A stretch of 64,000 nucleotides of DNA, from assembly GCF_921293095.1 (NCBI RefSeq), contig NC_060252.1:7316001-7380000 (forward strand), read 5' to 3'. Below are positions 1 through 64,000 of the stretch, in pieces (the first letter of the stretch is position 1; every line of letters begins with the position of its first letter). This DNA is from Ischnura elegans (Eukaryota; Arthropoda; Insecta; Odonata; Coenagrionidae). Under the pieces are notes generated by a model. The model ran no database searches, was not told the DNA's origin, and worked only from the letters and a program-made list of their open reading frames with translations. Both the position numbers and the translations under genes were made by a program.

Positions 1-2238
1 CCGTCTTAAGCTTATCGACGCCCGCTATAATGTTTTTAGGTATCGGTTGCTCAGTGCGTGGTAAAGTTATGATTCTGCTACCACAAAGGGATAAAGGTAT
101 TTTTACTTGAAAAATTATAGATACACTTTTGCAAAGGAGATGGAAAGCATTAAAACGTTTTGCAGCAATCAATGATTATAAAAAGTGGCAACAGAGACAT
201 TAGTTTTTGCTGGGGAGTAAACATGTTGTTTGAAGTAGATTTAAGAAAGTTATTTACCTTGTGAAAATAACATTTACACATTCCAATTATAGTGCTCCGA
301 TTATTTTCAGTCGATAGTTTATTTAGGCTCGATTGATCGGTCTTAACTTTTTAGGTAGGGATCTAATCACATCTTGAGGAGAGAGCAAATGTAATTAAGC
401 ATCTAGTGCAGAGAAGACGACTTAGGAATGTTCAGAATCCTAATTTTCGCCGAATTTTTAATTCAAAACAACCTTTTGAATAACCCCCGATGTGGCCGTA
501 ACACTGACGGGTTTTTTGACGCCTTTTTTTGGCTGGCTAAAGCCACCGTTCACTAAAATAATTACGGTTTCCCTCATTTACTCAGAACTCATTAGTCGTC
601 ACTTTTAACTTTTGCAATGCTGTTAAACTAAGTCCCAACGAAAAATATGCCTGTGTTTTGATGGGTACATGCATACACTTATTTTAGTATCATTTTCAGC
701 TGCTGATTGCAGTGATTTCCTATGCCTTATTGTGGCTACCAACGATAAACATTTGCTACGCTTTGCTTTTGTGTGAATTTAATCAGTGATTCGATGCCTC
801 AACATGGTGGGCGACTATGAAAATATTCATATTACTTCCTTAAATGCACATTTTTTTCTATGTTTACTTTATTGTGCTTATATTTGCTTTGCGTAGAATA
901 TAATTATAAGTAATAACAACACCAACAACATTAACACTTCCGTAATCTTTACTCAAGAAATTGACACTAAAAAGCGTTAAGTATGTGACACGAGCTCACA
1001 ATCACAACACTCACGATGATTCCTTCCATGACATCCGCGTAATCTCGGTATTTGTTATCAAAGAATTGATTTAAAGCATCTCAAAATATGATGAAAGCGT
1101 CAATAAGTTTTTCTGATTGAATAACTACCGCTGTGAAAGTTGTGGACTTAAAGCGGAAATAAGGCAAACGATGTAAACAAGCCGTGGCTGAAGATGCACT
1201 CCGAAATTTACATTGTTACAATACTAATAAAAATAATTTTGTTACTACTATAATCACGAGAGTGAAATTATTATAGGCGTAGGTGAACGAGTAAGTAGCA
1301 GAGAAAGTCCTCTTCAAGATTACGATACATAGTGCACCAAAAGTAGCCGATATTCTTCTATAGACGACTGTTGAATCCTTGAATATACACGCTTATTTAC
1401 ACTAGTTTCCCCCTTATTTTATTTTTTTCTTCATGGAAATATATTACGACACATTATAAAAACAGTAAATGAATCCACTACTAAAATGATACTCATCAGT
1501 TTTCTCCATCATTTATTATTCTTTTCCAAATCGACCGGTGCGTTCTTTAGCAGATTCTTGTTTATTTATGGTGACTATTTATCGTTTATTAGTTACCGTG
1601 GTTACCGTAGTTAGGCACTGCTTCTTAATGCTACCGAACGAATAAATCTAGGCATGTGATTGGTTGAAAATTCTAGCCTCACTCGCAGGCGCCGACGGTG
1701 TATTGTTTGCTATCGACGAACCGTGGTCTTGTTTTGCAACGACGAGCTGTCGTTAAGGTGAGATACAGAAACACACTTTCGGAGGGTGTCGTTGCAAGAG
1801 AGGACTTTCGTTAACAACCCGTTAACAACAAAACGTTAACGAGTTAGAGAAAGCCCCTACTGCTAAGGTAAACATTTCGTATTTTCTAATTTTATAGCAG
1901 AAAATATTTCTTTAGCAAAGGCCTTGTCATTTTTCAGTACCGAGATGATCAATAAGAAATGGAATTTTATTATTTTAATTGTTATTTTTATTATATTCTC
2001 AAACCACCGGATACAGCTCTTACTGGCCATTTAAGTTAAATTAAAGTTGAGAAATATATATTGTTTGGATTTTGTTGTTGTAAATACGTTTTGATATTAC
2101 GAAATGTTATTTCTTATGATTATTAACCTCAGTTTAATGTAAAAATTTCGTTTTCACGAATTTATAAACTTAAAATGTTTCTTTTGCAAGAGAAAATAAA
2201 AATTAAATGCAGAATCGCAAATTTGTAACATTTAAAAT
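1..2238. other. AT-rich non-coding stretch, no gene recognised
   Basis: No long reading frame or known domain was found on either strand. A GC-richer patch at about 1680-1860 contains three GTTAAC palindromes and two sequences resembling splice donors (AAGGTGAGA near 1757 and AAGGTAAAC near 1865). It could be an untranslated first exon or promoter, but nothing confirms transcription. Confidence 0.4.
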
Positions 2239-2454
2239 GGTGTTGATGAAATCTTCACGGGAAATCAGCCGGGTAATGATGGTCATTACTGCCAACGTTT
2301 CGATGGCCTTCTCTGCCATCGTCTTCAGGGTGAATGAAGACGCTGCCATCGTCTTCAGGGCGAATGAAGACGATGGCAGAGAAGGCCATCGAAACGTTGG
2401 CAGTAATGACCATCATTACCCGGCTGATTTCCCGTGAAGATTTCATCAACAGCA
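2239..2454. repeat. Inverted repeat of a Penelope-type, hammerhead-like motif
   Basis: Two arms of about 88 bp (about 2241-2328 and 2366-2452) are near-perfect reverse complements around a short centre. Each arm, read outward from the centre, contains CTGAAGA (fits the hammerhead core CUGANGA; the right arm has a slightly changed form), a GATGGC/GCCATC stem and GAAAC. This is followed by GTTGGCAGTAATGACC and CGGCTGATTTCCCG. This order is typical of the terminal ribozyme-like region of Penelope-like elements (established knowledge of the family). There is one extra C between CUGANGA and the stem, so catalytic activity is doubtful. The short frames of 76 aa on both strands are by-products of the palindrome. 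Confidence 0.6.
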
Positions 2455-2500
2455 TTCGCCGGGAAAGCACCAAATCCTTCTTCATAAAAAAAATGGTGTA

Positions 2501-2579
2501 CGAAATTTAGATTTTGGGATTCCGTTCTGATCAATTAAAATTTTATAGATCAGAACGAAATCCCAAAATCTAAATTTCG
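2501..2579. repeat. Short near-perfect hairpin
   Basis: Arms 2501-2532 and 2548-2579 are reverse complements with one mismatch, separated by about 15 bp of AT-rich loop. Both ends carry CGAAATTTAGATTTTGGGAT. No target duplication or relation to the neighbouring inverted repeat is clear. Confidence 0.7.
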
Positions 2580-3636
2580 AAGTCTATTTCGATTTCAAGG
2601 AAATTTATAACTTAAAAATTTGCGTCTACAAATGCGTTTCCTTTGACACACTAATAAAATCAATGCAAAGTCGACATTAAAAAAAAAATTCGGATAAAAA
2701 AAGATACTGTTCGGAATATAGTTTTTGAAATAGCAGTTTTATGAATTTATAGTTTTGTCTTTGGTAAAAACAATTTTCAAGGAATTTTATTAGTTAAAAA
2801 GTTACTCTTACACATTTCGCTGACTTACATTACGAAAATCAATTCAAAGTCGCAGTTTAAAAATATTTATCGGAATATTTTTCGGAATAATATTTATCGG
2901 AATATCGGATTTTTAAATTACATTTTAATCTCTGAAATATAATCATTTTGATCACATGCACAAAATAAGTTTCTTTTTCAAGAAATTTTGACTAAAAGTT
3001 CATTCTAGAAAAGCATTTCCAAAATCGTTTTTTCGAGTTTCGACTCGAGTTTTTTACGTTTCAATGTAAAAAAATTAGTGTTAGGGATTAATTTTTCGGG
3101 ATTTAAAAAATGTTTTTTTGTGTATTTAGCGTTCAGAGAAATGAAATGATCGAAAAAATCTTTCTCTGTTTTGGCCTTGTGAAAGTTTATTTATCCATTT
3201 AATTATTTATTTTTTCATGGCCTTACGAAATTTCTTTTTATCTTTGTTAAATGAATTATTATATTTGGTGAACTTTCTATAAATTTAATTTTTACAATGC
3301 CGCCTTCATTTATGTTGCAAAGTTATTTGCGATATTAAAAGAAAATTAGCATTTATGCCTACAATGCAAGTTATTTTTTACAAATATGTGAAAAGAACGT
3401 TTTTTAAGATTAACTACAATCTGATATATTTAAATGATATGAAACCACTTAATTCAAAATTAAGTTGAACCAACTCATGACTTTTCATGGTGGTCTCATA
3501 TGTAAAAATATCAACAAAACCGTGGAACTTCAATTGAAAATTAAGCTTCTTATTTTTAGAATTATTTACACTTTCTAGTCACATCTCTTTACAAACGTTT
3601 TTATCTTGTGACTTTCCTAATCCCTAAAACTTAAGG
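2580..3636. other. AT-rich non-coding stretch
   Basis: Very AT-rich with poly-A/T runs and a local repeated TATCGGAATATT motif near 2868-2910. I see no gene, RNA or transposon end here. Confidence 0.4.
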
Positions 3637-4235
3637 ATGTTTGGAGCAGCAATCGAAGTACCTACCCTTCATTCGTTACTAAGAATGAGATTTCCAAGGT
3701 TCTGGCACTCAGCAACAATGGGACTTCCATTGTCCACGTCAGATGCAACAGTCGATCGATTTCAAGCACTATACATTTGCTACCATGGATTCCATGCTCT
3801 ACAAACTGGAGCTCACCAGCAATGGCACTTCCATGGAGACTATTGCTCGGGTTCCTCATTAGGCCTCAGTAGCTGCTTAGTTGTGGACTTGTTTTCGTTA
3901 AGCCATTGCTAAGAGTGAATATGGGCCGTGTTCTTTGATGCTGCCAACGAGAGGAGGAGGAGACGGAGGAGGTGGTCCTGCCTGAGGCAGTGATGGAGGG
4001 AGATGATGAGATTTCGTTGGATGCGTCCAGCGAAATCTCGGAGGGAGGAGTGGTACCTCCATCAGCAAGAAAGGGATCAGGAGAGGGTCATGGCCCTACT
4101 CTGACATCGGGGTGCATGGTATAGGCCTGACCGGAACCGAAGGGGACCGGAAGGGGAATCCCCACATTAAACAGGATTACGAGCCAACAGCGCAGCCTCC
4201 TGGGCTCGGCATGGAATGCGCTGAAGAAATGGTGG
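3637..4235 (+). other. GC-richer block with a 91-aa open frame, unrecognised
   Basis: This block is clearly richer in G+C than its surroundings. Positions 3637-3912 are open for 91 codons and the rest (about 3940-4230) is purine-rich with GGAGGAGGA and GGACCGGAAGGGG stretches. No domain is recognisable and the downstream frames are broken by stops. It could be a decayed coding fragment of a retroelement or an old exon. I do not assign a function. Confidence 0.2.
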
Positions 4236-4300
4236 AACGCAACAATTGTTCAACAAAAATAAAATTGAAATCAATCCATGTAAATTAATTACTCAAATAA

Positions 4301-4496
4301 GGGCCCCCGCGCACTGGCAACTTTTACAAAGCAACTATTTAGTTGCTTTGAGGAAGTCCCTATGGAACACACGGCAGTTGCGGCAACTAAAAAGTTGCCC
4401 GTGCGCGGGGCCACAGTCAATTTCGTGTGTTTCATTTGAACATCCACAAAGCAACTAAATAGTTGCTTTGTAAAAGTTGCCAGTGCGCGGGGGCCC
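4301..4496. mobile_element. PIF/Harbinger-like MITE
   Basis: The 196-bp element has inverted ends of about 50 bp beginning GGGCCCCCGCGCACTGGCAA at the left and the matching reverse complement at the right. It is flanked by TAA on both sides (4298-4300 and 4497-4499). A 3-bp TAA/TTA duplication with GGGCC-type ends is characteristic of PIF/Harbinger-derived MITEs. Inner copies of AGTTGCTTTG make most of the element self-complementary. There is no transposase, so it is non-autonomous. Confidence 0.7.
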
Positions 4497-6114
4497 TAAA
4501 ACGTATTTTCCCTTAAGGAGGAACCATCATTTCAAACATGCCCGAAAACATCCCCTTATTTTGACATATGTTGTTGCTCATTACTTTTTCTATCGAATAG
4601 TGAAAAAATATTACTATGTCACCGGCCATTTAAGAAAAATTTATGGATTTGAAAATGACGGATTTCCACCTTGAAATACATTGTCTTTATGGGAGAATGA
4701 TGACCTTCCCTTGTAAAACATTTTTTATCTCAAATTTGGCCCGAAATATATCGTTGAAAAATTAGCACAGCGTAGAATAGACATCGATGCTTAATATATC
4801 TATTTTTTTAGAAGGGGTTACCGATATGTTAGCGCCAGTATTTAAGTTTAAAGAACATACTTCCGGTTTTCTGCAGAGCGAGCAGCCATTATGCGGCGGA
4901 GGTAGTGGCAACGTTGCAAATATACGGAGGTTAAATATGAAGAGCGATATTGCACCTGTCGACCGATCCATAATTCCAGTGAATTGGATTTTTCGGAGTC
5001 ATTTTTATACGTATTCATTAAACGAATATTCAGTTCATCTCGAAACGTGCTATACATCGAAGTATGAAATTTATCAGTGATGGTTGTTAAAGTAATTCCT
5101 ATATGCGACTACATTTTATTAAACATGCGAATAATCATGACCGGAATTCGATACATCCCTTGAAATTGTCGGCGTATCGCTTCAAAAGCGAAAATGATAG
5201 AATATAATGAGACTTGCGATAGTTTATCTGTTCTTCTGAATACTACTTCAAATTTTTTTACGTTTATTTCGAAAAATATGCATCGTTTTCAACTTGTAGA
5301 ATATACTTATTTAAATAGAAGTTCTAAGCGTAAAGTAGAAAATCTAGCGCATTATGTATTTAATCATCAGTTTAATTGATATTAAATGTCTAGAATAAGG
5401 TGTACAGGTAAATTAATGTACCACGAGACAAGCATATTGTTGTTGGGTACCGACTATGTAGTATTTGGAAATACAACTTCGCGAACGTACTAATTAATCG
5501 AATATTCACCCATGTAATTCTTCGAAAGTATAAAATAAAATAGACAAGAGTACTTCCTTTTTCACTGACCAAACAATTTACTTTGATACGTTTTCCAAAG
5601 GTCCAATTAGCATAATTTGCAAAAACAACAGTAAATACATTTACCTATTCATGAAGTCATTGCAGGAGGATAAAAATTAGGATGCATTCCTGAACAATCG
5701 ATGGCAGCTGACATAAGTGAGTCCGTAGAAGTTGCAATGCCAGCCTTCCAAATTTACTGAAACTTCGGCACTAGGAACAAGTATTATTTAATTAATGATT
5801 ATGCGTATAATATATATATTATGCATATAATATATATATTATGAGTATAATATTCATAATCCTGATACTAATGATTCGAATTACATTTGGGTTATAACTG
5901 ACACATTAGTTTCTAATTTTCACTAATCAACTCCTTATTAATAGTATGGATGAGGATATTGAATGGAAAATCTACAAAGAAATAAACATTAAAGAGCTTT
6001 GTGTCAGTCATTCGACAGGGACTTTAATCTTCATAAATCAAGACATAAACATTGATTATTTAAATAATGATGGACACTTTATGTTGGGAAATATTGCAAA
6101 AATTTCTTAAGAAA
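4497..6114. other. AT-rich stretch, no gene established
   Basis: A 97-codon open frame lies at 4787-5080 but has no recognisable domain and overlaps frames on the other strand. Near 4855-4900 the sequence has an ETS-like ACTTCCGG and, on the minus strand, an ATGGCTGC start context followed by a 13-codon frame. This hints at a promoter but is not proof. The rest shows nothing. Confidence 0.3.
5796..5868. repeat. AT-rich palindromic simple repeat
   Basis: Three imperfect copies of an ATTATGNRTATAATATATAT unit alternate here, making a self-complementary low-complexity tract. Confidence 0.7.
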
Positions 6115-6285
6115 TTAAAAATGCACGTAAACGATTCGGTATCCTTCAACAGATGCACTCGTTGAAATCGCTTCGATGGAATTGATGGATTCACTTTCGG
6201 CCACATTTCGTTTCCTCAAATAATCCAAGCTCTTACCTTTACCTTCAGACACAAATTTGCCTTTAAATCGGCATAATGACGCCAT
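6115..6285 (-). CDS. Candidate first coding exon, unknown protein
   Basis: Read on the minus strand, an ATG at 6285 opens a 56-codon frame beginning MASLCRFKGKFVSEG and ending at a TAA (6117-6115). Two splice-donor-like sequences follow codon 13: CTGAAG/GTAAAG and AAAG/GTAAGAGC, the second close to consensus. The true product may therefore be a short first exon of about 15-17 codons joined to exons further left. The sequence upstream on the minus strand (6286-6480) is the only part of this area with GC-richer, promoter-like composition. I do not recognise the protein. No downstream exon was identified, so a chance frame is quite possible. Confidence 0.25.
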   Translation of the reverse strand: MASLCRFKGKFVSEGKGKSLDYLRKRNVAESESINSIEAISTSASVEGYRIVYVHF

Positions 6286-8445
6286 CACTTCAGCCCAAAG
6301 GTATATTTAATAACTTAAGGCTAAGTAAAAGGGATAATAAAACGAGTAATATTGTCACAATGCAACGTAACTCTACGAGGTAACGTAAACAAACAAAGGT
6401 GCTCAACCGCTGTGAAACTACGATATGTTGGCAGCGTTGTCAAGTTGGTGGTCAGCAATTATAAATAAACCATTTTTCCAAATTAGGTTGAAATTAACAG
6501 AGCAAAAGGTCTCATTAGTTAAGTTCATTTTATTCATCACAAATGATGTGGTTATAAAGCTTTACTGTATTTCCAGAGAAAGTGCTTAAATTCTTCCGAT
6601 ACCTAAGAGTCAATATAACAGCCATTCTTCATATCACTAGATTATTCCATTTTAAGTAAAATTCATGCATTGTACAGCTATTTTGATTGATTTAGCATTA
6701 CTTTTAATTTTTATGAATGACTAATTGATCAATTTTAACTCGTTGTAATCGAGTTTATCTAACTAATGAAAGCAGTATTTCGAAGCGCAGGTTCCTCCTT
6801 AACTGTGTCACGTTTTTATTAATCCTTCGCACTTAAATCTCGACGGGAGTTCTTGGATATCCAAACTTGACCTTTGCCTACGATGTAAATATTGAGAGAA
6901 ATGGACAAAGTCAAGCTGCAAGTAAAATCTGAAAACCTTGGATCAGCTATTAATAGAAACTTACAAGGAAAGCACTTGAAGTAAATGGGAATGCAGTGAC
7001 AAGGACAATGGATAACTCAAATTTTAAATTTGACTTCTTGAATTCTTTTAACTTAAAAATTTCAAATATTAGGGAGAATGCGTAACTCCATACTAGAGGT
7101 AAAGTTTTTACTCTCAATGATTTACTGCTGATGATATGCTGAACTCATTTCAAATGAGAAATGGAAAGGGGAGTGTTGAGAACACGAGCTACAAGAAATA
7201 GAAACATTAAAAGATCTTGATCATAGGGGCACATTATATAAATTCATATAACCATTCCCTTCTGCTCTATCGACAATTGTAACGTGGGCATGAATTCATT
7301 ATCAATTCATTCAGGCCACAATTAAGGCACAATGCAACATGCACAATGAATTTCATCTGACGGTGATAAACATATTTTCGTTCTAATATTCATTTCTAAG
7401 TTATGACATCATCATCATTTTTAGCATGAAATCAAATTTCACAAAGCTTAGGTATTCCCATTCATCATCGTCACTGGTCAACAATACTGGTATTCCATGC
7501 TATATAACGTGTAAACATACGTGGCTAAGACAATATTAATTCAAAATAATTTGTGAATACAGATGAATATTTTGTACCACAAGTGGAAGAGATTTGTACA
7601 CATTTCCTCCCATTGACCATTGCTGTGTATTTTTGTATGTTTGGCAACTGGGTATAGTATTTTATTAAAAATATTTTTTTTTATAAAAGCGGATGCAATA
7701 ACTAGGAAATTTGTAATAGAAAAGCATCCAGAAAAGTATCCAGTTCAAAAAATAAGTTTCCTATAATTGCATGAAATTAGTGACTGCTCTTTAAACTGTA
7801 CATCTACGCCCGGTTTTTATATTCCATTTACCACAAAGTTACCCTTACTCGCAAATTCCTCGCCTCTAAAATGTAGCTATCTGCAAAATGGATATTTCAA
7901 TTTTTTGTACTTTTTATTAAAAGAATGAACATATATATTTATGTGCATCATAATCTCTTATCTTCCCGTTAACAATATTTAACAGTCAAGTAACAAAAAA
8001 GTGACTTTTGGAACAAGTTTACAATATTTTTCCCCGGGTAACGAGGTGTCACTGTGCCAGCATAGGAATTTAAATATTTTCTTTTTGTGTAATATGAGTT
8101 ATTTTCTCCATTTATGAAGAATTTTTTGTTTCTAGTAATAAACCACTAAAGTTGGGAGGATCAGGTGAATATTTTACTGAGTTAATTGTATTTTTGTATT
8201 ATAATTAGGAATTCCTAATTCATTAGTGAATGCACCTCTGTGTTAGGAATGCTAAATACCCGAGGAACAAAATAGGATTTTTGTGGTAGGGTATAATATT
8301 ATACCCAGGTAGTGATGTTTGTTAGGCAACATTTAAACTAAAAAAATGCATTTTTTCCCTCTGAACAATGTTTTAGTATATAGGGACTCTCTAGTGGCTT
8401 AAATGAATATCTAACTCAATCCATAATTTTAGCGCTAGACAACAA
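6286..8445. other. Non-coding stretch, partly degenerate repeat
   Basis: No gene is seen. From about 8030 a loose motif (TTTCCCNNGGGTA followed by TTTTTGTG and GCATA) recurs at roughly 220-bp spacing and continues on the far side of element A (14210, 14428, 14550). Element A therefore seems to have inserted into an old degenerate tandem repeat. Confidence 0.35.
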
Positions 8446-8936
8446 CCCCAGCAGCAGAGAAGGTTGTCTCAACGTTGTAGCAACGTTACAATGAGGAAAC
8501 ATACAAGTTGTCACAACGTTTCTTAAAATTGTCACAACGTTGCACAACGTTGTTTCAACGTTGTCTCAACGTTGAAGTTCCCAGGAAACAACGTTGTGAC
8601 AACATTGTCTCAACGTTGTCACAACGTTCTGACAATATTGTCTTACCGTTGTCACAACGTTCTGACAATATTGTCTTACCGTTGTCACAACGTTCTGACA
8701 ATATTGTCTTACCGTTGTCACAACGTTCTGACAATATTGTCTTACCGTTGTCACAACGTTCTGACAATATTGTCTTACCGTTGTCACAACGTTGTTTCCT
8801 GGGAACTTCAACGTTGAGACAACGTTGAAACAATGTTGTGCAACGTTGTGACAATTTTAAGAAACGTTGTGACAACTTGTATGTTTCCTCATTGTAACGT
8901 TGCTACAACGTTGAGACAACCTTTCTGCTGCTGGGG
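8446..8936. repeat. Palindromic terminal module of element A
   Basis: The module begins CCCCAGCAGCAG and ends CTGCTGCTGGGG, with arms of about 145 bp (about 8461-8605 and 8780-8925) that are nearly perfect reverse complements around a central tandem array. It has the form of a complete MITE sitting at the left end of element A. It lacks a matching target duplication of its own (AA on the left, TA on the right). The counterpart in element B is 49649-50095. Mirror-image frames on both strands here are artefacts of the palindrome. Confidence 0.8.
8615..8779. repeat. Five tandem copies of a 33-bp unit
   Basis: Perfect or near-perfect 33-bp copies begin at 8615, 8648, 8681, 8714 and 8747, each containing GTTGTCACAACGTTCTGACA. 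In element B the same place has three copies of a related 44-bp unit (starting 49803, 49847 and 49891), so the array changes between copies. Confidence 0.9.
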
Positions 8937-10828
8937 TAGTTAATTTGTCCAACAAGTTGCTTACATGTTGAGGGCTATGGCCATGATAAAACCAATGTTT
9001 CCAATTTTGGAATGCTGAATGAGAATCGACCCAGACATGGTCCAAAATCAGCAGAAAAAACAATGGTAATATTTGGAGTAATTTCTCTAAAAATAGGTTG
9101 TATCGCATAATGGAAGAGTATAAGCAAATCATAAACATCAGTTGAATTCCTAATTCACATTCATATACTTTCCATAGAAAAGTATTACAAATGCTAAGAA
9201 ATTCATTAGTACATTCCAATATTTAAAGCAAGAAATATGACCACTTATTGTATGTACATGAAAGATGGTATAGCTAAAAATGCCCTACATTCACACCATC
9301 TTTTCTAATTCACAAAAACTTTTCAAATAGTTTCAGAGTACAGAAATGACCTTAGGCTATAAGTATTTAAAAACAAGTTTGTCATACAAATGAAAACCTG
9401 AAATAGCTTTCCTCATTAAAAATTGCTTTTGAAAGAGTCAAAATAGTGATATTAATCAGTAAAAAGTAATAGCTCAATGTGTAGGTGCATGACTTCATCA
9501 AAGTTCAAGTCAAGTTAGAATAGGAACACTACCATAAAAACAATTGCATGTGGCCATCAGCTATACAGAGATCACACTTGGACTATCCCAATTGTGTACT
9601 CGAGGAATAATGGATATTTTTATCCAATTCCAGAGGTTTACAAATGATATTTGTTTTCCCCTGTAGTAAGAAAGGACTAAACATTAATCTTGAGCGAAGT
9701 AGAATTGGAAAATGCTAGTATATGTTAAGCCAATAAATGTGAAATCATATGGCATCTACTCACATAAAAAGTGGTGCCTCTTTAACGTAGAGAGTAGGAA
9801 TGAAAAAACTTATGAGGTGAATACAAAATTTAATAACATTCTCTTGTTACAAATGAACTTGAATTACAGCAACATTACTTATCATGAGCTAGGAAACAGC
9901 TTTAATTAAAATAGGCACTTACTAGCTATTGCATGGTATAAATGAGGGAAGAAAGACTTTTCTTCCCTTCTGTTTGCCTTTTGTAGAATCCTTCCAAATC
10001 CCTCAAAAGGGTATCAACCGCTGAACCTTTTTGGTTGCTTCATCACCACCAAGATGAGTAGACTGTTAAAATTTGTATTAGCCAGATTTTAAATGCATTT
10101 TATTGTCATCCATTTTCACAAAGTGGTTTTTTTGAGTGTGTTTTCCACGCCAAACTCTTGTATAGAAACTAAATTAACTCTGTTTAATTCATTTTCACAT
10201 TATGCATATCACCATTCAGATCATTCTTTTCTATTGACCAAGTTTATAATACAATAACCAGTTTTTAGCATTAGAGTAATGTCAAAGCAAAGAGTTTGAA
10301 ACAAATGAAACTAATGCAATGTGGCCCAAAGATTTTTCTTTAGTTTTTCAAAGTTTAGGGTCATTCCATGTCAGTTCACCTAGGCCATGGCACCGACTCA
10401 GATTTTTATGAAATTTTTGTCACTAGATACTACCACCTATTTCATTACCCATGCAAAAAATATTTCCTCCCTCACTCTCATGGTTTGAAAGATATGAGGG
10501 GTCGAAGCTTGAGATGTTTGCTCAGACGTGGTGGTAGTGGGATTTAAATTCCAGTGTGCAGGGCACAAGGTAAAAATTCATAGCTCAGAAACCAAAAATA
10601 AACATTTGAATGAAATTTTGACCCATTGTGTATCCAAATACGTAGCTTCCTTAGTAATCCCTTTCATCCCCCCTGTATTGCAATGTTAGCCAAAATAATG
10701 TCCAAAATTGTTAATTAACCGATTTCTTTAGCTCAAAAACTTTTCTTCGTATTTTAAGAATAATCACGAAAAGGCAGACTAGTTAACTCATCCAATTCTT
10801 TTATGAGAGGTAAATATGCACTCCTTAA

Positions 10829-11500
10829 CACTTTGAGTGCCGGCTGCTAAATTTAAAGCCCTACTGAAAAATCCAGCCATTTTTTACTATATTCGTACAT
10901 TTTTTAAAACATTAGCATCAAAAATATATTTATATCGATGTTCATTTCAATAAAAAGGGACTTTTCTCTTCTTTATGAATGAGTTGAATAACATTTATTG
11001 CTAATTCTTAAATATATAATTTAACAATGAAACCTACTGTTTTTGAAAAATAAAAAAGTTGTAACATATGATGTACCACCATAGCATGCATAATAATTTT
11101 TTTAATACGCTCAATTTGAACTATTTAAAGCATGAAAATCATAAAAAAGCATTGTTCCAAGCAATGCATTATAAAAACCTGGATGACAAAAAGGGTCAAT
11201 GCACCCTCAACGAACGGTCCATTGGCCCAAAGAATTTTCACACTAAGGGGCCTAAGATGAGGTTGCCGGCAGCTGCAGAGGACTTTTCGTCCTCAAGACA
11301 TAAATTGAACTCTTTTTCCATTGAGCAGTTGATTTTTGAAAGACAGAACCCCTAAGCAGTAAACTGGAAAAGTACCACGGACGAAATATTACGGCTTCAC
11401 GCATACAAAGCCAATTAAATGGAAAGACGTAATATTACGTCCATGGCAATCCTCAGAAGGATTAGCAGGACGTAATATTACGTCCATGGCACGCAAAGTG
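10829..11500. mobile_element. piggyBac-like non-autonomous element nested in A
   Basis: TTAA flanks both sides (10825-10828 and 11501-11504) and the ends are CACTTTGAGTGCC and GGCACGCAAAGTG, a 13-bp inverted pair with one mismatch. TTAA targets and CNCTTTGNNTGCC-type ends are hallmarks of the piggyBac superfamily. Subterminal ACGTAATATTACGTCC copies lie near the right end. A 95-codon frame (11068-11355) has no recognisable transposase motif. The same insertion is in element B (47089-47759), so it preceded the duplication of the host element. Confidence 0.7.
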
Positions 11501-14185
11501 TTAATACTATGAAATAAAAATGGTGGTGTTTTGACTGCCACTGAGTATTTCAGGTTTTACTTTTTCTGCCTCAGTGAGGGGGATTTGGGACGTGTAATAT
11601 AAGATAATAAGTATAAGTGTATCCATAGCTTTATGATGATTCATTTGAAATAATGGTCAGTAAATCTAAGACCAAACCAGAGCCACAATAGTGAACTTGT
11701 TCATATAATTTTATAAGAACAATACTTGTCTTGTGGCAGGTGAGATGAAAAGAGCCCAAATGGCTTGGAAATGTTCTGTGAAATTATGCTCCTTTCCTGG
11801 AATTCACCTATTTTTCAAGAGTTTAGTTTATGGAAAAAATGGTATCGACTTACATTAGACTCTTACTGTGCATTATAAGAGAAATGAAAATACTAACCTA
11901 AATAAAATTATCTAAGTAATACACTTCAATCAACTACACTTGGTTTGTCATTGCTAAAACAATGTGACGCTGAAGTTTTCATCTGAACTGATCCTCTTTG
12001 CTCCTATGGGTTCTGGAAGAATGTCTCTTCGATGAAAGAAGCTGACTTTGCACAACACCAGTTCAGCCGGACTCATTTCACTTTTATGAGTGAGGTGTAT
12101 TATTTAAATAATTTTATTTAAATTAGTGTTATCATTTACCCCACAATGCACAGTAATAGTCAAATGTACTTTGATACCATTTTTTTTTCAATAAAATAAA
12201 CAAACTATAAGCAAATATCTCAAACGATGAGCCACCTCTGGGCAAACATTTCAAACTTCGAACCCTCATATCTTGCAAACTATGAGAGTGAGAAAGGAAA
12301 CATTTTACAAAGGCCATTAAATAGGTGGTAGTAGCAGGCGACAAAAATTTCGTAAAAATCCGAGTCGGTGGGTGTAATTTCGAAAATTTCCTGGGTGAAT
12401 TGACCCTTTACTAAATTCCAAAATTTTACTGTGCATTCTTATTGACATTCTTCACATTCAATGACTGCGTTGAAGTAGCGTACTGAGTTTATAAACTTAA
12501 CTATTCTCAACAATTACGATTCACGGCGCCATGAGACGAAAACTGTCCTCTGATTAAAATTTCCAGCAACTCAGATATTGTCGTTGTGCTAAAAACGATG
12601 CCTCATTGTTTCGCATTATATATTTCTGTGAAAGCGCGCAGCCTACAGCCTGAAATTTCTACAATAGGCTACAGTTTCTCCATTGTAGAGATTCCGGCCT
12701 TATAGAATCGCGATTTCACAGTAAACATTAAATTTGATAAAAAGTAAGCTTTGGATTGTAGTGTAATTATAATATCTGATTATGATAGTTATTAAAGTTT
12801 AAACCCTAGTCTACAAGATATATGCGCAGGCAACACACATTTAAAAAATCCACTTGGTAAAAATAGTTCACAAAAATATGAAAGTATAAACTCTGCCTAA
12901 TATGAATCAACACTAAAAAAAATTACAAACCCGTTCGGATGATACCCATTCGAAGGATCTGGAAGGATTCCCCAAAAGTCAAACAAAACACCACAAATTC
13001 CGATGGCCATTGATTCGCAGCTCAATGCAAATGATTGCTACTCAATTGGGTTGAGAGTAAAACCAAGAATGAAAATTGATGCACGCAAGAAAGTAAACAA
13101 AGCCAATACCGCCAATACATTATCACGCCGGCGGCCATCTTGTATCGATGGCACTTCGATAGATCGACAGTTGTAAAATATGGGCGGTAGCTTGAAAATC
13201 ATATCAGAGGATATGAAATACGTGAGAATGAAATCATAGCTATCATACCGCTTGCCACCAAAATTTACTCTCCTTGTTGAGATATTTCGCTGTGGCCATA
13301 GAAATATCTAACACCGATGAGGAGTGTTTATAATTTTCTTTGTACATCTACATCGTATTCATTGATGTGAAATCCTTTTAGTTTTTTTTAAATTTTAAAT
13401 GGGTTTATTGTTTATGAGTGTTAATTATTTTCTATTGTCTATCATCTGTGAAGTTACATGTAGGAATATGGTTAATGGGTTCTCCCGTAAATAAATTTTT
13501 GCAGCAGGTATGATATGACAAATCTGCTATTAATGCGATATAGCATGTCCTCTGCAGGTGTGATGTTTAAGTCTATGCATAGAGAAAATCATGGCTAGTA
13601 TGAGTTCACATAGCTCGTAAGTTTTATTCAAGCTTGCATATAGCATTGAAGCCAGAATTAGTTTGTCACAGCAAGTTTGCTGCAAACTTGCCGCGACAAG
13701 GTTGGTCGTCACAAGCTGATGACAACCCAAGGACAAGTACAAGCGTTTGTCGCAAGTTTGCATGCTAACTGTGTCCGCGATCGTCCTAGGGACAGGGTAG
13801 GCCCGGACCCACCCAAATTAGACAGAAACATTTAAGAATCGAAGTCCAAAGTTAAACTTCATTTGTGTTTTTTGCGTTCTTTGCCCAGATGATTTTCGGA
13901 CTTAGTTTTTTGGCACCTTCGTTGAAAATATTCTAAATGGAATTGAATGACGAAAGTCAATGCATCCCCAAAAAAGCTGTTTAAAACGCGATTCATGGAC
14001 TTAAGAAGTTATTAAACCTTAGATTATGGAATTGGAAATCTATTAGGCAAATGAAAATATTGCCCACAATGTTGCAAAGTAACGTTGCCATTAAACGTTG
14101 TCCAAACGTTGCGTCAACGTTAACATTACAGTGCAACATTTGTAACGTTGCTACAACGTTGAGACAACCTTCTCTGCTGCTGGGG

Positions 14186-15061
14186 AATGCTCTGGTGCAA
14201 TAAAGGCAGAATATTTTCCCAAGGGTAGCAATAATTTTTGTGCCTGCATAATAAATGTTATTTTGTAAATATGTTAATTTTCTTCTTTAACTTTTTTTAG
14301 CATGCATATACAATATCTCGTTTTATGTATTTCAATTATGAATTCCCAACTCCTAAGTGACTTTATTTTAACAATCTTAAACTGCTGAGGGTTAAAAAAA
14401 AGTGAACTTCTGTAACAGGCATAATATTTTTCGCAGGGTAAGAACATTTTTGTGAGCCGACTTAACAACGGAAATTGTTTTTAATTGGTAATCTTAGAAC
14501 TTTTCTAATAAGTAGGCATACCCCAGATGTTTAGTGGACTTGACTAATATATCCCCGAGTAAATAATTTCCGTTTTTTTATTTTAAATATAGATTCCTAA
14601 ATTACAATTGTATCATCTCTAGTAGCAATCCGAAACATCCGAGGAATATAATTGCGATTTCTTGAACAAGGGATTTAATGACCCATTGCCTAATCTTTTT
14701 ATGCAGTGCTATTAACTATTATTTTTTTTAATTGGCAAATGAATTTAAAAATACAATTCATACCATGAAAATCCATTCCAGTGCATTTTTAAAGCTATTT
14801 CGCTCAATTTATGTTTTAATGACATGTTTTCGCTTGTTTGAACAAATATTTAATTAATTCCAAGCATTCAGGAAAGCTGCTAATCGTATAATTCAACGTA
14901 ATGAAAATTAAAAATATTAATCCGTGCATTAATTGCGAGACTCCAATATTTAAACACAGGATTCAACCCTTTTGGTCTTCCCAATATCACATCAACGTAT
15001 GCTGATTACACTTATTTTCAGCTTTGCCGGACACCAGTCCCTAAACATCACCTTGAAAGAC
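14186..15061. other. Non-coding stretch with degenerate repeat
   Basis: AT-rich, with the TTTCCCNNGGGTA-type motif also seen left of element A. No gene is seen. Confidence 0.35.
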
Positions 15062-15375
15062 TTACAAATAACTGCTTAACCATCCAGCACACAACCACAT
15101 ACCACAGAGGTTTTGGTATCCAGTCAGATCTCTTCGGAGCTGGAACCTGCCCCGTGCACTGACTTCTACAAACCCTTTGGCATTTGTCCTTGTTTCCACC
15201 CCTGCAACCGACACCTCGGGATAAATGGCATTTGGATCAGCCACCTCCAGTTGGCATGGATAAGCGATTGTTGCAGTTATCACAGCAGAGGCTGTAATTG
15301 CTGATCTGGCTTCACGAAATTCTGACCTCTGAGAGTGGCTCGTGGAACTGTAGTCTAAATGTAAGTCATTATCAT
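15062..15375 (-). CDS. Candidate exon, unknown protein
   Basis: On the minus strand a frame of about 100 codons runs from an AG acceptor-like site (attaccag, boundary 15376/15375) to a stop at 15062-15064. It starts DDNDLHLDYSSTSHS and includes EVADPNAIYPEVSVAGVE. Composition looks protein-like (few runs, mixed residues) in a locally GC-richer stretch. The acceptor plus the first 20 exon bases recur diverged near 16065-16100, which suggests an exon duplication. The polypyrimidine tract is weak and no family is recognised, so this could be noise or part of an unknown lineage-specific gene running leftwards. Confidence 0.25.
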
Positions 15376-17559
15376 CTGGTAATCATCAATCACACATGCA
15401 AAAATATAACCCCCCGAACCCACCGTATCCACTCTACGTGTCAGTTTATAATTTTCTGATAAATATCTTAATAACCTAAAACAGGTTGGCTGCCTCTCGT
15501 TGCAAATTATCTTTGTGATTTTCAATGGCAAGCATTTCTAATTCTGTCTTACCCTTTCTTACTCTAGTTTCACGGGCTGCTTCCAGATAGGCAGTCGCAG
15601 AAATTTTAGTAGCAAAGGACTCGCGATTCGACCATTGCATTGTAGTATCTTACATACTTTCACAAATCTATTTAGGAGGACTGAACATTAATTAGGAACT
15701 GAATGATAGTTGAGGAGTCCATGAAAGTATATGCAGCATGAAAATGAAAACCTAATCAATTGTTATCAATCTTTCAGTTCAAATTAAAAAAGAATTTTTT
15801 TTCAAACATTGATAATGCATGAAACATTCAGATTTTTCCAAGATTCCATCACTACTCTATGCACATAATACCTAAATCCAAAGTGAGTTGAATGCAACAT
15901 AGTGTGGTTTCCTCGCACCATTTATATTCTCTATTTTCCCCTACACTACTTGGTTTTTCAAGGAATATAAACGTATGAAACATTTCAACATAAGTTGCAA
16001 AAAATTCTCAGTTTTTTCCACGTAAGCATAACATTCTAACATATTTTGTTTATCTTGTGAATGTAAGTCATTATAATCTCGTAATCATCAATCACACATG
16101 CAAAAGTCAAATAAATTACAATAAAGACAATACAATAAAGCACACAGCAATAAAAAAGCACACTCAAATAGTCCACAGCGGACTTATGAATAAAACACGA
16201 CTCCAGGCCATTTTCTTCTTCAGTTTCTTCAGTCTTCGGCTCTTGAGAGATACTTCGATTCACCTCTTCTCCACGACAAGGCAGCATTATGCAGAATCAC
16301 CTGTTGTAATTAGAAGGAACGCCTGTACTAAAAATACTACTAACATGTCGAGGTTTTCCCCTCTGTCTAAAAAATTAAAGTTGAAATAAGAATAACTATG
16401 GAAAGACCAGCTTAGTAAGCAATGGATGAGTCACGTAAATTTAATCATTGAAAAAATTGAAGATGACTGGATTACATTTATTCCAAATTCAAGAAAAGGA
16501 AGTTGAGAGTGTAATAAGTTAAGGCAAAATGTATTACTGCATAATTTTTTTCATCAAATTTTGTAAAAAAATGCACTGTGATAACCTTGTGCTTTAATTT
16601 ATTGAAGCACACTCTATGATTGAAGTAATAAAATTGCATAGCCATTACTTATGGGGGTAGACGTGTTGTAACATAAATGTCACTCGAAAGCATTAATTCC
16701 AACAAACTATTTGAGAAATTAGAGCATTTAAAAATAGTTCATATTACGATAGAACACAGAATATTAATTAGATCGAGGTCTAAGAAGAAAAAGGACGAAT
16801 AGCATCATCCAATCTAAATTAAAGATTTCAATAAATACAAAGAAACTTTTCGGAAACTACAATGAAAGTTTCCTTTCTGAACCAGTCTTCGGCTCTTGAG
16901 AGTTACCAAATTTCGTGTATTACCAAGACAAAACTACATGTTGTCATTAAGTGGCTAACTGTTATTTATGCATGAGCCAGATAAGCATGATTTTCATTTT
17001 AAGTATCAAAAAATATGTGTATTAGTTGAAAAGGAAATAAGTGAATCCCATTCCTACCGTTATGTAGAGTCGTACCTAATCCGTTCCGAAGTCTTCTTAT
17101 TCCAGATCAGTTCTGTCTTCTCCCAAATTGGAATTCCATTCTGGGAATAGCTATGGAGAGAAAAATTGCGTATTTTAACAGAAATTCAGGATTTAAAATG
17201 TGAAAAGACAATAAATAGCATTTAAATATCAAATGATTGTTGTAGTTATTTAAAATGATAACTGTGCATAATATTACCAAGAGAACGATATATTTAATTA
17301 AGATAAATCGTAAAATTGACAAATGTAAAGTTTATTTAGTGAGAGAATTTTATTTGCACTCACAGACCTTTGCAATTTATTTCTAATATCACCCAAAGTT
17401 AAAAAAACTTTAATTCTTTGACTTTTAAATTGACTTAATGTTCTTTAAAAAGAGTATGATATTCACTGGGTAAATAAATTGATTTAATCAAGTTAATAAG
17501 GATTTTAATTTCAAAGTGAGGTATTACAAAATATGAATTTGAGGTAAAGTAGACTGTAA
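15376..17559. other. Stretch with scattered minus-strand exon-like pieces
   Basis: A second copy of the acceptor region of the 15375 exon lies near 16065-16100. Minus-strand peptides rich in Glu, Lys and Thr occur at about 16190-16260 (PKTEETEEENG), and CTCAAGAGCCGAAGACT recurs near 16240 and 16895. I cannot join these into a gene. Confidence 0.25.
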
Positions 17560-18345
17560 TCTTACTACAATAAGATGCCGCACTTCTCATGAAAACAAGA
17601 AGCATTCTGTTGTATGTCCTCTTCGACCGTTGTCTTCTGCTCTTCATATCCAGGGATGACTTGAGCCTTAGGGAGAGGTAGGATTAGTAGGCACATGCAA
17701 GCATATAAAAACCCTTACACCCCAAAAAGCAAACTCTAAACGCCTAGCCTTACGTTACACAAGTTATTCAGCCCTAATGGCCCAAATCAAAGCTAACACT
17801 TTCACTGTCTTCTTCTTGAGGTCCTCTTTCGTCGTCTTCTGTCTTCTATTCTTCAAATCCAAAGATGACTTCGCTGTCTTCTTATCGATGTCTTCCACGG
17901 TCGTTGTCTTCTGCTCTTCACAATCTGAGGAGAGATAGGATTAGTATGCACATACAAACATAAAATACCCTTGCAATATATATCCCCAAAGCCTTGCATA
18001 CACTCCACGACAGCATACAAGGGGTATCTTTGCACTTAAAGCAAGTGAAAGTCCCATTCCTGTACGCTGCTATGGATTAAAGTGAATACCAAACCTTGGT
18101 TCAAAAGACTAAAAATAACGCACGCGTATAATCACCTAGCCTTACGTTACGCAATTCAATCGGCCCAAACAGCCCAAATCAAAGCTAACGTACGCATTAT
18201 CTTCTTGTTGCGGTCCTCTTCTGTCTTCTTTTCTTCAAATCCAGCGATGGCTTCATTCTGTGGAGAGGTAGGATTAGTACGCACATACAAAACTATGCAT
18301 AACACTTCCCTCCCAACCCTCCCCAAAACAAAACCAAAGTCCAAA
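17560..18345 (-). repeat. Tandemly duplicated exon-like modules (Glu/Lys-rich)
   Basis: Three diverged modules lie at about 17575-17700, 17800-17955 and 18180-18290. On the minus strand each has a leader resembling CTAATCCTACCTCTCC followed by AG. Short open peptides of one type come next: AQVIPGYEEQKTTVEEDIQ, CEEQKTTTVEDIDKK and EAIAGFEEKKTEEDRNKK. The flanks (for example CAAATCAAAGCTAAC, and CCTAGCCTTACGTTAC for two of them) are repeated as well. This is what tandem exon duplication in a fast-evolving gene would look like. The reading frame is kept in the matching core of all three, but no complete gene model or known family can be assigned. Confidence 0.4.
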
Positions 18346-18799
18346 TATCAAAACACAAGAAAATTTAACCATAACACACATACCCCTACCTAACTTTTCG
18401 TTTTGAGCTCATTATCTAAGTAAACCATACTAACGGTTTATTAAGCATGCTATATTTGTAACCATTTCGGTACCATACCTTTAGCGCTATTTTCATCATT
18501 TTCTCATCTTTGTTTTTGGCCAATTACCTTAGTGATTTTGCTCAATCACGTTATTTGGTACCAGTTATCATAACCTTTGATTAGTTGCAACCATTTAACC
18601 ATGTGTTTATATTTTTCTCTCCAAGTCTGTTTTGACTCTTTGCATTCTGTTCGTACCACCTAGGAGATCTCCAGTACCTTTATACCTTGATTCGTACCTT
18701 GCGTTATTAATGTGTAAATGTGTATGTATGTGAAAAGACGCATAAATATAAAGCCAGAGGATTGTGCACAACTGTCCCCCAACTCGTCAGTCTCCCAAA

Positions 18800-18951
18800 T
18801 CAACTCCTAGCGATGAAGAGCCTATCACTCAACCACCAACATTGACGCCTATCTCTTCCCTTAATTTCTGTGCAGCCGATGACTTGATTTTCTTCATTTA
18901 GTGATTTCACTTTCCGTTGTTCTGGAGACAGTTTTTCCCATATCTTTCATT
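18800..18951 (-). CDS. Candidate terminal exon, unknown protein
   Basis: On the minus strand a strong pyrimidine tract (ttttttcttctttgcag) precedes 18951. From 18943 the frame reads IWEKLSPEQRKVKSLNEENQ and stays open for 47 codons to a TGA at 18802-18800. The composition is protein-like and the exon would lie upstream of the Glu/Lys-rich modules if they form one gene. On the other strand a possible promoter and a 10-codon frame (ATG at 18813) overlap, so the assignment is uncertain. Confidence 0.3.
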
Positions 18952-19629
18952 CTGCAAAGAAGAAAAAAGAGATTTCAAGTTAGTTTTCAAGTCTGAAAAT
19001 ACCTATGAGAAAAAGTCTTTATTGAATTTAAACTTTGCTAGCCTATTGCTCGATAGATATTAAATAAATATTAATTCCTCAATAAACCAAATTTTACGGA
19101 CTGTGATTAGATGTATCCTGGTAGTATTGAACAATGGCCAGGATGTTTAAAAAGTTAGTATAGTATTTTATGCATTAAATAGAATTTAATTAGGCTCATA
19201 TTTTATCGACAGATGAGGCCTCTTTCCGTAGGACGGATTGTGGAGATAATAGCATATGCAAAGCGGAAATTAAATAAAGCAGTCATTGGAAAAATACAAA
19301 ATTTATACAGCCTCATGCTCTTTTAATGTTCCTTTACATTGATATTCTCTTCTCTGACCAGTCACATAAAACAATAACCAAGCCAAATAATAGCTGATAA
19401 TTACAAATATATCGAAAAAATATTGATGTTTAATTGATCGTAATTCATTTGCCATGGCGGGAGGGTTCGGTTTACATCCAACGTTGCTCCAATACTCGTG
19501 TTGAAAAAGATTCACCGCCTTCTTTTTCCGGTCTCCAAGTAACCATTTCCTTCAACATACACATTAAGGTATGAAAAATTACTAAAAGGAGGGAGACTCT
19601 TGGAGGGTAATTTCTAGGATTATACACAC
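18952..19629. other. Non-coding stretch, nothing recognised
   Basis: AT-rich sequence without a supported gene, RNA or repeat. Confidence 0.4.
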
Positions 19630-21785
19630 AGGATATCTAAACGATAATGGTGGGGTTGATATAATGCTCAGAAAGAGCGCCGGAATGAGTGTGAAAAGCT
19701 TCCTACAGTACAATGAGAGGATTGTTACGGTGAAGTTAGAGACAAAGCCGGTAGATACCGTAGAGGTACAGGTGTACATGCCTACGACTGACTACGAGGA
19801 TGAATTGATGGAAGACGCCAACAATGATATCAGGGAAGTAATGAAACTGTCAAGGGGTGAAGAAAACATTATTATTTTAGGTGATTGAAACGCTGACGTC
19901 AGCGAATGCCAAGATTGAGGAATAATGGGAAAATATAACGTAGGAAATCGAAATGGAAGAGGAGAATGCCTTATGTACTTTGCCCAGAACACTAATTAGC
20001 GGTTGCCAGAATACTATTTAAAAATTATATGAGAAGAAAATACACATGTAAAATTCCAGGAGTCAAAAAAAGATGTAAAAAAGACCATGTTTAGTAAATC
20101 AGAGGTTTAGGTACCAAATAAAGTAATGCATGAGCTACACTGGGGCAGTTGTCAGTGATCATAATGTAGTGATGATGCAATGTCATCTGAAATTTAAGAA
20201 ACCAGCATCAAACGCATAACAATTTGAGTAAACAAAGGGGCCAAAATATCAGCAGCCCTTTCAAGAAGAAGTGGAGAGCAAGATAGGTGTAAATCAGACT
20301 GAGAAATTAGTGGAGAATAGCTGGAAAATATCAAAAGTGGGCTTTAGGAGTGGGCCAGAGAGGTTCTAGGGAGAAGAATACTTGTTAAGAAAAAAACATG
20401 GATCACGGATGAAGTCCTAAACCTCATTGAAAAAGGAAGAAATTATAAGAATGTGAATACTGGGGAAGTACAGGGCTTCAACAGGAGAATAAGGACCGAG
20501 ATTTGTCACTTTGAGAGGAAAGCTAGAGAAGCGTGAATGATGAACATATTCAAAGGACGTGAAAAATGACCTCATTCAAGGGAAAGTGGAAGCGTCGTAC
20601 AGAATAGTGAGGAACCATTATGAGGCATAAAGTAAAAGGTTTTATACCATAAAGGAAAATTATGGTATTATTTTGATTGAATGCGAAGAAAAAGCCGAGA
20701 GATAGAAAGAATACCTGGTAGTGTTATACAACAGAAGCTAACTCAGCTCAAAAATTATCGACGAGGAAAGTGAAGTCGAAAAGGATAACATTGGAGCGAG
20801 AATCTTAAGATCGGAATTTGACTCGGCAATAAGAGGCCTGCGAAAGAATACAGCCCCAGGAATTGATGACTTTCCAACAGAGCTAGTGAAAAAGCAGGAG
20901 AAAAGGTCTTAATTTCATGAAACTATCTGCAATATATAATTAACGTGAGATTTACCCAGTGATTTCCAGAAGAACATCATCATTCCTTTGCCCAAAAAGA
21001 AAAAAAGCGGAGAAGTGCGAAGACTTAAGGACAATAGGCCTGACGACATATGCGTCGAAGCCACTGACAACAATCATTTATAGGAGAATATAACAAAGAA
21101 ACTTTGGACCATTTTTGATTTAGTAAAACAATGGCACAAGAGACAATTTAGGCTCCTAGGCTGCTCATAAAGAAGAGAATGGAGAAGAAAAAAAACCGAT
21201 ATCCAAAATATTTTTCGATTTGTAGAAGACATTTGATAAAGTGGAAAGGATTAAAATGATTATATTTCAGAAATAAATTGGATACCTCCACAATGATTGC
21301 AGAATTGTGCACAATTAGGATAAGAACCAAATAGATATATATAGTAGATCCAACTGTGCAGGAGCAAGAATAGGAAAAGGAATGAGACAATGGTGTTCCC
21401 TGTCCCCGTAATTTATATGCTTACATTGAGATAACCATCAATGGAATCAAGGAGAATGTATGCAATAAACATTGGGCTGTCGCTTACGCTCCCTAAAGGG
21501 ATAACTGATGTCACCTTAACTATATTCCGTCTAGAACTACTTTCTGTTTAAGCTTCGTTGTTGGATTGTATGGCATGATGGCCTGATGGAAACAATATTC
21601 GAAAGACCGGTGGTAGTGAAGAAGGGCAAGGTACGTGTCTGAATGAGATACATGGGTAATAGTGGGACTATTAAATACATTAAAGGGAAGAAATACATCG
21701 CTAGGAAAAGGCTGGTGGACAGGAGAGAAGAATGGAGAGCCTCGTCAAACCACTCTTGGAATTTTTCACTAATGATGATGATAAT
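19630..21785 (+). pseudogene. Decayed RTE-like LINE, copy 1
   Basis: Pieces of one LINE polyprotein appear in order with stops and frameshifts. The endonuclease domain is at 19664-19920 (KLETKPVDTVEVQVYMP, then IIILGD followed by a TGA where Trp or Phe is usual and NADVSE). The RT start is at about 20820-20915 (SAIRGLRKNTAPGIDDFPTE), then PLPKKKKSGE and LRTIGLTTYASK near 20985-21065. The RT palm start is near 21170-21310 and CSLSP near 21390. The YADD-containing part is missing. A 3' region near 21570-21780 ends in an ATGATGATGATAAT run. An EEP endonuclease plus an RT reading APGIDDIP is typical of RTE-type LINEs common in arthropods. Clade is inferred; no function remains. Confidence 0.7.
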
Positions 21786-22479
21786 TTTATAATCAACGCC
21801 TTATTCTTTACACATTCTCTATGTTGCATATGTGAAGTTGAAAAATATGCATAAAATATCATGTGCAAGCTTTAAAAAAGCGTTATATACGCTGAATATC
21901 AATATGCATCAACTTCCTACTCAATTTCAAAGTGATGATATCAATAACCAACCTGAAAAATGAATTTACCTTTCCGAAAACCTTCCGGTAAAAAGAGAAG
22001 GACGGAAAGAGATAAAGTATGAAGATACCGCATTAAATGTAAAATTCAGTATATTCAATGTTAAGGTACTTTTACGGGACTAACATGATAATCCGTTTTC
22101 TTAAACAGACATGAAGATACACATGGAAAATGCCAGGAGACATTTAATGCCAGACATAATTGTTTCGTATTATAATCATAAAATTATATGTATATGACTA
22201 TCAAAATATTAACCAGGTAAAACTAAAAAATACCGGCGCTAAAAGCAGCAAATCAGTACCTGCCCGCTTGATCTCACCATCGCCCAGCCCAAATAAATGG
22301 CGTGGTCAACACCTTCAATCACCGCTCCTACACGATAGGTGACCAGAACAACTTTGCCGAAGAGAGACGGAAGCTAGAGGTAAATAATTTTTAAAATTTA
22401 ATAAAGTCATCAAAAAGAACGTAATCAAAAACAACACCGCAGAAGCCGCAAACTCATCCACAAAAGACCTCACCAGAAG
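21786..22479. other. Non-coding stretch
   Basis: AT-rich, no supported gene. It may contain the unrecognisable 5' part of the Penelope-like element that follows. Confidence 0.35.
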
Positions 22480-22934
22480 AAAGCCTTCCTGCCATACATA
22501 GAGGAGGCGAATGACATAATGGGTATTATCCTACGAAAATTCCAGATAAGAGCTACCTTCTCTCCTCACGTGCAGATAAAACATCTCTTAAAAACCGACA
22601 AGGATAGAACTCCACTGCAAGTGGAAGGGGTCTACCGAATTCTTTGCCAGACCTGAGGGAAGAACTATACATCGGCGAAACAAGCAGATCAGTCAAAGCA
22701 TGCCTATAGAGGAGCACGAGAGAGTGATTCGACTGGGGCAGTCAACAAAGTCTGCGGTAGCCGCGCACGCGGCGCTTGGCCACATAATCGACCTTAAGGA
22801 AGCCAAAATCGTTGCCAAAGGAAAAGGTTTTGAACAGAGCCTCTGTTAGCGAAGCCATTGATATATCTAAAGAAGAGAAGAACAATTTCAACAGGGACAC
22901 CGGCATTAAATTTGCCGTACTTGGCAACCCGTAA
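22480..22934 (+). pseudogene. Penelope-like element: linker and GIY-YIG endonuclease, broken
   Basis: The frame starting at 22480 reads KAFLPYIEEANDIMG, then KIKHLLKTDKD-type linker, then the endonuclease motif GVYRILCQT. A one-base deletion follows, after which YIGETSRSVK continues in another frame. After a further break, EEHERVIRLGQ and SAVAAHAALGHIIDLKEAK follow, and the end is KNNFNRDTGIK and a stop. GVYxIxC...YIGET...H and the C-terminal NNFNRDTG are hallmarks of Penelope-like retroelements, whose endonuclease cuts DNA at the insertion site. The RT domain upstream is not recognisable, so this is a 5'-truncated dead copy. Confidence 0.8.
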
Positions 22935-23040
22935 TCATAAAATACAATCAACAACCCACTCCTCCAACCTCCCGCTCCCCTCCCCCCACCACCTGACACA
23001 GATACCTATATAAAAGAATTTAAATTCCCAACTCTTCAGA

Positions 23041-23127
23041 ATTCCTTGAGAAATCGACCAGCATCGGTTGGGAAACGTTGGGGCCACCCAAGAATTGATG
23101 CGGCGACATAGCCCAAAAGTTTTTATT
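23041..23127 (+). repeat. Penelope-like terminal, ribozyme-like tail
   Basis: TTGGGAAACGTTGGGGCCAC followed by CCAAGAATTGATGCGGC and AAAAGTTTTTATTCAAC is the usual sequence downstream of Penelope-like coding regions. The GAAACGTTGG piece is the part shared with the hammerhead-like core. The upstream CUGANGA box is not clear here, so it is probably inactive. It sits 106 bp after the endonuclease stop. Confidence 0.6.
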
Positions 23128-23144
23128 CAACATGTCTTCATATA

Positions 23145-25245
23145 CCCAGGAAAGAAAAACTGATTTCCAACAGTTTTGAACCTCATTTGAATCTGATCTG
23201 AATCCTTAAAATCTGATTTGACTCTGTCTTGACACTGATTTCCACTGGTTTCCAGCGGACAGGAAATGGAAGGAAGTGATTTGAATCTCATTTCCTTTGT
23301 AACTGGTTTCCAGCCGTCTTCCACATGGACTGTATTGACACTGAATTGAATGTCATTTGAAACTCTTTTCCTTATTTATTGGCTTGAAAGTGTTTTCCAC
23401 GAGTGCTTTCCAACAGAGTTGAATTGTAGAATGAATTTGAAATTCGTGTCTTATAAAAACCTATCTCACACAGGCTTTACGACTGCGTTGATTGGAAAAT
23501 TACTTCTTCTGAGGTGTCAATGAGTATACTAAGTTCAAAATCATGGTCAGAAATAAAATAATGACGTAGAGGACATATGTACCTTGCCGTCTTGCAAAAA
23601 TTTACGGGTGATGAAAAAAATTTACTGTACATCATCCACATTTTGTATTGTGCATCATTTCACCTGCTGGAACTCACCGGGCATGCAATTTAAGTGGCTA
23701 ATACGGCTTAAGCACGTTTAAACCTCACTCTGCGACTTCGCCTTTAAAAAAAATATAACGGGCATAGTGCTGCCACCTAACTACAAAAGATAGCAAACCA
23801 AAGTAGATACGCTGATTCTGTTCTGAATGTTTACGAATGGTTTACGTGCTTGTGGTTCTGTTTTGTGCTTAAGTATTAGGGCGTGGAGAAAAAATAATCA
23901 TATCAGTATTATTTAACCAGTGCTAAATTCCCGCAGCGTTGAATTAAGCCATTCGTGCATCTCTTTAGTCTTCAAGCGACAGTGGAAGCCTGATGTGATT
24001 TCGATCTTTTGTGTTTTCATTGAATGATTTATCTTGTGTCAACAGATTTTGAGCGATTACTAATATTTTTGTATGCAATATGTATAATATGTACTTGCGT
24101 TACGTCGCCGAAGAGAACCTACCAGGATTTTCAGAGTATTGTGTATATTGCTGGTTTGTTTGTGCTAAGTGAAACGACCGTGTTCATGTATTTAAACATT
24201 AATGGCAAGTTTCTGTAGTGTAACATACAGATATCGATGGCTTAATGCTGAACCAGAATTATTTTCATAAGTCACGTAAAGAAGTCTTTCTTTCATAAAG
24301 GCATCTGAAATATTTTCTAGTGTTGTGATTCTTCTGTTAATCACGGAAAAATTTGTGCTCTTCGATAATTCAAGATTGTGGAATCTGATGTTAGTTGTTG
24401 TTGTTCTGGTGCAGTGACTGTTCTGTTACTCTTGGCAAAACTTTTGCCTTTCGATGACTTTTCAAGAACTGATAAACAATGACAAAAAGCACAACTAGTT
24501 TGTCTAACTCTCCTTCAAATGAGATTTCATCTGTAAATTCTGTGTTTCCCTAAATTATTTCTAACGCATGAAATTGAGATTTTAAGTGTATTCTGCCTCA
24601 GAAGTTTACCAAATAAGTAGACTATGTATTTTCAATTGAATATGTACTTCCAATAGGGTTTGTGCATACTTAATAAATACGTTAATAGAGCCTGTGTTAT
24701 TTTGTTGTGGTGGGAGACTTACATGAAGTTCATTTTGTTAGGCTGTATTTTGTAAACTTTTTTCAGCTGAGTCTACATCCAGATTGATGATAGAGATTTA
24801 GTATTTGATGTTAGAAACCTATGTTGAGTGCAGCTCTGCGAAACTTGGAATTGGCGGAAATAATTATTTCCGCCAATCGGGTATCAACAGTTAACTCATG
24901 TATCCGAAGTTAACTCATGCATCAGCAGGTCATAAGGAGGTGAGAATCGAGTCGCAAACAAGGTTCAGATAGGTATAAAGGTGGAAAACAGATTCGAAAA
25001 AGCTTAAACGGGGAAACCGGATTCAAATCTGTTGAACAGTGGAAACCAGAGTCAAACCACATTCATGGAAATGAGTAGGAAAACAGCCGCCATGTTGGAC
25101 CTTCACAACTGATTTCCCACTGTCTTTCAACTGATTTCCAGCTGTTTCAATTTTCAAAACAGATTCAAAGGGGAAGGAAATCAGTGCGTCAAACCTGTAG
25201 GAATTCAGTGTCAAATCTGATGGAAATCAGTTTTTCCTTGCTGGG
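23145..25245. mobile_element. Element C: TIR transposon with TGATTTCC subterminal repeats
   Basis: The left end CCCAGGAAAGAAAAACTGAT and the right end (reverse complement CCCAGCAAGGAAAAACTGAT) form inverted repeats of about 29 bp with few mismatches. TA flanks both sides (23143-23144 and 25246-25247). About 250 bp at each end are packed with TGATTTCC, GGTTTCCAG and TTTGAATCTG motifs on both strands. The interior has no transposase; a 64-codon frame (24024-24218) is unrecognised. It shares its design with elements A, B, D and E. A TA duplication alone would also suit Tc1/mariner, but the other four insertions do not use TA. Confidence 0.7.
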
Positions 25246-25604
25246 TAGTTATCATAAATATATTATGAATGGTTAAAAAACCGTCGGAAGCATTAATTTA
25301 ATGACTTTTTTGCCTATTTCTTATCATATTATGGCATATATAGTATATTATTTAACTTTGCCCCTTCCATTGAAAGGTCAAACGAAGTCTTTCTCCTTTT
25401 TCGTTTCTTTTCTATGTTAGCATCAGTCGTAATCGGGGCCTCGTGATATCATGTACGTGAATGTTCTCCAAATAATTATATATCAGTGGTTTCACAGCAG
25501 TAATAGAAATTACTCTCACGTTAAACAAATGCCGATCATATTCATACAAACTGAAAACGACGCATGCACAATTTTCGTCCGATAAAAATATACCTTTTTA
25601 ATGA

Positions 25605-26945
25605 CTATTTATTTATTCAATCCAGTCCAAAAACAGCACAAGGCCAATTTTAGAGGATTCACAATAACATGAGAAACAATTTAATAATATTAAGCAACGT
25701 AACCAACAATGAACAAAACAGTATTTACAAATAAATAACAAAGAATAGTAAATTTCATAGGGCGGTGTGAGGAATAGGGGGAAAATTACGATAGTGATGG
25801 CGCAAGATGGATGAGGGATGAAAAAAATATCAAAATTCGGAATACATTTGGCATAGGAGTTAATAGGAGAAGAAAGTCTGAATAGAAAAGGATGTCTAGA
25901 GACAGAAAGGCGAGGGGTGAAACAATGAAATAGGTCACTCGACCTCGTCGTGCGCGAAGGAACACGAAGCGGAAAAAAAGAAAGAAGGTCAGTTGATCTG
26001 TATTTTCCATTAATGATATTTGAAAAGAGCCTCCGGTCATTGAGGATACGGCGATCAGCTAAAGTAGAAATGCCAAGAGAGGATCTAATCTTATCGAGGG
26101 AGAAGTTACAAAAAGGCAAGCGGCGGTAGCGGGCAATAGAAAGGAAAAAATTCAACGGGCGTTTTAGGAGTTTTAATGAAGAAGGTGGGGCCGTAGACCA
26201 GATTTGGCTGCAGTATTCTAGGGCTACAGAGAAACAGGTGCGTACAGCAATTAAATCCAACACCTCACTGTAGCGAAACATCATCCCACCAAAGACATAG
26301 CGCGGGTGGAAATGGATTTAATATGCTCACGGAAGAGCAGTTTAGAGTCAAAAATAACCCCTAAATCCTTCTGAGAGGTGACTGAAGGAATATGATGTCC
26401 AGATAATCGGTAATTTATACTCAGGTTAGACTTATGCGTATGGTGTATGGTAGACTTGGCTGGATTAATTTTCAGACTTCAAATCCCAGACCATTGGTCT
26501 AAGGCATCAAAAGCCTTCTGCAGAGCAAGGCGCAGTCTCTCGGGGAATCAATCTGTTTAAAAATGTTGCAGTCATCGGCGTGTAATAACATTTTACAATT
26601 GGTGGAGGAGATAATGTTAACCAGATCATCTATGTATAAAGCAAATATTAAAGGCCCGAGGACACTCCCTTGTGGAACTCCAGATGTAACCGTTGCCATC
26701 AAAGAATTCATTTATTAGAGTGTGCTGTTGCCGGTTTAGAAAGAAAGATGATAAGATGGAAAGAAAATTATCATGTACATTAAACCAATTCTCTAACTCG
26801 AAGAGCTATAACCGATGGTTAATTTTGTCAAAATCTTTTGCAAAATCAATGTAGCATACATCCAGCTGTGATGAAGTCTCAAAAGCGTCAATGCAATTTT
26901 TGTGCAAAATGGACAGATTTGTGACTGTAGATGATCCAGATTTCT
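25605..26945 (-). pseudogene. CR1/Jockey-group LINE fragment, minus strand
   Basis: On the minus strand the RT core reads SQLDVCYIDFAKDFDKINHR (about 26790-26870). Then come VTSGVPQGSVLGPLIFALYI and HADDCNIFK (26499-26711), where HADD replaces the usual YADD. The C-terminal part is open for 223 codons at 25613-26284 (ALEYCSQIWS, RPLNFFLSIARYR). The 3' end has a TTTATTTATT tail near 25605. The protein is a relative of the LINE at 39353-41709. It is 5'-truncated at about 26945, where it abuts another LINE, and has several breaks, so it is dead. Confidence 0.75.
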
Positions 26946-26949
26946 ATTC

Positions 26950-27790
26950 AATTAATACAAACTATATCTAAGAACCATCGAATATATACCGCAAAAACTG
27001 AAATGCGATAGTCTAGAACCTAGCTGGTACAAAAAAGATACTAGGAGGGAGCTTAGAAAACAGAGAAAACTGTAGAACTTGCTCAAAACGTCCGTTACGT
27101 TTGGTGAAAAAATGAAGGAACTAGAAGCAAAAGAAGTTACGCTGCGCAACGCACAAAAAAAACATTAATTTCAATGCGTATTAAACTGTGAAATTTCAAG
27201 AAACGTGCACTGTGAATAAGTCGAATAAACACAAAATATTTGGATAACATGCAAGAGAGTTTCAGGAAAAACCTTAAGCCGTTGATACGTTATTTGAAAA
27301 AGATGGGGAACAGGGCAGCGAAAGTATTGACAAAGCTGACACGATGAATTCTCACTAAAGAGTGCATACACTACAGGTGATGCTTTATGTATGGATTTAA
27401 GACATCCCATTCACTGAGGAACTGATGAAAGAGATTACTTATACTCAGCGAGATGGCAAACTGCTTAAATAGAATAAATAGTAAATCTCTAGGACCGGAG
27501 GGAATATCCGCGAGTGTGCTCGAGGGGTTAATGCCACATATCGCATCGTCCTTAGGAATGATATTCAATGATTCATTGTGTGATGGAAATATACCAATAG
27601 ACTGGAAATTTTCGAACATTACACCGATATTCAAAAATGGAAAGAGGAACGACCAAGGGAATTATCGACCAATTACATTAACACTAATTATAGGCAAGAT
27701 TCTCGAAAATGCCATTGCCAGCAAAATCGAGAGTTTCGCCGACAGTCGTAACTTCCTACATGCCTGCCAGCTTAATCCGTGAATACGATA
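26950..27790 (+). pseudogene. LINE RT amino-terminal fragment, plus strand
   Basis: Positions 27453-27782 are open for 109 codons, containing LGPEGISASVLEG, IFNDSLCDGNIPIDWKFSNI and NYRPITLTLIIGKILENAI. These are the first RT blocks (SPGPDGI... and GNYRPISLT in related LINEs). Upstream, broken frames from about 26950 match the linker before RT (WYKKDTRRELRKQRK near 27025). It stops before the catalytic YADD block. It abuts the minus-strand LINE fragment tail-to-head at about 26945-26950, so one truncates the other. Confidence 0.7.
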
Positions 27791-28249
27791 ACATTCACAG
27801 GAAAATTGAACTGTTCGTAAAAAAACTGGTATAGAAAGCGTTAAACAGATGTCAAACGAATTAGTATCGGCGTTAAAGTGATAAGCCGCTTTATTTTGCA
27901 AATTTATATCTGGGCTTCAGTGCATGCCATAAAAATGAATAATACATCTTAAGTTGCCAGGGGTGAAAACTGACGGCGAGGCCAATAGACTTCCAAACAC
28001 AAATTTTTCGGTATAAAAACTCATTTGTCATTTAAAATTTGAAGAAAGGGATGATATCCATTCGGTCATGTGTGCATCATTTATAGAAGTCGCAGGATTA
28101 TTTGAAGTGAAAGAGTTTAAATACCAATTTATTTCCACCTAGTCCTCAGAGCTAATTATAGTTCACACATCCACTGGAAGGGCAGATTTGTTGGTTTTCA
28201 ACGTGTAATTTTCCACATTTTTCCACAGTACGCACGTAAAAGATGAAGA
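27791..28249. other. Non-coding stretch
   Basis: Nothing recognised. It may contain unrecognisable 5' sequence of the RTE-like LINE that follows. Confidence 0.35.
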
Positions 28250-29254
28250 GTGCTAATAAAGAGCGCCGATTATAGACTACCTACAGTTTAATGAAAGATT
28301 ATTGATGTTGAAGATAGGTTGGAGTTGAAGAAAGTCTATTTATTCCCGGTGACAGCAATGCTATCATGGTCGAAGGTCAAGCTGAGAGAATATCCGTGAA
28401 ATCCGGAAGATTAAACAAAAACAAAAGACTAGCACAGAACACAAGCAATTGCTTGCAAACACAACATTTAAAAAATCACAGCCAAAGAAGATACACAAGA
28501 TAAAACCAGTAGATATGGGATGATTATAAATTAATTAAATTCTGGCCACATCAAGATTCAGGAACTAGGAAAGGACGACAAAAGGGCATATTGCGATAGT
28601 GGCTATTACTTAATAGCGATGCAATGTCACCAAAAATTAATATCTGAAGAAAGTGGTGAATTATGTTTATTGGTTGTATGGCATGTAGAAATATGAAAAG
28701 AATGTCAGTATGAAGTGTAATTTAAGGTGGCAGAGTAAAAAAAATGATCGGATGTGATCGATAAATCAGAGGAAGAGAGAATAGTATCAGCAGTAGGCGA
28801 GTAAAGTAGCTAAAGAAAACACAACTGCTGCACAAGAATACGAAATGAGGATTGCGAAATGATGATTAATGCGAATTAGGAGCGAGATTAGTTGTAAAGC
28901 CAGGTAGCACAGACAAATGTGGATACTTAAACTCAAAGACAAATAAAAACATCAGGCACGTGGAAAATTAGAAGCTATCGAGAGGATAGTGTATAATATG
29001 TAATAATGAGCGCAAGTTAGAAAACCGTAAATGATAAAACTCAGAGACTTTATGACTGGAAACAAAGGCGAAATGCATTATGAATACTTGGAATAGTTGT
29101 GCAAAGAAGGGAGAATTAGAACCACAGCAATCGAAAAGGATATCGAGTCGGATAAAAATGAAATGGGAGCCCAAATATTATGACCAGAAACTGAAGCAAC
29201 AGTAGAGAGGATCGGAATTGGATGCTTAGAATCCCGAAAGAAGTTGGGGTGCTT
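28250..29254 (+). pseudogene. Decayed RTE-like LINE copy 2, piece 1 (endonuclease to RT)
   Basis: This first piece has endonuclease remains near 28264-28330 (QFNERLL, compare QYNERIV in copy 1) and LANTTFKKSQPKK near 28450-28495. The pre-RT and RT parts continue to IPKEVGVL at 29254. There element E interrupts it. The next codons (NNDCRITN) continue on the far side at 38840 in the same frame once E and one TT are removed. This copy is the outermost host of the nested core. Confidence 0.6.
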
Positions 29255-29476
29255 CCCCTATGAAAAAATTGTATAAAACCGTATAAAATTTCTATACAGT
29301 TTATACAGGTTGTATACAATTTGTATACATTGCATACAAATTGTATAAACTGTATTAATTCACCAGCTGTATACAGCATATACAATTTGTATACAATGTA
29401 TACAATTTGTATACAATGTATACAATTTGTACACAATGTATACAATTTGTATAACAGCAATTCAAAGTAGGCCTCA

Positions 29477-29810
29477 AAAATCCAAGTCCAAAAATGAACT
29501 TAGTAGGGGACAAAAATAATGTTCCACATTCGAGAGTTCAATTGCTTCTAAAGATCATTAATCGCGTTTTAAACAAGATTCTCGGTGATCCATCAACGCT
29601 AGTCATTCAATGCCACTTGGAAAATTTTCAACCGAGGCGTCAAAAATTTAAGTCCAAAAATGAACTTAGTAGGGGACAAAAATAATGTTCCACATTCGAG
29701 AGTTCAATTGCTTCTAAAGATCATGAATCGCGTTTTAAACAAGAGTCTTGGAGATCCATCAACGCTAGTCATTCAATGCCACTTGGAAGATTCAATGTCA
29801 CCAGCGGGCG
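29477..29810 (+). repeat. Two tandem 166-bp copies of a conserved block
   Basis: Copies around 29477-29639 and 29643-29810 share AAGTCCAAAAATGAACTTAG. Each is open as MNLVGDKNNVPHSRVQLLLK followed by NRVLN and LGDPSTLVIQCHLE. The second copy continues open for 93 codons with a CPVCMKRYEGF motif. Element B (44580-44735) and element A have one related copy, in the same position and orientation relative to the terminus, reading MNRVLNSFFGDALTFVIQFH. Conservation at the amino-acid level suggests it is, or was, coding. Confidence 0.6.
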
Positions 29811-30242
29811 TCCATATCTCCATAGTGTCCCCGTGTCCCGTTTGTATGAAGCGGTACGAAGGTTTTAAACAGTACACTGACAAATTCATATGCAGCGATA
29901 AAGTTGTATCACATACGCCCAAATTTCCTAAAAACTCGTGATTTAATATATGACACAGTAGTCATTTCGTTTCTGGATACTCTGGATAAAAAAATTCATA
30001 TCCGGTGTGGGACTATTTTCTTTTGCGGATGGGGCCATAGCCACCGAGAAAGAGAGCCCGCGGAAGGATCGTCCAGGATCGCCGTTGGAGGTTACGTGGT
30101 TTACGTTGTTTCACCATATTCCTTAGATTTTTGTGGTTAAGTTGGTGAAAATTAGAGTTTTTGTGAATAGTGAAGTTTCCGTTATTCTTTAATTTCATTC
30201 GGTGGGCTTCAGAAACTTGTTTGTTAGGCATTTTTGTTAAAT

Positions 30243-30401
30243 ATGCCTTTCTCGTGTGTGGTGCCGGTATGCGAAGGAAACCCCTTCAGGACTAGACCCA
30301 AAGTTCAAGTTTTTACCTTTCCTATAGATCTTCATGGATTGAAGAAGAAGTGTATTTTGGCGATAAGAAGAGACAATTTCACCCCTACGGAAAACATTAA
30401 G
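30243..30401 (+). CDS. THAP-domain exon of element E (amino-terminal)
   Basis: An ATG at 30243 opens 53 codons that match the amino-terminal two thirds of a THAP zinc finger: MPFSCVVPVC gives the first C-X4-C pair. This is followed by VFTFP, LKKKCILAIRR and FTPTENIK. THAP domains are C2CH DNA-binding fingers found in P-element, Kolobok and related transposases. The invariant Trp is replaced by Cys (KKKC). After AAG at 30401 comes GTATGT, a good splice donor. Read through, however, the next codons are VCTLSP and a stop, close to the usual VCSxHF that completes the finger. It may therefore be an exon end or a mutated full domain. It presumably bound the element's own ends. Confidence 0.65.
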
Positions 30402-30892
30402 GTATGTACCCTTTCTCCCTGAAATTCTTTGGACGTAATTTCTAGTTAAAAGTGGCTTCATGATGTTGATGTACAGGACAAAGTGGTGTTTTAAAATATT
30501 GTAGCAGCAATTCATTTGGAAATTCTTGCATTTTAGTTTTGTGTTCGTTGTATTCTGTCGTTCGGATCTGTCGTGCAACAATTGCTCTAGGAAAAATGTT
30601 CTTAATTATAATATATGTATTACTAGTATATTTTATAACTTTCATTTATAAATATATAATGTATTAATATTTTTACTTAAAATCTTTTCTTTTTTAAGAA
30701 GAAGAAAAATCCAAAGAAAAGTTTCTAAAATGTTTACGGCCTAAAATGGACAGGTTTCCTAATTTTGAAACCTTAAGAATGTTAAACACGAGACTAATAA
30801 GACTGTAGTTTCCTGTCTTATGTAATCTGCTTGTTACCTACAAGAGACAATTTCTTGCTACAATGAAATTTTTATATACTTCATTACTACAG

Positions 30893-30972
30893 TAGCAGTG
30901 CAGGAGAGCATGTCAGTCCCTGAAAAAGATGTGGAGGTGGCTATTAGAAACTCACTAAGGCACGCCAAGTGA
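30893..30972 (+). CDS. Candidate last exon in element E
   Basis: After an acceptor-like tact-acag (30886-30892) the sequence is open as AVQESMSVPEKDVEVAIRNS and ends at TGA 30970-30972. An AATAAA lies at 31063-31068. It could be a terminal exon spliced to the THAP exon in an internally deleted gene. The link is inference only and the peptide is not recognised. Confidence 0.25.
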
Positions 30973-31556
30973 CAGCAACAACACGGTTGCAGGGGGAGAA
31001 GAAAATTAAGTACATAATACTTATGTAGTTTCTTGTGTTGTATTATTTCACCAAAGAAGCCCAATAAATATTGTGTATGGAATTGAAGCCTAATTTATTT
31101 AAATTCTTGTCTGGACCTATTATTTAGATACTATTATCGAACGAAATTCAGTCCTAACCTAAACGTGTGTTAAAGGTGTCCGTGTGCTGTGTGGGAAGTA
31201 CCTTGTAGACGTTTATTTTTTTATGAGTAAGTGATGTTTTACTTAGAATTAATTACATGCTATTCTTAATTTCCACTGTTTAACTTGAGAATCCCCTATT
31301 TATCATTTAAAAATCTGGTATTGAATGGTTGGTTAGTTTTCAGTTTAACAATGTTTAAAGGATTATAATGTTATATTTTGGACAGCATTCACTCCATTTT
31401 TATTTATGCCTTTGTATGCATGTGGGTTCCTAGAGGAAGTGTGGTAAGGGAAATGGTCTGTTGGAATAATTTTTATGAGTGTTTCTTTATGACCTGAGAT
31501 GAAATGAGGAAGAAAATGGGTAGTATTACTCCACCCATTTTGGATGAGGTATTCCT

Positions 31557-31739
31557 AGGTCTTCTTTCATACAGTTTGTATACAATTCTTATTCAGCCCG
31601 TATACAGCCTATGTACAATTCTTATGCTGCCCATGTTTAATTCTTATACAGCCCATGTACAATTCTAATACAGCGTGTATCTAATTTGTGTAAAAATGCA
31701 TATTTTTATACAAATTGTATATGTACACTCATTTTTGTA
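31557..31739. repeat. Inner right-terminal array of element E, interrupted
   Basis: TATACAGCCC/GTATACAATTC-type repeats starting TAGGTCTTCTTTCATACA. The same sequence begins again at 38541. The first copy continues at 38461-38540 after the Helitron-like insertion and ends in CATAGGG. The second runs unbroken to the element end (38837). Confidence 0.8.
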
Positions 31740-34700
31740 TCTTATCTATATACAGCCGGATGTGTGCCTCACTCACTCACTCATGGATACAAACTCTAGA
31801 CCACTTCTAGACATGTTGGAGAGCTGAAATTTGGCACGCGTGCGGGGAACCCGAAATGATTCGGAGGAAAATTCCGAAAACCGGAAGTTTCCGCCACGTG
31901 TCGTCGCTAGGACGACAAAATGGCCGAAATCGCCCTTTTTCCGGGGACCGTCTTTCGGTTTTTATTTTACTGCGCGCAAATAGTGCGTGCTACACGAAAA
32001 GTTGTTGTATATTTAGAAAGCCAATAAATGCTGCCACGTTTTTATGTATTGTTTTTAGCTGAATGTTAAGTAAAACGTCGCAAAAATGGCGTCCAAAACA
32101 TTATTTTTCGGAAACATTTTCATACTTTCTGCTGCCATCGTCCTAATTTTGGCTGTTGCAAAACGAAAATAATTATTATATATGCTTACATGATTCTTAA
32201 TTTAACTTTGTCAAGTATTTGTTTTGTCATTATTGGTTGCCGAGAAAAAAATTAAAATATGCCAAAAATCACCAAAAAGTACAATTTCCAAAAGATTAAC
32301 ACAAGATTTCATCCAGTTTTACACGACTGATTTCGTTTAGACTTAATATATACATAGAGCTATGCATTTTGTTTTAGAAAATGTAAACAGTTTTACAATA
32401 TTGCCATCCAAAAACCAGCAAAAAATTAAAAATGGCTGACACTTCCCATTTTTTCCCGGGAGTCCGTTTACTATTTGTCGCTATACAGGCGATGCATTTC
32501 CATCACACGAACCGTTGTTGTACATTATAAAAGCCAATAAATGTTGCCACCTATTTATGTTATTTTTTAAGTTAGTTCATAAGTTCAACGCTTTCAAAAT
32601 GGCGTCCAAAAATTAATTTCTCGGAAAATATTTCATACTTTCCACAGCCGTCGGCCTAAATTTGTGAGTTGGACATCGGCAATGATTATTATATATGTTC
32701 ATTACATTGTCTACGAAATGTAGGCAACAATTATCTTTCCTCGTCCTTGGTTAATCTGAAAAATATTAAAATATTCCGAAAATCACCGAAAATTACCACT
32801 TCCAAAAGATTAACACAGGAATTTGTCAATTTAAACCTCACCGATTTCTTTCAAACTTTGTAGTCACATACAACTATGTATTATCTTTCAGAAAACATAA
32901 ATATTTAATAAATGATTTTATCGATATTACCGCGAAAAAATAAAACATGCGGGCACTACTAATTTTTTCCGGGGAGAGATTTACTTTTTATTGTTTTACT
33001 CTCGAAATATGGATGTCATAGGGGCAACTTCTCTTAGATATGATAGTAAATGAATGTGACCATATATTATCGTCATTTTTAAACCCCCTGAAAACCCCTA
33101 AAAAATTAAAATTTGCATATAATTAGCCTTTTCGGGTACTTTTCGTCACGATTCCGCCGCATTTCCAAGCCTTACTACTCGTCGCTACGGAATTGATGTG
33201 GACGATTCTACATCTACATCTACATAATACCCCGCAAGCCGCCTAAAAGGCGTGTGGCAGGGGGTGTTAGGACACCAGCCGTTTACAGCTATTAAAAAAA
33301 AAAAGAAGAAGAAGTGCTCTAACGAGGTTGGGACAAGCGTTTATTGAAGTCCTTTATTGTTCGGGGGAAAAACGAATTCTTATATCTATCCGTTCGGCTA
33401 AAAATCTCTCTTAATTTATCGCTTCTGTCGGACCTGGAAATATAGTGTGGCTCTAAGATTATGTTCTCTGTGTCGCTCTTAAATATATCCATTCTCAATT
33501 GCTCAAGCAATCTAAGCCTAGCGCGCAGCCTCCGAGTCTCCAACGGCTCCCAGCCTAATTCGCTTAACATCTGGGTAACACTGTCTGTACGCCCGTAGCG
33601 GTTTTTGACGAAACGCGCAGCCTTCCTTTGGATCTTATTCAGCTCGCGGATTAAGTCTTTCTGCACTGGATCCCATACACTCGCTGCATATTCAAGGTGC
33701 GGTCGGACGAGAGCGAAATAGCACCTTTCTTTTACTTTCTCATCCGAAAATCTTCCCACAATACGCTTGACGAATCCTAATTTCTTCAGGGCTATGCCGC
33801 AAATATTCTTTATATGAGTTCCCCACGTGAGGTTCGAGGTTATCGTAACTCCCAGGTACTTCACTTCGTCTGTTGCCTTTATGTTAATGCCATCCACTGC
33901 ATAAACATTGTTAGTGTTGGACGAATTCCGCAAAAAATGTACCGCAATGCATTTGCTCAGATTAAGTTCGAGTCCCCACTCTTGACTCCACAAATGAACG
34001 TTGTTTAAGTCCGATGATAGATTTTCATAGTCAGAGTGATCACTAATTTCGCGGTAGATGACAGCGTCGTCAGCAAATAAACGTATTTTACTGCTAATGC
34101 GGGAGCAGAGATCGTTAATGTATATAATGAACAACAGGGGGCCGATTACGCTTCCTTGTGGAACACCTGATGTAACTTTTACAACATCAGAGCTAATTCC
34201 GTCAAGAACTACTTTTTGTTTACGATCTCTGAGGAAGTCGCGTATCCAGTTTACGATTGATGACCCCGGGCAGTAAAAACCTATAAACCCCCGATAAACC
34301 CACATACACCCCCCAATAAATAAAATTTTGCATATAAGTCTACCTTTTTGGGTACTTTTCGTGACTATTCCACCGCTGGTTCTTACCCCAACGACTCATC
34401 CCCACGCAATTTATGTGAACGGATGGCGACCGCCTGGAGTACACACATATAAACCCCCGGTATCCCCTGAAATCCCCCCAAATGTAAAATGTGCCATTAA
34501 GTCTCCTATTTGGGAACTTCTCGCAAACATTACGCCGCACTACCCGTCCCCTCTGAGCTCTAGATCCGGAATGTTTGGTGAAGGCGGGCCACCGTAAACC
34601 ATTCGGGAAAAATACCAGAAACCCCCCGATAACCTCCTGGAACATCACCGAAAAATAAATAAAATTTTAAAGTCGCCTTTCCGAGTAGTTTCCGTCACAA

Positions 34701-35625
34701 TTTAGCCGGTGCCACTTCTACTTATTAAAACCCCCGCTAACCCCGTGAAACCTCCCAAAAAATTTCTACTAAATCACCTCTCCGGGTAAAAGAATCGTCA
34801 AAATTCCGCCTCTATTTCGGACCCCTACGACTTATCAGCACGAAATTTTTAGAACGATTTGTGACCACTGGTTTAACACAAGTATAAAACCCTCGGTATT
34901 CCGTTGGAACCCCCTGCAAAAAATGAAATACTTCCCATTAACTCTTCTTTTATGCGTACTTGTCGCAACTATTACGCCGCATTGCACTACCCTTTACAAT
35001 CATCGCTACATAATCACTGTGGAAGATTGGTGACCGCATGTATAACATATTGAAACCCCGAATCCCCCTGGGCACCCCTCTCGGTGGAGAAGACCATTTA
35101 TGAGGACTAAGCGGAGTAGCCGCGGGAGGCCCTTCATCCCCAAGGCGGAGAAGACGTTCCAAAGAGTAACTGGCGTAGGCGAGGGGGAGCTTCCGTACCC
35201 CCGGGGGGCGAAGCCACCCCGATGTTCAAGCGGCACAGCCGCTGTGGGCTCTATCCACCCCTGGGCGGCGAAGCCGCCCCTTAAACGAATAACGGTGAAA
35301 AAGTTCCGAAATTCCCTCGCCCTCTGTGCGGCTATGCCGACCCCAGACGAGGTACGGCGAAGCCATTCCGAGTATTGAGCGGAGTAGCCCCGGGGGGGCA
35401 CACTCAACCCCTGGGCGGCGAAGCCGCCTCTCAACGAGGAAGGGAGAAGCCGTTCCAAGGAATGAGTAGGGCGCTTCCTTACCCCCTGGCCGTCAAAGCC
35501 GGCCCCTAGCTTAGGTGAGATTATTCAAACAAAAAATCTTCGAACGATCACAATTGTAGACGGCGAAGCCGGAACCGGGTTTTTAAGGGGCGGAGCCCCT
35601 TAACGAGCGCGCGGAGCGCCGCGAG
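31740..35625 (+). mobile_element. Helitron-like unit 1 (contains a LINE)
   Basis: The unit starts TCTTATCTATATACAGCCGG and ends GGAGCGCCGCGAG. It inserted between A (31739) and T (38461 after the second unit). The unbroken paralogous site at about 38681-38700 shows no duplication or loss of bases. A 5' TC, an A/T target and no target duplication are Helitron traits; the 3' end is CGAG instead of the usual CTRR. Near the 3' end are stem-loops such as AAGGGGC/GCCCCTT and many GGCGAAGCCGCC-type palindromes. The interior has two degenerate copies of a roughly 520-bp unit (around 32076 and 32598) and several roughly 150-bp repeats (33060-34960). There is no Rep/helicase, so it is non-autonomous. 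Confidence 0.6.
33208..34252 (-). pseudogene. 5'-truncated CR1/Jockey-group LINE inside Helitron-like unit 1
   Basis: It is flanked by ACGATT on both sides (33202-33207 and 34253-34258), and unit 2 keeps the uninterrupted site at about 37087-37100. On the minus strand the frame is open from the insertion edge to a stop at 33319. It contains VTSGVPQGSVIGPLLFIIYI, LFADDAVIYR (FADD at the RT active site), KYLGVTI, LVRPHLEYAASVWDP and QRKAARFV. The RT start and endonuclease are missing. The 3' end has the motif CCCCCTGCCACACGCC, GGCTTGCGGGGTATT and a TGTAGATG tail. The frame is intact but truncated. The apparent first 17 residues of the longer open frame come from the host element, not the LINE. 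Confidence 0.85.
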
Positions 35626-38460
35626 TCTTATCTATATACAGCCGGATGTGTGCCTCACTCACTCACTCATGGATACAAACTCTAGACCACTTCTAGACAT
35701 GTTGGAGAGCTGAAATTTGGCACGCGTGCGGGGAACCCGAAATGATTCGGAGGAAAAATCCGAAAACCGGAAGTTTCCGCCACGTGTCGTCGCTAGGACG
35801 ACAAAATGGCCGAAATCGCCCTTTTTCCGGGGACCGTCTTTCGGTTTTTATTTTACTGCGCGCAAATAGTGCGTGCTACACGAAAAGTTGTTGTATATTT
35901 AGAAAGCCAATAAATGCTTCCACGTTTTTATGTATTGTTTTTAGCTTAATGTTAAGTAAAACGTCGCAAAAATGGCGTCCAAAAAATTATTTTTCGGAAA
36001 CATTTTCATACTTTCTGCTGCCATCGTCCTAATTTTGGCTGTTGCACAACGAAAATAATTTTTATATATGCTTACATGATTCTTAATTTAACTTTGTCAA
36101 GTATTTGTTTTGTCATTATTGGTTGCCGAGAAAAAAATTAAAATATGCCAAATATCACCAAAAAGTACAATTTCCAAAAGATTAACACAAGATTTCATCC
36201 AGTTTTACACGACTGATTTCGTTTAGACTTAATATATACATAGAGCTATGCATTTTGTTTTAGAAAATGTAAACAGTTTTACAATATTACCATCCAAAAA
36301 CCAGCAAAAAATTAAAAATGGCTGACACTTCCCATTTTTTCCCGGGAGTCCGTTTACTATTTGTCGCTATACAGGCGATGCATTTCCATCACACGAACCG
36401 TTGTTGTACATTATAAAAGCCAATAAATGTCGCCACCTATTTATGTTATTTTTTAAGTTAGTTCATAAGTTCAACGCTTTCAAAATGGCGTCCAAAAATT
36501 AATTTCTCGGAAAATATTTCATACTTTCCACAGCCGTCGGCCTAAATTTGTGAGTTGGACATCGGCAATGATTATTATATATGTTCATTACATTGTCTAC
36601 GAAATGTAGGCAACAATTATCTTTCCTCGTCCTTGGTTAATCTGAAAAATATTAAAATATTCCGAAAATCACCGAAAATTACCACTTCCAAAAGATTAAC
36701 ACAGGAATTTGTCAATTTAAACCTCACCGATTTCTTTCAAACTTTGTAGTCACATACAACTATGTATTATCTTTCAGAAAACATAAATATTTAATAAATG
36801 ATTTTATCGATATTACCGCGAAAAAATAAAACATGCGGGCACTACTAATTTTTTCCGGGGAGAGATTTACTTTTTATTGTTTTACTCTCGAAATATGGAT
36901 GTCATAGGGGCAACTTCTCTTAGATATGATAGTAAATGAATGTGACCATATATTATCGTCATTTTTAAACCCCCTGAAAACCCCTAAAAAATTAAAATTT
37001 GCATATAATTAGCCTTTTCGGGTACTTTTCGTCACGATTCCGCCGCATTTCCAAGCCTTACTACTCGTCGCTACGGAATTGATGTGGACGATTGATGACC
37101 CCGGGCAGTAAAAACCTATAAACCCCCGATAAACCCACATACACCCCCCAATAAATAAAATTTTGCATATAAGTCTACCTTTTTGGGTACTTTTCGTGAC
37201 TATTCCACCGCTGGTTCTTACCCCAACGACTCATCCCCACGCAATTTATGTGAACGGATGGCGACCGCCTGGAGTACACACATATAAACCCCCGGTATCC
37301 CCTGAAATCCCCCCAAATGTAAAATGTGCCATTAAGTCTCCTATTTGGGAACTTCTCGCAAACATTACGCCGCACTACCCGTCCCCTCTGAGCTCTAGAT
37401 CCGGAATGTTTGGTGAAGGCGGGCCACCGTAAACCATTCGGGAAAAATACCAGAAACCCCCCGATAACCTCCTGGAACCTCACCGAAAAATAAATAAAAT
37501 TTTAAAGTCGCCTTTCCGAGTAGTTTCCGTCACAATTTAGCCGGTGCCACTACTACTTATTAAAACCCCCGCTAACCCCGTGAAACCTCCCAAAAAATTT
37601 CTACTAAATCACCTCTCCGGGTAAAAGAATCGTCAAAATTCCGCCTCTATTTCGGACCCCTACGACTTATCAGCACGAAATTTTTAGAACGATTTGTGAC
37701 CACTGGTTTAACACAAGTATAAAACCCTCGGTATTCCGTTGGAACCCCCTGCAAAAAATGAAATACTTCCCATTAACTCTTCTTTTATGCGTACTTGTCG
37801 CAACTATTACGCCGCATTGCACTACCCTTTACAATCATCGCTACATAATCACTGTGGAAGATTGGTGACCGCATGTATAACATATTGAAACCCCGAATCC
37901 CCCTGGGCACCCCTCTCGGTGGAGAAGACCATTTATGAGGACTAAGCGGAGTAGCCGCGGGAGGCCCTTCATCCCCAAGGCGGAGAAGACGTTCCAAAGA
38001 GTAACTGGCGTAGGCGAGGGGGAGCTTCCGTACCCCCGGGGGGCGAAGCCACCCCGATGTTCAAGCGGCACAGCCGCTGTGGGCTCTATCCACCCCTGGG
38101 CGGCGAAGCCGCCCCTTAAACGAATAACGGTGAAAAAGTTCCGAAATTCCCTCGCCCTCTGTGCGGCTATGCCGACCCCAGACGAGGTACGGCGAAGCCA
38201 TTCCGAGTATTGAGCGGAGTAGCCCCGGGGGGGCACACTCAACCCCTGGGCGGCGAAGCCGCCTCTCAACGAGGAAGGGAGAAGCCGTTCCAAGGAATGA
38301 GTAGGGCGCTTCCTTACCCCCTGGCCGTCAAAGCCGGCCCCTAGCTTAGGTGAGATTATTCAAACAAAAAATCTTCGAACGATCACAATTGTAGACGGCG
38401 AAGCCGGAACCGGGTTTTTAAGGGGCGGAGCCCCTTAACGAGCGCGCGGAGCGCCGCGAG
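35626..38460 (+). mobile_element. Helitron-like unit 2, head-to-tail with unit 1
   Basis: This unit begins exactly where unit 1 ends and is nearly identical to it. It is shorter by 1051 bp, which equals the LINE insertion (1045 bp) plus its 6-bp duplication in unit 1. So the two units are otherwise the same length. Head-to-tail pairs are an expected product of rolling-circle transposition. Small frames inside (96, 89, 102, 150 and 92 codons) match those of unit 1 but resemble no known protein. Confidence 0.65.
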
Positions 38461-38837
38461 TATAACTAGTATACAGACTGTATAACATCTGTATAGAGAT
38501 TTTATACAATTTTATACAGGTTTTATACAATTTTTTCATAGGGTAGGTCTTCTTTCATACAATCCGTATGCAATTCTTATTCAGCCCGTATACAATTGTA
38601 TACAGCCCATATACAATTCTTATACAGCCTGTATATAATTTGTATAAAATGTATATTTTTATACAAATTGTATACACTCATTTTTGTATATAACGTATAC
38701 AGACTGTATAAAATCTGTATAGAGATTTTATACAATCTGTATAGAGACTGTACACAACTTGTATATAATTCTATACAGAATGTATACAAAATTTTTATAC
38801 AATTTTATACAGGTTTTATACAATTTTTTCATAGGGG
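38461..38837. repeat. Right terminal arrays of element E
   Basis: 38461-38540 ends the interrupted inner copy (CATAGGG). 38541-38837 is the complete outer copy, ending TTTTTTCATAGGGG. Both consist of TATACA/TGTATA repeats on both strands. Confidence 0.8.
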
Positions 38838-38839
38838 TT

Positions 38840-39352
38840 AACAATGACTGTAGAATCACCAACAAATTATTTTTTTTAAACTAGCAGGGGTGATGGAATT
38901 AGAACCCAGCTATGAAAAATTTTAGAAAAAATGAGTTAGAAGGGAGTGAGACGAAGTTGTGTTGCTTCCCCCGTAATTTTCAAAGTCAATAACTAGAACG
39001 GCATTGATGAAATCGAAGAAAATCAATCAGGAGTCCTTATAGGATGAATAAACACTAGAAAAAACTTGCCGGGTTTAAACAAAAATTGAAAACATTTAAG
39101 AAAGAATGGGTGGGAAGATGAACAATATCATCTGAAAATCACCGTCACAAACATAAGAGCGCAGAAAAAAGGCAGGAAGTCAATAATAACATAACAATAG
39201 GGAAACAGACACTGGAAGAATAAAAAGCGCTGGAAGAAGCAATAAAGAAAAAATCAGAAGAATAGCCCGGGCGAAGGGACCTTACTTGAAAAATTAAGTA
39301 TCTACTAACTTGCAAGGGTAGGAATTTTAAGCATAAAGCCTGTAAACAAATT
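38840..39352 (+). pseudogene. RTE-like LINE copy 2, piece 2 (RT)
   Basis: This continues piece 1: NNDCRITN at the start, then GVRRSCVASPVIF near 38960, where GVRQSCxLSPxLF is usual. It continues to IDEIEENQSGVLIG and, near 39250-39290, IKKKIRRIARAKGT. It is interrupted by a minus-strand LINE at about 39353. Frames are broken by stops and shifts. It pairs well with copy 1 at 21260-21460. Confidence 0.65.
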
Positions 39353-41709
39353 TATTTATTTATTTATTTTATTTATTTATTTTATCACCAAAAACGGCAC
39401 AAAGGCCTTTACATTGGCTGTTCCTAAATAAATAATATATAAAAGATAACAAACAATAGCACAGTAAATGAAAAGTAACAGTAAACAAAATTTTTAAACG
39501 TGAGAAGGGGCACTATTGATTAGACAATGGTGAATTATTGAGAAGGCATTTTAAGGTGGCTTTGTAACTAGTAGCAGAGGAAAATAGGTCCAGGGAAGGG
39601 ATTTTCGAAGCGATGGAGTTAAACAAGGAGGGGATTCGGAAGAACAGAGAGCGTTGAGAGATGGAGAGACGGAATCGCGGAATGTGAAGCAGAGAGTTGT
39701 TTCGTAAGGGGCGAGGAGGAATATGAAATCGGAAAAGAGGGAGAATTTCGTTTGTCCGTAGAGAACCACTAAAGACTTTATGTAGAAACATGAGATCTGA
39801 TAAGAAACGGCGGCTTTTTATGTTAGGTATCCTGAGGGAGGAAAGGATAGCGTCACGGGCGTAATATCTGAGTGTGGGGATTCGATGGCGGACTACTGCA
39901 AGAAAGAAGTTTAAAGGACGGTTGAGCAAGCTTAGAGTAGTGGGGCAGGCGGTAGACCAGATTGGTGAGCAGTATTCAAGTATGGGGAGAATATAACCGA
40001 AAAAACTGTTCTTAATGCGGTAGGGTCGTGAAGGTCTGTTCGTCTATAAAGCATACCAACAATGGCCATTGCTCTCCTCACGATCAGCGAAATATGATCA
40101 TGAAATTTTAATTTATCGTCAAAAATCACACCTAGGTCGCAGTGGGAGGTTACAAGGGGGATAGGCTTATTTAAAAGGCAGTAGGAGTGCTTCAGGGGAT
40201 TGTTTTTCAACGTGAATGTCATCATCACCGATTTGGAGGGGTTGACCCGCATCAGCCAAGTCGAGCACCAATCGGTGATAAAATTGAGTGCCGATTGGAG
40301 GGAATGTGAGTCGGTGGGGCGATCCACTCTTTTAAAAATCTTGCAATCGTCCGCGTACAACAGAACATTGCAGCCAAAAGGGCTGATACCATCCGTAATA
40401 TCGTCAATGAAGAGTGCGAATAGGAGGGGACCGAGGACGCTTCCCTGCGGTACACCAGATTTAACTCGTAAGTAAGAGGATGAGATGCCGTCAATCAATA
40501 CCCGTTGGTAACGTGAGCTGAGGAAGCTGTTGATCAGAGATAGAAACTTCGAATGTATATTGTAACGGTGTTTAAGTTTATGTATTAGTAATGTGTGGTT
40601 AACGGTGTCGAAAGCTTTGGAGAAGTCTACGTAGCAAACATCGAGCTGTGAGTTAGACTCGAAAGATTTGGTAATATGGTGGTGCAGTACCGCAAGGTTA
40701 GAGAGACACGACCCGCCGGGAAGGAAACCATGCTGATGGGGAGAAATGTAGGGGAGGGAGAAGTGAAGAAGACGGCTATGTATGATTCTCTCAAAAATAA
40801 TGGACAGAACAGGGAGAATGGAAATCGGACGATAATTTTCCACGATTCCTTTGGGGCCAGATTTTAAAATTGGTGTGACATTTGCGCTCTTCCATTGTTC
40901 AGGGAACGCGCCAACGGAGAAGAACCTATTGAAGAGGATGGATATAGGGATGCAAAGGGTGTTAGCGGTGCGAGAGAGAAAGAGGGAGACGATATTGTCG
41001 GACCCGGTGGCCTTCGAGGAGGGCAGAGCCGTTAGAAAGGACAGAACTTCTTTAGGATCGGTGGAGATGGATGAAAGGGACTGGTGGCATACGGGTTGAA
41101 GCTTCGGGAGAGGGAGTGTTGGAGTGGCAGAGTTAAAGTTTGCACAAAAATACTCATTGAACACCTCCGGGCGTTCATCACTATTAGAAATATTTCCATT
41201 GCAGGACACAGAGGCAGGGATTCTGTGTGACTTTCTTTTGGCATTAATGAGCGTCCAGAATCGCTTCGGATTGTCACGAATTCCGACAGAAATGTCCTGT
41301 ATGTGGGTTTTGTAGTCTCGGCGAATGAGGAAGCTAGCATGGCGCCGTAGCGTAACGAACAAGGCGCGGGACAGGGGGCTGGGGTGTTTTTTCCAATGCT
41401 TCCAAGCCTTGAGTTTATTTCTCAGGGTAAGTGTTGTCTCCGGGGACTGCCAGATGGGTCTTTTTTTGGGTAGAAGGCGAACTGGGACGAAATCCTCAAT
41501 GGCAGCATGGAGCAGGTCATAAAAGACTTCCTTGCCGTCTTCGGGAGACCCTCCCTCCAAGAGGGCCCAAGGAAGAAGTGAAAGTGCATGGTTAAGCTCT
41601 GGCCAAGCGGCTTTGTTCCATGCTCTGAGGACCCTGGGGGGCTGGGATGAATGCGACAGTCGGGGGAGGGGGAGAACAAGGGAGCACTCGAGCGAAATCA
41701 TCAGAACTC
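39353..41709 (-). pseudogene. CR1/Jockey-group LINE, 5'-truncated with nearly complete RT
   Basis: On the minus strand 39932-41701 is open for 589 codons. In order it has a pre-RT linker (LRNKLKAWKHWKKHPSPL), GSDNIVSLFL, ENYRPISILP, LDVCYVDFSKAFDTVNH, VKSGVPQGSVLGPLLFALFI and LLYADDCKIFK (YADD intact), then the thumb. A break near 39930 moves the C-terminal part (RPLNFFLAVVRHR) to another frame, open for 138 codons at 39513-39929. The endonuclease is missing, so it is a 5'-truncated insertion. The 3' tail is a run of TTTATT. Imperfect flanks ACAAATTT and ACAATTT suggest the target duplication. It inserted in RTE copy 2. Confidence 0.85.
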
Positions 41710-41815
41710 ACAATTTGAGTATGCTTCTCTGTGGCAGTGAATCATGAAAAATGACAGCAGCGCGGAAACAGATGGTTATTCGGCTATGTGTAAGTTAAAT
41801 GGATCGACCGATTGA
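41710..41815 (+). pseudogene. RTE-like LINE copy 2, piece 3
   Basis: The 106 bp between two other LINEs read NLSMLLCGSES, a stop and KMTAARKQMV, matching the LLYGSETWTMTAA region of RTE-type LINEs, then VKWIDRL. The frame of the last codons continues at 60059 with RNAEILERLNEKRS once the intervening LINE is removed. Confidence 0.65.
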
Positions 41816-42844
41816 ACGTACGTATTTCAACGTACCTTCTATTGATTGGGAGACTTATAGCTTCATTCCTGGTGGTAGGGATAAAGTGATCTGCGAGGCC
41901 TTATTACACACTTTTACATCTAATTCATTGTTTCAAATAGCATCCGCACCAAACAGAGGAGAAAATATTCTTGATTTATTAGCGACAAATATACCACATC
42001 AGGTAGTAAACGTTGGCACTGTCGAAGGAATAAGTGACCATAATGTGGTAACTGCAAAGTTTTCTCTAAATACCGCTGTAAACTTTAAAAAAGAGCGTAA
42101 AGTTTTCATATTTAAAAGAGCTGATTTTGATGGGTTTAAGAGTCATCTGAAAAATGCGTTCCCCGAGTTTCAAGAATCTGTATTAAAGTTTAATGTAGAG
42201 AATACTTGGAAAGCTTTTCTTTCGCTCGTAACTTCGGGAATAAATAGCTACATCCCTAGTAAAATAGTAAAAGAAGGCAGCGAACCGAGATGGTACGACG
42301 CGGAAGTGAGAAAATCATTGAGGCGACAGAGAGCGTGTCATGCTAAAATGAAAAAAGTCAGCACGGATTTATCCGCTAATGAACGCGAGCTAATAATTAA
42401 AAACTATAGGATGACTAAAGCCGCCACGAAGGAAGCGTTCAGGAATGCGTTCACGAATTTTAAAAGAAAAACACTAGTAGAGCAGTTACAGGATAACCCA
42501 AAAGCATTTTGGTCATATGTTAGGGAAGTTCAAGGTAAACGATCTACCGTATGTTCGCTGAGAAACGACAATGGAGATGTGTTGACAAGCAGTTACGATA
42601 AAGCCAATTTATTAAATTCCTACTTTAAGAGCGTGTTCACGGAGCCTTCCGAAAACTCACCCGAGACCGATGACAATCCCTGTATACATAAGATGCCACC
42701 AATTGACATTAGTACGCTCGGAATAGAAAATATATTGAAATCGCTTAGTCCAAATAAATCACCTGGTCCCTAAAGAATAACTCCCTACAGCGTAACTATA
42801 TCATTCGGGGCACCCAGTTAAAGGCAGTTGAATCCGTGAAATAT
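41816..42844 (+). pseudogene. CR1/Jockey-group LINE, left part (endonuclease end to RT start)
   Basis: This is the left part of a LINE that ends at 60058, flanked by ATTGA on both sides (41811-41815 and 60059-60063). The frame reads VPSIDWETYS (end of the endonuclease), NILDLLATNIPHQVVN and ISDHNVV, then the linker NPKAFWSYVREVQGKRST and NKSPGP. A stop there replaces the usual Asp-Gly, then RITPYSV. At about 42810 the RT core is deleted and the sequence jumps to GTQLKAVESVKY, where element D is inserted. The first few residues of the open frame from 41799 belong to the target LINE. Confidence 0.8.
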
Positions 42845-43212
42845 CCCTGTAAACACAAATAGCTGCTGACGCGCTGCAGCAGCGCTGCACCGTAGCGCTG
42901 CAGACGGTGCCCACGCGCTGCTGACGCGCGACAGCAACCTTCAAATTTCCGTTTTTTGAATGCCACACGCGCTGCTAGAGCGCCACTGTAGCGCTGCAGA
43001 ACAGCTGCGGCAGCGTAACGGAGGAGCATCACGAGCGCTGCTGAACAGCTGCAGCAGCGCCGTTCAGGTGCTGCGGCAGCGCTGCAACAACCGTCTTGCA
43101 GCGCTGTAGAAATGCACTGGCAACGCTACACCAGCGGTGCTGCGGCGCCCGAATTTCGCTTTAATTGCGTACTGAATCAAGCTTATCCTTGCCAATTACT
43201 ACCCGGTGGCCT

Positions 43213-43566
43213 ATCCCCAAAAGCAATTCCATCATTCATGTGCAGGTCTGAATTATCATCGCTGCTATGCTCGTAGATATGTCTACTTGTCCGGGCACTA
43301 GTCAGCCTGGCAGGTGAATGAAGAAATAGCTATTGGGCATACGCTATGAAAGAGTACTGAAATAAATTATTAGGTCTTGATTGAATTACGCAGTTCAATC
43401 AAGACCTAATAATTTATTTCAGTACTCCTTCATAGCTTACGCCCAATAGCTATTTCTTCATTCACCTGCCAGGCTGACTAGTGCCCGGACAAGTAGACAT
43501 ATCTACGAGCATAGCAGCGATGATAATTCAGACCTGCACATGAATGATGGAATTGCTTTTGGGGAT
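43213..43566. repeat. 173-bp hairpin inside element D
   Basis: Arms 43213-43385 and 43394-43566 are reverse complements with only a handful of mismatches, around the 8-bp loop TTACGCAG. A transcript from either strand would fold into a long double strand. The arms are much better preserved than the rest of D's inverted ends, so the duplication looks recent or maintained. Confidence 0.9.
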
Positions 43567-43575
43567 TTACACTGA

Positions 43576-43860
43576 AAGCATACCATCAATGAAAAGGCCC
43601 GGAATAACCTGCATAACTATGGCCACAGGGTAGTAAACCAAAACGAAATTACCTTGACAAGAAGTTTGGCACATAGGGTAGAATTCTATGACGGTCATAA
43701 CCTAGAAAGTAAAATTTCCATAGACTTTCACTCTAGGCTTACCATCAGTAGTTCACTCAGCCAAAACAGCACTAGTTCTCAAATCTCGAATCAAAAAAAG
43801 AATGCAAAATTAAGAACTGGTAACCACTCCATACAAAGCGTACAACAATCCTCAGAATAA
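43576..43860 (+). CDS. Unrecognised open frame in element D
   Basis: The frame is open for about 94 codons directly after the hairpin. It reads NEKARNNLHNYGHRVVNQN, then HRVEFYDGHNLESKI and a Ser/Gln/Asn-rich end (LSQNSTSSQISNQKK). The first in-frame Met is at 43654. It could be one exon of a lost transposase gene or a captured host exon. I recognise no domain and no splice sites are convincing. Confidence 0.25.
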   Translation, partial: KHTINEKARNNLHNYGHRVVNQNEITLTRSLAHRVEFYDGHNLESKISIDFHSRLTISSSLSQNSTSSQISNQKKNAKLRTGNHSIQSVQQSSE

Positions 43861-44407
43861 CTAAGCATACCTTAAACACAGATACTTACTCACCATTCGC
43901 TATACAGCATTATCCATACAGCAGAATGAGTTTATGGTAGAAGAATAAAATCGCAAAAATTCAAAATATGTTTAAAAAAATTTATTTTCAGTGCATCTTT
44001 TAATTTGCATCCCAAAAAGTTACAGAACAAAGAGACAGTATGCAAGGCCAGATTTAAATAGCAATTAATGGCAGTGGAAGTTTCTCTGCCCTCTCCTCAG
44101 AATAATAAATTTGAAAATTAGAGAATAAACTAAATTCATTTTAAGTAATTAATGCATGATATGTCAGCAGAAGCAATGCAACGAAAAATCATCAAAAGCA
44201 AAGGCAACAAACATAGTACTCAATATAGAATGAGAATGCACCATAATTCCTAGTTACAGAACAAAATGACAGTACCCAAGGGCAGAATTGCATGGCATAT
44301 AATAGCAGTGGAAGTTTTTATGCTCTTTCTTCGAAATACAAAACTGAAAATTAGGGAATAAACAGTGGTCGTTTAAAATAATTATGCTAGACACATCAGA
44401 TGAAGCA
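43861..44407. other. Element D interior, non-coding
   Basis: AT-rich interior sequence of D up to the insertion point of element B. Two diverged copies of a roughly 250-bp unit share AGTTACAGAACAAA and GCAGTGGAAGTTT (about 44018-44085 and 44254-44325). Confidence 0.4.
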
Positions 44408-47088
44408 CCCCAGCAGCAGAGAAGGTTGTCTCAACGTTGTAGCAACGTTACAAATGTTGCACTGTAATGTTAACGTTGACGCAACGTTTGGACAACGTTT
44501 AATGGCAACGTTACTTTGCAACATTGTGGGCAATATTTTCATTTGCCTATTAGATTTCCAATTCCATAATCTAAGGTTTAATAACTTCTTAAGTCCATGA
44601 ATCGCGTTTTAAACAGCTTTTTTGGGGATGCATTGACTTTCGTCATTCAATTCCATTTAGAATATTTTCAACGAAGGTGCCAAAAAACTAAGTCCGAAAA
44701 TCATCTGGGCAAAGAACGCAAAAAACACAAATGAAGTTTAACTTTGGACTTCGATTCTTAAATTTTTCTGTCTAATTTGGGTGGGCCCGGGCCTACCCTG
44801 TCCCTAGGACGATCGCTGACACAGTTAGCATGCAAACTTGCGACAAACGCTTGTACTTGTCCTTGGGTTGTCATCAGCTTGTGACGACCAACCTTGTCGC
44901 GGCAAGTTTGCAGCAAACTTGCTGTGACAAACTAATTCTGGCTTCAATGCTATATGCAAGCTTGAATAAAACTTACGAGCTATGTGAACTCATACTAGCC
45001 ATGATTTTCTCTATGCATAGACTTAAACATCACACCTGCAGAGGACATGCTATATCGCATTAATAGCAGATTTGTCATATCATATACCTGCTGCAAAAAT
45101 TTATTTACGGGAGAACCCATTAACCATATTCCTAAATGTAACTTCACAGATGATAGACAATAGAAAATAATTAACACTCATAAACAATAAACCCATTTTA
45201 AATTAAAAAAAAACTAAAAGGATTTCACATCAATGAATACGATGTAGATGTACAAAGAAAAGTATAAACACTCCTCATCGGTGTTACATATTTCTATGGC
45301 CACAGCGAAATATCTCAACAAGGAGAGTAAATTTTGGTGGCAAGCGGTATGTTAGATATAATTTCATTCTCACGTATTTCATATGTATCCTCTGATATGA
45401 TTTTCAAACTACCGCCCATGTTTTACAACTGTCGATCTATCGAAGTGCCATCGATACAAGATGGCCGCCGGCATGATAATGTATTGGCTTTGTTTACTTT
45501 CTTGCGTGCATCAATTTTCATTCTTGGTTTTACTCTCAACCCAATTGAGTAGCAATCATTTGCATTGAGCTGCGAATCAATGGCCATCGGAATTTGTGGT
45601 GTTTTGTTTGACTTTTGGGGAATCCTTCCAGATCCTTCGAACGGGTATCATCCGAACGGGTTTGTAATTTTTTTTAGTGTTGATTCATATAAGGCAGAGT
45701 TTATACTTTCATATTTTTGTGAACTATTTTTACCAAGTGGATTTTTTAAATGTGTGTTGCCTGCGCATATATCTGGTAGACTAGGGTTTAAACTTTATAA
45801 CTATCATAATCAGATATTATAATTACACTACAATCCAAAGCTTACTTTTTATCAAATTTAATGTTTACTGTGAAATCGCGATTCTATAAGACCGGAATCT
45901 CTACAATGGAGAAACTGTAGCCTATTGTAGAAATTTCAGGCTGTAGGCTGCGCGCTTTCACAGAAATATATAATGCGAAACAATGAGGCATTGTTTTTAG
46001 CACAACGACAATATCTGATTAGCTGGAAATTTTAATCAGAGGACAGTTTTCGTCTCATGGCGCCGTGAATCGTAATTGTTGAGAATAGTTAAGTTTATAA
46101 ACTCAGTACGCTACTTCAACGCAGTCATTGAATGTGAAGAATGTCAATAAGAATGCACAGTAAAATTTTGGAATTTAGTAAAGGGTCAATTCATCCAGGA
46201 AATTTTCGAAATTACACCCACCGACTCGGATTTTTACAAAATTTTTGTCGCCTGCTACTACCACCTATTTAATGGCCTTTGTAAAATGTTTCCTTTCTCA
46301 CTCTCATAGTTTGCAAGATATGAGGGTTCGAAGTTTGAAATGTTTGCCCAGAGGTGGCTCATCGTTTGAGATATTTGCTTATAGTTTGTTTATTTTATTG
46401 AAAAAAAAATGGTATCAAAGTACATTTGACTATTACTGTGCATTGTGGGGTAAATGATAACACTAATTTAAATAAAATTATTTAAATAATACACTTCACT
46501 CGTAAAAGTGAAATGAGTCTGGCTGAACTGGTGTTGTGCAAAGTCAGCTTCTTTCATCGAAGAGACATTCTTCCAGAACCCATAGGAGCAAAGAGGATCA
46601 GTTCAGATGAAAACTTCAGCGTCACATTGTTATAGCAATGACAAACCAAGTGTAGTTGATTGAAGTGTATTATTTAGATAATTTTATTTAGGTTAGTATT
46701 TTCATTTCTCTTATAATGCACAGTAAGAGTCTAATGTAAGTCGATACCATTTTTTCCATAAACTAAACTCTTGAAAAATAGGTGAATTCCAGGAAAGGAG
46801 CATAATTTCACAGAACATTTCCAAGCCATTTGGGCTCTTTTCATCTCACCTGCCACAAGACAAGTATTGTTCTTATAAAATTATATGAACAAGTTCACTA
46901 TTGTGGCTCTGGTTTGGTCTTAGATTTACTGACCATTATTTCAAATGAATCATCATAAAGCTATGGATACACTTATACTTATTATCTTATATTACACGTC
47001 CCAAATCCCCCTCACTGAGGCAGAAAAAGTAAAACCTGAAATACTCAGTGGCAGTCAAAACACCACCATTTTTATTTCATAGTATTAA

Positions 47089-47759
47089 CACTTTGCGTGC
47101 CATGGACGTAATATTACGTCCTGCTAATCCTTCTGAGGATTGCCATGGACGTAATATTACGTCTTTCCATTTAATTGGCTTTGTATGCGTGAAGCCGTAA
47201 TATTTCGTCCGTGGTACTTTTCCAGTTTACTGCTTAGGGGTTCTGTCTTTCAAAAATCAACTGCTCAATGGAAAAAGAGTTCAATTTATGTCTTGAGGAC
47301 GAAAAGTCCTCTGCAGCTACCGGCAACCTCATCTTAGGCCACTTAGTGTGAAAATTCTTTGGGCCAATGGACCGTTCGTTGAGGGTGCATTGACCCTTTT
47401 TGTCATCCAGGTTTTATAATGCTTTGCTTGGAACAATGCTTTTTTATGATTTCCGTGCTTTAAATAGTTCAAATTGAGCGTATTAAAAAAATTATTATGC
47501 ATGCTATGGTGGTACATCATATGTTACAACTTTTTTATTTTTCAAAAACAGTAGGTTTCATTGTTAAATTATATATTTAAGAATTAGCAATAAATGTTAT
47601 TCAACTCATTCATAAAGAAGAGAAAAGTCCCTTTTTATTGAAATGAACATCGATATAAATATATTTTTGATGCTAATGTTTTAAAAAATGTACGAATATA
47701 GTAAAAAATGGCTGGATTTTTCAGTAGGGTTTTAAATTTAGCAGCCGGCACTCAAAGTG
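47089..47759. mobile_element. piggyBac-like element nested in B
   Basis: TTAA flanks both sides (47085-47088 and 47760-47763). The ends are CACTTTGCGTGCC and GGCACTCAAAGTG. It is the same insertion as in element A, in reverse orientation. Confidence 0.7.
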
Positions 47760-49648
47760 TTAAGGAGTGCATATTTACCTCTCATAAAAGAATTGGATGA
47801 GTTAACTAGTCTGCCTTTTCGTGATTATTCTTAAAATACGAAGAAAAGTTTTTGAGCTAAAGAAATCGGTTAATTAACAATTTTGGACATTATTTTGGCT
47901 AACATTGCAATACAGGGGGGATGAAAGGGATTACTAAGGAAGCTACGTATTTGGATACACAATGGGTCAAAATTTCATTCAAATGTTTATTTTTGGTTTC
48001 TGAGCTATGAATTTTTACCTTGTGCCCTGCACACTGGAATTTAAATCCCACTACCACCACGTCTGAGCAAACATCTCAAGCTTCGACCCCTCATATCTTG
48101 CAAACCATGAGAGTGAGGGAGGAAATATTTTTTGCATGGGTAATGAAATAGGTGGTAGTATCTAGTGACAAAAATTTCATAAAAATCTGAGTCGGTGCCA
48201 TGGCCTAGGTGAACTGACATGGAATGACCCTAAACTTTGAAAAACTAAAGAAAAATCTTTGGGCCACATTGCATTAGTTTCATTTGTTTCAAACTCTTTG
48301 CTTTGACATTACTCTAATGCTAAAAACTGGTTATTGTATTATAAACTTGGTCAATAGAAAAGAATGATATGAATGGTGATATGCATAATGTGAAAATGAA
48401 ATAAACAGAGTTAATTTAGTTTCTATACAAGAGTTGGGCGTGGAAAACACACTCAAAAAAACCACTTTGTGAAAATGGATGACAATAAAATGCATTTAAA
48501 ATCTGGCTAATACAAATTTTAACAGTCTACTCATCTTGGTGGTGATGAAGCAACCAAAAAGGTTCAGCGGTTGATACCCTTTTGAGGGATTTGGAAGGAT
48601 TCTACAAAAGGCAAACAGAAGGGAAGAAAAGTCTTTCTTCCCTCATTTATACCATGCAATAGCTAGTAAGTGCCTATTTTAATTAAAGCTGTTTCCTAGC
48701 TCATGATAAGTAATGTTACTGTAATTCAAGTTCATTTGTAGCAAGAGAATGTTATTAAATTTTGTATTCACCTCATAAGTTATTTCATTCCTACTCTCTA
48801 CGTTAAAGACGCACCACTTTTTATGTGAGTAGATGCCATATGATTTCACATTTATAGGCTTTACATATACTAGCATTTTCCAATTCTACTTCGCTCAAGA
48901 TTAATGTTTAGTCCTTTCTTACTACAGGGGAAAACAAATATCATTTGTAAACCTCTGGAATTGGATAAAAATATCCATTATTCCTCGAGTACACAATTGG
49001 GATAGTCCAAGTGTGATCTCTGTATAGCTGATGGCCACATGCAATTGTTTTTATGGTAGTGTTCCTATTCCAACTTGACTTGAACTTTGATGAAGTCATA
49101 CACCTACACATTGAGCTATTACTTTTTACTGATTAATATCACTATTTTGACTCTTTCAAAAGCAATTTTTAATGAGGAAAGCTATTTCAGGTTTTCATTT
49201 GCATGACAAACTTGTTTTTAAATACTTATAGCCTAAGGTCATTTCTGTACTCTGAAACTATTTGAAAAGTTTTTGTGAATTAGAAAAGATGGTGTGAATG
49301 TAGGGCGTTTTTAGCTATACCATCTTTCATGTACAATAAGTGGTCACCATTTCTTGCTTTAAATATTGGAATGTACTAATGAATTTCTTAGCATTTGTAA
49401 TACTTTTCTATGTAAAGTATATGAATGTGAATTAGGAATTCAACTGATGTTTATGATTTGCTTATACTCTTCCATTATGCGATACAACCTATTTTTAGAG
49501 AAATTACTCCAAATATTACCATTGTTTTTTCTGCTGATTTTGGACCATGTCTGGGTCAATTCTCATTCAGCATTCCAAAATTGGAAACATTGGTTTTATC
49601 GTGGCCATAGCCCTCAACATGTAAGCAATTTGTATGACAAATTAACTA

Positions 49649-50095
49649 CCCCAGCAGCAGAAAGGTTGTCTCAACATTGTAGCAACGTTAGAATGAGGAA
49701 ACATACAAGTTGTCACAACGTTTCTTAAAATTGTCACAACGTTGCACAACGTTGTTTCAACGTTGTCTCAACGTTGAAGTTCCCAGGAAACAACGTTGTG
49801 ACAACGGTAAGACAATATTGTCAGAACGTTGTGACAACGTTGTGACAACGATAAGACAATATTGTCAGAACGTTGTGACAACGTTGTGACAACGGTAAGA
49901 CAATATTGTCAGAACGTTGTGACAACGTTGAGACAATGTTGTCACAACGTTGTTTCCTGGGAACTTCAACGTTGAGACAACGTTGAAACAACGTTGTGCA
50001 ACGTTGTGACAATTTTAAGAAACGTTGTGACAACTTGTATGTTTCCTCATTGTAACGTTGCTACAACGTTGAGACAACCTTCTCTGCTGCTGGGG
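49649..50095. repeat. Palindromic terminal module of element B
   Basis: Counterpart of 8446-8936: arms with CAACGTTG motifs around three copies of a 44-bp unit (starts 49803, 49847 and 49891). It is 44 bp shorter than the module in A. Confidence 0.8.
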
Positions 50096-50418
50096 CAAGA
50101 GCAATTCAATGAAAAATAAAAGCATATATTCATAATAATGCAACAGTATACACAATCGCTGTCAAAAACAGATCTCCTTATCCTGGTGCAATTGCTGGTA
50201 CCACTCTCCTATCTTTTTATTTATTTTACCAAAACCAACATGAACCAGCGTAGGCTTCTTATCAGCATCTGAGGAAATACCAAAGAACACACATAAAGCA
50301 TCTACTGATACAAAAGACGCAATCAATGGGAGATCAATTGTAAAAGGAGGGAAGGAATAACTGACAAGAGTAAAAACTATACCAAGAATAGCTTTGTAAT
50401 AATTATAATATTTATCAT

Positions 50419-51027
50419 TGTGGTAATCGGAAGATACTCTGCGTGGCGGGAAAGGAGGCGGGACGCTACTTTTCCCGCCCTAGGGTGCGTGGGTCCAAGT
50501 AGCATTTCTTAGAATTCGAACCACGCCCGAGGGTACTCTACCCTTTCCCGCTGCGACCCCTTTCCCTCCACCCGCACCCCAAGAAAATAGCTATATAGGG
50601 CAGAAATTGTGGCCCGCGGGTGACAGTTTTTCGTGGGAGTACAGCAAGTGCGGAGTGCTTGGGCAGAGCGAGTTCGTCGTTCGGGGACTGCTACGACTCT
50701 CCTCGGGGGACTCTTCGGGACCTAGACGCGGGAGCTGCGGTAGATCTCGAACGACGACTCGAGTGGGAATCGAGCCGGGTACAACAAGATCCACGTACAT
50801 CGGCACCGCCTCTCCCTACTCGCCGCCACGTAAGTTCTCTGCCCAAGCATTCCACCTCCGTGCGCGCCAGCCTCAAATCCCCCCCGGTGCAAGTGCAAGA
50901 ACTGAATAAGAACGAACAATAAAAGCTGTGTTAATTACTCCCAATGAGCATTTGATTCGCTCTCCCTTCGGGACCTTATCCAGGCAGAAGACCTACCTGT
51001 AGGTAGCAGTGTCGTCCCGTCGCGACA
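50419..51027 (+). repeat. Gypsy 5' LTR
   Basis: It begins TGTGGTAATCGG and ends CGTCGCGACA. A TATA-like CTATATAGG lies at 50591-50599 and AATAAA at 50918-50923, giving a plausible U3-R-U5 layout. The LTR has high G+C compared with its surroundings. Confidence 0.93.
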
Positions 51028-51030
51028 TTT

Positions 51031-51048
51031 TGGTGTCAGGTGGAAAAT
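51031..51048 (+). promoter_or_regulatory. Candidate primer binding site
   Basis: TGGTGTCAGGTGGAAAAT begins three bases after the 5' LTR, the usual place for a tRNA-primed start, and starts with TGG as expected for a CCA end. The tRNA is not identified. Confidence 0.5.
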
Positions 51049-51170
51049 TAATTGTAATTTTCGGGAGCTAGTTTTACAGTGAATAATCTAAAGGACATTT
51101 ATTCCGATTTTTTGTTATTTTCGTGCTTTATTTTATTTTTGTTTGTGTTGAATTTTGGTATTACTTCACT

Positions 51171-52340
51171 ATGGCCTGGCCGCAGGAAAATTTTATTTTC
51201 AAACAAAACACGAATCCATTATTTCGGCACGAGCATAGCGCGGATTTAATTGATTTTCGTCCATCAGTTAATACTATAACCCCAAATCATTCTGAGAATT
51301 TACCTAATCCGCCATCCACTTCACCTAACTCCGCCATCCCTCACACTCTTGGGGGACAAGTATATTTTATTCCGCTATTCAGTGGGGATGATGACGTATC
51401 GGTAGAAACTTTTTTAGAAAAATTAGATTTAATTCGCAATTTAAGCGCTTGGACCGAACCTCAAACGTTATGTGTCGCGCGCTTACGCTTGGCAGGTTCC
51501 GCTGCTGAATATGTGTCGGCTAATCCACACGTAGTCAAAAGCTTCAGTGATTTCCTTAGGTATTTAAAACAGAGATTTTCTGCCCGCATTTCACCTCTGT
51601 CTCTCGAGCGCTTATTTTCCAGCTGCACTCAGCAGCCTTTGGAAACAGTAGCAGGCTACGCAACAAGGCTTCGGAAAATTGCAAGGCAATTGCTGGAAAC
51701 GCTCGCGGATCCCTCCTCGGAAGTGGCCACGGCGATGATAGGAAACAGGCTTCTTTTGCAATTTTTGTCGGGATTAAGAGAAGAAATAGGTCGCTTTGTG
51801 CAAGTCAGACACCCAAAGAGTATGTTAGAGGCCGAAGAGTATGCTCTGCAGGAGGAAGCGACTGTGAAGAGTTACGCCGCCAAAAAAATAGACGCGCAGT
51901 ATGTGCATATGTTGGATAGCTTTCCCTATGACCCTGCCTTCCACATCCCTTCACCCCAAGCCGGGAGAATACCCTCACTCTCCCTTTCTTCGTCCAGCTT
52001 TCCTCAAGTGAACCACATCCCTGACAGACAAGGCCTTCGCCCACACCCTTCTCCTAGACCCTCTCCTGCCCATAAACCTGTCGTTCAAGATCGCCCAACA
52101 AATGACAACCGAAGCTGCTATTCTTGCGGAAAGACAGGTCATATTTCTAAGTACTGTCGCTCGCAAGCCCAGCGCTGCTATAATTGTGGGGAAAATTCAC
52201 ACTTCTCCAAGGAATGTCCACTTCAGTGTTGTGGAATTTGTAAAGAAATCGGCCATCGCCCGCTCCATTGCCCCATCAAGAAGACCTCCGAGAAACCGGG
52301 AAATGGGATAACCCCGGCCGCGAGGTCGGGGACGAAGTAA
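51171..52340 (+). CDS. gag: Gypsy Gag polyprotein
   Basis: The frame is open from 51123, but the Met at 51171 (MAWPQENFIF) is the more likely start because the 16 codons before it are hydrophobic and lie close to the LTR. From there it is 389 residues. The central part (about residues 85-220) has the shape of a retrotransposon capsid domain (ETFLEKLDLIRNLSAW, LKQRFSARISPLS). A basic, Pro-rich linker follows. At the end are three CCHC zinc knuckles: CYSCGKTGHISKYC, CYNCGENSHFSKEC and CGICKEIGHRPLHC. It should form the particle and bind RNA. It overlaps pol by 73 bp, with pol in the -1 frame. Confidence 0.92.
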   Translation: MAWPQENFIFKQNTNPLFRHEHSADLIDFRPSVNTITPNHSENLPNPPSTSPNSAIPHTLGGQVYFIPLFSGDDDVSVETFLEKLDLIRNLSAWTEPQTLCVARLRLAGSAAEYVSANPHVVKSFSDFLRYLKQRFSARISPLSLERLFSSCTQQPLETVAGYATRLRKIARQLLETLADPSSEVATAMIGNRLLLQFLSGLREEIGRFVQVRHPKSMLEAEEYALQEEATVKSYAAKKIDAQYVHMLDSFPYDPAFHIPSPQAGRIPSLSLSSSSFPQVNHIPDRQGLRPHPSPRPSPAHKPVVQDRPTNDNRSCYSCGKTGHISKYCRSQAQRCYNCGENSHFSKECPLQCCGICKEIGHRPLHCPIKKTSEKPGNGITPAARSGTK

Positions 52341-55300
52341 TTTTGGCAGTATCACCAGTATCGGGTATGGCAGTAAGAGTTCAAATATTGGGAAAGCCTT
52401 ACCGTTTTTTAGTGGACACCGGAGCAGCAGTTACCATTATAAATGAGAAAAAATTTCCATTTCATACTCTCCAGGTTTTGCCCTACAATCGACCAATTAA
52501 GAGCGCCTCGGGTCATTGTTTAAAAACTTCTGGCCAAAGCTACCTTCCATGCTTAATAGGTGGAATACCATACCCCCATGATGCTCTTATTGTTGACTTG
52601 GGAGAGACGGAGTATGATGGTATACTAGGATTAGATTTTATGACGCAGTATGGAAGTCAAATATGCCTCGCTAGCGGCACCTTCAAAATTACACCGGATC
52701 ACACCGTGGAGTTGCTCTCGAGAGATGCCCCTTTGGAAGAGATAAAATTAATTTCTTTCGAAGAGACTAGTGGTAGCAAGGAAAATAAATCAAACTATAT
52801 TCCAATTAACGATACGGATTTGCTTTTCTTTATGGAAGAAGAAAAACTTAAGGACTTACCGGAACCGATATTACCCCAACAGGCCTCCATCGCAGTAGGA
52901 AATTTGATCGACATTGACACATCCTGGTCGGTTGAAACAGAAACGCAAAATAGATTGAGTAATTTTCGGGAGACAAATGATATAATGCTTGAGGAATTTT
53001 CAGGACCTTTAAGGAGAATTAGTGAAAGTGGAGAGGAATACGAGAGAACGCCAGTGGACGAGTCAAATGGAGAGGATGAATGTGAGGTTATCGAAATCAT
53101 CCCGGCCGAAAGGCAAGAACAGGATCATCTTGGAGAAATGGGAGAGATTGAAGAGTATTATGGGCCGTCAGGGACTCTACCAGGGAAATTTTGGAGTACT
53201 GACGATGAAAGGGTATGTACCGCAGTCTCTTCCGCCGAGAGGCAATCGCGAGATGACCTTGTGACCAAGGGAGAGATATGCGATGGGTATGAGCAAAGCA
53301 TCACTGATCCTCTAAAGAATTATTTTGGGCCGTCAGGGACTCTACCAGGAAAATTTTGGAGTACTGACGATGAAATGGCGTGCACCGCAATCTTTCCCGC
53401 CGAGAGGCAATTACAAGATGACCTTGTGACCAAGGGAGAGATATGCGACATGTATGATAAAAACGCTGATCTCCGACAAGAAAAGTTTCGAACGTATGCA
53501 TATTTAAAGAAACGAGAAAAAATTCCCCCCTATTCTGCAGTATTAATCGCCGCCTGGAATGAAGAATTAGCTGGAAAAGTCGTGTCAGTGGAGGCAGCGG
53601 ACAATGAGACACTTGTAATCCCCTCTGTCTCTAAAGTTTCCGACGCTGGAGCCGTGAATGTTCTTCTAGGAAATCTTACTAGTTCCGAACAAGTCCTGAA
53701 AGCTGGAACAGGGATTTGTGTGGAAGAAGAAAATGAGGAAATTGTGTTCTTATCCATTCAGGAGGGAAAGGAAGAACCACCAATTTGGCCAGAAGAGGCG
53801 AAAGATGGTGATTTATTATCACTATTTAAATTCGATAGCGTACCAGAAGGCGCGAGAGACTCCCTGAAAATTTTAATCAGCGAATATTCCGATATATTCA
53901 CCCACGGATCCATTCCTCTCGGATGTACAAATCAAGTGAAGCACGTTATTAACGTTGGTGACGCCCGACCGATTAAAAAACAACCTTATCGCGTCCCCCA
54001 TGGCCTTCGACCTATTCTAGAGAAAGAAATTAATGAGATGCTCGCTCAAGGTGTCATATCACCTTCTACGAGTCCTTGGGCTGCGCCTCTCATTCTGGTG
54101 AAAAAGAAGTCATCATCAAATAATGGTATCCGGCAGTACCGTCCTTGCGTAGACTACCGGGCGCTTAACAATGTCACCGTTAAGGAAGTTTTCCCTCTGC
54201 CAAATATCGAGGAGACGTTTGATCAATTAGGAGGGGCAAAATATTTTTCTACGATGGACCTCTGCAGTGGGTATTGGCAGGTGGAGATGGATGAAGCAAG
54301 TAAACAATACACGGCCTTCAGTACACCAGACGGGCATTACGAGTGCAACCGCATGAGCTTCGGACTCGCGAATGCACCCTCTACGTTCATGCGCTTAATG
54401 ATGAAGGTACTTCGTGGGATGATCAACCATGGATGCGCCTGCTACCTGGACGACATAATACGCTATGATTCTACCCCCGAAGACCACATCAATGGGCTCC
54501 GAGAAGTTTTTAGCCGATTGCGTAGTGCAAACCTACGACTTAAGCCGCAAAAATGTAACTTCTTCAAGGAGCGAGTAGGATTTTTGGGCCATGTGGTGTC
54601 GGTCGATGGAATACGGCCGGACAAAGAGAAAGTTGAGGCCATAAAAAACTTCCCTATACCTAAGAATGTTCAGGCAATACAATCCTTCCTCGGTCTCGTC
54701 GGATATTATAGACGTTTTATACCGGATTTCGCGGACGTTTCTTGCCATCTCACACGGCTGATTAAAAAAGGCAACGAATTTGTTTGGGAAGAGGAACAGC
54801 AACAGGCGTTCGAGAAATTAAGATTGGCTCTCTGCACTCAACCCGTTCTAAAATTTCCTGATTTTTCGAAACCATTTCTTCTTTACACTGACGCCTCTAC
54901 TCAAGCGTTGGGAGGAATATTGGCGCAAAATTTTGAAGATGGTGAGCACCCTGTGGCCTGTGCCAGCCGGCAGTTGCGTAAAGCTGAGAAGTCATATTCC
55001 GCAACAGAACTAGAGTGCTTAGCAGTGGTGGAAATGATTAAAAAATTTCGCGTATACTTGCTCGGAAGAACCTTCACCCTCTATACAGATCATAAGCCGC
55101 TAAAATGGCTGCTAACGCAGAAAGAGCCGAAGCCGCGATTGGCGCGCTGGATCATGGAGATCACTGAATTTACGTTCGACATCCAACACCGACCTGTCAA
55201 ACAACTGCCCCACGTAGATGCGCTATCCAGAATAATTCCCGGGATTAACGCCCTCGAGGTGGAGATGGTCACTCACGAGCCAACGTGGGATAAGGAGAAA

Positions 55301-56701
55301 ATACTGCATGAGCAACAAAACTGTCCCCATTTAAAATCCCTCCATGACTTGGCCCGAATTCATGACCCATCCTTTTTCTACGATGAAGATGGACTCCTTT
55401 ATAAAGTTATCCCCGGCACACCCGATCCTAAATTTTCCCTATGTGCACCAAAAGCTATGCGTCGATACATCATGGAGCGATGTCATGACAATCCATTAGC
55501 TGGACACTTGGGCGTGACCAAGACTTTGGAACTTGTTCGCAGGCACTTCTTTTGGGATGGATCCTCGGTCGATACGACTAACTATGTTAACGGCTGTCTA
55601 ATGTGCAAGAAGAGAAAGGCAAGAACCCAAAGGATACCGACTCAGCCCACAGAAGAAACCTCCTACCCCCTCGAAAAATTAGCATTGGATATCGTGGGGC
55701 CTCTTCCGAAATCTTCCCGCGGAAATCAGTACATCTTAACCTGCCAGGACCACTTCACCCGGTATCCCGAGGCCGTGGCCATTCCCAACCAATCCGCGGA
55801 AACAATCGCGCGAGCTTTTGTGGAAAATGTTATCTGTCGTCACGGAGTACCGAAATACCTTTTGACAGACCGTGGTGCGAATTTCACCTCCAACCTAATG
55901 AAAAATGTCTGTAAACTTTTGCAAATTAAGTCGATATTTACCTCCCCTTACAACCCCGCCGCCAACGGTCGCCTAGAACGAGCGCATCAATCGTTCGCGA
56001 ATGTAATTTCCCACTATGTCTCGCAGGACCACACAGACTGGGATGACCATTTAAATTTTGCTCTTTTTGTATACCGGAATAGCAAAAATAGGATCACCGG
56101 GTATTCCCCTGCCTATTTAATGTACGGAAGAGAACTTAAAATGCCGTGGGATGCCGTATTAGAACCCTCAAGCGTTTCTTACGCCGAGGAACCCCCCTAC
56201 GAATTGGTAATAAAAAGAAGGTTGCAAATAGCGCATTCGCAAGCCGCAGAATTCAGTAAAGAGAACTTAGAGAGCGACAGGGAGAGGAATAATCAAGGGA
56301 TATCTCTTCCCCCGCTGATGGTCGGACAAATGGTCCTACTGAGAAATATGAAGCTTCCAGGTGGCGCGAGTAAAAAGCTCGCCTCTCGGTGGATTGGGCC
56401 ATATGAAGTAATTAAGGTGAGAAGTCCAGTCACCTATGATATTCAAAGCACTCAGCACGGTAGAACCCTGATTGCCCACCGCCGTAACCTTTTACCCCTA
56501 CCACCTGATCCTGTGCCAACGCAACCCACTTTCCGTGCCGACTGCAGTGATCTCTCATCCCCCTCCCCCCCTTGTGAGCCTCGCCGGACGCCCTCTCCGA
56601 GACCTCTCGAAGAAGAAAGTGCGTCGCTGCCCACTCCCCCGACCCCCCGAAGTCATCCTTATAATCTTCGACCCTTACCAGGTCGTGGAATCCACCCTTA
56701 G
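52268..56701 (+). CDS. pol: Gypsy Pol polyprotein (protease, RT, RNase H, integrase)
   Basis: The open frame contains 1477 codons; the true product is probably made by frameshifting from gag, not from the Met at 52268. Protease: VDTGAAVTII with DTG at about residues 50-52. A spacer follows with two tandem copies of a 55-codon unit (GPSGTLPGKFWSTDDE). RT: VISPSTSPWAAPLILVKKK and YLDDI at about 726-730. RNase H: LYTDAS with Asp about 878, and TDHKPLKWLL. Integrase: an HHCC finger (GHLG, CLMCKK), catalytic Asp about 1141 (LDIVGP), Asp about 1201 (LLTDRGANF) and Glu about 1237 (NGRLERAHQ), a correct DD35E spacing. WIGPYEVI fits the GPY/F module. All catalytic residues are present. There is no chromodomain; the tail is Pro/Ser-rich. 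Confidence 0.94.
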   Translation: MPHQEDLRETGKWDNPGREVGDEVILAVSPVSGMAVRVQILGKPYRFLVDTGAAVTIINEKKFPFHTLQVLPYNRPIKSASGHCLKTSGQSYLPCLIGGIPYPHDALIVDLGETEYDGILGLDFMTQYGSQICLASGTFKITPDHTVELLSRDAPLEEIKLISFEETSGSKENKSNYIPINDTDLLFFMEEEKLKDLPEPILPQQASIAVGNLIDIDTSWSVETETQNRLSNFRETNDIMLEEFSGPLRRISESGEEYERTPVDESNGEDECEVIEIIPAERQEQDHLGEMGEIEEYYGPSGTLPGKFWSTDDERVCTAVSSAERQSRDDLVTKGEICDGYEQSITDPLKNYFGPSGTLPGKFWSTDDEMACTAIFPAERQLQDDLVTKGEICDMYDKNADLRQEKFRTYAYLKKREKIPPYSAVLIAAWNEELAGKVVSVEAADNETLVIPSVSKVSDAGAVNVLLGNLTSSEQVLKAGTGICVEEENEEIVFLSIQEGKEEPPIWPEEAKDGDLLSLFKFDSVPEGARDSLKILISEYSDIFTHGSIPLGCTNQVKHVINVGDARPIKKQPYRVPHGLRPILEKEINEMLAQGVISPSTSPWAAPLILVKKKSSSNNGIRQYRPCVDYRALNNVTVKEVFPLPNIEETFDQLGGAKYFSTMDLCSGYWQVEMDEASKQYTAFSTPDGHYECNRMSFGLANAPSTFMRLMMKVLRGMINHGCACYLDDIIRYDSTPEDHINGLREVFSRLRSANLRLKPQKCNFFKERVGFLGHVVSVDGIRPDKEKVEAIKNFPIPKNVQAIQSFLGLVGYYRRFIPDFADVSCHLTRLIKKGNEFVWEEEQQQAFEKLRLALCTQPVLKFPDFSKPFLLYTDASTQALGGILAQNFEDGEHPVACASRQLRKAEKSYSATELECLAVVEMIKKFRVYLLGRTFTLYTDHKPLKWLLTQKEPKPRLARWIMEITEFTFDIQHRPVKQLPHVDALSRIIPGINALEVEMVTHEPTWDKEKILHEQQNCPHLKSLHDLARIHDPSFFYDEDGLLYKVIPGTPDPKFSLCAPKAMRRYIMERCHDNPLAGHLGVTKTLELVRRHFFWDGSSVDTTNYVNGCLMCKKRKARTQRIPTQPTEETSYPLEKLALDIVGPLPKSSRGNQYILTCQDHFTRYPEAVAIPNQSAETIARAFVENVICRHGVPKYLLTDRGANFTSNLMKNVCKLLQIKSIFTSPYNPAANGRLERAHQSFANVISHYVSQDHTDWDDHLNFALFVYRNSKNRITGYSPAYLMYGRELKMPWDAVLEPSSVSYAEEPPYELVIKRRLQIAHSQAAEFSKENLESDRERNNQGISLPPLMVGQMVLLRNMKLPGGASKKLASRWIGPYEVIKVRSPVTYDIQSTQHGRTLIAHRRNLLPLPPDPVPTQPTFRADCSDLSSPSPPCEPRRTPSPRPLEEESASLPTPPTPRSHPYNLRPLPGRGIHP
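52298..52331 (+). promoter_or_regulatory. Programmed -1 frameshift signal between gag and pol
   Basis: The heptamer GGGAAAT (52298-52304) is in the correct phase of gag (codons GGA at 52299 and AAT at 52302). After a 7-nt spacer comes an 8-bp stem, 52312-52319 with 52324-52331, closed by the GNRA tetraloop GCGA. A -1 slip at 52304 enters the pol frame exactly. Heptamer, spacer and stem fit the standard pattern. Confidence 0.75.
53155..53450 (+). repeat. Tandem 165-bp repeat inside pol
   Basis: Two copies with a period of about 165 nt (GGGCCGTCAGGGACTCTACC at about 53162 and 53327) encode GPSGTLPGKFWSTDDE, AERQ and DDLVTKGEIC in frame. They lie between protease and RT, so the unit is a linker duplication that keeps the frame. 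Confidence 0.85.
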
Positions 56702-57486
56702 AAATTACTCCCTTCACCATGCCGCACCCTCGGAGACGCCCTGCACTCCGACTCACCACACTTTTGGTGGGAACGTTCGGAGGTACGCGTTGGAGGAGAA
56801 GGATCCACCGATTTGACACGTCGGACGCCCGAGGACACCCGGAAAATTTCCCCCCCCCCCCCCAGTGCTCCGAGCCGTCAATTCTTTTTGTGTGTGAAAG
56901 GACAGGAGACTCGGTTTTATGCTCTATATGTTATGCTTATTTGTTTTTTCCTCAGTGTGACTTTGGACACACAAGTGTTATATTTTGGTGCAGTGATTTT
57001 AGAGATTCTTTTTATTAAATGCAGTGCAGTGTTTTCTTTAAATATTTTATTCTATGAGTTTATAGTGACGATGGACACAGTTATCCTTTGGTAGCGTAAG
57101 TTGTAGAGCTTTTTATATTTTATTTTAGGACTAAACAGTTATTTTGGACACATTAAGTGCAACATTCAGTGATTTTTTAAAATATGTTCGTGTTTTTTTT
57201 TCAAGTTATTTTTTATGTTTAAGTGTCTATTCTTGATATTTGCATTGTTAAATTGTTTTTTCCCCTCGATGAAAATTTTGTGAATTTTTTCATGTGGTTT
57301 CTTTCAATGTTTTTTGTATGTTGTAATTGTCTATTTTTGTCAATTGTGTTGCGAATTGTTTTTTTTTTTTTTTTCGTATGAGTTCTTATATGAAATATTT
57401 ATGTTGACTTGAGGCTGGAGCGCAATGAAACCTACCCCTCTCCTTTTCAAATCACCCCCCCGTAGATTTATTTGCCAAGGAGGTGA
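56702..57486 (+). other. Gypsy 3' non-coding region with polypurine tract
   Basis: No envelope frame is seen. The region is rich in T runs. It ends in AAGGAGGTGA at 57477-57486, directly before the 3' LTR, a suitable polypurine tract for plus-strand priming. Confidence 0.7.
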
Positions 57487-58095
57487 TGTGGTAATCGGAA
57501 GATACTCTGCGTGGCGGGAAAGGAGGCGGGACGCTACTTTTCCCGCCCTAGGGTGCGTGGGTCCAAGTAGCATTTCTTAGAATTCGGACCACGCCCGAGG
57601 GTACTCTACCCTTTCCCGCTGCGACCCCTTTCCCTCCACCCGCACCCCAAGAAAATAGCTATATAGGGCAGAAATTGTGGCCCGCGGGTGACAGTTTTTC
57701 GTGGGAGTACAGCAAGTGCGGAGTGCTTGGGCAGAGCGAGTTCGTCGTTCGGGGACTGCTACGACTCTCCTCGGGGGACTCTTCGGGACCTAGACGCGGG
57801 AGCTGCGGTAGATCTCGAACGACGACTCGAGTGGGAATCGAGCCGGGTACAACAAGATCCACGTACATCGGCACCGCCTCTCCCTACTCGCCGCCACGTA
57901 AGTTCTCTGCCCAAGCATTCCACCTCCGTGCGCGCCAGCCTCAAATCCCCCCCGGTGCAAGTGCAAGAACTGAATAAGAACGAACAATAAAAGCTGTGTT
58001 AATTACTCCCAATGAGCATTTGATTCGCTCTCCCTTCGGGACCTTATCCAGGCAGAAGACCTACCTGTAGGTAGCAGTGTCGTCCCGTCGCGACA
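57487..58095 (+). repeat. Gypsy 3' LTR
   Basis: 609 bp, the same length as the 5' LTR. The only difference I found is G against A at the position matching 50519. AATAAA is at 57986-57991. Followed by the target duplication TCAT. Confidence 0.93.
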
Positions 58096-58099
58096 TCAT

Positions 58100-59060
58100 G
58101 ATGAATCATAAGCACGCAAGAGGATTCCCACATGCACACCACACGGTCACAACAATGTTACATACGCCAGAAAATTACTCTCTCTCATTTATATAAAGGC
58201 TAAACTTGCCAAACACTCATGAAGGCAATCTACCCTGAAGCTAGAACTTGCAAAAACATTGTCAATATTTTCTAATTTATTCTCAGAGGGTTCAGTGAAC
58301 ACACTCTTGAAGTAGGAATTCAATAAATTGACTTTCACGAAACTGTTTGCTAATACTTATCCATCATCGTATTTTAGCGATCAAACGGAAGATATTTTAC
58401 ATTGCTCGTAATTCCCTAACACCAGACCAAAATGCTGTTGAGTTATCCCGTTACTCCTCTACCAGCATTTTCATTTTAAAATTCGTCAATGCATTCTTGA
58501 AGGCTTACTTAAGCTTTAAACAACTTATATTTTTTAATTTGTAAACACGAGATAATTACTGGATAAATCAGTATTGACATCTTCCATTTTAGCAGGGCAT
58601 TCTCTCTGTCGCTTTAATGATTTTTTCACTCCCGCGTCAGCCCATCTCGTTAGACAATCTTTTTAGTATTTTACTAAAAAGGTTGGCTAACTAAAAACTT
58701 TTCAGCTGTGAACTTTTCCTGAGATATGCGTTACAAATTTCCTATTTCACTATTAATGGAAACCTATATGATTATTATTTTAAAGCTTATTTCCAATGGT
58801 TCCAAACATAACTACGACCACGTATGTAAACAAAAACACTCACTCTTAAAATGTGTTTATATTCACCATGAAAGAATGCCAATTCTACCTAATTTCAAGG
58901 AGCATTGAATTTAAAGTAACTAAAATTATACATTTTAAAAGAAGATGTTAAATTCTTACCTAATTAGAATCCCCAAGGACGATCAACAGTTTCACAAAGT
59001 TGGCCGCCATAGCCTCAGCAAACTTCCCAAGCACCCTGGTAAACAATCGCGTATCGCGTA
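58100..59060. other. Right interior of element D
   Basis: AT-rich, with short frames (65 and 60 codons) that are not recognised. On the minus strand an AATTAG/GTAAGA donor-like site at about 58968 ends a short frame MAANFVKLLIVLGDSN, but an in-frame TAG precedes the donor, so no exon is called. Confidence 0.35.
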
Positions 59061-59280
59061 GCGGAGGATTGTTGCACAAACTCGCATTTGCAGCGTTCCA
59101 GCAGCGTGCTGCAGGCATGCTTTGGGCATGCGCTGTTGATGCGCTGCAATTGCGTGTTTCGCCAGCGTGCTGCGAAAGAGCGCTGCACAAGCGCTGTTAC
59201 CGCGCTTCATTGAAACGGAAACGAACTTGCAGCTGTGAAACCCATGTGCAGCGCTGCTGCAGCTATTTGTGTTTACAGGG

Positions 59281-60058
59281 ATCTAGGGGTTAGAATCAAT
59301 AATGATCTATCGTGGAATAAACAAATTCGAGAAATAACCGGTCAAGCTAATCGTAAAATGGGTTTTGTTAAAAGAATATTAGGAAAGTGCGACGACAAAG
59401 TGAGAGAAATTAGCTACTTTTCCCTCGTTAGACCACATTTGGAATACGCTGCCAGTGTTTGGGACCCTCATGAAAAAGGCTTAATAACAGAGTTAGAACG
59501 CGTGCAAAGAAGAGCTGCCAGGTATGTGAAAGGTCGTTACGATAGTCTTGTTAGTGTAACTGACCTCTTAGATAAACTCGGATGGGAATCTCTGTCTGAC
59601 CGTAGATTGAAAAATAGACTAAACCTTTTAGATAAATTCAAGAGCAGTGTCTTTTCTGACGAAGTTAACCATATCTTGCGGAGGCCAACGTACTACGGAA
59701 GATCAGATCATATAAATAAAATAAGAGAGATAGATTGCTGAACAGACAGATTCCGAATGTCATTTTTTCCTCGATCAATAAGAGATTATAACGGCAGAAA
59801 TAGACCTCGTAAATAGATTGCATGACTTGTAGTGTAGCCTACTAACCTATGTAAAACTTAAAGCATGTTTCTGAATTTCTATTCTATATTCTATTTCTAA
59901 CAGCATATAGTAGTATAGTTTTTTATTATACGGGACGTTTTTTGGACGGTGTGGTGTGCATGTGGGAGTCCAAATGCATGCTGCATGCTGGTGATTGATC
60001 ACCCCCTGCCAAACACCCTAGAGGTGGCTCGCAGGGTATTATGTAGATGTAGATGTAG
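59281..60058 (+). pseudogene. CR1/Jockey-group LINE, right part (RT thumb and 3' end)
   Basis: This is the continuation of 41816-42844. The frame reads LGVRINNDLSWNKQI, MGFVKRILGKC, LVRPHLEYAASVWDP and QRRAARYVKGRY, and stays open to a TGA at 59739-59741. The 3' UTR carries CACCCCCTGCCAAACACC, GGTGGCTCGCAGGGTATT and a TGTAGATG tail, the same signature as the LINE at 33208. A longer apparent frame from 59235 has its first part in the end of element D. Confidence 0.8.
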
Positions 60059-60250
60059 ATTGAGAAATGCGGAAATCCTCGAAAGACTAAATGAGAAAAG
60101 AAGCCTTAAATACAAGATACACCAGTGTAACCCGAAAAATCTTGAATTATTTATCTAGGTGGCCTGATGAAGACAATACTCGCTGGTGGAACATGTGTAT
60201 GACAAGCGCGGCAAAGGAAGACCTCGGTCATCGTATTTAAGGAAACAAAA
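60059..60250 (+). pseudogene. RTE-like LINE copy 2, piece 4 (C-terminus)
   Basis: It starts RNAEILERLNEKRSLKYKI and, after a few stops, has HVYDKRGKGRPRSSYLRK, matching the conserved RTE-type C-terminus (GRPRxxYL). The first codons join in frame with VKWIDRL at 41815. This fixes the right edge of the nested core. Confidence 0.65.
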
Positions 60251-62039
60251 AAGAAGGGTATAATATAAAATCTGAGAGATTCCATCGGTCTCCACGTGAT
60301 ATCATTTAATGTTATAATTCAATCACTAAAAATTTACGGAGATAAAACGTAAAGTTCTAACATTTTTAATTACTCAAGGTTTCTTTCATAATCACGTAGT
60401 ATCATACCAGTTAATCAGCTGACTATCCGTCACATTAAACACTACTAAAAAATAGTAAATGGTGGAATATAGTTCACTTAAAGATGTGATAACACAGACT
60501 TAGTTATTGTTGTGAAGGATTTAGGTTACATGTAGCTACTAAGAGACGAAGAGAAACAGAAGACCAATGCATGGGAATATTTAAAGGCCTATCAAATAAT
60601 TTTCATGAAGTGAGTGATATTGACTCACCATATTTCTTCAGTCCTCCTCTTCTTAGCGCCCTCAACGCAATCCCCAATTAAACCCCACCTTTCTCACGGA
60701 ATTGACCCGCTACCCCAATATTACTTGTGCACCTGAAAAGAAATAACTTAACATTAAAGGCTGGCTACAATCAATCATTAAAAGTTAATAGATAACATGA
60801 AGACTAACGTAAGGATGATGGGGAAAGTAAAGGCTAAAACTTAATTGATACGATAACCATATTTTTCTTACTCATAAAAATTATATGACCAATTATAGGA
60901 GAGCAGTTTCGGATTGGCAGTTATATATCTTAACGAAATAGTCGATTGCAAATTCCTAGACTTAAATATGCAGCAATGTTTAAAATGCCATTCAAAAACT
61001 ATAAATAAATCCGGGAATAGCAATTACCAATGTGAGAGAATATTTAAAGGGCGAACAGGAGGTAATGACGAGCAGCTGAACCAATCACGGATAGGTGTTT
61101 CATTTTGAAATTTCAGGTTCTCTCATAATTATTAACGAAGCAATGCACTCCTCCACGTTTACTGTTAATACCTCATATTTATAGTCATGGCGATGGAATT
61201 AATCTGTTTGACCTTGATAAAATAATTATACACACTAACGGAGTACTGGAAGTAAGGTACCAGATGGGCATAAGTGTGATAATTCCTGCATTCACACCGA
61301 TATCTTTGATATTCTAAGAAACGCGATGAATTTAAAGATGAAACTAATCACAGGTTACTTACCCATTTCAAATGGCGACGCTTCGTAACGGAACGTAATT
61401 TACAGAAGTTAAATCTATTACACTCGGAAACGAATTGAAAAGTAGTTAGCTAAGGGAATTAAACTAGTTGAATAAGCAAGTATTCGTCACATTAAATCAC
61501 GCTTAGGGAACAAATTAAGTATCGCATTCAGTCCATTGCCGATATTCTTTTCACAAAAGTATTAATTACAATTAAATATTCACAGAGTTATGAGTAAAAA
61601 GAAGACGATATTAATCAGAGTGGCTTAATAAAAAACTGTAAGTAGGTACACTCAAAATAATAGTCACTATGGTCACGATAACTTAGTAAAGATGGATATG
61701 TAATATTTGCAAATATTCCTCCACTTCCATTGAAAGTTCATTAAAAATAACACGGAAATTCTTCACTTCAATAATAGTTTATACACTCACCTCTTAACCC
61801 CAAGAGAGCTTGCCGCGAAGTGAAGTCCAGCGGCAGAGGGAGGGGGGACTTCTGACACTCCGTCAGCCACATGACGTATGCCTGTGACGTCACATTAAAT
61901 TCGAACCACATTCTATTTAAAACAAAAAGAAACCTAAAAACCTCTGTAGAGAGTAGCAGCTAATTTATTCAAAACCGTATCCAATAAAATGAATCAATAA
62001 ATACGGTGATATTCTATATTATAAATAAAATTATATCGC
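60251..62039. other. Non-coding stretch with CRE-like site
   Basis: AT-rich without a recognised gene; a 64-codon frame at 60914-61108 is unsupported. A perfect TGACGTCA lies near 61886 in a short GC-richer patch (61800-61900), which could be regulatory. Confidence 0.35.
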
Positions 62040-62123
62040 GCGGAAAACCAACACTACGCTTAGCCAATAAGATTTGTTAATCCGGTGGCGCGAAATATCG
62101 TTAACGGCCAATAGTCACAATAT
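62040..62123 (+). promoter_or_regulatory. Candidate promoter
   Basis: Two CCAAT boxes on the plus strand (GCCAATAAG near 62062 and GGCCAATAGTC near 62107) flank an E2F-like GGCGCGAAA near 62087. This is directly upstream of an open exon-like frame. No TATA box or initiator is clear. Confidence 0.3.
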
Positions 62124-62477
62124 ATGTGGATCAATATTCCAGAAAGTTCTAGTCATCCACGAAGGTCAGTAGTAACGAATGCAGAACACGTAATCGCATT
62201 TCGAAAAAGAATACATCAGACTATCGACAGCCTGCATTCAACTGTCGCTTCCGATCCAGCTCCCCTCCTCCCGCTACTTACGAAGAAAGTACACCCCAGT
62301 CCCACACCAACCGTCTTTTCGATAGAATCACATTTTATGAAATTTATAGAATTAATCTTTCATCCGTTTCTTCGTTCGTTGAAGTCACCGTCTCATTATG
62401 TGGAAACGAGGATGGAGAGAAATTACTACAAGCCCTCAACGAAAATACAGAAAAGAATTGCAGCGGTATTGACTGAG
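62124..62477 (+). CDS. Candidate first coding exon, unknown protein
   Basis: An ATG at 62124 opens 118 codons that end exactly in phase at GAG/GTAAGT (62477/62478), a consensus donor. The peptide starts MWINIPESSSHPRRSVV, is basic and Ser/Pro-rich, and ends IQKRIAAVLTE. The frame runs on a few codons into the intron before a stop. No domain is recognised and no acceptor or second exon is identified in the remaining sequence. The CCAAT/E2F-like patch upstream adds some support. Confidence 0.3.
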
Positions 62478-62504
62478 GTAAGTAAAAACATTTCATTTCC
62501 GTAA

Positions 62505-64000
62505 CATAAGTGAACAGAGGTGGTAACTATTATTTTGATTAAATTACGATATTACTTACGCATAAACATGTCATCAACATAGCTCATCATACTAAAATAT
62601 TGCATCCGATAGTGAGTAGTGGGGATAGGCAGTGCATAGATACTGTGGCGTTCATGAGCGATAATAACATTACTAAAACCATTTCGCGATAATTACAAAA
62701 GTAAAAAGTATACCTAATTGTGTTCGCATAAGTGCATGAATAGGCTCCAATACACAATTTTACACTACGTACAATGCATTTCATTTCCACTAATGTATCA
62801 AGTTTAATTAACGAATCAAATATGTGGCCCTTAAAAGCCACATAGAGCAATAGTATCTTCTATTAAATTCAAGGTTCGTTTTCACGCTTATGGATAACAC
62901 CGGCATATACTTCTTCGAATGTACTAGTTATTTCGGTGGTAAAATTCTATGAAACGGAAATATTCTATTGATTTTCTAGCTGTATGCCAGCTGTGTAAGT
63001 TTTTTTTTAATATTCTCAAAATAGCTGCCCTTGGTTCAATTGCGGATAAGCTTTCACATTACATGCACAAATTATTGCTATCTTTTTAATTGGTCAAGCA
63101 TAAACGAAAAAATCTCTAAAGTTCCCAAACAGACCTTCGGAACAAAGATCACCAACCTTCAAAAGAACGTATGCAATTAAATTCTGTCAGCAATGTGAAT
63201 CTCATCTTTCACTATGCCATAGATATCACTAAAGCTTAATTTGCCTTTTTGCATTAGCTCATTTATAATGGCGTTAGTTTGAAGATGGCAAACCTTTCTT
63301 GGCCTCATATGAGTGTTATTAAGCCTGAATAATTGATTGATTGTCTTTCATCTGAACATCGAAGAATTGAAATACTCTTGAATAAAATAATTGTAACATA
63401 TTAATGCTCATTTTTTCTGTTCATTCCCAGATTCGTTTCCCAACTCAACCCATACCCGGCTGAAGTAACCTGGTCCCGTCATCATTATACAAGAGGGATT
63501 GCTTAGCAGTTCGTTACGAGTACCACTGGAGTCTCTATGACCTACTGAAGATATACTTTGCCTGCGGTTAAAGACATAAGAAAGACATAAGTAGCGCCTG
63601 ATGGAATTGATTTAATTCCGTGAAGGAAGTTCGAAATTCTTGGTCATCATCGATGAAGCTCACTAGAGGTTAGTGATATGTTTACCATTTCATTATGAGA
63701 ATTCAATTTGTCATGTCTACAATTCATATAGTTAATTCAGTTGCCTTTATTAATCGATAATATATATTCGATAACTGCCATCTTTCGTTGGATTTAACAT
63801 TTTTAATAATTAAAAATTATCAGGTAAAATTATTGTGCAGTTTAAAGCCTCGAAGACCCCATGGGAGGTTCTGAGGTTATATCCATAAAATGTAGAAGAG
63901 TTCGTCAGTGATCAGCACACCCCATTTTCAATATTATAATAGTTCATGTCGCAATAAAATGCTGCCTAGATATAGTGGATTAAATTTCAGATATTTCAGA
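62505..64000. other. Non-coding stretch, nothing recognised
   Basis: AT-rich. No supported gene, RNA or repeat was found; it could be intron of the candidate exon to the left. Confidence 0.35.

Follow-up and report, generated by a model that had tools for sequence, protein, structure and literature searches.

The window analyzed here, a 64,000-nucleotide stretch of the Ischnura elegans genome (NC_060252.1, positions 7,316,001 to 7,380,000), holds five insertions with several unrelated-looking kinds of ends, which raises the question of whether they belong to one superfamily of transposable elements and, if so, to which. The elements, the target of one of them, and a palindrome discussed below are located as follows.

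8446..14185, minus strand: element A, 5740 bp, non-autonomous, flanked by AA (8444-8445) and AA (14186-14187).
23145..25245: element C, 2101 bp, with tips CCCAGSAARGAAAAACTGATTTCC, flanked by TA/TA.
29255..38837, plus strand: element E, flanked by TT/TT.
41799..42844, plus strand: LINE reverse-transcriptase fragment, the target of element D, resuming at 59281-59741.
42845..59280: element D, 16,436 bp, flanked by AT/AT.
43213..43566: internal palindrome of D, with CCCCAAAAGCAATTCC arms.
44408..50095, plus strand: element B, a second family-A copy in the orientation opposite to A, within D, flanked by CA/CA.

All five elements begin with CCC, and the tips quoted in the first-pass annotation match exactly at the positions given there. 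The annotation had also reported 2-bp direct duplications around all five, unlikely by chance, and both statements hold: at local composition a 2-bp match has a probability of 0.071 per element, or 1.8e-6 for five of five. Its count of four terminal families likewise stands, with A and B (97.8% identical) forming one family and C, D, and E one each. The short repeats it described inside every end are strong in A, D, and E, where AACGTTG, GCAGCGC, and TATACAA are enriched 62-fold, 906-fold, and 231-fold, respectively, over the rest of the window, and weakest in C, where GATTTCC is enriched 38-fold with 6 copies.

Element D provides a view of its insertion site, since deleting D together with one AT restores a single open LINE frame through VKYLGV, which is broken if both AT are kept. 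In the window D reaches 16,436 bp because it contains B and an LTR retrotransposon; most of the D copies fetched from elsewhere measure 2.9-3.1 kb. A systematic CCC scan proposed a sixth insertion (43215-43564, AT/AT flanks), which corresponds to the internal palindrome of D. We dropped this candidate because the exact arms of the palindrome occur in 19 of 20 D copies and because all six of its seemingly solo copies lie within D-like sequence.

The annotation had pointed to the flanks of genomic copies as the place to check its claim, and we addressed this by searching the window's own 1.72-Gb genome with the tips of D, E, and C, which occur 134, 1321, and 187 times, respectively, while each reversed control pattern occurs 0 times. 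From the first 100 places listed per family, we took copies whose two ends both carry the exact tip and found a 2-bp duplication in 28 of 31 fetched D copies, 20 of 20 fetched E copies (from 31 tip pairs), and 9 of 10 fetched C copies, two of which have identical flanks; for the A/B family, the evidence is the two window copies. Once the window copies are added, 65 distinct sites are covered, of which 61 have a 2-bp duplication and 4 have none. The match extended to 3 bp in none of 66 rows (families A, C, D, and E), and two D copies match over 4 bp, ATAT. The duplication is thus common and far from TA only: the 61 sites comprise ten dinucleotides, most of them A/T, with AT (15/61) one of the two commonest. 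Around the duplicated pair, we saw a Y-WW-R preference in D (44/58 flank bases) and E (31/42), and no such preference in C (10/18) or at the two A sites (2/4).

We then compared the arrays and the sequence directly inside them, using the following features.

8446..8936: left end of A, where repeats of the CAACGTTG type form a fold-back array of 491 bp.
13892..14031, minus strand: segment of A common to E, directly inside the right array of A.
29522..29661, plus strand: segment of E common to A, directly inside the left array of E, with a second copy at 29688-29792.
30243..30401, plus strand: candidate coding exon of E, matching the N-terminal half of a THAP zinc finger, with a site resembling a GT splice donor after it.
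38544..38837, minus strand: tandem duplicate of the right terminal array of E, with the inner end at 38543.

The A tip, CCCCAGCAGCAGARAAGGTTGTC, recurs as an inverted copy at the inner edge of the left array (8925-8936), and had 0 matches in viral contigs and in prokaryote contigs. We found no ORF of at least 150 aa in A, and we take its right end to be the presumptive gene side. The annotation had described the terminal arrays as fast-changing. This is borne out for gaps, which occupy 44 of 491 columns of the array and 22 of 5106 columns of the interior when A is aligned with B, and not for base substitutions, which are no faster in the array (0.9%) than in the interior (1.1%). A and E differ in their arrays and have in common a non-array segment, 75% identical over 140 nt and in equal orientation relative to the tip, with an alignment score of 144 against a null maximum of 38 (60 shuffles). 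This was the only significant result among 28 comparisons of interior ends, so it is the signature that links C and D to the other families.

Element E, which carries the array TATACAATTTGTATA, is ∼2.9 kb long without its tandem Helitron-like insert, and its genome copies include miniatures of 102-167 bp. One copy with E tips (2761 bp) has no match of at least 150 nt to the E interior. We presume that 30243..30401 derives from a lost autonomous parent of E, in which it was the first coding exon. It scores 13.9 bits against Pfam THAP, under the cut-off of 23.9, and aligns with THAP1 from residue 4 in both; the half exon is retained in two other E copies (L065 and L067) and frameshifted in a third (L064). 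A search for homologues of this exon found none, and the available portions of two TRC accounts (PMC1636069, PMC4298943) make no mention of such a half THAP exon. A proposed last coding exon at 30826-30969 was unsupported, as the search gave no family.

We conclude that A/B, C, D, and E are very probably non-autonomous families of TRC, the animal CACTA/EnSpm group, moved in trans by Transposase_21 enzymes. In the available portions of the published accounts, the TRC signature is the combination of CCC ends and a 2-bp duplication (PMC1636069, PMC4298943), described for Schistosoma, Tribolium, and Aedes as a CCC core with a 2-bp target duplication (PMC1636069). Here the CCC core is found at the tips of the five window elements and of the three families followed genome-wide, the 2-bp duplication is variable, and short repeats lie near the ends. 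In the minority of copies examined, we found no transposase enclosed by the tips of A, C, D, or E, and TRC membership is therefore drawn from this signature.

The genome does encode candidate enzymes. Transposase_21 (PF02992) has 26 genome matches, the best at 48.8 bits against a cut-off of 28.6, in open frames of up to 882 aa, and no match in any of 14 control genomes; at 70% identity, the 20 loci that we extracted fall into nine clusters. One of these genes (L096) has an 844-aa frame and, after it, a dense array of short repeats that scores 16, compared with 9 in the highest-scoring of 40 shuffles. This array ends in ...TTTTTGTATGGG with a CCC tip, whose 16 bases read CCCATACAAAAATATC; neither the left end nor the target duplication of this element was found. 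Arrays scoring above shuffles lie within ∼1.2 kb 3' of the gene in two of the five transposase genes examined (L096 and L100). A 37-nt stretch of A is 86% identical to the 5' edge of the L096 frame (E 2.4e-6), with a score of 49 against a null maximum of 32 (400 shuffles, best of 320 comparisons). Matches of D to L098 (38) and of E to L090 (33) also exceed this maximum and fit no simple story. When the 20 Transposase_21 frames were compared by tblastn, nothing was found in the window at E 0.01, and the best hit in the elements (E 0.32) revealed no transposase remnant. Among the places listed, and judged by eye, Transposase_21 matches lie at least 21 kb from D tips and at least 24 kb from C tips.

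We were concerned that the set might be mixed, with A/B and E in one THAP-encoding superfamily, C and D in TRC, and the 2-bp duplication convergent. The subterminal segment common to A and E is absent from C and D, and a pattern scan of the window found a THAP-like start in E only; we nonetheless consider this reading unlikely, as the CCC tip and 2-bp duplication are common to all, A has its short match to a Transposase_21 gene, and D and E have the Y-WW-R preference in common. The annotation's proposal of a single superfamily is supported by the common design, the variable 2-bp duplication across several end families, and the A-E homology, whereas the identity it suggested, ISL2EU, is not supported. 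Derivation from ISL2EU (PHIS superfamily) would agree with the 2-bp duplication, with AT being among the two commonest pairs, and with the half exon of E, since ISL2EU transposases carry THAP domains (PMC4482050). However, ISL2EU duplicates AT in an A(AT)T site and its inverted repeats usually start with GG (PMC4482050), whereas these elements begin with CCC and use ten dinucleotides, with A(AT)T at 0 of 61 sites, making this origin very improbable. The long fold-back end of A and the half THAP exon of E also recall P-superfamily fold-back elements such as Galileo, whose long terminal repeats are described in the available part of PMC3688188 as holding multiple THAP sites. Because no 7- or 8-bp flank match occurs in any window, D, E, or C row, we regard this as the remotest of these origins. 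P-superfamily duplications are 7-8 bp long, and an ISL2EU element is recognized by a transposase together with a YqaJ nuclease gene. PIF/Harbinger, which requires a 3-bp TWA duplication, and plant-type CACTA, with its CACTA tip and 3-bp duplication, are rejected by the 2-bp duplications and, for the latter, by the CCC tips.

Under the TRC assignment, we infer that Transposase_21 enzymes encoded elsewhere in the genome would mobilize A/B, C, D, and E; the pairing of enzyme with family, the chemistry, and the arrays as binding sites are proposed on the same footing. The enzyme would cut at the CCC tip and join the element to its target with a 2-base stagger, yielding the 2-bp duplication. It would favor A/T within the duplicated dinucleotide and, in the case of D and E, a pyrimidine before and a purine after this pair. 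The short repeats inside the ends are candidate binding sites that may mark the element ends, and the arrays would diverge through gain and loss of repeats. More speculatively, and with rather low confidence, TRC recognition could have two parts: cutting at CCC with a 2-bp stagger, common to all, and address arrays particular to each family, which a rapidly changing DNA-binding domain would read. In E, this domain would be the THAP finger of the first exon. If so, new families could arise by swapping array and reader while keeping the interior, as A and E suggest.

The surprise is limited because the superfamily itself is already known, and the window families would be new members of it. These data indicate that grouping by insertion mode works for elements with unrelated-looking ends, as tested at 65 sites. 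A family with 1321 tips, miniatures of roughly 100 bp, and many Transposase_21 genes in one genome make a tractable set, well suited to asking how a transposase distinguishes its own ends from others.

Among known systems, ISL2EU resembles these elements in its 2-bp duplication and the THAP domain of its transposase, and differs in its AT-only A(AT)T site and GG ends (PMC4482050). Plant CACTA (En/Spm) has terminal inverted repeats and a Transposase_21 family enzyme, but, as far as the available portions of the sources describe, its tip is CACTA (PMC1636069) rather than CCC and its duplication 3 bp (PMC4158355) rather than 2 bp. Hydra Spongebob (EnSpm-4N1_HM), compared by published description only and from part of its account (PMC4298943), has the tip CCCAGCCAACATTGAC, which starts CCCAG and beyond that is unlike the tips here, and a 2-bp duplication; its consensus of 5,836 bp, for which its authors did not find the exact transposase, compares with 5,740 bp for A. 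In the available portions of PMC1636069, TRC elements (SmTRC1, Tribolium, Aedes) differ from the window elements, which have dense family-specific arrays, 102-167-bp miniatures in the E family, and no transposase found between their tips. For SmTRC1, 7 of 14 copies show the 2-bp repeat, compared with 61 of 65 sites here, where copies with exact tips were chosen. By the same partial account, TRC and the window elements have in common the CCC tip, the 2-bp duplication, terminal or near-terminal repeats, a length in the kilobase range, non-autonomous copies that are truncated, and a host genome with Transposase_21 genes.

The first-pass annotation had described five insertions in the window with four kinds of termini and a 2-bp target duplication at each, and all four terminal sequences were located where it had placed them. 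Reading the flanks directly, we found the same dinucleotide on both sides of every element: AA for A, CA for B, TA for C, AT for D, and TT for E. A 2-bp match has a chance probability of 0.071 at the window's base composition, and five of five one of 1.8e-6. An independent scan for inverted 16-mers beginning CCC, tolerating one mismatch and making no use of the flanks, found A, B, D, and E again; it missed C, whose two tips mismatch at two positions.

CCC-tipped elements of the window and other pairs from the scan (forward-strand coordinates)
8446–14185: element A
44408–50095: element B, inside D
23145–25245: element C (absent from the scan)
29255–38837: element E
42845–59280: element D
43215–43564: scan pair, palindrome inside D
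4301–4496: scan pair, hairpin element that we take to be Harbinger-like
within the A/B arrays and at E's inner right end: further scan pairs
58126–59967 (58127–59966 in the scan): exact 19-bp inverted repeat across D's right boundary, with no flanking duplication

The hairpin element at 4301–4496 has GGGCCCCCGCGC ends and TAA/TAA flanks, in contrast to the CCC elements; another hairpin at 2236–2456 (∼220 bp, 99%) is probably a further miniature element. A and B, at 97.8% identity, represent a single family. The suggestion that the terminal arrays change fast was borne out in part: the arrays of A and B differ by gaps, but substitution in them is no faster. Within A (10358–12406), and in the matching part of B, lies an inverted-repeat element beginning GGGTCA with TTTA on both sides, which entered A before A and B diverged. 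Other insertions include an LTR retrotransposon within D (50419–57786), with 300-nt stretches identical between its two LTRs and long gag- and pol-like frames, and, within E's right array, two near-identical head-to-tail copies of a presumably Helitron-like element (31740–38462), the first interrupted by a LINE fragment. An insert occupies the corresponding position in L065, a genomic copy of E.

We searched the window's own assembly (1.72 Gb, 110 contigs) and found 134 matches to the D tip, 1321 to the E tip, and 187 to the C tip, against 0 for each with the control pattern, reversed and not complemented. Copies examined had exact tips at both ends, which biases the sample toward young copies, and came from the first 100 places listed for each family; the A/B family contributes only its two window copies to the site count. 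Among these listed matches, a 2-bp duplication flanked 28 of 31 fetched D copies (29 of 32 table rows, one copy being entered twice), two of which also match over 4 bp (ATAT), all 20 fetched E copies (16 miniatures of 102–167 bp and four of 2.8–5.4 kb), and nine of 10 fetched C copies, two of the nine having identical flanks. With the window copies included, a 2-bp duplication was present at 61 of 65 distinct sites, the exceptions being three D and one C, and a 3-bp duplication at none. The duplicated pairs (n = 61) were TA (15), AT (15), TT (9), AA (5), AC (4), GA, CT, and AG (3 each), and CA and GT (2 each). A pyrimidine before and a purine after the pair were preferred in D (44/58) and E (31/42); no such preference was seen in C (10/18), in A (2/4), or at control positions (58/122).

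Two arrangements of tips stood out among the matches listed. At G000:C2:137667738-138015506, 11 D tips in forward orientation and a single reverse one are spaced mostly 26–37 kb apart, in what looks like a large tandem duplication carrying a D copy. The spacing between tips is exactly 2029 bases in eleven C pairs, all within ∼4.1 Mb of a contig end (for example C6:124514, C8:110880, C4:536631, C7:824747, and C3:998269 of the same genome), and L104 and L120, two C copies on different contigs, are identical in their flanking sequence; this family may be carried by a subtelomeric repeat.

D's insertion site, a LINE reverse-transcriptase fragment, provided a separate view of the duplication. Joining the LINE flanks with one AT yields a single open frame (NNSLQRNYIIRGTQLKAVESVKYLGVRINN...), whereas retaining both AT copies breaks it, and a second LINE frame in the window (33319–34395) carries the matching VKYLGV stretch. 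The AT at D is therefore most readily explained as a target duplication that arose when the element inserted.

Just inside their arrays, A and E have 140 nt in common at 75%, in the same orientation toward the tip; the segment lies 154 nt from the right tip of A and 267 nt from the left tip of E. This was the sole significant pair among 28 interior-end comparisons (score 144 versus a null maximum of 38), which revealed no link of C or D to other families.

The genome also contains candidate enzymes. Transposase_21, a domain present in SmTRC1, gave 26 matches in the window's genome versus 0 in 14 control genomes; at 70% identity, the 20 loci cut out formed nine clusters, and their longest frame is 882 aa. 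What comes closest to an autonomous copy is L096 (contig C6), whose 844-aa frame is followed after ∼350 bases by a dense short-repeat array (CCAGTCA, AGTACAG) ending in GGG, that is, a tip reading CCCATACAAAAATATCTGTG, which as a 23-mer has seven genome matches; the other end was not found within 4.7 kb upstream. A 37-nt stretch of A, 691–728 from its right tip, is 86% identical to the 5' edge of this frame. Among the 320 comparisons that included this match, D–L098 (score 38) and E–L090 (33) also exceeded the null maximum of 32, and we left these pairs out of the interpretation. Among the 3' flanks of five Transposase_21 genes, the arrays of L096 and L100 exceed all 40 shuffles and the other three do not. 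The L100 flank (L127) contains a tandem array with ATACATATGTAT motifs, in composition like E's TATACAA arrays.

E contains an ATG-led sequence at 30243–30401 (MPFSCVVPVCEGN...FTFPIDLHGLKKKCILAIRRDNFTPTENIK, then GTATGT). Its Pfam match was to THAP alone (13.9 bits, under the cut-off of 23.9). In PDB searches the alignment with the THAP1 domain begins at residue 4 of both sequences (E-value 0.077), and with the whole remnant an unrelated chain scored slightly above THAP1. From this similarity we consider it, with moderate confidence, a putative first half of a THAP finger. In Galileo, THAP domains bind repeated sites in long ends (PMC3688188), and we modelled our array-binding proposal on this; searches for EnSpm/THAP/CACTA and for THAP with 2-bp target duplications returned no THAP–CACTA connection in the excerpts retrieved.

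We propose that a Transposase_21 enzyme would synapse the two ends via proteins bound on the arrays, cut at CCC, and insert the element into A/T-rich sites through a cut staggered by 2 bases, and that nonautonomous forms would retain tips and arrays while the interior is lost or replaced. Three E miniature copies inspected are hardly more than two arrays joined. L066 (G000:C1:12372632-12375592; 2761 bp) is bounded by exact E tips and flanked by a duplicated AT, with no interior match to E of at least 150 nt: the same tips around other contents. Ends are also found duplicated, as a fold-back pair at A's left, a tandem pair at E's right, and a doubled left tip in the D copy L043.

The annotation's proposal of one superfamily stands, for C and D by signature, but its candidate name, ISL2EU, does not. 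ISL2EU elements duplicate AT within A|AT|T, and their ends usually begin with GG (PMC4482050); we rejected this identity because neither defining feature is found here. TRC elements, the animal branch of CACTA/EnSpm, are described from Schistosoma, Tribolium, and Aedes; they have a CCC core, and their target duplications are 2 bp long (PMC1636069). Hydra Spongebob, with CCCAGCCAACATTGAC and 2-bp duplications, was put in TRC because of its tip and those duplications (PMC4298943). The window elements match TRC in both the CCC core and the 2-bp duplication; they are most likely new families of a kind already known.
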